Below, piece after piece: positions 1 through 64,000 of a stretch of DNA of 64,000 nt. Where the stretch lies: NCBI GenBank assembly GCA_025093555.1, contig JAIWNF010000029.1, positions 186,001-250,000 on the forward strand, read 5' to 3'. The DNA comes from Circinella umbellata (Eukaryota > Mucoromycota > Mucoromycetes > Mucorales > Lichtheimiaceae). The notes beneath the pieces are model-generated. The model had not been told where the DNA came from, made no database searches, and saw only the letters and a program-made list of their open reading frames with translations. Each line of letters starts with the position of its first letter. The stretch's first letter is position 1. The translations under genes were made by a program, and so were the position numbers.

Positions 1-551
1 GCTGCTGCAGCTGCCACTGCTGCCAATGTCGTTGCAGAAGAAGTAGGTGCTGTTGAATTAGAGGATGCTCGTTTCTTCATTCTATCACTAAATCTTTTTC
101 TTTCCCGCTGACGTTGTTGTCGAATTTCATTTTCTTTTACTGATTTTTCTAAATGATGTTGCATTACTTGCCTTTTATTTAGCCACCAAAATAACATACG
201 GTATTTTAATGGTAATGCAAGGGCAATGATTTCTTCCACCAAGTAGGTTTCTTCACATTCAGGAACAGGACAGTCAACAAAAACCAATTCAGTGATACCT
301 TCGTTATTTGCCTGTTTTATGGCTGATAGAGTATATTTTTCTAAACAAGGCTGACATATATAATGATTACATTTATCTGGAGCACATAAAATAGGATTTA
401 TGTTTGGTGGTGGTTCTGTTGCTGTTATATCGCCATCATTGTTATCGTTGTTATTATTGGTAATTGGACGTGATGTCGCATCGTAATAATCCTCAAAACA
501 AATAGTACAACGAATAGTTGTTTGATATTTTTTAACTACCTTAATAACCAT
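1..551 (-). CDS. RING-finger protein, 5' part (runs off left edge)
   Basis: Seen: an open frame from an ATG at 551 down to base 1 with no stop, about 183 codons. Cysteines and histidine fit a C3HC4 RING: C15-x2-C18, C61-x-H63-x2-C66-x2-C69, then C94-x4-C99. A hydrophilic, Asn/Asp-rich insert lies between the first and second pairs. After the RING come a Trp-rich helix (FWWLN near 124-128), a strongly charged Glu/Arg/Lys stretch and an Ala/Ser/Thr-rich tail that is cut by the window. Known: such rings, especially the C-x4-C last pair, occur in RING1 of RBR-type ubiquitin ligases. Inference: a ubiquitin-ligase-like protein. The IBR and RING2 parts, if present, lie outside the window. No introns are seen in this part. 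The RING call is firm; the RBR class is not. Confidence 0.75.
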   Translation of the reverse strand, partial: MVIKVVKKYQTTIRCTICFEDYYDATSRPITNNNNDNNDGDITATEPPPNINPILCAPDKCNHYICQPCLEKYTLSAIKQANNEGITELVFVDCPVPECEETYLVEEIIALALPLKYRMLFWWLNKRQVMQHHLEKSVKENEIRQQRQRERKRFSDRMKKRASSNSTAPTSSATTLAAVAAAA

Positions 552-1529
552 GAATAACTAAATATTCTTATACGAAAGGGGTTTATAAGTGGAAAAGCAA
601 GAAAAAAAAAGATAGTGATCAAATAATATAGATTTAAGAGACAGTTAAATGAGGGTTTTTTATACTAAAGAAACACTTGTTATTGACGCGTAGTCATGCA
701 AATAATAACTTAATACTGTTAATAGGTATACTAAAGCATAAAAAAATGTATATCGTCGTTTGGCTACGCATATTTTTTTCTTACTATACCTGAAAAGTCT
801 AATGTTACTTCTACTACTTGATGCTACGCCTCAATTTTTGTGATCAAATAATTTTTTTTCTCTAGGTATGTAGAAAAAAACTTTATTTTGCATTATTTCA
901 ATACTTAAAACCAACAATTAGATTTTATATTGTAATAGTACTTGTTAATTATTGATGGTCGTACAACCATTATAGCAAAAAAAAAAAAAAGATTACACAA
1001 AAGTCAACGACCACATCATCAGTGTATTGTAAATAATGACGAGTAAAAACTAGGTACTAAATTTGTAAAAATAAAACTTAAGGTTTTCAAATGTAATTTT
1101 TGATTCAAGATGCTTAATAAAATGTAAAAGAATGCTTCAGGTAATGAAAAAATATTATTACATAAGATCAAGAACGCAGTACTCGGAAAATAATAAGCTA
1201 CATTTTCGGCGGGTAAAACGATGTCAACTATTACAAGTACAAACATATATGAATTTATTCATATTTTTTAACAATGTTTATAATAGTAAATGTGTCAAAA
1301 AGAAAAGAAAAAAGTTGATGAGAATATCTTTTTGTTCTGGTTCTTTAAAGAAAGATCAAAACATTCATATTTCGTGTGTAACACTATAAAAGTTCTCTGA
1401 CCAGATCAATAGCTAATACATTCTTAAACTCACATAGAGCATTAGTTCTTAGCAAAACTTTTCAATAACAATTTATTGTTAATTGGCACAGCCTACTTTT
1501 TGTATACCCATACATAGTATATTTTCCAT
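552..1529. other. AT-rich intergenic DNA, no gene seen
   Basis: Short open frames at 1019-1246 (minus) and 1132-1389 (plus) have no recognisable domain and a composition typical of AT-rich non-coding DNA. No RNA gene or repeat structure was seen. Confidence 0.5.
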
Positions 1530-1813
1530 TTTAGAAGTTAAAATATTATTTGCTTCTTTGCGTAGCCAATGTTATTTTACTTTATTTTGCTGTTTTTCTT
1601 GCTACGCGAAGTTTTTTACCTAAAATAAAAACATACGTTCATTTTTTTTTCTGGTTTATTAATAGCGGTTTATAATTGAGATAGGTAATAAATAAGAGGA
1701 AAAAAAACAAGTATTAATTAATTTTTAGTGTGCCCGGAATAATAATGTCATTACTGTATTTATATTATTTTTATGGTGACTTTCGTAAAAAATAATGAAA
1801 AAATAGATATACT
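1530..1813 (+). repeat. Orphan 3' flank of a B-type subtilase copy
   Basis: This stretch aligns, with clear divergence, to the DNA just downstream of subtilase B' (about 24299-24606) and, inverted, to 16771-17078. The best-matching block is TCTGGTTTATTAA at about 1651, which is TCTGGTTTATTAA at about 24417, followed by similar GAGATA and GTGT...AATGTCAT blocks. It joins region X of IR1 at 1814, as the B flank joins IR1 at 16770/16771. No subtilase coding sequence remains to its left. Inference: a remnant of a further B-type gene copy whose coding part was lost. Confidence 0.6.
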
Positions 1814-2541
1814 TATACAATAGTTAATTAATATCTGCGAAAAAATAAAACTGTAGACGGCTGTCTGTCTCTATTTGAAGCTCGACGACATATTATTTTA
1901 TGAATCGTTTTGGAGAAAAAATATCTGTTTTTAATGTAGTAATCATATCTTTTAATAATATTACTTATGATATACGTATCTTAAACCTTTCAGTAAAAGT
2001 AAAAATTATACGTAATCTTTACAACAACTTAATACAAATGGGTGGTAAGCTTTTTATAATTTTGTGTTTTGTAGTAGAAGATTCAAGATATAATTTCACT
2101 GTCTGTGGTTCTCTACTTACAATGAAGATTGTTTCGTGGTAAATTTATTCTTCTACATTCTGTACATAAACATTGTAATAACAAATATGGTAGCAGATAA
2201 ATATATTAAATTACTATTATTATTATTATAAACACAATGGTATGAATATAAATACGTAAAAAGTTATGTGTGGGCAAAAGGAAGGGGCCAACAGAAATAT
2301 TAAACTAAAATATAAAAAATAAGTGAGAAAAATGGATAGATTTCAATTGTGGTTTTCGCTGTGAATGTGTGTCTAAATTCGTATCTGAACATGCTGCACA
2401 TGTTTGTGGGAGTGCGTTATGTAATTAATGATTTAGAAAGAAGACTGTTACATTATATCGTTATATCGTTATATCGTTATATCATTATTGTTATTATTCA
2501 ATTATCTTTCCTCATAACCATTTAAATGATGCAGTTGACGG

Positions 2542-2757
2542 ATGTTTTTAACTGCCATTAATTTTTTGGAACCATGTTCAGGTGGTAATTCCATAGCATC
2601 AGCTGTGCTACCATTGGCATTTATCTTCGGATATCAGTTTATTGATAAGTTAATTAGAAAAGAACATTCCAAAAGCTTATTTGGTCCAAGATATTTATGT
2701 GGCATTAGTGATAATAATAAAAAGTCCGAATCGGTGGGACATTCATTCAATAAATAA
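2542..2757 (+). pseudogene. Unidentified ORF in IR1 arm, possibly a gene remnant
   Basis: A 71-codon frame, hydrophobic in its first half, with a counterpart at 15830-16048 on the minus strand that differs by one in-frame extra codon and a Ser/Pro change. The frame has no good start, and the preceding sequence contains an ATG-less related frame. No family was recognised. It may be a broken fragment of an older gene carried by both arms, or chance. Confidence 0.2.
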
Positions 2758-3350
2758 TTTAAGCAGTTCAATACATAAGAAACTTAATTGATCACTTCGT
2801 AATTATACTGTAGCAATAAAAAAATATTCACAGTTTATAAAAAAAAGAGTATTAATCACGGGTTGATTCATGGTTGATTATCATGGTTGACAATTTACTT
2901 TATAATTTTTAGTGTTGGTGGTATTGATAATCTACATATAATACTTATATTTATGCTTTTACTACGTAAATTAATTTTGTTATGTACCTAGTATACAGAT
3001 GTTTGTCTTTTATTTGACAAGAGTACCTTTTCGGTTTTATTCTGTTTCCACAGACTATTGTTTCATCTTTATTAAAAGCGAAAAATAACACAATTCATCA
3101 GTATATAAATTCTACTTTTAATGCACTGGCGCAAAGCTTTGCTAAGAGCTTTTAGATAGCCTCCCACGGTGTGTGAATTACTACAATTGTACATTAGAAA
3201 ATAAAATAAAGGGAAATTATATCATCTAATCAAAACCGGAGAGATGGAAAGATATTAGATTGAAAAGTCTTTTTTTGCACGCTCTCAATACTGTTTCACA
3301 TAAGAACGTATTGCTTGTCATATACAGAGACACTTGTATATATCTATCTA

Positions 3351-3689
3351 CAGTCAACCCCCGTTTTTGCACCTCCCGTTTGTGCAAATCTCCCGGTTCT
3401 GCACCATTCGTTTTTGGAAATGTTAAAAATACTTAATAGAATCGCAACTTGCAACTTGCAACTTGCATCAAGGTTTTTGGGCGAGTTGCGCTAATCGGGA
3501 GTAAGCCATACTATAATTTTATATTTGTGTATATTATTCTTATGAATCTTTATCCAAATATGGAAATACCCAAAATGCTAGCAAAGAATAATTGATGAGA
3601 TGCTGTATTTTAATATATATCAAGTTTTGTTTATTGCAAGTCTTTGGTTCTGCAACAAAAATTAGGAAATCTCAGGTGGGGGTTGACTG
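3351..3689. mobile_element. MITE with CAGTCAACCCCC ends, TA target (pogo/Tc1-like)
   Basis: 339-bp element with perfect 12-bp terminal inverted repeats CAGTCAACCCCC / GGGGGTTGACTG, flanked by TA on both sides. The left end carries three imperfect repeats of CCCGTTTTTGCAC type, and near 3440 there is a run of CTTGCAA repeats. It has no coding capacity. TA target duplication and CAGT ends are typical of non-autonomous Tc1/mariner-pogo elements. It is duplicated within IR1 (copy at 14896-15234). Confidence 0.8.
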
Positions 3690-4572
3690 TATGTAAGTAT
3701 TAAAGCAATAGACGTAGGACGCTATTTATTTGATATATTATTAACAAATTCATCCTTTTGTTATTTATTACGTAGAAAGATTGAAAAATATGAGGATATT
3801 AAAAGAAATTCCTCTTGCTGTATAAATACCTTTAACAGACTGTGACGTACCCTTGGCGACCAAGCAGGACGCAACGAATGTCATTATCATGATTATAGTT
3901 TCAAGACTAGTTCAATTACAAAGCGTTTTAATGCTCAAATTAATTTATATCATGATATTTTTAATCTGTTCTTGTCATTGTAAATATAATATCCTCAAAA
4001 GAAGCGTTTCCTTTCCTTTTCGACATGTAATTCGAACGTTAAAAACAAAAATCAACATACGACGTATAAAGAAAAAAATCACTATTATGCATACAAAAAT
4101 TAGGAAGTTAGTTTAAAAATAGTTCAGTAAATGCAAAGACTAACTCTCTGCTGAAGCTGAACAAATCTATATTTGTAGAGAACACCACTGCTAATTAAAA
4201 CACTCACCAATTTGCTGAAATTGATTACTTTTACAAAAATACTAGGCTGTCAATTTCCAATCTGAAATTACAACATTAAAGAAGAACCAAACATCTAACT
4301 TTGAATTATTAAAAAAGAGAGCAGCTTAGTAGTTCCTAGATTATGATCAATTAATCAAAGAACATCATACGTTATTGAAAAAGTAAAAATATATGTAACA
4401 ATAAAATATAATATTATAATGTACGTAGTATTACATAGAGAGGTAGAGTGCAGCTAAAAGTTCTGATATGAATAATAAATTATAAGCAGGAATAGTGACT
4501 TGGCTGAAGAATGGCTGAGTGGATAGGTTTAAATATGGGGGGAGGGGAAGAGAACATAGTATACTTCTAACT

Positions 4573-6223
4573 TTACAGTTCAGTTTTCTTTTGACCGTTG
4601 AAAAGAAGCTTGTTGGGTGTAGCGGAATCGGGAATGGCTCCAATCTTGTTATTGGTAGTAATCTTGAGAACTGCGTTGTAAAGATTACTGGGTGAAATTC
4701 CTTGCTCCAAACCAGGAAGCAACAAAGCAGCGACACCAGCTACATGGGGGGAAGCCATGGATGTGCCAGACATAGATGTTATAGCACTTACTCCGCCAAT
4801 GTATGTGCTAGTAATAGCTCTGCCAGGAGCTAAAACATCAACACAGCGACCGTAGCAACTGAAATCGTCCATTGTGTCTTGCTTATTAACGGAACCCACG
4901 GTTAGAACATTTGCGTTATTGGCAGGAATCTGTTGGCATGCATCAGATGCAGAATTACCAGCAGCAACGACAATAGGAATACCGGCTTGCACAGCAGCTG
5001 TAATAGCGTTGTTCAATGTAGCTGCGCCAGAGCTGGAGCTAGGTGCACCAAGGGACATGTTAACGACGACAGGGCGATTCTTACCCTTCTCTTGGTTGAC
5101 GACATATTCAATACCACTAATCACATTGGAGAGAGAACCAGAACCTTCGCTTGAGAGAACTTTAACACTGACAATGTTGACCTTCTTTGCAACACCATAT
5201 TTGCTGCCACCAATGATACCACTAACGTGAGTTCCGTGGCCCCCACCTTCAAGTGGATCTTGGCTACCGTATGCAGAATAACCATGTTTAGCACGACCTC
5301 CGAAATCTTGATGGTTGACGTTACAGCCATCATCAACAACATATACTGTGACACCAGAGCTAAAAATATGTGATAGAAAATTGGTTATTTAAAAATCAAA
5401 ATCATTTTTTCTAATGATGTATAAAATTCAGACAGAAGAAAGAACATACCCGCCACGTGAATCGTAAATGTAGGGTTGAGTCAAAGCAGATTCGCGCTGC
5501 GAAATACGTGCCAAATTCCATTCAGCACCTGCTTGTTCAAGATATGAATCTGCACGCTTGGATTTCTATAGTTTTATACGTATTTTTGAGGAAGGTAAGT
5601 ATATTTTATTCATTGTCAACAATAGAAATAATAAAAAAATTTTGTTATATTTACAGTGCTTTCAGGATCAGGCTTGGGCAAGTCAAATTGAATGATCTCA
5701 TCGGGAACAATTGTAACAACTTCAGAGAAACCCTTCAAGATTCTTTCCACAATACGATTATCTGCAAGTGAGACACCAAGAGCTTTGAAGTTACCAGCGA
5801 CATCAAACGATTTAAGTACTCGGATGTTGCTGTTACCCATTGGATCATTAGCTTGACTGTCCACACCCTCGAACTTTTCGCCTAATTCTTCGAAAAGATC
5901 ACCGAATAATTTGGTGGTGTCGCTGATAAACTTGGGAATAACTATAAATTTATATATAATGATCGCATGGTATTTCGATTGTTTGTTTGCGTGTTTAATA
6001 TAAGAATAAATATTTGATAGTTAATGCAACCGGTTACTATTTTTGCACGTAGTAACGAATTATTCATTTTTTTATTTCTTTGTGGATTCTTACAGTCATC
6101 AACAGCGGCATCTTTATTCAATTGAATGATATAGTTTTGAGTTTTACGCTGTCCAGTTGGAGCAGCAGATGTAACGGTGCCCAGCACCAATACTGCAAAA
6201 CACGAAAGGGATATGAATTTCAT
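4573..6223 (-). CDS. Secreted subtilisin-like serine protease, copy A
   Basis: Four exons, complement of 6094-6223, 5655-5941, 5450-5565 and 4573-5359, give 439 residues. The start is the ATG at 6223, which opens a signal peptide (MKFISLSCFAVLVLG...SAAP). Next come an I9-type propeptide (YIIQLN to about residue 130) and an S8A proteinase-K-type catalytic domain. The triad is visible: Asp in VYVVDDG, His in GGHGTHVSG, Ser in SGTSMASPHVAG. The oxyanion Asn lies in VVAAGNSAS. The frame is intact and all splice sites are GT-AG. Known: S8A enzymes are broad endopeptidases secreted for protein digestion. It is identical to A' and about 85-90% similar to B/B'. It is divergent to A' across the IR1 centre, with a TATAAAA box 106 bp upstream of the ATG. 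Function is confident; the substrate is unknown. Confidence 0.93.
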
Positions 6224-6328
6224 TTTCAATAAAAACGTTCTACAGTAGCAATTGGAATAATGTAGTGAAAGGAAGGAGTTAAGGTTGAAAAAGTAAGATG
6301 AGAGAGAAACAGAGAAAAAAAAGTGTGG

Positions 6329-6335
6329 TTTTATA
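6329..6335 (-). promoter_or_regulatory. TATA box of subtilase A
   Basis: TATAAAA on the minus strand, about 106 bp upstream of the ATG of copy A, followed by a CT-rich stretch. The same element precedes A' (12250-12256), and a TATAAAAT at the same place precedes B and B'. Confidence 0.6.
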
Positions 6336-6796
6336 CCAATTTTTAATTCCTTAATAATCCGTTTTTTGTATTCATTTTGCTTTGTGTTGTCAGGCTACAG
6401 TAATAGAAAAAGAGGATTGTTTTCTAGTAATAAAAAAAGAAATAAATTTCAAAAAAGGATAAAGAAGCCGGTAAAAGTAATATGTATAATTTGTAAAAGA
6501 GTAATACTATATAATTGTCAAGTCATCTATGCTACGTGCGTTTTATTCCGCGATCTTCTCATAACAATAATAATAAATGCATGGAGATAAAGAGTCTCGA
6601 TCGATACAACACAGAACATTACGATCAACCTGAATGCAGACATCTTGTACTTTGTTGCTCATATCTATTAGAGGGACTCACGTGAATTATTTACATTTGT
6701 ACGAGTTATCGGATTATCGTCTCACAAATAAACAAATTGAGCGGGCGCTCATCCTTTGTGAGAAAGTAATATATAGTATATGTAACTTTTAATCAC

Positions 6797-6829
6797 GAGA
6801 CTAGATCTAGTTCCACCAGATTTAGTCTC
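6797..6829. repeat. Hairpin around CTAGATCTAG in subtilase upstream region
   Basis: GAGACTAGATCT, a short loop, then AGATTTAGTCTC form a 12-bp stem with one G-T pair. The hairpin recurs at 11756-11788 (IR1 right arm), and a cleaner form with CTAAATCTA / TAGATTTAG lies at about 19335-19359 in IR2. A second GAGACTAGATCTAG lies at about 7340. It could be a transcription factor site or an element end; which one is not known. Confidence 0.45.
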
Positions 6830-6896
6830 TACTTTGTTTTTTAATTTTGATACATTAAAAGGCACAAATGATGTCAGAAAAAAAAAGAGGTCTGGT

Positions 6897-7082
6897 TTAT
6901 CTCATAACAACTGTTGCGCAAAACTTAAGGTAATATCCATTTACTATATCTAGTTTGAATTTCCATTTAGCATTACTGCGTCTGCCGCCATTGCTTTTTC
7001 TACCTTTGCTTTTAAAATCCCAGCCAGGACTTGCGAGCAAGCAATAATAGCAGAAACAGCAAGTATAAAAAAAACAGAGCAA
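6897..7082 (-). other. Small conserved ORF without ATG upstream of subtilase A
   Basis: A 61-codon frame: a Cys/Tyr/Leu-rich start, then a basic segment (GRKSNGGRRSN) and KWKFKLDIVNGYYLKFC. The B-type paralogue (minus strand 19420-19600 region; plus strand 21777-21945) keeps the frame with GRK..GGR..N.KWKFKL..VNGY.LKFC. No ATG starts it, and the substitutions between copies are only partly at third positions. It could be an exon, a fossil coding segment or chance. No function is claimed. Confidence 0.2.
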
Positions 7083-7589
7083 TATCTATTATGTATGTTA
7101 TTCTTGCTGTTGGAAATATAATTGCTTTCAAATAAGTAAAAACTAGAACATCTAACTACTATTCTTTAAATTTTTCATTATCTACCAACCAATTTCAATT
7201 CGTTATACATGCCAACACAGTATATCCTCCTGGAACTTATAAATTAAAAAGTACATTTTACATAAGCTACCTACACCATTTTCTGTACGGTGCTTATAAT
7301 GCTTGATCAACTATCTGACTAGATGTTTTTATTCAAAGTGAGACTAGATCTAGTATTGGGAGTGCAAAGATATTCATAAAGATAGTGGAGCTACCAACTT
7401 TTTGTTTTTACTGCATATGTTGGGTCTAATCATACGTACCTACAATCTTAACTTTCCAAATTCATAAAGTCCGAGGAGGTCGGGTAAACATTTTAAGCAG
7501 GAGTTAGCGCTTTTTTTTGAGCTTCACCCCCACGTTCTCTTTTATTTTACGTAGCACCAAATTAACAAAAAATTGAAAATCTGTACAAA

Positions 7590-8035
7590 ATACAACTTCA
7601 ATTCAATTTATAAAGGAGACACAAAGTCCAGGGTTTTTTTTTATTCTATTTTCGGTTGCATAAATATTTTTTTGTGTATTGTTACGTCCCATTCGCATGA
7701 TATTTAATAAAATCAAAAAAGAAATCTAAGGAAGTCCGAATAAAAGACTCAAGAAATTACACAAAGTATCACTTCAATTCAATTTATACATACATGAGAC
7801 GCAAAGTCCGAGGTTTTATTTTTATTTTTATTCTTGGTTGCATAATTTGTTTTTGTGTATTGTTACGTATGTCCCGTTCGCTTCGTATGATATTCAATAA
7901 AATAAAATAAGAAATATAAGAAATTCCTAATAAAAGACTCAAGGAATAAAAGAGTTATATCGGTAACTTAATAAAACGATCTTATTGCATATGAAATTGA
8001 ATCCGCTCCCAAGTAATGCCGAATTTCATTAGACA
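7590..8035. repeat. TGTTACGTCCC repeat (LTR-like), partly duplicated in tandem
   Basis: Two imperfect tandem units about 178 bp apart share ACTTCAATTCAATTTATA, CAAAGTCC..GG, TGTTACGT and AAGACTCAAG blocks. The same dispersed sequence recurs in the IR2 spacer (about 20182-20580) and at 56750-57167. A TG start and a length of a few hundred bp fit a solo LTR, but no clear CA end or target duplication was found. Confidence 0.5.
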
Positions 8036-8148
8036 GATGTGAACGTAATTATCATTCCTTGTTTAAAACTTTTGATAGAGATTTATTTCTGGTAATAATA
8101 AAAGATATGGCAATAATAAAAATAATTGTGATACTTATAAAAAGACAA

Positions 8149-8172
8149 GATATATATATATATATATATATA
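8149..8172. repeat. TA microsatellite
   Basis: Run of TA dinucleotides followed by a short GA-rich run; mirrored at about 10413-10436 in the other arm. Confidence 0.8.
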
Positions 8173-8895
8173 CAGAGAGAGAAAGAGAGAAGTGGAAACC
8201 CTCAAAAAGGTGGTGACAGTGCTCAATGATTGCATAAATATAAATATTTATTGTTGTTTGTTTCTACTGTTTATAACCTTACCGAGTTTGTCAAGAGAGC
8301 ACCCTAAACGGAAACACATTTATTCTCAATGAGATACTTTGTTCTCTAGAAATCTTTCGAATTCCGTTGGCTATCATGAGCCGTTTAGAATAGTAGTTTC
8401 TCTCTAATATGTGATGCTACGACGTTTGTATATATAATATGTTTGTACATATGTAAAGTATTCTATTTACTTATTTAACACTACTTTTTGCATCCTGTCT
8501 CCACTCGGTGCCATATTCTTTATTCGAGCTATCAACGCTTAGCTTCCCTTGAGCCATTACCCACAGTCTATTATTTTATAAGATATTGATACTTGACAAG
8601 TCACCGCTAAGCTTATAGCATATTTTTGGGTTGTCTTCTTAATCGTCAACGTCTCCATCTTCACTTTCTCTTCTTCGAGCACTGGCAGTAGTATTAGCTG
8701 CTGCGTTATCTGTGGGATTTATGTACTACGAGGGTTGTGTAATAACCCGTAGAGCGTTCCTAAATTTTCCCTCCAATTGTTTTTTCCCCGTGCGATTACT
8801 TTCACACGGATTTTCAATTGTAGTGGCACAGCGCCAACAGTCATAGCCAATCTTTTTGTGATATTAACAGTAGAATTCCTCTTACTAAACAGACT

Positions 8896-9689
8896 TGATC
8901 AATAGATAATGGTAGGTATATTGCAGCCGTTTTCAATACTGTATCCTGTTCATTTTATTACCTTTACTATTAATAAAACCATTTTATTGATACTTCCTAT
9001 AATCCAACTACCACAGAACGTTTTCGTTATACGTACATATGTCCATTAACAGTACTTCAAATAAGAGCCGCAGCATCTAATATTATTGTGTTGTTGCTTC
9101 ATGTATCTCATCATATGCACCTACCATAATGTAATAGTTTTCTGAAGTAGTTTAAATGATGCTCAATCGTATGATAATACATTACTTACTATTAAAATCA
9201 TGTTATTATCGCTGATAAGATAAAGAAAAAATATCGAAGTATCATATGATAAGACACTTTAATTCTGTTAATTTTATTGTTACTAAGATAATTCCACCGG
9301 TACATACGTAAATAATTACAGACCCAGCAATTCCGAAAAAGATCGCACAGATAATTGGGCGGTGTTAATGGGGAATTTGTGTAATTATGAAGATTATTTT
9401 TCACTTTGTGTTCAGACAAAAATTTGCATTGATAAGCACTTGTAGTTATTTTTAAAAAAATCGCATGAATAAAGCTACTTTACGTAATTAAATGATCTAA
9501 GAGCAGTACCGCCTTTTTTTTGGATGATATTCAAACACATTGGTACGTACTAGTGAGCAGTAAAAATTAGTGTATTTTATATTATATTATTATTTTTAGG
9601 CTCGTTTCAAGAGCGTTAAATCAATCAGAACAAACACCATCCACAAAAAGATATTATATCAAGAAAAAAATCGTACACTTTCTTCGTGG
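8896..9689. other. IR1 spacer (palindrome centre)
   Basis: 794 bp of single-copy, AT-rich DNA between the arms. The last paired bases are 8895 and 9690. A 73-codon frame on the minus strand (9198-9419) has no recognisable features. No gene is supported. Confidence 0.7.
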
Positions 9690-11502
9690 AGTCTGTTTAG
9701 TAAGAGGAATTCTACTGTTAATATCACAAAAAGATTGGCTATGACTGTTGGCGCTGTGCCACTACAATTGAAAATCCGTGTGAAAGTAATCGCACGGGGA
9801 AAAAACAATTGGAGGGAAAATTTAGGAACGCTCTACGGGTTATTACACAACCCTCGTAGTACATAAATCCCACAGATAACGCAGCAGCTAATACTACTGC
9901 CAGTGCTCGAAGAAGAGAAAGTGAAGATGGAGACGTTGACGATTAAGAAGACAACCCAAAAATATGCTATAAGCTTAGCGGTGACTTGTCAAGTATCAAT
10001 ATCTTATAAAATAATAGACTGTGGGTAATGGCTCAAGGGAAGCTAAGCGTTGATAGCTCGAATAAAGAATATGGCACCGAGTGGAGACAGGATGCAAAAA
10101 GTAGTGTTAAATAAGTAAATAGAATACTTTACATATGTACAAACATATTATATATACAAACGTCGTAGCATCACATATTAGAGAGAAACTACTATTCTAA
10201 ACGGCTCATGATAGCCAACGGAATTCGAAAGATTTCTAGAGAACAAAGTATCTCATTGAGAATAAATGTGTTTCCGTTTAGGGTGCTCTCTTGACAAACT
10301 CGGTAAGGTTATAAACAGTAGAAACAAACAACAATAAATATTTATATTTATGCAATCATTGAGCACTGTCACCACCTTTTTGAGGGTTTCCACTTCTCTC
10401 TTTCTCTCTCTGTATATATATATATATATATATATCTTGTCTTTTTATAAGTATCACAATTATTTTTATTATTGCCATATCTTTTATTATTACCAGAAAT
10501 AAATCTCTATCAAAAGTTTTAAACAAGGAATGATAATTACGTTCACATCTGTCTAATGAAATTCGGCATTACTTGGGAGCGGATTCAATTTCATATGCAA
10601 TAAGATCGTTTTATTAAGTTACCGATATAACTCTTTTATTCCTTGAGTCTTTTATTAGGAATTTCTTATATTTCTTATTTTATTTTATTGAATATCATAC
10701 GAAGCGAACGGGACATACGTAACAATACACAAAAACAAATTATGCAACCAAGAATAAAAATAAAAATAAAACCTCGGACTTTGCGTCTCATGTATGTATA
10801 AATTGAATTGAAGTGATACTTTGTGTAATTTCTTGAGTCTTTTATTCGGACTTCCTTAGATTTCTTTTTTGATTTTATTAAATATCATGCGAATGGGACG
10901 TAACAATACACAAAAAAATATTTATGCAACCGAAAATAGAATAAAAAAAAACCCTGGACTTTGTGTCTCCTTTATAAATTGAATTGAAGTTGTATTTTGT
11001 ACAGATTTTCAATTTTTTGTTAATTTGGTGCTACGTAAAATAAAAGAGAACGTGGGGGTGAAGCTCAAAAAAAAGCGCTAACTCCTGCTTAAAATGTTTA
11101 CCCGACCTCCTCGGACTTTATGAATTTGGAAAGTTAAGATTGTAGGTACGTATGATTAGACCCAACATATGCAGTAAAAACAAAAAGTTGGTAGCTCCAC
11201 TATCTTTATGAATATCTTTGCACTCCCAATACTAGATCTAGTCTCACTTTGAATAAAAACATCTAGTCAGATAGTTGATCAAGCATTATAAGCACCGTAC
11301 AGAAAATGGTGTAGGTAGCTTATGTAAAATGTACTTTTTAATTTATAAGTTCCAGGAGGATATACTGTGTTGGCATGTATAACGAATTGAAATTGGTTGG
11401 TAGATAATGAAAAATTTAAAGAATAGTAGTTAGATGTTCTAGTTTTTACTTATTTGAAAGCAATTATATTTCCAACAGCAAGAATAACATACATAATAGA
11501 TA

Positions 11503-11688
11503 TTGCTCTGTTTTTTTTATACTTGCTGTTTCTGCTATTATTGCTTGCTCGCAAGTCCTGGCTGGGATTTTAAAAGCAAAGGTAGAAAAAGCAATGGCGG
11601 CAGACGCAGTAATGCTAAATGGAAATTCAAACTAGATATAGTAAATGGATATTACCTTAAGTTTTGCGCAACAGTTGTTATGAGATAA
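11503..11688 (+). other. Small conserved ORF without ATG, IR1 right-arm copy
   Basis: Exact mirror of the 61-codon frame at 6897-7082; it starts at a TTG and ends in TAA. See that entry for the comparison with the B-type region. It lies about 670 bp upstream of subtilase A' on the same strand, so it could also be part of a transcribed leader. Confidence 0.2.
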
Positions 11689-12249
11689 ACCAGACCTCTT
11701 TTTTTTTCTGACATCATTTGTGCCTTTTAATGTATCAAAATTAAAAAACAAAGTAGAGACTAAATCTGGTGGAACTAGATCTAGTCTCGTGATTAAAAGT
11801 TACATATACTATATATTACTTTCTCACAAAGGATGAGCGCCCGCTCAATTTGTTTATTTGTGAGACGATAATCCGATAACTCGTACAAATGTAAATAATT
11901 CACGTGAGTCCCTCTAATAGATATGAGCAACAAAGTACAAGATGTCTGCATTCAGGTTGATCGTAATGTTCTGTGTTGTATCGATCGAGACTCTTTATCT
12001 CCATGCATTTATTATTATTGTTATGAGAAGATCGCGGAATAAAACGCACGTAGCATAGATGACTTGACAATTATATAGTATTACTCTTTTACAAATTATA
12101 CATATTACTTTTACCGGCTTCTTTATCCTTTTTTGAAATTTATTTCTTTTTTTATTACTAGAAAACAATCCTCTTTTTCTATTACTGTAGCCTGACAACA
12201 CAAAGCAAAATGAATACAAAAAACGGATTATTAAGGAATTAAAAATTGG

Positions 12250-12256
12250 TATAAAA
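12250..12256 (+). promoter_or_regulatory. TATA box of subtilase A'
   Basis: TATAAAA followed by a CT-rich run, about 106 bp before the ATG of A'. Position and flanks are kept in B' (22540-22547). Confidence 0.6.
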
Positions 12257-12361
12257 CCACACTTTTTTTTCTCTGTTTCTCTCTCATCTTACTTTTTCAA
12301 CCTTAACTCCTTCCTTTCACTACATTATTCCAATTGCTACTGTAGAACGTTTTTATTGAAA

Positions 12362-14012
12362 ATGAAATTCATATCCCTTTCGTGTTTTGCAGTATTGGTG
12401 CTGGGCACCGTTACATCTGCTGCTCCAACTGGACAGCGTAAAACTCAAAACTATATCATTCAATTGAATAAAGATGCCGCTGTTGATGACTGTAAGAATC
12501 CACAAAGAAATAAAAAAATGAATAATTCGTTACTACGTGCAAAAATAGTAACCGGTTGCATTAACTATCAAATATTTATTCTTATATTAAACACGCAAAC
12601 AAACAATCGAAATACCATGCGATCATTATATATAAATTTATAGTTATTCCCAAGTTTATCAGCGACACCACCAAATTATTCGGTGATCTTTTCGAAGAAT
12701 TAGGCGAAAAGTTCGAGGGTGTGGACAGTCAAGCTAATGATCCAATGGGTAACAGCAACATCCGAGTACTTAAATCGTTTGATGTCGCTGGTAACTTCAA
12801 AGCTCTTGGTGTCTCACTTGCAGATAATCGTATTGTGGAAAGAATCTTGAAGGGTTTCTCTGAAGTTGTTACAATTGTTCCCGATGAGATCATTCAATTT
12901 GACTTGCCCAAGCCTGATCCTGAAAGCACTGTAAATATAACAAAATTTTTTTATTATTTCTATTGTTGACAATGAATAAAATATACTTACCTTCCTCAAA
13001 AATACGTATAAAACTATAGAAATCCAAGCGTGCAGATTCATATCTTGAACAAGCAGGTGCTGAATGGAATTTGGCACGTATTTCGCAGCGCGAATCTGCT
13101 TTGACTCAACCCTACATTTACGATTCACGTGGCGGGTATGTTCTTTCTTCTGTCTGAATTTTATACATCATTAGAAAAAATGATTTTGATTTTTAAATAA
13201 CCAATTTTCTATCACATATTTTTAGCTCTGGTGTCACAGTATATGTTGTTGATGATGGCTGTAACGTCAACCATCAAGATTTCGGAGGTCGTGCTAAACA
13301 TGGTTATTCTGCATACGGTAGCCAAGATCCACTTGAAGGTGGGGGCCACGGAACTCACGTTAGTGGTATCATTGGTGGCAGCAAATATGGTGTTGCAAAG
13401 AAGGTCAACATTGTCAGTGTTAAAGTTCTCTCAAGCGAAGGTTCTGGTTCTCTCTCCAATGTGATTAGTGGTATTGAATATGTCGTCAACCAAGAGAAGG
13501 GTAAGAATCGCCCTGTCGTCGTTAACATGTCCCTTGGTGCACCTAGCTCCAGCTCTGGCGCAGCTACATTGAACAACGCTATTACAGCTGCTGTGCAAGC
13601 CGGTATTCCTATTGTCGTTGCTGCTGGTAATTCTGCATCTGATGCATGCCAACAGATTCCTGCCAATAACGCAAATGTTCTAACCGTGGGTTCCGTTAAT
13701 AAGCAAGACACAATGGACGATTTCAGTTGCTACGGTCGCTGTGTTGATGTTTTAGCTCCTGGCAGAGCTATTACTAGCACATACATTGGCGGAGTAAGTG
13801 CTATAACATCTATGTCTGGCACATCCATGGCTTCCCCCCATGTAGCTGGTGTCGCTGCTTTGTTGCTTCCTGGTTTGGAGCAAGGAATTTCACCCAGTAA
13901 TCTTTACAACGCAGTTCTCAAGATTACTACCAATAACAAGATTGGAGCCATTCCCGATTCCGCTACACCCAACAAGCTTCTTTTCAACGGTCAAAAGAAA
14001 ACTGAACTGTAA
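12362..14012 (+). CDS. Secreted subtilisin-like serine protease, copy A'
   Basis: Exons 12362-12491, 12644-12930, 13020-13135 and 13226-14012 (phases 1, 0 and 2) join to 439 residues plus stop. The protein is identical to copy A: signal peptide, I9 propeptide and S8A domain with Asp (VVDDG), His (GHGTHVSG) and Ser (GTSMASPHVAG). The ATG at 12362 is preferred over the upstream in-frame TTG because it opens a canonical signal peptide. The gene faces A head-to-head across the IR1 centre and B tail-to-tail. Identity to A extends through introns and flanks, which points to recent duplication, ongoing gene conversion between arms, or an assembly artefact. Role: extracellular protein breakdown (family knowledge). 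Confidence 0.93.
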
Positions 14013-14895
14013 AGTTAGAAGTATACTATGTTCTCTTCCCCTCCCCCCATATTTAAACCTATCCACTCAGCCATTCTTCAGCCAAGTCACTATTCCTGCT
14101 TATAATTTATTATTCATATCAGAACTTTTAGCTGCACTCTACCTCTCTATGTAATACTACGTACATTATAATATTATATTTTATTGTTACATATATTTTT
14201 ACTTTTTCAATAACGTATGATGTTCTTTGATTAATTGATCATAATCTAGGAACTACTAAGCTGCTCTCTTTTTTAATAATTCAAAGTTAGATGTTTGGTT
14301 CTTCTTTAATGTTGTAATTTCAGATTGGAAATTGACAGCCTAGTATTTTTGTAAAAGTAATCAATTTCAGCAAATTGGTGAGTGTTTTAATTAGCAGTGG
14401 TGTTCTCTACAAATATAGATTTGTTCAGCTTCAGCAGAGAGTTAGTCTTTGCATTTACTGAACTATTTTTAAACTAACTTCCTAATTTTTGTATGCATAA
14501 TAGTGATTTTTTTCTTTATACGTCGTATGTTGATTTTTGTTTTTAACGTTCGAATTACATGTCGAAAAGGAAAGGAAACGCTTCTTTTGAGGATATTATA
14601 TTTACAATGACAAGAACAGATTAAAAATATCATGATATAAATTAATTTGAGCATTAAAACGCTTTGTAATTGAACTAGTCTTGAAACTATAATCATGATA
14701 ATGACATTCGTTGCGTCCTGCTTGGTCGCCAAGGGTACGTCACAGTCTGTTAAAGGTATTTATACAGCAAGAGGAATTTCTTTTAATATCCTCATATTTT
14801 TCAATCTTTCTACGTAATAAATAACAAAAGGATGAATTTGTTAATAATATATCAAATAAATAGCGTCCTACGTCTATTGCTTTAATACTTACATA

Positions 14896-15234
14896 CAGTC
14901 AACCCCCACCTGAGATTTCCTAATTTTTGTTGCAGAACCAAAGACTTGCAATAAACAAAACTTGATATATATTAAAATACAGCATCTCATCAATTATTCT
15001 TTGCTAGCATTTTGGGTATTTCCATATTTGGATAAAGATTCATAAGAATAATATACACAAATATAAAATTATAGTATGGCTTACTCCCGATTAGCGCAAC
15101 TCGCCCAAAAACCTTGATGCAAGTTGCAAGTTGCAAGTTGCGATTCTATTAAGTATTTTTAACATTTCCAAAAACGAATGGTGCAGAACCGGGAGATTTG
15201 CACAAACGGGAGGTGCAAAAACGGGGGTTGACTG
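14896..15234. mobile_element. MITE with CAGTCAACCCCC ends, IR1 right-arm copy
   Basis: Mirror copy of the element at 3351-3689, with the same 12-bp inverted ends and flanking TA. It was carried along by the inverted duplication rather than inserted independently. Confidence 0.8.
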
Positions 15235-16770
15235 TAGATAGATATATACAAGTGTCTCTGTATATGACAAGCAATACGTTCTTATGTGAAACAGTATTGA
15301 GAGCGTGCAAAAAAAGACTTTTCAATCTAATATCTTTCCATCTCTCCGGTTTTGATTAGATGATATAATTTCCCTTTATTTTATTTTCTAATGTACAATT
15401 GTAGTAATTCACACACCGTGGGAGGCTATCTAAAAGCTCTTAGCAAAGCTTTGCGCCAGTGCATTAAAAGTAGAATTTATATACTGATGAATTGTGTTAT
15501 TTTTCGCTTTTAATAAAGATGAAACAATAGCCTGTGGAAACAGAATGAAACTGAAAAGGTACTCTTGTCAAATAAAAGACAAACATCTGTATACGTAGGT
15601 ACATAACAAAATTAATTTACGTAGTAAAAGCATAAATATAAGTATTATATGTAGATTATCAATACCCCCAACACTAGAAATTATAAAGTAAATTGTCAAC
15701 CATGATAATCAACCATGAATCAACCCGTGATTAATACTCTTTTTTTTATAAACTGTGAAAAATCTTTTTATTGCTACAGTATAATTACGAAGTGATCAAT
15801 TAAGTTTCTTATGTATTAAACTGCTTAAATTATTTATTGAATGAATGTCCCACCGATTCGGGCTTTTTATTATTATCACTACATATGCCACATAAATATC
15901 TTGGACCAAATAAGCTTTTGGAATGTTCTTTTCTAATTAACTTATCAATAAACTGATATCCGAAGATAAATGCCAATGGTAGCACAGCTGATGCTATGGA
16001 ATTACCACCTGAACATGGTTCCAAAAAATTAATGGCAGTTAAAAACATCCGTCAACTGCATCATTTAAAGGGTTATGAGGAAAGATAATTGAATAATAAC
16101 AATAACGATATAACGATATAACGATATAATGTAACAGTCTTCTTTCTAAATCATTAATCACATAACGCACTCCCACAAACATGTGCAGCATGTTCAGATA
16201 CGAATTTAGACACACATTCACAGCGATAACCACAATTGAAATCTATCCATTTTTCTCACTTTATTTTTTATATTTTAGTTTAATATTTCTGTTGGCCCCT
16301 TCCTTTTGCCCACACATAACTTTTTACGTATTTATATTCATACCATTGTGTTCATAATAATAATAATAGTAATTTAATATATTTATCTGCTACCATATTT
16401 GTTATTACAATGTTTATGTACAGAATGTAGAAGAATAAATTTACCACGAAACAATCTTCATTGTAAGTAGAGAACCACAGACAGTGTAATTATATCTTGA
16501 ATCTTCTTCTACAAAACACAAAATTATAAAAAGCTTACCACCCATTTGTATTAAGCTGTTGTAAAAATTACGTGTAATTTTTACTTTTACTGAAAGGTTT
16601 AAGATACGTATATCATAAGTAATATTATTAAAAGATATGATTACTACATTAAAAACAGATATTTTTTTCTCCAAAACGATTTATAAAATAATATGTCGTC
16701 GAGCTTCAAATAGAGACAGACAACCGTCTACAGTTTTATTTTTTCGCAGATATTAATTAGTTATTGTATA

Positions 16771-19700
16771 TAATTTGACTTGTAATAAGTGATATACTTT
16801 TAATAATTGTCTTTATTTTATGACACGTAACCAACCTAAAAATGAAATAAAATAAAATCATGACATTACTATTTTTGTACACTAAGCTTAATCACATAAG
16901 ATTCAATTTTTCTTTACTACCATTTGGTATCTCGATTATAAGCTGTTGTTAATAAACCAGAAGCAAAAGTAAAATAATAAATAAAAGACACATATTTTGT
17001 TTTTATTAAAACACTTTGCGCAGCAAGAAATATAACATAAAGTAATATTGAGAAAAGAAAAATAATGAACTTCTATCTTTACTGCTCAGTTTTCTTTTGA
17101 CCGTTGAAAAGAAGACTGTTGGGTGTAGCGGCATCGGGGATGGCACCAATCTTGTTCTTGGTAGTAATTGCGAGGACTGCGTTATAAACGTCGGTGGGAG
17201 CGACACCTTGACCCAAACCAGGAAGCAACAAAGCAGCGACACCAGCTACATGGGGAGAAGCCATGGATGTACCAGACATAGTTGTTATAGCACTCGTTCC
17301 ACCAATGTATGTACTGGTAATATCTCTACCAGGAGCTAAAACATCAACACATTGACCGTAGCAACTGAAATCATCCATTGTGTCTTGCTTATTAACGGAA
17401 CCCACGGTTATAACATATCTGTTATTAGCAGGAACCTGTTGGCATGCATCAGATCCAGCATTACCAGCGGCAACGACCATAGGAATACCGGCTTGCACAG
17501 CAGCTGCGATCGCGTTGTTCAATGTATCCGCGCCAGAGGTAGAGCTAGGTGCACCAAGTGACATATTGACGACAACAGGACGATTCTTGCCCCGCTCTTG
17601 GTTGGCGACATATTCAATACCACCGATCACATCTGAGAGAGAGCCTGAACCTTTAGCTGTAAGGACTTTAACACTGACAATGTTGACGTTCTTTGCAACA
17701 CCATATTTGCTGCCACCAATGATACCACTAACGTGAGTTCCGTGGCCCCCACCTTCAAGTGGATCTTGGTTACCGTATGCAGAATAACCATGTTTAGCAC
17801 GACCTCCGAAATCTTGATGGTTAACGTTACAGCCATCATCAACAACATATACTGTGACACCAGAGCTAAAAATATGTAATAAAAAATTGGTTATTTAAAA
17901 ATCAAAATCATTTTTTTTAATCATGTATAAAGTTCAGACAGAAGAAAGAACATACCCGCCACGTGAATCGTAAATGTAGGGTTCAGTCAAAGCAAATTCG
18001 CGGTGGGAAATACGTGCCAAATTCCACTCAGCACCTGCTTGTTCAAGATATGAATCTGCACGCTTGGATTTCTATGATTTTATATTGTTTACAAAGGTAA
18101 GTATTTTTCATTGATTGTCATTCATAGCAAGAGATAAATAATCCTTTTTATATTTACGTACAGTGCTTTGCGGATCAGGCTTGGGCAAGTCAAATTGAAT
18201 GACTTCATTAGGAACAATAGTAACAACTTCAGAGAAACGCTTCAAGATTCTTTCCACAATACGATTATCTGCAAGTGATACATCAAGAGCTTTGAAGTTA
18301 CCAGCGACATCAAACGATTTAATTACTCGAACGTTGCTGTTACCCATTGGATCATTAGATTGACTGTCCACGCCCTCGAACTTTTCGCCTAATTCTTCGA
18401 AAAGGTCACCGAATAATTTTGTGGTACTGTTAATGAACTTGGGAATAACTATATATTTGATAGATAATAATGGCATAATATTTGGATTGTTTAGTTACGT
18501 GTTTAGTATATGTATGAATGCAATTTTTAATAGTTAACCCTACTAGTTACTATTTTTGTAATTTTTTTTTTCATTTTTCCATGTTCTTACAGTCATCAAC
18601 AGCGGAATCTTTATTCAATTGAATGATATAGTTTTGAGTTTTACGCTGTCCAGTTGGAGCAGCAGATGTTATGGTGCCCAGCACCAATACTGCGAAACAG
18701 GAAAGGGATGTAAATTTCATTTTGAATAAAAAAGCTCTACAAGAACAATTGTAATAATGTAGTGAAAGGAAGGGGTTGTTATGGTTGAAAAATGTAAGAT
18801 GAGAGGGAAAGAGAGAGAAAACAAGTGTGATTTTATATCAATTTTTACTTGCTTCGAAAATTGACTTTCTCTATTCATTTTGCTTTGTGTTGTCAGACTA
18901 CAGAACTAGAATAAGTGGATTGTTTTCTAGTAATACGTAAAAAAAGGAATAAATTTCAAAAATGGATAAAGAGGCCGATAAAAGTAATATAGTTCATAAA
19001 AGAGTAATAATATAAAATTGTTACGCCATCTATGCTACGTATGTACATTTTATCCTGCAATCTTCTCATAGCAATAATAATAAATACATTAAGATAAAGA
19101 GTCTCGATTCATACAACATAGAACATCATGATAGACCTAAGCGCAGACATTCTGTACTTTGTTGCTCAAATCGATAGAGGGACTCACGTGAACTATTTGA
19201 ATTTGTACAGGTTATCGGATTATCGTCGCACAAATAAACAAAATTTAGCGGGAACGTTATAAATATTTACCACGCGCTCATCCTTTGTAAGAAATTGATA
19301 TAAATGTAAATTGTTTTGATTTCTAGTTACAAGCCTAAATCTAGTTCCACTAGATTTAGTCTCTTTTTTGGTCTTTAATTTTGATAATCTAATAAAAAAC
19401 ACGGATGACATAAAAAAATAGAAACCGGGCTTATTTTATAACACTTGTACGCAAAACTTAAGGGAATATCCATTTACTTTTTCCAGCTTAAATTTCCATT
19501 TAACATTGCCGTGTCTGCCACCATGATTTTTTCTACCTTTGTGTTGAAGATCCCGGTCGGGACTTACGAGCAAGCAATAATAGTAGGAACAGCAAGTGTA
19601 AAAAAAACAGAACAATTTTTATTATGCAATTCTTTTTTTTATTACAAGTGTCGTCATCTTTCTTTGTTGCTGTTGCTTCTAAAGTAGAGACTATGTAGAT

Positions 19701-19977
19701 CTAGTATTTGAATTTTCCATTATCTACCATATGATTTCTATTTGTTATATATGCCAACACAGTATATCCTGGAGCTTATAATTTATAAAATACATTTTTC
19801 ATAACCTATCCATCTTCTGTACGGCATTTATAATACCTGGTCAACTATTTGGTTAGATATTATGTTTGTTCAAAAGTGAAACTAGATCCATTGTTGTGAG
19901 TGCAAAAGATATTCATAAAGATAGTGGGGCTACCAACTTTTTGTTTTTATAATCTACATTTCTCTTGTGTCTTATCA
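16771..19977. repeat. IR2 left arm (palindrome with 21400-24606)
   Basis: 3207-bp arm; position x pairs with 41377-x without any shift, and all compared stretches and frames are identical. The arm begins at the base after the end of IR1. It carries subtilase B, and its upstream part is paralogous to the upstream of copy A. Confidence 0.93.
17079..18720 (-). CDS. Secreted subtilisin-like serine protease, copy B
   Basis: Exons, complement of 18591-18720, 18162-18448, 17956-18071 and 17079-17865, give 439 residues. Intron positions and phases match copies A/A'. The ATG at 18720 opens the signal peptide MKFTSLSCFAVLVLG. The propeptide and S8A domain are intact, with Asp (VYVVDDG), His (GHGTHVSG), Asn (VVAAGNAGS) and Ser (GTSMASPHVAG). 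It differs from A at scattered sites of the mature enzyme: for example ISSTSGAD-type changes in the SLGAPSS loop, Ser to Gly before SDACQQ, and the C-terminal GLGQGVAPTDVYNAVLAITTKNK region. A distinct substrate profile is therefore possible but not shown. It is convergent with A' and divergent from B'. Confidence 0.93.
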
Positions 19978-20723
19978 TAACTAATAACTTTCCAAATTCA
20001 CAAAGTCCAGTACGTCGGGCAAACATTTTGTGCTTCAGCTGTAGGATCTCCGATTTTTTTTTTTTTTACGTATCACCAAAATAATAAATACAAGAAGTTT
20101 TCATTCAAGTCAATTTGTAAAGGAGACACAAAAGTCCAAGTTTTATTTTTATTTTTGGTTGCATGAATATTCCCCTGTATACTGTCACGTCCCGTTGTAT
20201 GATATTTAATAATTTAAAAAAACTCCGAATGAAAGATTCAAGGGAATAAAATTAAATAAAGGGGGCGGTTTTTATAACCAGCAAATTCTATTGATCAAAT
20301 AGTCGCGAAAAGAGTTTATTTCAATAAAATGAAGAAAGAGTTCACTAATTACTGGCTCGTAAGAAAAGATAGAAATCATCCTATTTATTTACAAACTACG
20401 CACGTACGTGATCGATTATTTAATTCCTTGATTTGGATCCGCCTTTGGGTAAAAACGAGTTCGCTATTAGATAAATATGAGTTTATTATAATGTAAAAGT
20501 GAATCTTATTGCATGTAAAATCGAATTTAGTTTGATGTAAGGTTGAATCAACTCCTAGGTATACTCAAATCTGATTACCGTACAAGTAAGAATGCATTTT
20601 ATTAAGCAGATGTGAACTTAATTATAATTCCTTCTGTGAAACCTTTGCGATGATTTATTCCTGGTGATAATAATTATATGATAATAATAAAAATAATTGT
20701 GGTACTTAGAAATAAATAAGACA

Positions 20724-20765
<42 letters not shown>

Positions 20766-21399
20766 TGTAGAAGCCCTCAAAAGAGCGGTGACAGTATTCA
20801 ATGGTTGCATAAATATAAATATTTATCGTTGTTTGCTTCTACTGTTAATAGCCTTATTGAGCTTGTCTAGAAAGTACCCCTGAAGGAAAATACGTTCATT
20901 TTCAACAGTCTGTTTGTGCTGCATCTTCCAACGAAATATTTTGTTCTCTAGAAAACTTTTGAACTTCCTTCACTATTATCAGCCATTTAAAGTAGTACTT
21001 TCTTTCTGATATGTAATGGTGTAGCACTTAAATATACAATCAATATGCTAACACATCTATAAAGCATTCTTTCTACTTATTTAACTTTAACATTATTTGG
21101 CTCCACTTGGTGCTATATTTTTTATTTAGGCTATCAATGCTTAGCTTTTCTTGAACAAAGCCCTCAGTTCATTATTCTTTGTCTAAGGTGACATTCGTCA
21201 CGCTATGACTAAGCTTATGCCGCGTTGTCTAAATTATTTTAATCTGCTTCTAATACTGGCAACAGTGTTAGCAGCTACTTAGTATTGTAGATTTATGTGT
21301 GATGAGGGTTGTTATAAACCGGTAAAGCGTTACCGAATGTTTTTTGCATATTGTTTACAGCATTGGAAGATATTGCCTCAATTTCTTTACTCTTAACTC
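19978..21399. other. IR2 spacer, paralogous to the distal upstream of copy A
   Basis: 1422 bp between the IR2 arms. Most of it (to about 21340) aligns, with divergence, to 7445-8780 in the IR1 arm: the LTR-like repeat (TGTCACGTCCC at about 20182), a simple repeat, and the ATAAATATTTAT and TGAGGGTTGT blocks. The spacer is thus the distal upstream region that IR1 includes in its arms, so the two palindromes have different break points. No gene was seen. Confidence 0.7.
20720..20766. repeat. AC/AG microsatellite
   Basis: Run of (AC)n directly followed by (AG)n, at the place homologous to the TA/GA run at 8149-8190 near copy A. Confidence 0.85.
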
Positions 21400-22539
21400 T
21401 GATAAGACACAAGAGAAATGTAGATTATAAAAACAAAAAGTTGGTAGCCCCACTATCTTTATGAATATCTTTTGCACTCACAACAATGGATCTAGTTTCA
21501 CTTTTGAACAAACATAATATCTAACCAAATAGTTGACCAGGTATTATAAATGCCGTACAGAAGATGGATAGGTTATGAAAAATGTATTTTATAAATTATA
21601 AGCTCCAGGATATACTGTGTTGGCATATATAACAAATAGAAATCATATGGTAGATAATGGAAAATTCAAATACTAGATCTACATAGTCTCTACTTTAGAA
21701 GCAACAGCAACAAAGAAAGATGACGACACTTGTAATAAAAAAAAGAATTGCATAATAAAAATTGTTCTGTTTTTTTTACACTTGCTGTTCCTACTATTAT
21801 TGCTTGCTCGTAAGTCCCGACCGGGATCTTCAACACAAAGGTAGAAAAAATCATGGTGGCAGACACGGCAATGTTAAATGGAAATTTAAGCTGGAAAAAG
21901 TAAATGGATATTCCCTTAAGTTTTGCGTACAAGTGTTATAAAATAAGCCCGGTTTCTATTTTTTTATGTCATCCGTGTTTTTTATTAGATTATCAAAATT
22001 AAAGACCAAAAAAGAGACTAAATCTAGTGGAACTAGATTTAGGCTTGTAACTAGAAATCAAAACAATTTACATTTATATCAATTTCTTACAAAGGATGAG
22101 CGCGTGGTAAATATTTATAACGTTCCCGCTAAATTTTGTTTATTTGTGCGACGATAATCCGATAACCTGTACAAATTCAAATAGTTCACGTGAGTCCCTC
22201 TATCGATTTGAGCAACAAAGTACAGAATGTCTGCGCTTAGGTCTATCATGATGTTCTATGTTGTATGAATCGAGACTCTTTATCTTAATGTATTTATTAT
22301 TATTGCTATGAGAAGATTGCAGGATAAAATGTACATACGTAGCATAGATGGCGTAACAATTTTATATTATTACTCTTTTATGAACTATATTACTTTTATC
22401 GGCCTCTTTATCCATTTTTGAAATTTATTCCTTTTTTTACGTATTACTAGAAAACAATCCACTTATTCTAGTTCTGTAGTCTGACAACACAAAGCAAAAT
22501 GAATAGAGAAAGTCAATTTTCGAAGCAAGTAAAAATTGA

Positions 22540-22547
22540 TATAAAAT
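22540..22547 (+). promoter_or_regulatory. TATA box of subtilase B'
   Basis: TATAAAAT followed by CT-rich DNA about 115 bp upstream of the ATG. Mirrored for copy B at about 18830-18837. Confidence 0.55.
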
Positions 22548-22656
22548 CACACTTGTTTTCTCTCTCTTTCCCTCTCATCTTACATTTTTCAACCATAACA
22601 ACCCCTTCCTTTCACTACATTATTACAATTGTTCTTGTAGAGCTTTTTTATTCAAA

Positions 22657-24298
22657 ATGAAATTTACATCCCTTTCCTGTTTCGCAGTATTGGTGCTGGG
22701 CACCATAACATCTGCTGCTCCAACTGGACAGCGTAAAACTCAAAACTATATCATTCAATTGAATAAAGATTCCGCTGTTGATGACTGTAAGAACATGGAA
22801 AAATGAAAAAAAAAATTACAAAAATAGTAACTAGTAGGGTTAACTATTAAAAATTGCATTCATACATATACTAAACACGTAACTAAACAATCCAAATATT
22901 ATGCCATTATTATCTATCAAATATATAGTTATTCCCAAGTTCATTAACAGTACCACAAAATTATTCGGTGACCTTTTCGAAGAATTAGGCGAAAAGTTCG
23001 AGGGCGTGGACAGTCAATCTAATGATCCAATGGGTAACAGCAACGTTCGAGTAATTAAATCGTTTGATGTCGCTGGTAACTTCAAAGCTCTTGATGTATC
23101 ACTTGCAGATAATCGTATTGTGGAAAGAATCTTGAAGCGTTTCTCTGAAGTTGTTACTATTGTTCCTAATGAAGTCATTCAATTTGACTTGCCCAAGCCT
23201 GATCCGCAAAGCACTGTACGTAAATATAAAAAGGATTATTTATCTCTTGCTATGAATGACAATCAATGAAAAATACTTACCTTTGTAAACAATATAAAAT
23301 CATAGAAATCCAAGCGTGCAGATTCATATCTTGAACAAGCAGGTGCTGAGTGGAATTTGGCACGTATTTCCCACCGCGAATTTGCTTTGACTGAACCCTA
23401 CATTTACGATTCACGTGGCGGGTATGTTCTTTCTTCTGTCTGAACTTTATACATGATTAAAAAAAATGATTTTGATTTTTAAATAACCAATTTTTTATTA
23501 CATATTTTTAGCTCTGGTGTCACAGTATATGTTGTTGATGATGGCTGTAACGTTAACCATCAAGATTTCGGAGGTCGTGCTAAACATGGTTATTCTGCAT
23601 ACGGTAACCAAGATCCACTTGAAGGTGGGGGCCACGGAACTCACGTTAGTGGTATCATTGGTGGCAGCAAATATGGTGTTGCAAAGAACGTCAACATTGT
23701 CAGTGTTAAAGTCCTTACAGCTAAAGGTTCAGGCTCTCTCTCAGATGTGATCGGTGGTATTGAATATGTCGCCAACCAAGAGCGGGGCAAGAATCGTCCT
23801 GTTGTCGTCAATATGTCACTTGGTGCACCTAGCTCTACCTCTGGCGCGGATACATTGAACAACGCGATCGCAGCTGCTGTGCAAGCCGGTATTCCTATGG
23901 TCGTTGCCGCTGGTAATGCTGGATCTGATGCATGCCAACAGGTTCCTGCTAATAACAGATATGTTATAACCGTGGGTTCCGTTAATAAGCAAGACACAAT
24001 GGATGATTTCAGTTGCTACGGTCAATGTGTTGATGTTTTAGCTCCTGGTAGAGATATTACCAGTACATACATTGGTGGAACGAGTGCTATAACAACTATG
24101 TCTGGTACATCCATGGCTTCTCCCCATGTAGCTGGTGTCGCTGCTTTGTTGCTTCCTGGTTTGGGTCAAGGTGTCGCTCCCACCGACGTTTATAACGCAG
24201 TCCTCGCAATTACTACCAAGAACAAGATTGGTGCCATCCCCGATGCCGCTACACCCAACAGTCTTCTTTTCAACGGTCAAAAGAAAACTGAGCAGTAA
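22657..24298 (+). CDS. Secreted subtilisin-like serine protease, copy B'
   Basis: Exons 22657-22786, 22929-23215, 23306-23421 and 23512-24298 give 439 residues plus stop, identical to copy B. It has a signal peptide, I9-type propeptide and S8A catalytic domain with the full Asp/His/Ser triad. All introns are GT-AG; the second donor is GTACGT, where A has GTAAAT, because of an extra CGTA. The gene is head-to-head with B across the 1422-bp spacer. Downstream, the arm ends 308 bp after the stop at a transposon-like end, so the gene's 3' flank is intact only to there. Confidence 0.93.
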
Positions 24299-24606
24299 AG
24301 ATAGAAGTTCATTATTTTTCTTTTCTCAATATTACTTTATGTTATATTTCTTGCTGCGCAAAGTGTTTTAATAAAAACAAAATATGTGTCTTTTATTTAT
24401 TATTTTACTTTTGCTTCTGGTTTATTAACAACAGCTTATAATCGAGATACCAAATGGTAGTAAAGAAAAATTGAATCTTATGTGATTAAGCTTAGTGTAC
24501 AAAAATAGTAATGTCATGATTTTATTTTATTTCATTTTTAGGTTGGTTACGTGTCATAAAATAAAGACAATTATTAAAAGTATATCACTTATTACAAGTC
24601 AAATTA

Positions 24607-24685
24607 CAGTAGACCATCGATTTTTTTAATGTAGCAATTTTTTCAAAAAAAGTTGTTGTACGCGGAGGTTTCAATTTGGCTGAAG
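24607..24685. mobile_element. Possible pogo-like element end at the IR2 border
   Basis: CAGTAGACCATCGATTTT follows a TA exactly where IR2 homology stops. CAGT ends after TA are typical of pogo/Tc1-type elements. The opposite end was not found, and a LINE has inserted inside, so this is a suggestion only. Confidence 0.35.
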
Positions 24686-24698
24686 TAGATATTTCACA

Positions 24699-25814
24699 CC
24701 AACAACGTCAACAACAACATATTATTTATATAATCAACCAATTCCTGCTACTTCAACTTTTCAATATCTTGGCTTGCCTTTTACTAATTCTGGCATTGAC
24801 CTTGATCAACTAGTCAATCAACGATCATCGAAAGCAACAGGAAACATGGCCCTACTTCAGCAACTAGGTATTCACCTATATGGTATTGGTTTATGGCCAG
24901 CATTACGTTCTTATCGCACTTTCATCAGACCAGTTTTGGAATATGGCCTTGCCATTTCAGCTCTCACATCAAATCATATGGTTAAATTGGTTAATGCTCA
25001 AAATAGATGTGTCGAAATGGCTCTCAATCGCAAAGCATCAAAACAATCAGCCACTATTGTTCCCATGGTCCTAGCTGATCTACCTTCGATGAAACTCCGT
25101 GCTCGAACTCTTCAACTAAAGTTTGCAGCTCGACTACAAACACTCCTGGCATCATCAATGGCAAGATCGGTAGAGCTTACATTTTTATGGGACAACAAGC
25201 AACCGAACAAACAATGGAAAACCATTACCACCAACAATCGAATTCACCAACGTTACAACAAACTGAGGAACAGCGACGTCCCACCAATCAATCCAGTCCA
25301 TCAAGCCATCACTGAAAAACGAAATGAAGAATACACCTCAAAAAGGAATAAATTCAAATCAATTAGCTGTATGCGCATCAACAGAATCATCGACCCTATA
25401 CTATATCAACCAGCATTCTCACGAGACCGTCACAGGCTCATCAAATGGCGTATGCACTGGCTTCCATCATACCCACTTAAAGACTGCCGATGTGGACATA
25501 AAGAAGCAAGAAGAGAACATTTCGCCACCTGTCCCCTTCTTCAGTCTCTTCTTCTAGATTTGACCAATAAATTCGGCGCCATACCAGAACTCCCACCTAA
25601 TATGCACCAACTTGATCACATCCTTAACCTTTTACCACAATCTGAAGTTGGTCTTGTTTTGTGTAAATGGAAAACTGTATGGCCAGCATTGATTCGGGTG
25701 CTAAGAGAAATTGATTTTCTCAGCCATCCCGATGATATATTTGACGAAGACGAGCCAGCACCAGAGGAAGCTTTGGAATTTTTAGTACCACCATCATCAA
25801 CATCACCCGACTAA
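24699..25814 (+). pseudogene. LINE reverse transcriptase, C-terminal part
   Basis: An open frame of 371 codons begins at the LINE border without a start codon. It shows the late RT motif [12 protein letters not shown], then R..KA...LLQQLG and [13 protein letters not shown], which are typical of non-LTR retrotransposon RTs after the catalytic palm. A Cys/His cluster, [16 protein letters not shown], lies near the C-terminus, followed by an acidic tail. The YxDD catalytic part is absent because of 5' truncation, so the fragment cannot move by itself. The frame is unbroken, which suggests a fairly recent insertion. Confidence 0.85.
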
Positions 25815-26091
25815 CACTTCGTTTTAGTATCCTCTCTCTCTCTCCTGCCACAATTATCTTCTGTTAATTTTTTTTTTCTGTTATCTTTCTCTTTCTTCTT
25901 CGCCTCTCCCACACTCTCTTTCTTATACTAGCTCTAGCTTTTCCCCATACTGGGGTTTTTCAGTTATTGCCACAACCCCAATATCACCTTGTAAATATTA
26001 TTATTCTTGTCATTCTGTACCGCAAGGAAGCTACCATATACCCATAGGTGCAGGTCAATCTAGTCTTCCATAATAAATATAAATTTTAAAC
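24699..26091 (+). mobile_element. 5'-truncated LINE with 13-bp target duplication
   Basis: The direct repeat TAGATATTTCACA stands at 24686-24698 and again at 26092-26104, bracketing 1393 bp. The insert starts in the middle of a reverse-transcriptase frame and ends in AT-rich 3' DNA (AATAAATATAAATTTTAAA). A 5' truncation with a target duplication of this size is what target-primed reverse transcription leaves. Confidence 0.85.
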
Positions 26092-26150
26092 TAGATATTT
26101 CACAGTTTTAATCTTGATAGGTGATGGCTCCAGTCTATATACTGCGTGAG

Positions 26151-26154
<4 letters not shown>

Positions 26155-26181
<27 letters not shown>

Positions 26182-26600
26182 GTTAATGTATTAAATACAC
26201 TATAAATTTCCCTTGATAAATGTAATTCGATAAAATATCCTTTGAAATCTGCAAATTGCAGGGTTTACGTGTTTGTGACATTTCCTTCAAAAAGTTGCGG
26301 AACTCGGGGTTTTCAATTCGGCAAGAGTGCAAAAACCGGGGGCATATAGTATTAAGGGTGGTAAACATGTAACCATAACGATTCCGACTCAAAATTGCAA
26401 ATATACACCAGAGGAAATAGGAAATACTGCGGACTCGTTTTATCCTTCTCGTATTGATGTCTTCAAAGCTGAACTTCGGTAAAAACAACAGAACGAAAGC
26501 TATTATGGCCAACAATATTAAAAGAGTCAACAAGTTTTATTGTACGATTTATGTTACAATACGTAGTTCCCTATTAATAATTTTATATACGTATTGTATC
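26155..26600. repeat. Poly-T run and remnant of a MITE-like element
   Basis: A run of about 25 T ends near 26180. At about 26290-26345 the minus strand reads CCCCCGGTTTTTGCAC... and later CCCCGAGTTCCGCAAC, which resembles the CCCCCGTTTTTGCAC end of the MITE at 3351. The 116-codon minus frame here (26183-26533) has no recognisable domain. Confidence 0.35.
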
Positions 26601-26707
26601 TTTATTTGCTGTTGATGTACATGTACCTTTCCTGCCGCCCGAAGGTTTTTCAATACGCCTCTTTGTGAGCTGACGAGAGGATTAAGCTAAAATCAGCACG
26701 TGTTTAA

Positions 26708-26769
26708 TTAATTTCGTCCTTAATACAGAGGAACCCCGTTAATTTCGTCCTTAATACAGAGGAACCCCG
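26708..26769. repeat. Two tandem 31-bp units with a CAGAGGAACCCCG motif
   Basis: Two identical 31-bp units end in CAGAGGAACCCCG followed by TTAATTTC. The same sequence, inverted, occurs at 53390-53412 (GAAATTAACGAGTTCCTCTG). TACAGAGGAAC.CGTTAATTTC looks like the end of a pogo-like element next to TA. Confidence 0.6.
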
Positions 26770-26789
26770 TTAATTTCATATTCGTTAGC

Positions 26790-29700
26790 TTTCACATCCT
26801 CATCATTTTTACATTTTTATTGATATTCGCATCACCAATAATGTCTGCGATATCATCTTCAATATTTTCATTATTTTCTTCCGTGGAATTTTGTGAATCA
26901 GAATCAGTGAGAAAGTTATTCAACATCTGAAACTGGATATACCAACATGCTTCAGTGTCATCCAGATTTCTTTTTAGAAACAAAACCTCGCCTTATTCTT
27001 AAAAAGTTTTCCTTTATTTTTCGTTTAACAAATTAAGTACAGATTTCAATAAATGAACTACCTTAACGTTGAAATTAAGTACCGAATTTACTTCATTCTA
27101 TATATAAAAGTAATAGCAACATCTTATGTATATTATGTATATTATGTATATTACGTCGTATTATGTTTAGTTACATACGGACGTTCTCTATATTATATAT
27201 ATATATATATATCTAATAATATTATCATATATTGCTTACTACCTTAAGAATCCTCGACTCTTCATCGGCTCGTTGGTAATTGTGATGCTGTTCAAATGGA
27301 TATAGTTCGTGATGAAAACCATTCCATTCCAGGCGGAATGTACTGTTTTCCTCCAATATATCAGCGACTTTCATATGTTCTAATTAATATATTATTTTTA
27401 TATTGAAATAAATAAATTAATCGTTATTGATCAACGATAACCATTAGAACTTTTCTAGGTTTGGTCTGCGGTCCTAATTATTTTATGTATTATAAAAGTT
27501 TGTACCTTCACCACGAATATCATTGTATGCTTTCAATTCCTTTTCTACTCTTGCACGTGCAGCTTTTAACTGTTTACTGTATTGTGAAACTCGCTGTATA
27601 CCTACGTACATGGATAATAAAAAAATAATTAATACTTTTATTTACGATATCAAAAAATAAATTATGCGAAGAACATATCAATTTTTTGAACATGCAAAAT
27701 CTCAAGAGTCTAGTCATATTTTGCAACGGCTGTCTAAGGTTCTCCTTTGCTTGATTATAAGTACCGAGTGCAGGAATAGGTTGGGATCTTTTCTCCTCTT
27801 TAAGCTTTCCCAAGCGCTCATACTGTAATTTTCGAGTTTTTTACTTGCTTCTCCCTTAATGATAGCGGCACGAGCATATTTTGTCTTTAAAGTTTTTCCT
27901 ACGTACATGTAAGAGCGCAGTACAAAAGATACAAATTAAGACGTATTATATATATATATTATAGATGCGTAGTATATATGCAGATAAAAACATATACCTA
28001 TATTTGTAATTTTTTTCATTTTTAAACGCATTAAATGCACAAGTCAAAGTAAACTTACAGCGAGTAGGACCCGAATATTTTGTTTGGGGAACGAATGGGT
28101 TGGTATAGGACCATAAACGCGCTAATCATTCCTCATTGGTCATTCCATAACCTGGAAGAAGCCGAGACTGGAAGTCTATCTGGCATTGAGGTATATGATT
28201 ATAATCATGCCAAACAGAAACTCCCATCAGTATATCCTTTAACTCGGGAAGTGCTTACACGATTGGCACATTAAATGCTAACTAATTAAATAGCAATTTA
28301 TTTTACAATTACTTGAAGTAGTTTACCTGGTGTAAGGAAGGCTTTAAGGTGCATGCAACATCATATAAGACTCCAATATTTGTACCGTATCGTTGTTTAA
28401 TTTGGTTCAAAATGCTAATGGGATAGTCAAAACTTTGATTCAGCGTACCAGTGGAGCAGTATATAAAATAATAAAGTATAGATACTGTTATTGGACAAAA
28501 ACTTACGTTTCTCCGGTACGTAGTCATACTAATGAAAAACAATGGAAACCCATGCCCGGCACAAGTTGATCCAAAAACACCGGTCTCGTTCAATCCCCCT
28601 TTAATCTTTTTCTGTTGGCCACTCAAAGCTTTATAGGACGCACACGATTATGTGGCTCGCTATATATATATATATATATGTATATTCATAAACTTAAACG
28701 TCAAATTTGGGATTGAAGATTGTATAATTTAAAGCAAAGCTTGATAAAAACATACCGAGTTTGTTCTTGTTTTAGAAATAATTGGCTTCGCAACCCAATA
28801 TTTTTTTAGATTATAATATTCCAGATTCAAAAGATAATGACCAGAGTCATCCGGAACGTTTTTAACCTGCGTATAAGGAGAAGTTGCCATCAAGAGCAAC
28901 AAGTAAAGGAGATGAATTTTCATCATGAGTCTATAAAAAAGTATATGCTTAAAATATAATCAAAAAATTTGTATAAAACTGTAATGGAGAATACGTGCCT
29001 CAAACATGCACGCAGGGCAAATGTCACTGGGAATGAAATCATAGCTTTGTTCAAGATGGTAATCAATAACAATTTTTATTTTTGAGTATATGGGAGATCT
29101 TTAATTACTGTATTTTAAATGACTTGGGAACCTGTAGCATAAAAAAAAAGACCCTTTTTGCTTAGAAAACCTCCAAATGATCTTTTTTTTATTGAACTAT
29201 TTATTACTATGCGAGGGAATTCGTTTTGAACAAGTTGGGCTCTATTTGTTATTGCTTGACGCTGGATGTACTTCTGACGAAAACAAGTATCCATTACATC
29301 AATACGGATTGCTACTTCTAGCAGCTTTGGCGAACAAGGAAACATATGTAATTCCATATGAACAATTGTCAATGAAAAGGTTTCACATATATTACAAGAC
29401 AAAACGGATATGTCGCGTTTGATGCCTTATGTAGAATTTTAGTATATATGTTCATTCCTCATTTTTACGTTATAAGTGCATATATTATCATCTTCACTAA
29501 CCACATTTAAATACACAGATAACTTTGTTAGTATCCATGATGTCACAACTACATTTTCGTGTCACTATAATATCTGATTTAGTTGTATCAATTGTATAAA
29601 GACCAAGAACACGAAGATAAGCCTTCCAAAGATCAGGAAAAAGTTTCGCCCAATCATCGTTAATACTACTCTTTGAACGAGGAATATAGTATTGTTGGGA

Positions 29701-29960
29701 TGAAAGAAGAGAGTCGTGATTGTTAGGAGGGAAAGAATTGTTATTGCTTGATACGCCGTGTAGTTCATTTGTAATGGATTCGTAATAGTCGTAATCATGA
29801 TAAAAATCAATTCCACTCTCTTCGTTATACGACGTAGAGGAAGTGACTCTCGCATTTGAATGTGGTGATCATGCTGATGTTAATGAAGTTGTATCTTGTC
29901 TCAAGGCAGCATGAAATTGTCGTGATGGTGATCCTGAATTTTGGACAGTGATACTTGATC
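26790..29960 (-). pseudogene. KDZ-type transposase, broken
   Basis: Pieces in order on the minus strand match the Kyakuja-Dileera-Zisupton transposase pattern. FPCSP...VAIRIDVMD lies near 29330; a VALDGNF block near 28880 shifts frame just afterwards. GLNETGVFGSTCAGHGFPL lies at about 28590, and IGVLYDVACTLK near 28350. Next come W-H-..H-x3-C-Q..F..R..PGYG then NEE-stop-LARLWS near 28150-28080. Lys/Glu-rich helical segments follow down to about 27250, and an acidic C-terminal part lies at 26790-26980. At least one nonsense codon and one frameshift are visible. Some gaps may be introns. Known: KDZ elements are large DNA transposons of fungi and other eukaryotes. It is inactive as read here. 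Confidence 0.75.
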
Positions 29961-30263
29961 TTGGAACATGGTTTGCGATCGAGCGGTTTCCTTTCATTTT
30001 GATTTGCGTAAAAAGCTGAATAAGCAGTATGCATTTTTTATGTGCTTTAATGGCTCTAAAAGTTTTTTATGTGGTTTTGGTTTTCTAAAATTGAAGTCCA
30101 ACATGCAAGCTCTTTCCGACATTCTTTTTCAGGCACCAAATGACTATACAGCACACTCAAGTTCCAAGTTTTTGGACTACCAACATGACACTTCCTATGT
30201 GATCATATTCTCAGTGATTTAATGGAAACAACCGACTGTACAGAGAACAACCAGCTCACATAT

Positions 30264-30801
30264 TACAGGATTTATTATTATTATGCGAATTATATATGGG
30301 ATTGATATCAAGACAAAGTCAACAAGGGAAGCCAATTAAGCTGGATCTTCTGTCACTCTCCGCTTGCATGACTGGAAACAAAGCCGTTGTCGTGGAAGGA
30401 ATTGATAATCTGTAAGTAGCAATTTAAAAAGCACAAGAAAGTGTATTTTTGAACTGTTACTCATTTATCACTGTTTTTTTATGATAGCCTGACCAAGCTA
30501 CGTACCACAAAATCGACTGCTGAACTTGGACAAAATTGGTCAAGACCACTTGGACCATCCACAGCAAGTGGCTATTATAAGCTGTTAAAATTGACCAAAT
30601 GGTGCAGCGAATGTTGTTTTATCTTCAGCCGTACTTCTCCAGAACTGGACTTACATTGAACAATTTTGGTTCAGGTTGAAGCATACGATCAAGAGGAAAG
30701 AACTGCCAGATGTGGACACACTTTTTTCAATAGTATCAAAAGCTTGCAATATGATTTATACTAACAAGAATCTCGATGGTGCCTCTAAAAATTTAGTGTA
30801 G
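30264..30801 (+). pseudogene. DDE-type (Tc1/mariner-like) transposase fragment
   Basis: The end of the frame reads IEQFWFRLKHTIKRKELPDV...IVSKACN up to a TAG at about 30799-30801. The preceding RTSPELDLH is in another frame. The combination SPEL...IEQFW..LK is the classic SPDLNPIE-W-LK block that carries the last acidic residue of DDE_3 transposases. An upstream conserved-looking stretch (KLDLLSLSACMTGN, 30330-30380) and an intron-like gap (GTAAGT at 30412 to TAG near 30488) precede it. The catalytic core is not recognisable. It is broken by a frameshift. Confidence 0.6.
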
Positions 30802-30905
30802 TTTATTTATATCCATTATTATTTTTTGCTATTATCTTACCCAATGGAATACCTTATCTTTGCTTTACTTTTTATATTTGAACTTTGCGATATACATTTT
30901 CCATG

Positions 30906-30936
30906 AAGGATGAGCGCGTGGACGATAATCCGATAA
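30906..30936. repeat. Short repeat shared with subtilase upstream regions
   Basis: AAGGATGAGCGCGTGG followed by ACGATAATCCGATAA. The same two blocks occur upstream of all four subtilases, but there about 45 bp are inserted between them (for example 22093-22162 and 11829-11881). It lies about 100 bp after the DDE transposase fragment, so it may be that element's terminal repeat. Confidence 0.45.
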
Positions 30937-31363
30937 TTCTTATTTCTAGAAAAAAATGAAAAGGGAGGGATAACCCCCCTTTTTTATAACTTTTAATTCA
31001 TTGGTTTATTTCAATTAAAGCACAGTACAGGTGACATTGTTATAAAGTAAAGTATAAACTTCAGTGTAGTGATAAAATTCGAAGAGGAAAATGATTATAA
31101 ATTAAATGATAAAGAAGTAACGGCTGTTCATAATGACTCAAGTTTTATCAGTTGTTTCACAGCCAAACTCCGAGAAAAGCACAGACCTTATTAACAACCT
31201 CATATACTTTTGAAACATACACGTTATAAGAGCAAAAAAAAGTCGACAGTGTGAACCTTTTCCCGAAGAAAAATAAAATGTGTGCCTGAAAACCAATTTT
31301 ATTAATAATAATAGATTTAATAGAGCAAAATGACAACCTTAATACTTTCTCTTATCTGCTTCT

Positions 31364-32264
31364 ATGAACCGATTATTAACAAAATATCAACAACACATTA
31401 CTGAACGACCATTAAGAACATATGCCATTCAATCAGGTAACTATCATTTTCAGTTTTCTTTTTTTTTTCTCTCATCTTTTTACTAAACCATGAGCTTTTT
31501 TTTTTTCCTTTTTTTCTTGCTCCACACTAACTGTTGTTATTATTATTATGTAATTCAGGTACTATGTTCACCATTGGTGATTTAGTGGCACAACAAGGCA
31601 TAGAAAAAAAAGGAAATAATCATGATTTTACTCGAACTCTTCGTATGGGAGTTTATGGTTGTTGTATTGGTGGACCTGTTGTTGGAAGTTGGCTTACTTT
31701 TCTTAATAATGCCGTTAAAATTCAACATCGTGTAAAAGGTAAATGATATAACTAAATAAAAATAAAAATAAAAAGAAGAAGACTCTATAATAATAACAAA
31801 TAATATTTTTAGGTGCATTGGTACGATTAGCTATTGACCAAGCTATTTTTCCACCTACGTTAAATGCTCTTTTCTTAACAAGTGTGAGTTTATTGGAAGG
31901 AAGAAATATAAATCAAATCAAAGAAAAATTTGAAACAGTAAGTTGGTGATACCCTCCACAAAAAATAATAATATTCTTGTGGGTGTCTATATAGAGGAAC
32001 CATTTGATGAGATATATTTATGCTAATAAATATGTTTAGAGTTATTTGACCATGTTATCCAATTCATATCGAATATGGCCATTTGTAAATTTATTTACTT
32101 TTACAATGATTGCTGCACCTTTTAGACCTTTATCAAATAGTGTAGTAGCTATTGCATGGAATGCTTATTTATCTTATTTAAATCAAAATGCATTAAAATC
32201 TAGTCTTGGTGATCAATTCATACAACAACAAGGTCAAGAACAACAACAAAAGGTCTTGGTATAA
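31364..32264 (+). CDS. SYM1: Mpv17/PMP22 family membrane protein (Sym1-like)
   Basis: Four exons (31364-31436, 31559-31738, 31813-31937, 32040-32264) join in frame to 200 residues. The start MNRLLTKYQQHITERPLRTYAIQSG, then GDLVAQQ, DFTRTLRMGVYGCCIGGPVVGSWLTFL, AIDQAIFPPTLNALFL and the C-terminal WPFVNLFTFTMIAAPFRPL..S.VAIAWNAYLSYLNQ are the family's conserved blocks in order. Four hydrophobic segments fit its usual four membrane spans, and the length matches the family (about 180-210). A Gln-rich tail is lineage-specific. Known: yeast Sym1 and animal Mpv17 sit in the mitochondrial inner membrane; relatives are peroxisomal. Which of these applies here is not visible. The introns are short GT-AG ones. 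Confidence 0.88.
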
Positions 32265-32424
32265 CAAATAATATATTTATAGACAAAAACTGTTGTGATA
32301 ATAATCCAACGAATATATCCCTCTCTACCTCCCCTTCTTCCAAACATACATCCCTCCGCCCCGGCAATCCGTCATCCTTTGAAAGAAATATGTGTAAATT
32401 GAATAATACAATGTTATTTTTTTT

Positions 32425-34193
32425 TTAATTTTTTGTTATTGATGTACGTTGTTTCTTTAATATAGGACTTGATTCAACATGTCTGTTTTGTTGTTGTCTT
32501 TCATTATTATTAGTTGAGCCTAAAAAAAATAAAAATAGAAATAGATTCTAAAATCAACAACTTTGTTTACCTTCTCAATTTATAAACATCCCTCGCTCCC
32601 TTTTTTTTATTATTGAAAACTTACTCGTGGAAGTTCTTGGACGTTTAAAACGTCGTTTTGGTTCATAAATTTCAACCCAAAATGGATTTGGTTTCATGGA
32701 ACCATCAGGTCCTCTAAAAAAATAAATCATTATTTATTTTTGTAAGAATTATTTTAATTATAGATATAAAATAATAATAATAACACTTACACAACCATAT
32801 CTGTACGTCTTAATTGAACGTTTGGAATTTGTTGAACAATTTCTTTCATTGATGATCGATGCATATCATTGGGCACCTAAGAGAAGGGGGGGGGGGAGTT
32901 GAGGAGAGAGGGATAATATAACAAATTAATTAATATACAATGACATTTTTACCCATTGTTTTATTTTACTTCTATAAAAAACAATTACCTTATTCAATGG
33001 TTTGGTGACTCCAGGGGTTCTTAATGGTGAAGAGGGTAATACTTTATATCCACCCGTAGGTATATATTTTTCTCGAGTAGGTGACGATAACGATGCATTA
33101 GTAGAAATACGTCGGTGTCGAATTGGAGATTGTGTAGAAGTTGATAATGACGAAGATGAAGATGCTGGTGGAGGTGGAGGTGGTGGTGAAGGTAATGGTA
33201 TTTCAGGTTCAGGTTTTTGACTATTTACATGATTATCATTATTCTTTAGTGTTGTATTTGAACGAGATTGGAATAATGTGGGTGGAGGCGGTGGGATTGG
33301 AATAGTTGAGAATGATTTTTTGGATGATTTAATAAAAGTATTAGTATTAGCAGTATTATAAGTAGTTGTTGTTGCTGTAGTAGTAGTAGTAGTAGATGGA
33401 TGAGATAAGAAATTGGATGGAGGTATTGAAGATTTTGTTGTCGTATTTGGTACCAAATTACCAAGCTATTAAATTAAAATAATTAATTAATATGTAGAAT
33501 TGAATAAAAATAAAATGTTTTTCTTTATGGTCCTTACCTGTGCTTGAATTGCTTCAATGCGTTGTTCTAATGCATCCATACGAGTGCGTTGAATCCGACG
33601 ACTATCATCATCCACCACAGATGGAATAGTGGCAGGAATAATAGTAGATTTGGATGGTTTTTTCATTGTTGTCGTTCTTGTAGTGCTATTTTTTGCAAGT
33701 GATGTCATTGTACTGTTATTTTTGTATCTGTTATTGTCATCCAAAAGGGTATCTTCCTTTAGTTCACGTAACATGACTTCCATTTCATTAATTCTTCGAA
33801 GTTTTTCGGCTCTTTCTTGCGTCATTGGATCATTATTCTTTTCGTTATTATCATGATGGAACGATCTTTTCCGAGATTCTAAATTAAGATTTTATTATTC
33901 AATATGTATTTATATATTATATATATATTTCCAGTTTCCTTATTATATATATATATATATGTAAATTATATACCTTTCACTGTTGTTGTTGTTAGAGAAG
34001 AAGAAGAAGCATATGAAGAGGATGATAATGATGATTTCCGTGAATATAAATTATTATATCTTAAATTAGACATGTGTCGACGAGTATTATTATTAGGAGG
34101 ACTATTAGTAATAGGAGAAGTAATAATAGAGGTATCCAAAGGTATCTGTTCTTCTTTTTCTTCCTGTTCCTGATTTTGATTGAATGAATCGCG

Positions 34194-34234
<41 letters not shown>

Positions 34235-34430
34235 GATCTTGTTGTTTAAAACCCATTGTTTCAAAAAAACGATCAAATTCTACCGAAGCATATTGAGCAG
34301 TATTTTTGACAGCATTACTAAAACTATCCCAAAAAGATGGTTGTTGTTCCGAATTAGAATCGGGTATTGATGGTGGTGGTGGTGTTGAATTAGGTGACCG
34401 AGGGAAACCAAATCCGTCTGCTTTATTCAT
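32425..34430 (-). CDS. Low-complexity Q/S/P-rich protein, function unknown
   Basis: Six exons by consistent GT-AG phases: complement of 33974-34430, 33538-33878, 32989-33465, 32791-32876, 32625-32713 and 32425-32519, total 514 residues. From the N-terminus there are a Pro/Ser-rich stretch and the segment FWDSFSNAVKNTAQYASVEFDRFFETMGF. Next come a long glutamine run, a Ser/Thr-rich region and a helical coiled-coil-like piece (RAEKLRRINEMEVMLRELKE). Polyproline and poly-Thr runs follow, and then a compact C-terminal part, IVQQIPNVQLRRTDMVV..PDGSMKPNPFWVEIYEPKRRF, that looks like the real conserved domain. The product was not recognised. The Gln and Pro runs suggest a scaffold or regulatory protein. 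It is convergent with the Mpv17 gene (161 bp apart) and divergent from the XRCC4-like gene. Confidence 0.75.
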
Positions 34431-34721
34431 TTTTTTTTCTGGATTTTCTCTCCTTTTTTTCCCCTTCTATTTATTTAATTTTAAAATAGTTGAATTATAA
34501 ATGTATTCAATGAACAATAAAAAAGAAAAAGAAAGAAAGAGAAAAGTATATGTGGGAAAGAAGGGAAATAAAGGTAAATCAAAACAAAGGTTCCGAAAAA
34601 AAAAAAAAAAAGAGCGCGAATTTTTAATTGTATGCGTTACTCCAAAACTTATCAGCATAAAATTATTCTTTATTCTTCTTTTCTCCTTTTCTTAAAAAAA
34701 ATACATTACTCTTTATAAGCA

Positions 34722-35245
34722 ATGGTTCACTATTTTTATCAAAGCGAACAAAAAGAAGACTCAATTAAATGGTATATTGATTGTGAATGGAATAATAATC
34801 TTGACTTTGAGTCAAATCCAATGGATCTTGATATATGTACTATTACTCTAAATAATGTAAACGATTATTGGACCAGTATAGGTATATATATGTAGATTAA
34901 CCTCGTCCCTCACCTCATATATACTTCATTCTATATTTATTGACCTTTAATAAATAATACTAATACTAATATATGAATAGTAACACGTAAAGATCTTGAC
35001 AACTTTATGAATCCCAATGCCATCTTAAACAAGTTAAATCAAGTTGTCACCAAAGGTTTACAAGGAGAAACAGACTTTGAAGGTCAAGAACTATCTTGGA
35101 AAATAAATCAAGAAAAGAATAAATGTGAAGTAAGTTTATTATTATTATTGTTGTCAATATCATATATAATTAACATATATTATATTTTTTTAGATGTCAT
35201 TAATTGGATATATGGCTGGTTCATTACCTGTAAGTTCTTTATTAT

Positions 35246-35286
<41 letters not shown>

Positions 35287-36579
35287 TAACTTGAAATTAT
35301 ATTAGTATCAATTAGGTTCAATTCATGTTACTAAAGTAACCTCATTGTCTGAAAAACAAAAAGTAATGGAAAATTGGATGGAGAATACAACAAAACAATA
35401 TCAAATTGATAAGGTAATACTTTTTGTTTTGTTGTCAATTAAAAATAATAATGATAATAATAATAATCATGACCATTTTGTTTGTTTATTTAGCAAACAA
35501 GAAATGCTCTTTCGGCACGAAATAAAGATCTTGAATTAAATAGGAAACAAATGGAAAAAGAATTAGAAAATTTAACTCAAGAAAAAGTAGAATCAGATAT
35601 GATGGTTATAGAAAAGGTAAATTTATTTTCTTTAAAAAAAACATAGTGTTTTAATTAAGGCTAATTTATAAAAAAAAAAGATGAAACAATTGATAAATAG
35701 TAAAAAAAGACGAGTTCATAAAGTAATGATGGAACGCAATCAATTATGTAAGTAAAAATAATAAAATTCATGCAATAATGTCCGCTTTAGAACTTATTCT
35801 TTTTCTTCATTAATTCTCAGTGAAACAAGTTGAGGCACAACAAGCATTGGATAATAATAATAAACAAGAACAATCGATACCATCATCATCATTACCACAA
35901 ACTATACCAAAAAAACGAGGACGACCTACTTCCTCTTCATCCTCAATTAAAAATGAAAATACTCAAGTGAAAAGGTAAGAGTAAGGGGAATGTAAATATT
36001 CTTATTCTATATACTCATACAAACATATAAATATATATAAATAAAAGGACACGAACCAACCCTACTGTATCAACACGAAAACAAAAAAAGCAAAAACTAA
36101 TAAAAGAAGAAGAAGAAGATGAGGACGATGATGTTGACGGGGAGGAAGGAGAAAATGAAAACAAATCTAAAAACGCCAAACAATACAATCTTCGACGACA
36201 AAAATCTATTCAAAGCAGTGGAGACGAAACGGATGATGGTAATAACCCTATTATTGCTTCGAATCCTATTACTACTTCGAATTCTTCGAATACAGTGAAT
36301 ACAACAACTGAAACAAGAAAAGTCAAATTTAAAGATATTAAATCATCATCTGATGATAATGACGATTCGGATGATATGTTTGCAGGAGTCGTTCCGAAAT
36401 TACGGCGAAGAATTAATTCAAGTCAAAGGTGGAGTATTAATTTAATTAAATTTATTATTATTATCAAGAGGATCAAATTATTTCATAAAAGCTAACGTGA
36501 ATGGATGAATCTATGTAGCTCAAAAAGTAAAGGAAAACGGATTGCACGAAATGCATCTGATGAAAGTGATACCGATTGA
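34722..36579 (+). CDS. XRCC4: XRCC4-like non-homologous end-joining factor
   Basis: Nine exons: 34722-34881, 34981-35129, 35194-35229, 35306-35413, 35494-35616, 35681-35747, 35821-35974, 36048-36428 and 36519-36579. All are GT-AG, the phases close, and the protein has 412 residues. The N-terminal part has the head-domain layout: a short Trp-containing strand (IKWYIDCEWNN), TITLNNVNDYWTS, a helix with LNKLNQVV, LSWKINQEKNKCEMSLIGYM, and YQLGSIHVTKV matching the XRCC4 F-R-LGS-x-x-x-x-KV strand. A long coiled coil follows (about residues 130-220) with KKRRVHKVMMERNQL at its end. The tail is acidic/basic and contains an AT-hook-like PKKRGRPTS. Known: XRCC4 dimers hold DNA ligase IV in double-strand break repair. 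XLF or PAXX kinship is less likely, because the coiled coil is straight and long. Confidence 0.72.
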
Positions 36580-36817
36580 TGTTGTATAATATATATAAAA
36601 GAAGAACCAACTTCTTTTGTTCCAATTCTTTTCTTTTGAGAAATACGTCGCGTCTTTTTTTTTCCCGAATATACCCCACCGAACTAAAATTGAATAACAG
36701 ACAGAAACTTTTTTTTTTTGTTGGGTGATACAATTCCTTTGTTTTATTATTTCTCCCCTTCTTTTCTTTTCTTTTCTTTGCTTCTCTTTCTTTTCTATAA
36801 TACCTTATATAACAACT

Positions 36818-37378
36818 ATGTTCCGCACTACCAACTTATTACAACGTGTAGCCACAACAACAACAACACGTGGTTTCCATAGCAGCACTACTCAATTTAT
36901 CAAAAAAGGCGATTATCTTCCTAGTGTTGTAGTTCAACGCAAGTCCCCTGCTGATACAGTAGACGTCCAAGAATTATTTGGTAGCGTTAATAAGGCCATT
37001 TTATTTGGTGTTCCTGGTGCTTTTACTCCTGGTTGCTCCAAAACTCATTTACCCGGCTATATTCAACGTGCTGAAGAATTAAAAACTGAAAAAGGAGTTG
37101 ACTTAATTGCTTGTGTTTCAGTCAATGACGCGTTTGTCATGAGTGCTTGGGCTGATGCTACTCATGCTGATTCAAAAGTAGAACTTTTGGCTGATAGTAA
37201 AGGTGAATTGGCTAAAGCGATGGATTTGGATTTTGATGCTACAGGTGCTTTGGGAGGTCATCGTTTCAAACGTTTTGCTGCTATTCTTGAACATGGTGTT
37301 GTTAAGGAACTTTTTGTTGAACAAGATAAAACTGGATTGAATGTTAGTTTGGTTGAAAACGTTGAAAAACATTTGTAA
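36818..37378 (+). CDS. Peroxiredoxin, PRX5/PMP20 type, mitochondrial
   Basis: A single-exon gene of 186 residues. The start at 36818 gives MFRTTNLLQRVATTTTTRGFHSS, an Arg/Ser/Thr-rich mitochondrial targeting sequence; the open frame upstream (to 36725) is hydrophobic leader DNA and is not used here. Domain marks: PGAFTPGCSKTHLPGY with the peroxidatic Cys73 and Thr70, the VNDAFVMSAW block, and GGHRFKRFAAILEHGVV with the conserved Arg. Cys99 is the only other cysteine; no C-terminal resolving cysteine is present, as in fungal PMP20/Ahp1-like enzymes. Role: reduction of hydrogen and alkyl peroxides. It lies 238 bp downstream of the XRCC4-like gene. Confidence 0.9.
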   Translation: MFRTTNLLQRVATTTTTRGFHSSTTQFIKKGDYLPSVVVQRKSPADTVDVQELFGSVNKAILFGVPGAFTPGCSKTHLPGYIQRAEELKTEKGVDLIACVSVNDAFVMSAWADATHADSKVELLADSKGELAKAMDLDFDATGALGGHRFKRFAAILEHGVVKELFVEQDKTGLNVSLVENVEKHL

Positions 37379-38967
37379 AATAAACGCTTCTTTTTTATTT
37401 TTGTAATGATATATATTGCAGTAATTTGGTTACGGTGTATTAAGTAATAATTTACTATTATGTTTATGCGTAAAAATTCTGTTGAGAAAGTACGTAATTA
37501 CGTTTGATATGTTAATGTCTTCTTTATATTTATGGTTCAAATGAAAACAGTAGTTTTTACTTAGCTTCAACGTCAGGTTTGACATGTTTTTGTTTGAGAC
37601 AGTTCCCAATTGGTTATACAAAGATTACCCTCAGGGGTAACAGGGAAAATATGATTCGAGAAGGAATAAGATACTTGTTAAAGAATATATGAAGCTCAGT
37701 GGCGTTTGATTGTTGTTACGGTATATATGAACTACATAGACATATCGCATGTTTTTTTGTTTAATATACCTACTGTACAACTGGTCAAGAAGCTACTATC
37801 ACGTAAAAAGTTGTTATTTATTCAACCTCCATAAAAATTAAAGCGGTATAGTTTTAATTTTGCGGTATGTGATCCAATGAAAAGGTGTTGAATGCACTCC
37901 CTGGTTCGTTTGAAAGATGAATATAAACCATTACTCAGTAAACTCTACTATAATCTATTCATCTCATACTTCAGCATCATCCATATGTATCTATGTTATA
38001 TTTCATATTCATTAAGAATATACCTATAAATATAAATGATAATGTATTATATTAGTGTTCCTATAGATGGATATAACACTCAATATGTTTAATTTATAAA
38101 GTGTTATAATCCTTGTGAATAGCTAAAGTCGTTACATTCGCATCATTCATTTACTTGAAGGTAGAGTGATTATGCATGATTATTTTCTTTTTAAAAAAAC
38201 AATTTAGAGAGGATGATAATTTAGTGAAAAATATAGTGCTTATGAAATAATTTTATTCCTTCAGAATAAATTTCTTTATAATGATATACCAAGCATAAGG
38301 TAAAAGAAAAATATTAAAGTTATTATGGTAATGTTAAATATAACTTTGATTTATTATCTTATTCCATCTCATTTACACTGTTACTATTTCTTCTTTCCTC
38401 AATCTATCTTTTTTTAACAATTGTTAAATTCTGTAATAATCCGTTTGTATCTTTCTTTCATTTTTTTAAATAGAAATGGTACTCTTCAATCGCTTGAAAG
38501 TGTTGTAGATTCTACTTTGTTTTGTAAACCGTGGTGACTAAAAGAAGTTTCTTCCCAATTGTCCATTTTTTTTATTATCTGGAAAATCTCTCTTCTGTTA
38601 TCACACCTCCTAGAACTAAGGTTCGTGCGTTACTGTTTCTGTAAAACCACCAAAGATCAAAAGAATCCTATTTTGAAGATGCAGAAGTTGATATAAATGG
38701 TTTATTTTTCTTTTTTAATATACTAAAAAGGTAATGCTAATTGACCTTTTCATTATTATAAAATAAAAAGTATAGTAGCGATTTTACACCCAAAATCCCA
38801 TGCTCTTTCCATATATGGTTATTTTATGCAGCTCGTGCACAGCAGTTGTGAGGTTACTCATTGTGATTAAAATTTACGGTAAATGACTATACCTCTAAAC
38901 TGTAAGACTTTCATATAGTTTATTGTCTTTAACTGATCTTTTATTTTTAAATTTTTTTCATATGTAA
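37379..38967. other. AT-rich intergenic DNA, no gene seen
   Basis: No frame with recognisable content. Parts near 38500-38880 may be worn upstream exons of the kinase remnant that follows, but no kinase motif could be read there. Confidence 0.5.
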
Positions 38968-39432
38968 GTTGCACCTGAAGTATTCGAACGCGCCTATGGT
39001 AAAGAATGTAATTTATGGAGCTTGGGGGTCATGCTATAAATTTGACTTTGTGGATTCCCTTCCTTTGGCGGCACGGATATGTTTTCGTTTGAAGTTCCAT
39101 GTAGTATCAAATTAATCGGCTGGATTACTTATGATTAAACACACTGAAACTGTTATTATTGTTATTTACCAAAATAGATGACCTTATAGCACCCTCGCTG
39201 AGAGAGCAAATAAAGAAACGTTTATTTAAATTCACAGTTCCCTATTGAAATGACACTGGACCTGAGGGTAACTACATATTCAACTGACATACGTATTGTT
39301 TTTTGTTTGATTAAAAAAAACATAAATTGATTAATATATCGCACCATTTTATAATGTAGCCAAGGTCCTCGTCTGAAAACTTCTGACAGTTGATCCAGTA
39401 AAACGAATTACAGCGAAAGAAGCATTGGTAAA
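38968..39432 (+). pseudogene. Protein kinase pseudogene (CAMK/Chk2-like C-lobe)
   Basis: The frame reads APEVFERAYGKECNLWSLGVML, then a stop where YIL/YIM is expected, then LCGFPSFGGTDMF: kinase subdomains VIII-IX (APE and DxWSxG; here the Asp is Asn). Further on, REQIKKRLFKFTVPY precedes a stop. After an intron-like gap (GTAACT at 39268 to TAG at 39359) comes a segment reading KLLTVDPVKRITAKEAL, subdomain XI with its conserved Arg. Several stops and a lost catalytic half show that it is dead. It lies just outside the left arm of IR3. Confidence 0.75.
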
Positions 39433-40162
39433 TAACTCTTTTTTTTGTCTATATTGCAAGTATCTCAAATAGAATCTTTTCACTAAATATGATACTTTAT
39501 TTCGTTATTTAAAACCACAAGTGGGTAAAAATTGACATAAGTACAGTAATAAGAAAAAAAGAGGGACGAGTTAGTTTATATGGGGCCCGTTTATATGTTA
39601 ACCGCCAATTTTTCTTGTTAATAAAAAAACAGATAATATGTGTGACAACGTCACGGATTCATTATTCAAGGGGAAATCATGCACCGAAGAGCCAAAGTGG
39701 TGCAAGTTTCCCATTATTCAAAGAAAAGCATAAAAAAAGCTCAATATTATATCCCTTCTAGTATAAATATGTAGTAATACTGTATGATAATTATTTTAGG
39801 CACGTGTAATAAACAGTACCTTAAAAGTGGGAGGGGGGAAAATATTGCATAGAATAATCCATTACAAAAAGTATGTGGATCATTAGATGATGTCAGTAAA
39901 CAATAATGACGTTTATTTTGTTACATGCAAAACAAATAATCCATCTCTTGTCATTATGATAACATCATTGTATAATATAAACAAAACATTCAATCACTTT
40001 TTATATAAGTATTACGTATGTTAAAAAACATATTCTGTGTTTTATTCCGATTGACATTTATAAAGAAAGAAAAAATTACTTTGGAAATTACTTTCTTCTT
40101 TATACTTTTCATCCCACTTTTACTTCTTTTTTTTACGTATATCTATATAAAAATTGAACCCA

Positions 40163-40949
40163 ACACCACGCGACATCACTCAAGCCCTTCCTGTTGAAAT
40201 TGTACTCAACATATTTACGTGTCTTGAAATTACAACATTTAAAACCTTTTTATTTTATTACTGGATCGGTCCAGCATGGAGACGTATGTTAATTGAATAG
40301 ACTTTGCCAAGTATTTCATATAAACTTGCGCAAAATCTACTTATTTCCAACAGTACAGGCAACAAACATCGAGTGATGCGTGAAAAAATATCAACTGAAA
40401 TTTCGATGGCAAACCGGTTGAATAGACCGGTATCATTTTCTTTTTCCTTTTTGTTTTTTATGTATCATGTTGATGATATTATTGATATGGATTATAATAA
40501 CACACGATCTTACCATGGAGGTATATATATGTATTTTTATAACATTTTATACTCAAGTAAAAGTTAATAATAATATATTAACAAACATATAACATATAAC
40601 ATTTTCATTTTTTATATTAGTTTTCTTTCGTTCTTCTCGCGATATTTCCTATACTATCCTTATTTGCGGTAGTAGTTGTTTAAAAAACATTACTATTCGA
40701 GCACAATTAGCAAAAAACAAGTTTCCGAGTATATTGCGTAATTTGCATAATAGCAAAAAAATTGAATCAGTAATAATTGAAAGGGCTCTGGGTTATGATG
40801 ATATTCCAGACGTATCATCATATCCCAGAAATAGAACTCTTCGTACTTTTTGCATTAATAACCTCCAAGGAACAGATGAAAAAAGGCAACACCTTTATCA
40901 ATTCATTAAAAACAATTTTCTTGCAATCCGACACATTCAAATCAATTAA
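40163..40949 (+). pseudogene. F-box-like protein gene, broken (IR3 left copy)
   Basis: The frame opens with TPRDITQALPVEIVLNIF, an F-box signature (LP-x-EI-x-x-x-IF-x-x-L), followed by a W-rich continuation GPAWRRMLIE and then a TAG at 40298-40300. After the stop the same frame goes on through KLAQNLLISN to a GT donor at 40521. With the AG at 40620 it joins to 40621-40949 (LICGSSCLKNITIRAQLAKN..., ending IRHIQIN). The splice phases fit, so the gene structure is real, but it has an in-frame stop and no ATG was found before the F-box. The stop is shared with the other copy. Known: F-box proteins recruit targets to SCF ubiquitin ligases. Confidence 0.6.
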
Positions 40950-41179
40950 AATTCGGTACGTATGTTTTCAAAGACACCATTGATTATTTATATTTACGTA
41001 TACGGGGAGAAGAGATGATTTAATTTTTAAACAGTTGGAATTGAATAACTGATAACACACCTTCTTTTCTTTTCTTTTCTTTGTGATTATATAGCTTACC
41101 ATTTCATTTGCTTATTATTTCCTTCTTTCTTGCTTAAAACACATATATTTATATCCATCACTTATTGCTATTACCTCTA

Positions 41180-41345
41180 TTGCTTTTATTATTATTATTC
41201 CTTTGCTGTTCTTATTTCTTTGCTATGTATTGCTATTACCTCTATTAACTCTTATTATTATTATCATTTCTTATTCTTAATCTTATCCCTTTGCTCTTTT
41301 TAATCTTCCTTTTGCTATTCTTATTCTTATCGTCAAGTTATTCTG
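41180..41345. repeat. CT-rich minisatellite, IR3 left arm
   Basis: Irregular repeats of CTTTGCT, TATTGCTATTACCTCTATT and TTATTATTATT types. The inverted counterpart is the AGCAAAG-rich stretch at 54735-54905. Confidence 0.7.
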
Positions 41346-41741
41346 TATTTTTCTTTATTCTGTATATATTTTATCAAAGAAACTCTTTTTCATATGTAAC
41401 ATATTTTTTTAACCGATGTTAAAATTAACCCTGATATGTATTATTTAAAAGAATGATTTGAATGTGTATTTTCTATATAAAGAAACGCAATCATGTCACT
41501 TGAACACCACAGAGCCTTACACTATAAATAATTTCACCAGCTATTCTCTTACATATAATATCACTCGATAGCATTATTTTCTTTAAACAAAACAAAGTCT
41601 CATTTATTATATTAAGTTTAACAAGCTGTTATAATATACTTATGTAGGTATACATCGAATCATATTTCGGTACTAGTTTATTAAAGTACTGATATCTCTA
41701 ACACACGAATTGCTACATATAATTATATTTTTTGTAAACTG

Positions 41742-43171
41742 CTATTTTTTGTTTCTTTTTGATGTTCGTCGTGTACTGATGGAGCTACTTGAAGGTCGTT
41801 TTTCAACAGTAAGGCTACCGGTTGGATCATGATTTTCTTGATCGTTAATACTGTTATTATTAGTATCTGTAGTATTCCTAAGTTAATATTTACGCCATGG
41901 CTTTGTGCTGCATCATAATCGATTTCGTCTGAACGTCTTGCCTTACCTTGAGTTCTTGTTGCAACTTCTGAGTTTCTTCTTGTTGTTTCTCTGTTTCTTG
42001 TATTTGGTGCAATATCTTGCATAAAGTATTTTTAAAATTCAAAAATATATTCGTGAACGCGATATCAATGATAAAACATTGTACTTACCTTCATTCAATG
42101 TAGAGTTTGAATTAATAGAATCTTCACGAACTTCTCTTCCTTGATCTCTGCTTCTTCCCCGTCCCCGTCCACGAGCTCGACTTACTGTACCTCTTCCTAT
42201 ACCTCTTCCACGAACACGATTTCCTCTTTCTCTTTGTGTACCTCTTCCACGACCTCTTCCATTTGATACTGTTGGTTCCTGATTTTCCATAAGGGAGATG
42301 CTACTTGCGCTTTCTCCATGAAAAACATCCTGACTATTATAAATAGCAATAAAATCAGCAAAATCATCGATAATTTATCATCGATACCTAATACTAAGAA
42401 CACTTACTTTCCTTGTGATTGATAAGAACATGATGGCGTTTCTTGCATTACTAAACGGGGTGGTGTGCTTGGTCATCTTGTTTGAGGAAGTGGAGATGGG
42501 GATGGAGAAAGTGCAAATCGTGTACTTCCGTTTTCAGTTTGTGATTCACGTTCGCTTCTTCGTTCAGGCCCAACAAAGTTGTTCCAACCAGAATGTAAAC
42601 AATGTTGTGCGATCCACGACCCTTCACACGACGATAATTGAAGATGTAAAACTTCATGCGCCTTACTTTCATATATTTCTATAGCTCGCGATTTGATAGA
42701 TTTTGGGATGTTAATCCACTTTGTTGTCGTTGAAGATAAATTGTGTTGGCGAAGACGATCTTCAATGAATCCTCGCACAACACAATCAGCAATCAAAATG
42801 CAAGAAATACAAGTGTTCGACGTTGTCATAAACCACGAATTATGATTGAAGGAACAGAATACGTGATTTCAAATGTCAACAATGACCACATTGATAATGC
42901 CCTACTTACATTTTTTCATGTAGCTGAAGAGGATATCGAAAGTGTTCGAAATGACTTAACAACACACTTGATGCGTTGTTCCACTGCTTATCTCTGGTTC
43001 TTGATGAAGCTGCGCATTAGATAAAATATTAGCCATTTCACGAATAGCTTGTAGAATTTGGCGGCCTGTTGCTTCCGTTAATGGATATTGTTGCTCATCG
43101 TCAACTGATTCGTTTGAACCATGCGTAAATACAGGATTGTTCGTTAGCTCTTGGGTTCTGTCATTCGACAT
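41742..43171 (-). pseudogene. Lineage-specific RG-rich gene, recently broken
   Basis: On the minus strand a spliced gene can be followed. First is an N-terminal part from the ATG at 43171 (MSNDRTQELTNNPVFTHG, a helix QILQAIREMANILSNAQ), then a Cys/His-containing part with LQLSSCEGSWIAQHCLHSGW (about 42600). After this a TGA interrupts a Ser/Pro-rich frame at 42470-42472. Beyond a GTAAG intron comes SASSISLMENQEPTVSNGRG with a long Arg-Gly repeat region (42125-42285). After another intron comes a last exon that shifts frame near 41878 and would otherwise end at the TAG at 41742. RG repeats suggest nucleic-acid binding. No family was recognised. One nonsense and one frameshift suggest recent loss. 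Confidence 0.45.
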
Positions 43172-44105
43172 GATTTTTGTTTAAAAATAACAGAAAGAAA
43201 TAAAAGGCACCGGTTATTTTTTCGGCACGGATCGCATGTATGAGGTAGATCAAATTAATTGTTCCCAATTAGGAAATGGTCCCAGTAGCGAAGCGAAAGG
43301 GAGATTATTCTATTGTAAAATGACTATTATATTTAATATATGGAAAGAAAATAATGATAATAGTTAGCTCTTCATTATACGTACTGTATATGTGATGTTT
43401 AAGCATTTAATTGTCGAAGTAATCAAATGGTCATGTTCGACAACATGTATTTTGTTTTCTTGTTGTTCCCTTTACACTCTTTTTACAGACGCCTTTAAGG
43501 AGATTATTATTGCTGCTGCTATCTGTAAATATTTGTAGTGCTATAATAGAATTTGAATCTGTCAACACAATTATGTTGCAAAACTATAGTTAACACTTTT
43601 GAAGACATACTTATCACTTCAAATAAACTCGATTCCGCAGCGATGCATTCAATGGCAGCGGTTAGACTAATGGTAGATTCCTTATTAATGGTTCGGTTTG
43701 TCGACAATAATGTTCTTGGAATCACTAACAACAGTAGAATTTTTATCTCCACACGCAATCATGAACTCTCCATTAGAAAATGCTTTTGTTCCAATGGTTT
43801 CTCTCCCGGCATTAGGGTTTCTTCCTTCTGTTTTTTCTTCCACATCTTTTATTATTAGAGTTATATTTCATTGTGAAACTATTGATGCAATCCAAGACAG
43901 CAATAACCTTTTTTCCATATTGACGCGAATAATGTACGTACTTCTCAACTTTTTTTTCTCTTATGCTTTATGCTATCTGTTTAAGTCTCAGCAGCATGTC
44001 ATAGTCAAAATTGATTGGCTAAATCCAAAACGTCATAATCTCTTTTTATTAGTTTTCATTGCCTCATTCACTTTAGCCGTGCCGCCCTTTTGTGTCTCTT
44101 TTTCA
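43172..44105. other. Gene-poor DNA with short unassigned frames
   Basis: Overlapping frames on both strands (for example minus 43519-43860 with AGRETIGTKAFSNGEF, and plus 43698-44129) show no recognisable domain. The minus frame has a protein-like composition and may be a fragment of a lost gene. Confidence 0.35.
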
Positions 44106-44370
44106 GAAAATTTATTGAACAAGTTTTAATAAGTTTAAATAAATTTCCACAAGTTTTATTGTATTTCTTTTTCAAAAAAAATTACTGAACAAGTTCCAAT
44201 AAGTTCCAATAAGTTCCAATAAGTTTAAATAAGTTTCCACAAGTTTCATTGTATCCCTTTTTCAAAAAAAATTACTGAACACGTTTTAATAAGTTTGCAC
44301 AAGCTTGTTTAAGAAATCCCAAGATCCAACTAGTTTTAACTAGTTTTAACGAGATCGAACAAGTTCTTTT
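44106..44370. repeat. Minisatellite of AATAAGTTYCA and TTTCAAAAAAAATTACTGAACAAG units
   Basis: Three imperfect copies of a roughly 85-bp unit (CATTGTATYYCTTTTTCAAA...ACTGAACAAG), each ending in runs of AAGTTCCAAT / AAGTTTAAAT repeats. It tails off into AACTAGTTTT repeats. Confidence 0.75.
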
Positions 44371-44890
44371 CCCATAGTGCGATAACTCGAACCGTTCTAA
44401 TATATAAGTAAATAAAGACGATGGAAAACTGGCAATCTATTTGTCTGTTTAGTGCTTTAAATGTAGAAAATAATCCCATTCAATTGAGAGACGCTTGCTG
44501 AGAAATATTTACATTTTTGTTGATGCTAAATCGTCGTGTATTATCACATACGTACAACGCGTAGTGATATTTGCTGGTTGAATACAGCACTGGGTAAACT
44601 ACGTTTGAATACGTATGTAGTAGTAAAAAAAGAAAAGGACTGATATTTTATTGTTTAGCTTGTGCGTTTACTGGTGGATACTATAGTAACCCTTATATAC
44701 ACAGCAAGAAAAGGTTGTTATTATCGTATATCGTAAGTATTCACGTATGCGGAATATCAAAAAGTACCCCAATAATAAGTGATTTTGGATGAACAAGTAT
44801 TTAGTACCAAGAAATTACTCAATTATCCAAATTCAACAATTCGATAATACGTAACATTAGGCTAGCAACAGCAGTAAAATTACTATAAGT

Positions 44891-45317
44891 ACAGGGTTTT
44901 TCCAAATTATTTGCGCTGAACTAAATTAATTTTGCGCTATGAGAAAAGATTATTTTGCGTTGTCTGGGGAATAAATTTGCGTTGATAATTTTGCGCCAAT
45001 GATTTTGCATCGAATTTTTTGCACCGAATTGTGTATGTCCAAGCATTTAATATTTTCTACTGCCTCACCAGGGAATATATTAAACAATATTTCATTAAAA
45101 ATGCTCATAAATGAATTCCATATGAGCCATTTTATAAATAATAATTAAAATAAAATTGTAAACACCAAGGGAATAAATATTTTGACGCAAAAACAGGAAC
45201 GCAAAATCATTGGCGCAAAATTACTAACGCAAATTTATTCCCCAGACAACGCAAAATAATCTTTCTCATAGCGCAAAATTAATTTAGTCCAGCGCAAATA
45301 ATTTGGAGAAAACCTGT
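44891..45317. mobile_element. MITE with about 125-bp terminal inverted repeats
   Basis: The left end ACAGGGTTTTTCCAAATTA and the right end (inverted) ACAGGTTTTCTCCAAATTA continue as matching arms through TTGCGCTG, TTGCGCTATGAGAAA, TTGCGTTGTCTGGGGAA and TTGCGCCAATGATTTTGC, about 125 bp per arm at roughly 93%. The middle (about 185 bp) is unique and AT-rich. It has no coding capacity. No clear target duplication was seen, so the superfamily is open. The TTTGCG word recurs at regular steps within each arm. Confidence 0.8.
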
Positions 45318-45319
45318 CT

Positions 45320-48300
45320 ATTGATGAAGGCATACAAACAAAGGCAGTTTTTATTTATTGTATTGTCTTGATAAATATAAACGTAGCATCAAGCAAAGAA
45401 AAGTGAATATTTTAAATGAAATGTTATTACTATTATAATAAAAAATAAGAGTACACTTGTTAATACGTAAGTTACTACATAGCTGGTAAAATCCATAATC
45501 ATTATTTGCTTTATACTGAATGAGAATCTTCTTACCTTGATTGATTTTTTGTTTAAAATGCAACGACTTATCTGTCTTTTGTTTGTTTGTTTACGTGGAC
45601 TTAAGTTACTGTTTAAACAGTTAATTTTTGGTGGTGATAATTACTTTATCAATCCATCATAAATAAATTCTCGAGTCATTAAAATTAAACACTTACGCAA
45701 TTGTTAATTATAAAAGAAACGGAACAGAATAATAATATGACCTTGGCACGAGTACAAATTGAGGTTTACGATGCTTACGATATATATGTACTTATAGATG
45801 ATTTGACCAACTTTTAAAGCTTTATGGTCTTTTCATCAAATACTCTTAATACGTACAGATAATGATGATTTACTATAATAAGTGAGATCAAACAGAACGC
45901 GGGTATCTAAGTTTGGACGCCATTATTTTTGGCGTTATGGTAATGTTACGTACCACGTAAAAAAAACGTGTTACCTAACAAAGTAAATAAAACTGTTGTG
46001 CAGAAATAATTGTCATGACGATCGAACGTAGTAACAACCCAATTTTCTTTGACAATGCTTCAAGAGATCTAATCGTATTTTTTTTTTCTTGGGCGGATAC
46101 GTAAAAATTCTTTTCATTTTTATGTCCAGTGAACGTTATTTTTTTTAAATAATTCTCACTTGATATCATTGATACCAATGTTAATAAGGATAAAATTAGT
46201 ATGTCTTTGTAAATATATAAGAAAACAAGAAAGGATCATCATTGTAAAAAACAAAAGTTGGAATATCCTGTCTCTCCATTTTTTTTTTATCATTACGTAC
46301 ATCTAGATTTCCCTCGGGACTAATGAAAAAAATATCATTTGCATAGCAAATTACAAATTGAATTTTATATCTATTATATGTATAATATGTATACATGGTA
46401 ACAAAAATGAATATGAAGAGGAATAAAAAATGTCATCTCGCTGTTTGTTCATATCTTTCAAACAGAACTTATGTACAATTCAAATTTTACAGTTCATTGT
46501 AGTTACTCTTTTGCATATATTATTGCTATGGTAATTATTGATTAAATTCTTCACTTTAATCAATTTTGCATACATTGTTTTATATAAAATACATATTACT
46601 ACGTATTCTTATTATATAGCAACGACAGTACATTTTTGAAGTAATAAAAAAAGACAATTTATTTATAATAAAATACATCTCATAAAAAACTATTGATAAT
46701 AATAAAGATTGCAATGCTCTTGGCCGCAACTTTTGTTTTTTTTTAAAAAAGAAAAAAAGCTACGTTGACAGGTCACTACCACGTGGAGGTGACATTGCAT
46801 CAGGACCCAATCTCCCCAGTGGCTAACCTGGATCATCGACCCCTTTACTATCCGAAGATAGTAAAGAGTTGTTTTATGACAGATGTGGAAGTCTTGCTGC
46901 CAAAAGCCATTGTCGTTGCCATACTCCACTAATTGTAAAACAAATAATGGAATATATATGTCAGTCGAGTGACAATGAAACCAAAAGCTACTTCAAAACT
47001 TTTACAATCTGAAATAATATACTTTTACATGCTACCCCAAGGAAACTTTGTTTTTGAACAATCTTTTGTTTGTAATCATTCAAAACTACTCCCAGCTTCT
47101 TCGAAAAAGGAAGCAAGAAAAAAAGTTTCGCAACTGGATGATGAAAAACTACACGCGCAGCGCATAAGTTTATTTCACATCCATCACTTGGACAATACCA
47201 GCCCTGAAAAAAAGAAAAGTGTGCACACGCTAGGGAACTCTAGCCGTTTAAAGCATAGTATTCCGCCTGCACCACTCGGGGCATGATCTAAGCTTGGTGG
47301 GTAGACAGCGTGCCTATAAGTAAAAATAAACATGGCTAGATGTTGACGGACTATACGTGTATAGCGTATAGCTATTCGACATCCAGCACATCTATCACCA
47401 TGTAGTAAATGCACCATTTCGAAGAAGCAAGGAGTAAAGAAATGAAAAACGATTTTTTTTGAAAAACCAAAAATCCCCTTTTTTCAATATTTTTCGGATC
47501 GGAAATCGGAAATCGGAACGAAGATATCTTATCATTGATTAATTTGGGAATTGGACGCGGGACCATTTCCATTCTAGGCAACAGAACCATTTTTATTATC
47601 ACATGATACTATTGCTACCGATGATAAGAAGTTCATATTATATTATTGTTGAAGGATCAATGTGTTCGCTGTGGAAAAAACAACAAGTAGAATACTTTAA
47701 AGTAGTGGCATCTTACACCAAGAGAATATAAAAGAGTAATCCTTTATGCAGTACGTAACAAAAAACCTTTTTGTTTCTCTAATGTAGAATAAGTTCTTTT
47801 TTCTTCTTTCCTAAAATGTAATATTGATCGCCATATTAATGGGATTTACCCCAAGTCATTAACGCGTTTTTATACAATTCAAGATTGTTTTTTTTAACAA
47901 TGCAATTCGTTTTGGTGATTCGTGATTCTAATGAGTATCATTGCGTGGAATGGAATGATGTTTGACTTTTTAAGTCAGGACGTCTTTTTTTTTATCATCA
48001 TTGTTGTGACCTATTTATCACGAACTAAGTGTACCATAAAGGGTCAGCTACTTGGAAAATATATATTCAAGAGTACTGCTTCAGGTACGTAATTATGGTA
48101 TTCACATTGTTCGTCAAGTATCAAGCCATATATATTTCTAATATTTTTGTAAAATTTTAGATGCCCAACAAGATATACCAGTGAACGATGCAAGGAGCAT
48201 TTCAAGTGCAAGATTCTATGTCTCACCATTATGATCCATATCCCTAAGGCCTATGATGGAACCACCCGCTTGGGAGAAGCAGAGGCAGATAAAAACCTTG

Positions 48301-48551
48301 TCATTTCAAGTTGTATCACCTTTGCTTTTTCATCCATTGTCTTTTGTTTGGATGGTTCAACGATATATTGTCGAACTCCAAAATAAATGGTACTTTTATT
48401 TTATTTATAGATAGTGTTTTATATAAATGTTTTTTTTGACTGGATAGACTTTAGGAATTAAAACTCCAAAAGCATATTATCGCGATGGATTTGGATTTGG
48501 ATTCTTCGGGAAGAATAATAGTCAATGATGAAAAAATGTGCAAAGCTATAA
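45320..48551. other. Gene-poor AT-rich DNA
   Basis: Nothing firm. A GC-richer patch at 46770-46925 and another at 47160-47290 were examined for RNA genes and not accepted. A frame near 48160-48305 (plus) reading YTSERCKEHFKCKILCL...AYDGTTRLGEAEADKN looks like a protein fragment of unknown family. Confidence 0.4.
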
Positions 48552-49043
48552 GACCATCCGCATCGGTGCTGTTAAACCCGCGTTTATGTTAAATTAAACA
48601 GCTTCTTTAACACTCGGCTCCTTCAGCAGTAGCTGTTACCACGCTGTTAAGTTTAACAGCTTCTAACTTTTAATAAAAACTGTTAAGTTTCACAGCTGTT
48701 TGACTTTAAAAAAAATTGCCTGTAAAATTTGCTATCACAGTCAGTATCAGAGCATCTGCTAAAATAATATTTACAACCCGTATTTATATGATTTCTATTC
48801 TATGAGTTAAAGGACTTAGTTAATGAAATAATGTAGGGATTGATAGTAAAGTTAGGTACTTGATATTAGTCATTAATATTGAGAAAGTTATTATAGCTAC
48901 TGTTTTGAAGTATATTGGGTTTAGCCATGATACTCTCTTTTATTCTTTAATTTAAGTTGACGAGGTGCAGGATATCGTAATGGGATAAAGAGATAGTGCT
49001 CTTATAATACAACAGTTTATAACAACCACCGCTGCAGATGGTC
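48552..49043. mobile_element. PIF/Harbinger-like MITE with TAA target duplication
   Basis: 492 bp with inverted ends GACCATCCGCATCGGTG / CACCGCTGCAGATGGTC (15 of 17 paired), flanked on both sides by TAA (48549-48551 and 49044-49046). A 3-bp TWA target and GC-rich ends beginning with G are the hallmark of PIF/Harbinger. Inside are several AGCTGTTAA / TTAACAGCT palindromes. No coding capacity. Confidence 0.8.
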
Positions 49044-49286
49044 TAAAGTAAAATAATTGTTATATTAAGGCTGCAACTGTTTTTTTTTGGCCTGCCACAA
49101 GCATAATTGTGGTGTTGTACTCAAACACTGAATACGTACATGGTAGCACTAAAACATTGCATCTAGTGTTTTGGTTGACAATATCTCATCGTGTATCAAG
49201 ATCTAAATGTTGTGAAATCTACTTGACTAGTGGACAAGGATAGTTTCGATCAGCGAAAAAAAACACATATTATAAACCCTGTTTGA

Positions 49287-50230
49287 TGTCTGATGAGCGT
49301 GGATTCCGGTCTCGCACTCCTCCTACTCCGGCTACTTGGATGCAAGCAGGTTTGCAGAAAGCTGTAAGAAGAGCTAAAAATCTTGAAATCTATTAAAAAG
49401 AGTCATTGAGCCTGTGGGTCGTTCTCAACGCTCTCGCGTATCTGGTACTTCTATTTATCCTTCCATTCCCCTTGCGTCCCCCTGTAGCTGTTGTTACTCT
49501 ATTCCTGCCAGGGTGCTAGAGATGCTGCTGCTTTTTTTTCTTCTCCTAGTGGCGCTGGTGGTGTACCAGGTGGTACTCTCAGGGGTACTGTTGACGCTGA
49601 GTATTCTTGTTGTATTCGACACATACTATCCATAAAGATAATTGTTTGTCATTTTAGATATTATGCTTTGGTGACATTTTGTGTGTGTATTTCCTTATTA
49701 GGACTATGGTTTGTAAAAATGTAAAAGTCTGTCTTTTATAGTGAGAACAGTAACAGCTGTGTAGATATATCATATCGTCAACCGCACGAACTCTGACTTT
49801 AATATCATTATCTTATATTCATAATTCACACGTGATGACAAATATAAATCCCGCGTATACACGGATACACATATTTATATATCCTACGTACCGATAATAA
49901 GATTCATATAAATAGAGATTATATTTAATAAACTTCAGTTCAATTATTGTTCTTTTGGGACTCGTTGACTTTTTAATATCTCTTTTATTTTATTCAATTT
50001 TGATTGATATAACAGTTCTACTAGTCTTCTGCTGGTTGTGTTGTTCGTCGTGGTGACTTTGATGATAACGATGTTGATGGTGGTAGTAGTAATGTGGTCA
50101 TGTAGGTGTTAGTAATGACTCTTCTGCTCCTGGTGCTCGTAATGTTGGTAGTAGTGGTGGTGCTGCCAGTAATAGTGGTGTTAGAGGCGAGAAGATGGAG
50201 GATGAATATGTGAAAATGGAGGTCAATTGA
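49287..50230 (+). pseudogene. Fragments of an unidentified Ser/Gly-rich ORF
   Basis: A short frame MSDERGFRSRTPPTPATWMQ ends in TAA after 37 codons. It is followed in another frame by RVIEPVGRSQRSRVSGTSIY, a Gly/Ala/Ser-rich stretch (about 49490-49620), and, after a gap, SSAPGARNVGSSGGAASNSG at 50120-50190. This looks like one low-complexity protein broken by stops, perhaps ORF1 of a transposon. The family was not recognised. Confidence 0.35.
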
Positions 50231-51889
50231 AAGTAGAGTAATCCTGGGGACATGGAAGTAGACTGATATGAGGGGATGATATAGAGATGAATATCCCCCT
50301 TCTCAATACTACTTCTCTATGGTTATGGATGAAGGCAAGGTAAGTTTACATTTTCTTGTATACCAAAAACCATTTTATAGTGTATTCTAAATAAAACTCT
50401 TATTTGTTTGTAATTCTCAGTGTTTTTTTTTCATCAACCTTAAAAAACAAAAATGTGAGTTGCCTGATATTGGTTTTAAACATGCATTTTACTTGACAAA
50501 CAACATTTTACTGACACTTTTTTTGCTTTTCTTCGTTAACAATTTGAAAAATATAAAATACGAAAAAACAAGTTCAAAACTCACGAAAACATGCGAAAAC
50601 ACCGATGAAATGCATCATGAATAACTGTTAAAAATCATCAAGGATGTTGGGAGGAAATTGGAACTGGCGGTTTCAGTTGATCATTTGGTTGGTCATTTTA
50701 GTGACGTGAGGTTTACTCAACAATGTACGTAGTATATTCTTGTTATGATTTAGTATCTCTGACGAGTACGTATAGTATCGGGCGGGAAATAAATAAATGG
50801 ATAACACACAGTAATTAGAATTCAAAAATATAAGTCATCAGTGCAATAGAAAGTGAACAATTGAGAAATTACACTGTCACTATTCGATGTAGGTATTTTT
50901 TATTTTATTTTTACGTACGTATCTTTTCTTTTATTCTTTTTTTATGGAATTTATGGAATTTATGTATACTTTTCATTTTTATTTTAGCTACTGTATAATT
51001 CGCGAAAAACGTAGCTCTGCTGATCAAAAATCCGGGTGTCAAACTGTACGTACATATATTTCTTTTTTTCATTTTCCAATTGCGAAGTGTTTTATTAATA
51101 TTTCTTGTTGGCATAGTGATGAAATGATACGTAAAAGAAAACAGAAATAAATAATTAATTCATATACAGTAATCCCCCTATCGAATGCATATCACATTAT
51201 ATTGTAACCGCGCAAATAAATTACCATACACATAGTCTTATTTTGTCGAACTATGATAAGAAAGTGACATATCTATTGAGTTTGGGTACTTGTTTGTAAC
51301 CAAAATCCAAATAACACAGAAAGCACCCGGATTCGCATCTCAAAACAAATATTGATCGGCCTATATTCACTATATTAAGCATCCCTCCGAAAGAAATTCC
51401 TATACCCTCTAGCCATTTCCAATATATATACGTATAATAATGATATAAATTCAAACAAAAAGTCTTCGAGCTACGTATGATAAAAGAAATAAGAAATTAA
51501 TATAAGAATAAGGAAAAAAAAGAGAAACGAGTACGTATGTTGTAATTGTAAACGTGTGAATGCAAATCTGCCTACGTATTAGATATATAATATGATAGTG
51601 AACGTAAAAGTAACATTATATTATATGATATGTTCATCAACAGCTATTTATATATATCCAACTATTGAGATGGAAATATGTAGAAAATATTCTAGATGTA
51701 GTATCAGACAAGGATATCACGAATTTTGTATCAATGAGGCTCGATTTTTATAATAACAATAATAACAAAATCTAGTATATTATTAGTGGTTGATATGTTT
51801 AAAATAAGATAGAAATAACAATCTTTTATCTTTTTCTATACGTACTATTGAAATGTTTACAAGTTGTGTATGTAATGAAAAAATAGAAG
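50231..51889. other. AT-rich DNA, possible pogo-like end
   Basis: No gene seen. At 51170 a TA is followed by CAGTAATCCCCCTATCGAA, which resembles the CAGT..CCCCC ends of pogo-like elements; no partner end was found. TACGTA is frequent here. Confidence 0.4.
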
Positions 51890-52500
51890 ATAGTATGTAT
51901 GACAACATCATGGATTAATTATTTAAGGAAAAACTCATAAATTATCAAGATTCCTAAAAAAAGCTAATTTCCAAGGCTGTTCACAAGGGAAAAGCTTTGT
52001 ATTGTTATTGTATCCATGTTTATATTTCTACTCTTTATTATAACTTATACTACCTGAAAATAAAATACAAAAACAGACGATTTTATTCACTTATATATTA
52101 GAACGTTTCGAGTTATCAATAATTTATATGTATACGTAAAGAAATTACTAACTACGTATAAAATATAGATATATATATATATTTAGAAACATTTATTGAT
52201 AGAGAATTACAATAATCATTCATGTAGTTAATGCTGGATGAAATAAATCGCATAGTATGATGTTTATTTTTACATGCAAAGCAAACAAAAAAATAATTAA
52301 ATATTTTTTTTTTGTCATTACGTAAAATAATAGTAACCCGTTACATGAACCGTAATGGTATGATGTTTATAAAAATGGTTGATTGCTGCTATTCTTTTTT
52401 CTTACGTATGTATGTATACGTATATATAGATAGATCTTGAAAAAAAGAACGTCAGAACATCATCTGTTGCTATGTAGCCAAGACAATAACGGTCTAATGT
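51890..52500. repeat. Third, strongly diverged copy of the IR3 arm
   Basis: Blocks in the same order as in IR3 left (39640-40190): GACAACATCATGGATTAATT (there GACAACGTCACGGATTCATT), the ACATGCAAARCAAA block, TTACGTAT..ATAGAT, and a decayed match to the region before the F-box. It lies in the spacer of IR3, in the same orientation as the left arm. Confidence 0.5.
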
Positions 52501-53389
52501 AATTATTTTGATGAAACTAATCTTCTTGAGGGGGGAAACGTTTAATACGTATATAATTTATTTTTGCTTACCAATAAAAACAGTTATTAAATCTATTCAA
52601 AAAGTGATTGTACATATACCTATTTACATGTATTTTCTATAGCAAAATAGCTATGTGCTACAGAAAATCATGTGTTTTAATTATAGGTATTACATTCATT
52701 ATCGAATAGGTCATCCAAAAGCCCATTATTTCGTTTAAGAATGAGTCAAATAAAAGTCCATTTATAAAGCGTTTTGATTTACCTCATACTTTAATAGCGA
52801 AAGGCACGAGATTTATTGCACCCACTTACGGTATCTGTTTATAGAATATTCAACTTTATAGATATATCATCATCCTCAAGCCGACTGATAAAAAACATTG
52901 TGATAAAATAATGCTTCATACCTATTAAAAATAAATAAAGATTGGGCATATATATTTGGGAAAATCCTCAGACCTCAACTTATATTATTTATAGTACTCT
53001 CTTTTCATAATTTTTTTGTGTTTCACTGTGTTCATTTTATTCTTTTGTCGACTCTTCCAAACAAAATTACCATGTTTGCGTATTTTAATCATTTCATATA
53101 CCCTAATCTTAATCCCAGGTTCGTTGTTCCTGGTGGTATTTCAACCTGCTAATAATGTAAAGCGTTGTTGGTTAATCCAAAAATGTCCCAACTATAATAT
53201 ATCATACATAAAATCTGTCAACCCACCCTTTTTTATCTTCTTGTTTTTACTCATTCAGAAAGAAAAATCATATTAGCCGATAATGATTATTAATAATAAC
53301 ATTTTGTCATTTTGATAAAAGTATAAAATAATCAATTATATCTAGTCACAATAACTTTTATTTTCACACCAAAAATGGGTGATGTAAGT

Positions 53390-53412
53390 CTGAAATTAAC
53401 GAGTTCCTCTGT
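53390..53412. mobile_element. Pogo-like element end
   Basis: GAAATTAACGAGTTCCTCTG followed by TA, the inverted form of the 26730-26755 motif. The partner end nearby was not identified. Confidence 0.35.
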
Positions 53413-54159
53413 ATCTTTGTTTCTTTTTACTTTTTATGATTGAACTCAGTACTCTTTTAATAAATGATACTTATAACATGAAGCAAATGTACAATAATAT
53501 TTCTGTTACAGCTCTTTGACATATAATAGAAAACCTAAATGCAAGGAATACGTAGTTTACTTGATTAAAAAAACTACAGCATAGTGAACCTTCGATGAGA
53601 TGCGACATCTGTAAAAGGATCGTGTTAGTGTAGATGTTGACGTATTATTTGATAGTTTTGTTTTCGTTGGATCCATGAACCTTGTCTATAAGTGACTTTT
53701 TATTATTCTTTAATTCATACAGACTTATGGAGATTAATTCGTGTGTTCGAAATATCAGTAAGTTCGTTAATGAATTAGTACCTAGATTATTCAATGTATA
53801 TCTATATAAGTATTTTATAACAGCTTGTTGAACTTAATATATTGAAGCGTTACTTGTCGTAATAAAGAGCTTCGTTATATGAAATTGATATGATTTATGT
53901 TAAGAAAATATAGTAAAGGTTATAATTAACTTAATAATTATAGATAAATGGTATGTGGGAGTTCTAATATTCAGGAATGTTACGTCTGAAACCACAAAAA
54001 GAGAAGTCTTAATAAAATTACTAAGTGAAAAATCGAATGAGAGGATTTATTTATAAAAGATAATTTATTTAAAAGACAAGACAAAGTTAAAGATAAAACT
54101 TAAGGAAAAATAGAACTGAAGAAAAGAAATTTGAGAGTGAAAAAGGTCGAGTATTTATA

Positions 54160-54265
54160 CTATTTGCTTTTGTAAAAATAGTCAATAGCTTTCGTGAAAA
54201 TAGTCATTAGCTTTTGTGAAAATGATCAATAGCTTTAGTAAAAGATTACAATTGCTCTTGTAAGA
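54160..54265. repeat. 22-bp minisatellite
   Basis: About five imperfect copies of ATAGCTTTYGTGAAAATAGTCA. Confidence 0.75.
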
Positions 54266-54524
54266 AGCAGCAATTGGGAAAAGAATCAAAGGTGGGATCC
54301 AATAAAATGGCGCAATGGGTTTTTTATACTATAATAAGAATATTTGATGATAACATGAGACTATAATCAATAATACTAATGATAATGAAAGAGATAAAAA
54401 TAATAATAATGTTATTTATAATGGGGATTATACTAATGTTGGAGATAATATATATGAGGAAAGAGAAAAAAAATTGGGTAACGGTATGCACGTTACAATA
54501 TTAAAGGAGATTTTTTTTTAAAGA

Positions 54525-56571
54525 AATGAGGCTATTATATGAAAAAGAAAAACCGATAGAATTATTTACAGTATAATACGGCACAATGATGTCCATGTGA
54601 CATGCGTTCCTTTATATAGAAATTACACAATCAAATCATTTTGAGAATCATTCTTTTAAATAACATCAAGGTTGATTTTGACATGGGTTAAAAATATGTT
54701 ATGAGAAAGAGTTTTTTTAATAAATATATACAGGATGACTTGACGATAAGAATAAGCACAGCAAAGGGATAGGAATAGCAAAGAGATAGGAACAGCAAAG
54801 AGATAGAAATAGTAAAAGGAAGAATAAAATAGCAAAGGGAATAATAATACGTAGCAAAGAGATAGGGATAGCAAAGGAAGAATAAAAATAGCAAAGGAAA
54901 GAATAATAAGTAATGGGTATAAATATATGTGTTTTAAGCAAGAAAGAAGGAAATAATAAGCAAATGAAATGGTAAGCTATATAATCACAAAGAAAAGAAA
55001 AGAAAAAAAGGTGTGTTATCAGTTATTCAATTCCAACTGTTTAAAAACTAAATCATCTCTTCTCCCCGTATACGTAAATATAAATAATCAATGGTATCTT
55101 TGAAAACATACGTACCGAATTTTAATTGATTTGAATGTGTTGGATTGCAAGAAAATTGTTTTTAATGAATTGATAAAGGTGTTGCCTTTTTTCATCTGTT
55201 CCTTGGAAGTTATTAATGCAAAAAGTACGAAGAGTTCTATTTTTGGGATATGCTGATAAGTCTGGAATATTATCATAATCCAGAGCTCTTTCAATTATTA
55301 AAGTTTCAATTTTTTTGCTATTACGTATGCAAATTACGCAATATATTCGGAAACCTGTCTTTTGCTAATTGTGCTCGAATACTCATGGTTTTTAAACAGC
55401 TGCTACCACAAATAAGGATGATATTGGAAATATCGCGAGAAGAACGAAAGAAAACTAATATAAAAAATGAAAATGTTATATGTTATATGTTTGTTAATAT
55501 ATTATTATTAACTTTTACTTGAGTATAAAATGTTATAAAAATACATATACGTATATACCTCCATGGTAAGATCGTGTGTTATTATAATCCATATCAATAA
55601 TATCATCAACATGATACATAAAAAACAAAAAGGAAAAAGAAAATGATACCGGTCTATTCAACCGGTTTGCCATCGAAATTTCAGTTGATATTTTTTCACG
55701 CATCACTCGATGTTTGTTGCCTGTACAGTTGGAAATAAGTAGATTTTGCGCAAGTTTATATGAAATACTTGGCAAAGTCTATTTAATTAAAATACGTCTC
55801 CATGATGGACCGATCCAGTAATAAAATAAAAAGGTTTTAAATGTTGTAATTTCAAGACGCATGAATATGTTGATGACAACTTCAACAGGAAGGGCTTGAG
55901 TAATGTCGCGTGGTGTTGGGTTCAATTTTTATATAGATATACGTAAAAAAAAGAAGTAAAAGTGGGATGAAAAGTATAAAGAAGAAAGTAATTTCCAAAG
56001 TAATTTTTTCTTTCTTTATAAATGTCAATCGGAATAAAACACAGAATATGTTTTTTAACATACGTAATACTTATATAAAAAGTGATTGAATGTTTTGTTT
56101 ATATTATACAATGATGTTATCATAATGACAAGAGATGGATTATTTGTTTTGCATGTAAAAAAATAAACGTCATAATTTGTTTATTGACATCATCTAATGA
56201 TCCACATACTTTTTGTAATGGATTATTCTATGCAATATTTTCCCCCCTCCCACTTTTAAGGTACTGTTTATTACACGTGCCTAAAATAATTATCATACAG
56301 TATTACTACATATTTATACTAGAAGGGATATAATATTGAGCTTTTTTTATGCTTTTCTTTGAATAATGGGAAACTTGCACCACTTTGGCTCTTCGGTGCA
56401 TGATTTCCCCTTGAATAATGAATCCGTGACGTTGTCACACATATTATCTGTTTTTTATTAACAAGAAAAATTGGTGGTTAACATATAAACTAACTCGTCC
56501 CTCTTTTTTTCTTATTACTGTACTTATGTCAATTTTTACCCACTTGTGGTTCTAAATAACGAAATAAAATA
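54525..56571. repeat. IR3 right arm
   Basis: Reverse complement of about 39496-41565. The outer edge is at TTTATTTCGTTATTT (inverted at 56555-56570). Inside, differences include a CGTA insertion at 55324-55327 in the F-box-like gene. An AGCAAAG-type minisatellite lies at 54735-54905. Confidence 0.85.
55122..55917 (-). pseudogene. F-box-like protein gene, broken (IR3 right copy)
   Basis: Same structure as the left copy: TPRDITQALPVEVVINIF, GPSWRRILIK, then the shared TAG; the frame continues to a donor at 55558, with the second exon from 55454. In exon 2 a CGTA insertion (TACGTA at 55322-55327, where the left copy has TA) shifts the frame. This copy is therefore doubly broken, while the left one has only the shared stop. 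Confidence 0.6.
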
Positions 56572-56635
56572 TTTTCCTTGACTAAAAAACAGCACGAATA
56601 ACTTGTTTATATTGATTCTAATTCAAAATAACACA

Positions 56636-56773
56636 ATGAACAAACTTTTGTTAAAAAATGCTCTTCTTGTAAAATGTTTGAATCCTAGACGATATACCAT
56701 AGCTGGTGCTAAATACTTTATGGAAACTGGTTTCTTTGGTTCTATGTGTTGTTACGTCCCGTTCGGATCGTAA
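56636..56773 (+). pseudogene. Start of a gene cut by the LTR-like repeat
   Basis: An ATG opens MNKLLLKNALLVKCLNPRRY and continues with TIAGAKYFMETGFFGSM. This basic, Leu/Arg-rich start resembles a mitochondrial targeting peptide. At 56750 the frame runs into TGTTACGTCCC, the start of the dispersed repeat, and stops 24 bp later. No continuation was recognised on the other side of the repeat. The product is unknown. Confidence 0.4.
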
Positions 56774-57167
56774 TTAATAAAATAAAAAGAAAATATAAGA
56801 AATTCCGAGTAAAAGACTCAAGGAATAAGGGAAGTTATATCAATAACTTATTCAATAAAAAGAAAAATAAATAAAAGGGCGGTTTTTATAACCAGCAAAT
56901 TCAACCGATCAAAATAGTCGGGAAAGAGTTTATTTCAATAAAAATGAAAGAGAGTGAACTAATAGTTAATAGTTATTTTGTGTGAAAGGAAGAAACTATC
57001 CTTTTTATACTAATTATATGATTATCTAACTCCTTAATTCGAATCTTATTTCAGGTAAAATCGAATCCAGTTCCAGGTAAAATCGAATCATGTTCCAAGT
57101 AAAATCGAATCCAATTTCAGGTAAAATCGAATCAAGTTCCAGGTAATATCGAATCCAATTCCAGGTA
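56750..57167. repeat. TGTTACGTCCC repeat (LTR-like) with expanded internal minisatellite
   Basis: It aligns to 20182-20580 (IR2 spacer) through GGGCGGTTTTTATAACCAGC, AGAGTTTATTTCAATAAAA and following blocks. At 57047-57167 it carries about six copies of a 21-22 bp unit (AGGTAAAATCGAATCCAATTCC); the other copies of the repeat have only one or two degenerate units at that place. A solo LTR is the best guess; ends and target duplication are unproven. Confidence 0.55.
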
Positions 57168-57799
57168 CGTATAGTTAATTCTTCTTGGATAAGGGTGAAA
57201 ATTATTATTCGCTGAAAAACTTCTTGTATTTATTTTAAATAAGAATATTTGTAATGTTGTGAAAATATTGAGATAAGACTGATGGTACTGATGGTAAAAA
57301 TAATAATAGTGATAAAAAAAATAGAGGGGGAAAACCCAAAAGAAGGTGTAACAGAGTACTAGACATGGCTCACCAATTTCATTTGCAAGCATAATCCAGT
57401 CTGGTGAAAAGTATGTCTTTGTTTTATCATCTGTAGTTTATGTCTCTCTATGTAGTGTAGTAAGAATGAATTAATTAACGTTATATGGTTCCTATGTTAT
57501 CGATAGATTTAAGTATCCTCTTGCAGTGATGGGTGAAGTATTCATGAAGCATTTTAATACCAATACTATCGATATATTTTATGGCGTATGCTGTGTATTT
57601 CATAGGACTGTGTAAAACACATTTGAATATTGGGATGGAAACTGCACTGTATCTATATTCCATGCGTACTCGCATACAATTGATTGCCAATTCAAGTAAG
57701 AGAACCATGATAATAAATACTGACAACAATATTAAAGAAAAGGGAACAAATTATTATATATATTGTCGGAAAAGATAGCACTACTAAACACTAATATTT

Positions 57800-58920
57800 T
57801 CCAATCACATATACTAGGTATAATCCACGCTACCACCGCAAATCCTTTGGATTGGCAGACAGGACGTTGTTCGGCGTTCTAAAGTCATATATCCCTGTTA
57901 CACGCCACATGTCAGCAAAGCATCGATTACTTACGTTGACCGTGGCTTTACTATACTATAAAAATAGGGGCAATAGTACAATAGATATACATATTTTTCA
58001 TGATTCTAGTCAATATAGCGTACGTACTTTCTAATCATTATATTGGTTGAATTAACTGCAACGCTTATTAACAGAATGAAATTGGCGATAAAAAAAAACA
58101 CAGCGCAAGAACAATATGCAGAAAAAAACATAACAATCCATGACTTGGAACGAAAGTGGACTATTCGAAAAATCGAAACTGAAAACAAAGTCCAAAATTT
58201 TGCTGTATCCAATACCGATCAAAAACATGAAAAATTACCATTAGTTCTCTATGGTGCTTGTGCAGGAAAACAGACATTGATTGACCAGTTGAATAAGGAT
58301 GGAGAAGTTCGAAGTAAGTTGGAAGATGAAAACGAAAACGTAACATAGATTAATATTTGCCCCACTCTATTAGATCAAGCTCTTGTCAAACAAATGAAGC
58401 GTGCTATTTCTAGCTCTAATCATGAAATAGAAAAGGCGTTTTCCAATCTCGTAACTTTTATTCGCGAGGAAACAGTTATGGAACCACCAACGTTAGACGA
58501 AGTCAACAATATCAACTCTCCCAATTGGGAAAGTGTTGATTACTCTCTCGGTATGGTTCATTAACACGATTATTGCAGGTCAATAGAGGAGTTGGACATA
58601 TTGAAGGTAATATAATTGAAAAATACTTTAATATTTTGATAAGTTTTATTATTAGAAAACTAACATATGCTAATGTTCAATATCTGAAAAGAGAGGTGGC
58701 GTTTGTCAAAAAAGCATCCAACGACAGAATCGAAAAGTTAAATAATGCTACTGTAAAGCAGTAGAAGAAAACAAACCAGAGGGAGATGTTGCATGTTTGA
58801 TACGTTGGAGAGATGATGCTGCTAAATGGGATGGTGAAACGATGAAGTCTTTATCTGACGTTCCAGGTGTATTGATCGTTGCCTTTCCGATGTACAAGAG
58901 GTAGTCATGTCAGTGTTTAT
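57800..58920 (+). pseudogene. Decayed spliced gene of unknown family
   Basis: The first part (57852-58034) contains LADRTLFGVLKSYIPVTRHM. The main exon, about 58043-58313, reads NITIHDLERKWTIRKIETEN and LPLVLYGACAGKQTLIDQL. It joins through GTAAGT at 58314 and AG at 58373 to NQALVKQMKRAISSSNHEIE...TVMEPPTLDEVNNIN (58374-58551). Later fragments read KREVAFVKKASNDRIEKLNN and EGDVACLIRWRDDAAKWDGE, but in shifted frames and with stops. The splice between 58313 and 58374 is convincing; the rest is broken. It may be a transposon-borne or a lineage-specific gene. Not identified. Confidence 0.4.
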
Positions 58921-60466
58921 CACGAAGAATCAGTATAAGCTGAATTAACACTTTATGGAGATGAAAATGGCACTGACGTAACCTTGTTAGCTATAGCTGA
59001 AAATGAAGATGATATGGTTCAAACTATTTATATATTATATTCTTTACTTACATACATCTATTTATTAAAACCATACTATACATATCCCTATATAATAACC
59101 ATTATTCTACTACCTTATTTTTGTCTCGCTTATCCATTCCATATCTTTTTTTTTCTTTTCCTTATTTGTTACTTCTTGTGGTGTTCATATGCATATTATA
59201 ATCAATACAGATTACTATGAATTTAACTTCCTTTTTCCTTTTCCTTTACCCTTCTCTGCTACATACAATTTTATTTATATTTCCACCTCATCCACCATAG
59301 TCGTCACATTGCCAATAGTTTAAAAGTAAAATAACGATTGATAGTCATAATACCAGCACATTTAAGTCATTGAAAAGTAACGAGAGCTTAAAGTCTATTT
59401 ATGAACAGAACATGTATACCACAAAATGCTTTAATCTTATTGATGTATTTCCAGTTGAATATCCAATGGCACATTTCCAGCTTGTTGCTATAAATAAAAG
59501 GCTAGCTTGATTTTAAGAATATCATTCATTTACCCAATCAAATTTGAATCTGTTCTTCAGAAGGGGCAAAAGAACTGTTCTGACTTTCTTGTCAGCTATA
59601 CTTGTCCGGACAAATGGGACACCACTTGGCCAATGCTCAGGATTTGGATGTCTTTCTTTGTATCCGACTGTGGATTTCCTTCCAAGACACACCTGTCAAA
59701 CGTTCAGATGACCTCACTATAAACTTTGAATCTACCAAATTAACTTTAACCATAAATAATCCATACCCAATTACCACAAATTCCATTCCAATATACATAT
59801 TATATAGTTTGTTTTAAAGTGTATATGATAATAATCATAAATTTTCTTTTTGATATCATAAAAATCATCTTATTTTCTATTGATCACTCAGTACCATATA
59901 TTGTGTTGTTTAATCTAGCTGAGATTACATGTCTTAAAATCATTGTCTAACTTATTTTATATATTCATTTGTCGACTACGTATACATATCAAACGTAGTA
60001 TTTGAATTTAATAACAACTTAATTCACATTATAAAGATTCAACACATACAGACTTAATATCTCTGTCATACTAGATTTAATTATTATACTGTAAAATCAT
60101 TATCGCTTACTATATATTATCTCAAAAGAACTTGAGTGATCTAAATAAACAATTATGTTGTACGTAATACTGTATATGATAATGTTACTGGTACTCACTA
60201 TAAAAATACATACTATTTTTATTTTAAAAAATAAGTGTAAACAACAAATGATAGTTGGAATCATAAAGAAAATATCTTTCCTATATGAGGTATCAGATGT
60301 TACGTGATTTTATTTATAATAACGAATACGAATAAGTTTTTATAATGAAAAATAAAGATTATTTGTAAAATATAATGTCCAATGCGAGAAAGAGACGAAG
60401 TGAATGGTTTTTTTTATGTATAAGTGTATAAATGAAGGGTAATGGGGACCTTATAAAAAAATAATT
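58921..60466. other. AT-rich intergenic DNA
   Basis: No supported gene. A frame around 59590-59720 with DLDVFLCIRLWISFQDTPVK may be another gene fragment; it has no start or recognisable domain. Confidence 0.4.
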
Positions 60467-61995
60467 TTAAAGATAACTTCCACAAAATTCGCGTAAAATT
60501 GGATATTTTCTCCAAACATTATCTAAAAAATAAGGCGTGAAAGCGTTGAATGGGTTGGCATTCCACAGTTCCCAAAAGGCAAACCCGTTTAGAAATAATG
60601 GAAATACGCGGAAAGAAAACCAAACCACCCAAATTCTCTTTAACGCTTCTGCAACAAAGCCTTCTTTTACTTTAAGGTAAGGTTGTACAAGACGTTCCAA
60701 ACAAACAGCACATCCATGTAATGCGAAAAATAAACATTCTTGTCCAATAAATGTATTCCAATATACTTGAATACCTGCACCACAAAGTACCAAATATTCA
60801 TGCATTAATCCAGATACGAAAAAAACACTTAGTGTTGCCATGGCAATATGGGTGGTGGATGAGCGAGTTGGGCTCGTTTTCTCATTCTTTTGTTCTTGTG
60901 TTGTTTCATCATTATTATTGTCGTTCATTTTACCGAGTAATAATAGAACAGGTCGAAATGGAACAGCAACCCAAATAGAACGAAATAATTGATGCCATCG
61001 ATGATTCCATACATCATTACATGAAGTGGCCATAACTGGATAATTCATTAAAGGTCGCCATTCATCTATAAATTAATGAGACATATTTTAATTTTATATA
61101 CATGTGTACACGCTACCAGAAACTTACTTGGATCATAAGAACCGCCACCATACGTAAGGGTATAAATCAATTGAAGAATATATCCAATGGTATTAATTGC
61201 CGTTGTTAGAAGAACAACAGCAATAACAAAAAATATAAAGAATAATCCAGGACGATCTTTTTGAATATCAAATGCATCTTGACCTGAAAATGTTGAATAC
61301 CAAGAGGCCATAAAATCAGTGAGCAACATCCCTATTAATAAATAAGGAATCAAATGATACCAAGGTCGCTGTTGTGGTAACTAATTATGGATAGTAAATC
61401 ATCGTGTGAATATATGAGGGCTGTCAAAATAAATAAATAAGATACATAATAATTTTTTTTTCTTTTTTACCTTTTCATTTGTATTCTTTTTTGACATTGA
61501 TGGACGGCGTAAACAAGACCATAAATCTTGATGAATTTTATCTGGATCAATATATGCTTCGGTTCCTTTTTTTATCCATGGTGTGATATAAAGAGCCTCT
61601 GAACATCTAAGTACTGTATTAAATAAAAATAATCCAGCAATGATTGTCAATGCTAAACATTTTTATCGGGCACAAATATAAATAAATAAATAAAAGCAGT
61701 TAGTTAGTTTAGTGCGAGTTTTCTCGCAATAAGTAATATTAACCAATAAAAAAAACTTATATTTATTTTTACCTCGATGACCACCAGCAAGAATGATTGG
61801 AATTAGCAATTGAATGAAAAGTAAAGGTAAAGAAATAATTTGCTTTGTTCTTGTGGATACTTTGTTACAAGGCATCATGAGTAATTTCCATTGTAACATA
61901 CCCGTCACTGTAACAATGCCTAGAAAAATAGGAGTTGAAAGAAATATACGATCATCACCACTTTTTAAAGCATTGACAATCGTTGTCAACTCCAT
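60467..61995 (-). CDS. Wax-synthase-type membrane O-acyltransferase
   Basis: Four exons, complement of 61773-61995, 61471-61652, 61128-61380 and 60467-61065, with closing phases; 418 residues. It is strongly hydrophobic with about 7-9 membrane spans. Conserved blocks of the MBOAT-like wax synthase domain: NDVWNHRWHQLFRSIWVAVPFRP (the FW-x-RRWHQ-type motif, with Trp-His) and VFFVSGLMHEYLV, whose His is the expected catalytic residue. Both lie in the C-terminal third, as usual. A hydrophilic Asn/Glu/Thr loop separates them. Known: such enzymes transfer acyl groups from acyl-CoA to long-chain or other alcohols in the ER. The substrate cannot be read. It is divergent from ATP23 (about 400 bp). 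Confidence 0.82.
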
Positions 61996-62392
61996 TTCTT
62001 TGTAAAATATAGTTCAAAATAAAAAATAAAAATAAAGGTAATAAAATAAAAAAAGAGGGGGAGAGTTAAAACGGGATTGGGTGAATAATGTAAAGATCCC
62101 CCGCAGATATGTATATATAGATATATATATAAAAGTCTTTGAAATATATAAATCTACCCTTATCTTTTTTTGATGACCACCTATTCTTATTTTTGCATAA
62201 TATTACATGCCTTATTTATACAAAGTATTTATTTACACAAAGAATAAAACTATTTTATATGTGTTCATTATTCCCAAAAGGCGAATGTTAGCATTTAAAA
62301 AAAGTTACTCCGCAAATGAGAAGTGTTTCTCCAGGTTTTTTTTTTTTTTGGAGGGTACCGGTTTTATTTAACTTAATAACTTTTTCATATAT

Positions 62393-63310
62393 ATGCGATT
62401 TTATGAATCGCCTCGATTTAAAACAACGTAAAAGATGTTTATTTTATTATTATTATTTCAAAGATAAATAATGGTAACAATTCATTATATTTATTAATGT
62501 ATTACAAATAGATTGAGCGAGCAGGAATGCACGAACGAGCTTGCTGATATTCTTAATAATAATACATCACCCAAAGTAGCTCGTTTACTTCAAGGCATTT
62601 TTACTCTTAATCCTCGAGCACTTAAAAGAGGTATTACTTGTCGACCATGTCATGGAACTGAACAACAAGTAAATAAATTTATATGTTTATATATAATATC
62701 ACTATTATTATTGTTATTAATGGCAAAGAACTATCTCAATATATTTCTGTTTTTTATAAAATAGTCAAGAATGGGTTATTATGATGGAAGATATCAACGG
62801 TTAGTTAAAAAAAAAAGTCATTCACTATTCAATATTAACTTGTAGATGAAAATGAATTAATGAAATATAATAAAGGATTGTATTATGTTGTGACAATATT
62901 CGATCCAAACAACAATTAGAGGAAACACTTATTCATGAACTTGTACATGCGTTTGATGCAACACGTACAGGAAAATTTACAAGTATGTGTCATCTTGTTG
63001 CATGTGGTGAAATACGAGCATCTGCTATTGGTAAAAAAAATGTTATATTTTTCCACGCGTCTCTTTTTCCAAGTAGTGTTATTATTAACCACCTTCACCC
63101 ATAATACAATTATTAGGACAATGTCATGATATTAAATCTGAATCCAAAAAACGAGCTTGTATATGGGATGATGCAGTTCGATCCACAGCTGTTCATTGTG
63201 GTGGCACAGATCTTGCTATGATTTTTGTTCAACAAGTATTTGATAATTGTTTTAAGGATACTGCACCTTTTACTCAACCAACGACTACATCATCCTCTTC
63301 ATCATCTTAA
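62393..63310 (+). CDS. ATP23: Mitochondrial inner membrane metalloprotease ATP23
   Basis: Five exons: 62393-62427, 62512-62668, 62765-62799, 62876-63030 and 63117-63310, giving 191 residues. The first exon (MRFYESPRFKTT) is the least certain; it was chosen because its donor gives the right phase. Motifs in order: ITCRPCHGTE, GYYDGRYQRIVLCCDNIRS, ETLIHELVHAFDATR with the zinc site HELVH, ACGEIRASAIGQC, KKRACIWDDAVRSTAVH, and a Ser-rich tail. These match the ATP23 family (M76) along its whole length. Known: ATP23 matures Atp6 and helps ATP synthase assembly in the intermembrane space; many cysteines suit oxidative folding there. It is convergent with the racemase gene, 105 bp apart. Confidence 0.9.
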
Positions 63311-63415
63311 AATCATCATATAAAATTTGTAATAATAGTATACATAGAACGAAATAATTTATATATAATAATACAACAATCATATACTATAAATCTGATA
63401 TATATGTATATTTAT

Positions 63416-64000
63416 TTACAATTTGGAAATTCCCACTGTATCAATAAAAGTACCCTTATTCAATAATTCACGAATCTTGGATTGAGGTACACCAAATTGA
63501 CTGAGAACTTCCATGGTGTGTGTACCAGGTTGTAAAAATGGATCATCATTACTATCTTGTTTTCTTGGATCATCATAATTGACTTGTTTAGCAGGTGTAC
63601 GAGATAAAATGGGAGCAGGTTGAGGTGGGGATGCTTTACGTGGCCATTGTTTTTCAGGTTCAGTTACCATGGATACATTAGGTATTTCTTCTCTGAATGA
63701 CAAGACAGGAGCAACACATGCATCGGTACCATCAAATTTTTCAGTCCATACAGCTTGTGTTTTAGTAGCAAATACATTGGCAAAGATTTCCTTCATTTTC
63801 GGCCAGGCATCACGATCATGTTGTTCAGGAAGATCTTTTGGATTTAATTCTAATCCTTTCAAAAATTGAGCATAAAATTGTGGTTCAATAGCACCACTAT
63901 GGGATAAAATAAAAATAAAAGTTAGATGGATAACAAGAATGATACTACACATATATAAGAGAATGACTATTGTTTGTTTTACTTACACAGACATGTAGCG
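63416..64000 (-). CDS. Alpha-methylacyl-CoA racemase family (CoA-transferase III), 3' part
   Basis: Runs off the right edge. Exons are complement of 63989-64000 and 63416-63896, joined over a GTAAGT intron to read YMSVGAIEPQFYAQFLKGL. Next come DRDAWPKMKEIFANVFATKT with the FDGTDACVAPVLS block, and a C-terminal PFLQPGTHTMEVLSQFGVP followed by an INxL-type end (GISKL). GAIEPQFY, the D-C-AP motif and the closing helix are characteristic of the C-terminal half of AMACR-type enzymes. Known: they epimerise 2-methylacyl-CoAs in peroxisomes or mitochondria. The terminal SKL is a canonical PTS1 signal, so peroxisomal import is likely. Confidence 0.88.

What the first reader, a model, noticed from the sequence alone, without database searches (positions are those of the whole stretch)
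1..64000. TACGTA is abundant outside genes and behaves like a CGTA footprint at TA
By eye there are on the order of 90 TACGTA sites, several times what AT-rich composition would give. There are none from about 30505 to 37490, the block of intact genes. Paralogue pairs differ by exactly CGTA at a TA: 23217-23222 against 12932; 13003-13008 against 23293; 18934-18939 against 6431; 7433-7438 against 19978; and 55322-55327 against 40747. TA-CG-TA has the form of a Tc1/mariner-type excision scar (target TA duplicated plus 2 bp of element end). This suggests massive past activity of an element family with CG termini, or an unknown insertion process.
Basis: partly seen in the sequence, partly recalled or inferred. 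Interest (0 to 1): 0.85.

Follow-up and report, generated by a model that had tools for sequence, protein, structure and literature searches.

The report
Four-base insertion scars at TA
In this mould's genome the six letters TACGTA occur far more often than chance allows because four bases (CGTA) keep being added at TA sites in non-coding DNA, most likely as scars left when cut-and-paste jumping genes leave.

Summary
The window has 88 TACGTA against 14.5 (dinucleotide) or 22.4 (trinucleotide) expected, the most over-represented hexamer. The 50.8-Mb genome, probably Circinella (Mucorales), has 32,911.

Paralogues differ by exactly TA/TACGTA at 12-13 distinct loci and by TA/TACATA or TATGTA at about 4. 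Of eight loci read in three or more copies, seven are gains in one copy only; at the eighth three copies carry TACGTA and one lacks it. So CGTA is gained at TA.

Best reading: excision footprints of Tc1/mariner-type elements, which target TA. The genome has at least 164 DDE_3 transposase matches and near-identical MITE copies. "CG termini" found no support: ends were read in 9 of 11 families; 7 begin CA, 1 CT, 1 is unclear, none CG. I propose that each end keeps only its outermost C, giving TA-C-G-TA.

Not shown: any site occupied in one copy and scarred in another; nine unoccupied copies of one MITE host repeat look unscarred by position. A CG-ended family, or an insertion process without transposons, is not excluded.

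The parts
5577..5582 (.). TACGTA private to unit 1 (arm copy at 13003-13008); unit 2, C158 and C2 paralogues have TA
18155..18160 (.). TACGTA private to unit 2 (arm copy 23217-23222); unit 1 (5652), C158 and C2 have TA
18934..18939 (.). TACGTA private to unit 2 (arm copy 22438-22443); unit 1 (6431) and C2 have TA, C158 lacks the TA
19036..19041 (.). TACGTA private to unit 2 (arm copy 22336-22341); the other three copies lack four bases there (gap placement ambiguous)
6481..6486 (.). TATGTA private to unit 1 where the other three copies have TA; a canonical-type scar
55322..55327 (.). TACGTA only in this copy; window-left copy, L024 and L027 have TA
55548..55553 (.). TACGTA against TA in the window-left copy (40526); surroundings are AT-repeat rich
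40995..41000 (.). TACGTA here, at 55071-55076 and in L024; TA in L027. One event, carried by three of four copies
45464..45469 (.). TACGTA against TA in L025
45785..45790 (.). TATGTA against TA in L025
45947..45952 (.). TACGTA against TA in L025 (four flank mismatches)
46600..46605 (.). TACGTA against TA in L025 (four flank mismatches, gap placement ambiguous)
49885..49890 (.). TACGTA against TA in L025
41393..41398 (.). TATGTA against TA in the paralogous copy in the window
7864..7869 (.). TACGTA against TA between short tandem copies; the doubtful thirteenth locus
3349..3691 (.). 343-bp MITE flanked by TA with inverted ends CAGTCAACCCCC (arm copy 14894-15236); related copies at 34 or more other places
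30505..37490 (.). gene block without any TACGTA

Best explanation
TACGTA sites above chance are excision footprints. A Tc1/mariner-superfamily element or MITE inserts at a TA and duplicates it; when it leaves, the break is joined with two extra bases between the two TAs, so TA becomes TACGTA (+4 bp). Shown: CGTA is gained at TA in non-coding DNA, repeatedly, with 2 events per 48 mismatches in one paralogue pair and 5 (4 TACGTA, 1 TATGTA) per 323 in another. Inferred: the agents are elements whose outermost base is C (here mostly CA...TG). Cutting two bases inside the 5' ends leaves CA-3' on both flanks; these cannot pair (C opposite A). If the terminal A of each overhang is lost or repaired away and the opposite C is copied, the product is TA-C-G-TA. 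The canonical products TACATA and TATGTA are the minority. Coding exons are probably spared because +4 shifts the frame. The CA-to-CG repair step is the least certain part.
For: TACGTA excess in window, samples and genome, strongest below 32% GC (102 in 74.5 kb against 17.0 at order 1). 12-13 distinct TA/TACGTA loci and about 4 clean TA/TACATA-TATGTA loci; seven of eight multi-copy loci are single-copy gains. Size and site specificity: 14 non-simple TA-N2-TA rows, 0 TA-N3-TA. Re-hit sites: TACGTACGTA 1,211 against 105 for the reversed control and about 227 from a simple per-TA rate. Agents present: at least 164 DDE_3 and 31 DDE_1 matches; two pairs of full elements 98.4% and 99.8% identical; nine MITE copies 97-100% identical at six distinct sites; 4 occupied and 9 unoccupied copies of one host repeat, flank matches overlapping by two bases as for a TA duplication. 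Literature: 78% +4 footprint for Tc1 in C. elegans soma (quoted in a passage of PMC13148408); cuts two bases inside the 5' ends (PMC2170065); fungal Tc1 ends TACA/TGTA (PMC9977792).
Against: No site found occupied in one copy and scarred in another. The 9 unoccupied copies show no scar by position, and the one unoccupied paralogue of another MITE site that was read has none. CG outnumbers CA/TG about threefold, whereas CA ends would by recall give TACATA/TATGTA. TACAGTG, the end word of several families, is not in excess (4,628 against 5,313 control). Two TE families show no event (0 against 210 retained TA hexamers). The TACGTA excess is weaker but not absent in blocks above 32% GC (21 against 8.5).
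Confidence: 0.58

Rival explanations
1. The scars come from a Tc1/mariner or pogo-like family with CG ends (TA-CG...CG-TA). Its self-complementary CG overhangs would pair and give TACGTA as the single product; TACATA/TATGTA would be decayed TACGTA.
For: Explains the dominance of CG directly. Sclerotinia Tc1-mariner families are reported with ACGT as first four bases (passages of PMC4188875). Most of the 164 DDE_3 and 31 DDE_1 matches were not read.
Against: None of nine families with readable ends begins with CG. Only 3 weak CG-start TIR pairs in the sequence held, against 21 for CA, most of these real elements. CpG is little depleted (observed/expected 0.92 and 0.85), so fast decay of CG to CA/TG is not obvious.
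Confidence: 0.22
2. A TA-directed insertion process without any transposon adds CGTA, for example a nuclease cutting at TA followed by untemplated or templated addition during end joining.
For: No occupied/scarred pair was found; the excess (roughly 20,000 by extrapolation) is large beside the transposase matches; TE families at hand are spared.
Against: Fixed +4 at TA with two inner bases is what Tc1-type excision leaves, and CA/TG forms occur too. No enzyme with such a product is known to me (recall).
Confidence: 0.14
3. TACGTA is a selected motif (a bZIP/Yap-like site, by recall) or a compositional bias, and the TA alleles are deletions.
For: Non-coding positions and a palindromic ACGT core.
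Against: Seven of eight multi-copy loci are single-copy gains. Flanks carry no extended motif beyond somewhat more G at -1 (0.25 against 0.17); TTACGTAA is not above its reversed control (1,956 against 2,204). Orders 1-3 leave an excess in window and sample.
Confidence: 0.05

Closest known systems
Tc1 excision footprints (C. elegans)
   Same: TA target and a typical +4 bp scar (passage quoting Eide and Anderson 1988 in PMC13148408)
   Different: Footprint sequences TACATA/TATGTA there are from recall; here TACGTA dominates, and the sites number in the tens of thousands genome-wide
Fungal Tc1 elements with TACA/TGTA excision sites (Tc1-OP1, Tc1-MP1; PMC9977792 passages)
   Same: Terminal CA, TA flanks; a Circinella minor DDE domain is listed there among relatives
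   Different: No footprints are described in the passages seen ('footprint' 0 occurrences)
Sclerotinia Mariner_SS families with ACGT ends (PMC4188875 passages)
   Same: TA duplication; reported ACGT ends might give CG-type scars
   Different: No CG-start end among the nine families read here
Sleeping Beauty footprints
   Same: TA-flanked scar of end bases (PMC7827188, PMC2874221 passages)
   Different: Three-base overhangs and +5 scars; no TA-N3-TA polymorphism here

Membership tests
Tc1/mariner (2-base type) excision footprint | insertion at TA, TA kept on both sides, +4 bp | tested here: met
Tc1/mariner (2-base type) excision footprint | derived gain, not loss | tested here: met
   seven of eight multi-copy loci single-copy gains; one carried by three of four copies
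Tc1/mariner (2-base type) excision footprint | inner bases match the element's ends | tested here: inconclusive
   ends read are mostly CA; scars mostly CG, about a quarter CA/TG
Tc1/mariner (2-base type) excision footprint | transposase source and mobile copies in the genome | tested here: met
Tc1/mariner (2-base type) excision footprint | same site occupied in one copy and scarred in another | tested here: inconclusive
   looked for, none found
Tc1/mariner (2-base type) excision footprint | excision observed in cells | not testable with these tools
   needs an experiment
Sleeping Beauty-type (3-base) footprint | +5 bp TA-NNN-TA scars | tested here: not met
   0 non-simple rows, although the word TACAGTA is 1.9-fold above order 2
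CG-ended TA element | TIR pairs TACG...CGTA in several copies | tested here: not met
   3 weak pairs only, in the part of the genome held; most of the genome unread

The most novel reading that the evidence does not exclude
A TA-directed process that adds CGTA independently of transposon excision, or a transposase that makes scars far more often than it leaves copies, is a leading short-insertion mutator of this fungal lineage and has made roughly twenty thousand sites.
Probability: 0.14. Interest if true: 0.88.

Novelty: new variant of a known kind. Interest (0 to 1): 0.6.

Why it matters
If these are excision scars, the genome keeps a countable record of transposon departures that outnumbers the transposase matches seen, so that excision rate, target choice and break repair could be read from one assembly. 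The uniform TACGTA outcome would say something specific about how Mucorales join unpaired 3' overhangs. It is also a practical warning: promoter motif searches in such genomes could return TACGTA as a false regulatory motif. If excision is not the cause, an undescribed insertion process is at work.

Tried and rejected
Composition: orders 1-4 on the window, orders 1-3 on two sets; the excess persists at orders 1-3, order 4 absorbs much of it.

Yap/bZIP site: TTACGTAA not above its reversed control; flanks nearly flat.

Sleeping Beauty-type +5 scars: none among paralogues.

CG-ended elements: scans of the sequence held (the output was cut in the palindromic part) and 11 families: ends read in 9, no inverted ends found in L018 and L021. 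L017/L019 and L064 were read at one end only; L064 and the window MITE have similar ends and may be one broad family.

Occupied/scarred pairs: searches with 19.9 kb and 9.7 kb of window, 10 kb elsewhere, a MITE host repeat and joined flanks of three MITE sites; none found. One unoccupied paralogue of a MITE site was read and has no scar. Window 48552-49044 relative to L025 is an insertion with a TAA duplication, PIF/Harbinger-like by recall. A 1.58-kb insert in C147 relative to L009 (positions) does not break at a TA.

Rows dropped or merged: matches under 150 bp or 74% identity; simple repeats. One search listed 14 TACGTA rows; L024:3109, 40995 and 55071 are one event, 7864 is doubtful, and 5577, which missed the flank cut-off, is added, making 12-13. 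It listed 8 TACATA/TATGTA rows; four in poor alignment or beside another scar are set aside, leaving 4. 81 gave ten TACGTA rows (eight distinct). TA-N4-TA gave 12 non-simple rows, several of them repeat units. Pairs overlap, so some loci count more than once there.

Papers. Listings only: 20 of 1,028 shown; 12 of 37; none; 13 of 14; 12 of 196; 10 of 140. Passages seen: PMC7913693, PMC13148408, PMC4188875, PMC9977792, PMC3072357, PMC2874221, PMC2170065, PMC7827188. None of these describes TACGTA as a footprint in what I saw; the papers were not opened. Plasterk 1991 is not held.
Full report
The window lies at C133:186001-250000 of a 50.78-Mb, 210-contig assembly. A peroxiredoxin encoded at 36725-37378 is 99% identical (over 86% of the query) to a Circinella minor protein, so this is probably a Circinella-like Mucorales fungus; that rests on one protein.

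The observation. TACGTA occurs 88 times against 14.5, 22.4 and 29.8 expected at Markov orders 1, 2 and 3. Part of the count is doubled by two perfect inverted repeats (2991-8895/9690-15594 and 16771-19984/21393-24606). Without the second arms 78 sites remain, 6.2 and 4.0 times orders 1 and 2; seven 10-kb samples elsewhere give 3.5 and 2.6 times, with 1 to 12 sites each. Among TANNTA words TACGTA is the outlier at both orders; TATATA is also raised, as expected of AT repeats, and TACATA/TATGTA slightly (1.26-1.45 times order 1), rising to 1.9 times in blocks under 27% GC (51 against 27.3). Genome-wide there are 32,911. Scaling by the sample's order-2 ratio gives roughly 20,000 above expectation, an extrapolation. 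There is no site between 30499 and 37491.

Gain, not loss. Exact TA/TACGTA differences between paralogues occur at 12-13 distinct loci: 5577, 18155, 18934, 19036, 40995 (with 55071 and L024:3109), 45464, 45947, 46600, 49885, 55322, 55548, one in the C158 paralogue (L067, opposite window position about 6396), and a doubtful one at 7864. In the subtilase family four copies were read side by side. At 5577, 18155, 18934 and 19036, in L067, and for the TATGTA at 6481, one copy carries the four bases and the other copies that can be read do not; at 18934 the C158 copy has lost the TA, at L067 the C2 stretch does not reach, and at 19036 the gap can be placed in more than one way. At 55322 three other copies have TA. 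At the eighth multi-copy locus (40995/55071/L024) three copies carry TACGTA and the more divergent L027 has TA, which fits an older gain but does not prove it. By reading the ORFs, 5577 and 18155 fall in an intron and the other subtilase events upstream of the gene (inference).

Specificity. With a strict flank test the non-simple TA-NN-TA/TA rows number 14: ten TACGTA (eight distinct), three TACATA/TATGTA and one TAGATA at a MITE flank. TA-NNN-TA gives none; TA-N4-TA gives 12, several of them repeat units. Other dinucleotide cores with two bases between give 0 to 4 rows, some of which may be shifted readings of the same events. In non-TE paralogues 31 of 181 indels are 4 bp long (overlapping pairs included), in two TE families 1 of 71. 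TACGTACGTA, expected where a scar is hit again, occurs 1,211 times against 105 for the reversed control; a simple per-TA rate predicts about 227, so re-hitting is more frequent than that, by target preference, by clustering in non-coding DNA or by slippage.

Agents. The genome has at least 164 DDE_3 and 31 DDE_1 matches. Eleven families were looked at and ends were read in nine. CA: L012/L013, L014/L015, L016, L017/L019 (one end), L022, L064 (one end) and the window MITE 3349-3691. L020 begins with CT; L023 is unclear (TT). L018 and L021 showed no inverted ends. The L012 family has a MITE with nine copies at 97-100% identity, four of them in one host repeat. That repeat shows 4 occupied and 9 unoccupied copies whose flank matches overlap by exactly two bases (positions only, one further partial copy not classed). 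The window MITE has relatives at 34 or more other places (39 of 315 candidates scored).

Mechanism. A Tc1-type transposase cuts exactly at the 3' ends and two bases inside the 5' ends (ISY100, PMC2170065, abstract and passages). For CA...TG ends both flanks carry CA-3', which cannot pair. Keeping one strand gives TACATA or TATGTA; keeping only the outermost C from each side gives TACGTA. The rule would make every family with an outermost C, CA- or CT-ended, leave the same scar, which fits one scar from many families. It is an inference; no excision was observed. Rates: 2 events per 48 mismatches and 5 per 323.

What does not fit. No site was found occupied in one copy and scarred in another, and the unoccupied copies seen bear no scar. 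TACAGTG is not in excess (4,628 against 5,313). Two TE families show no event (0 against 210 retained). CG exceeds CA/TG about threefold. A CG-ended family remains possible because most transposase copies were not read, and Sclerotinia families are reported with ACGT ends (passages of PMC4188875).

Verdict. A real and directional insertion process, most simply Tc1/mariner excision scars with an unusual dominant outcome and unusual abundance: known in kind, and new in scale and scar sequence as far as the listings searched show.

Noticed in passing
42775-42976 against L026:1123-1322: A 200-bp segment is inverted in the paralogue on C137 while both flanks stay colinear.
   Followed up: no
2991-15594 and 16771-24606: Two perfect palindromes with arms of 5,905 and 3,214 bp and spacers of 794 and 1,408 bp, each carrying a subtilase gene copy in each arm; inverted pairs of equal-scoring transposase matches elsewhere suggest such palindromes are common here. 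Real or an assembly effect is open.
   Followed up: no
43216-44083: 868-bp repeat with copies at 90-97% identity at many places, ends CGGCACGG/CCGTGCCG; family not identified.
   Followed up: partly
53837-54501: 665-bp repeat with more than a dozen copies at 86-95% identity; family not identified.
   Followed up: partly
48552-49044: About 490-bp insertion absent from L025, with TAA duplication and ends GACCATCYGCA, PIF/Harbinger-like by recall.
   Followed up: partly
44889-45321 (approximate): Tc1-like degenerate MITE with ends TACAGGGTTTTTCC and TAGACAGGTTTTCTCC.
   Followed up: no
24774-25814: Open frame of 346 aa without a Pfam match; not identified.
   Followed up: no
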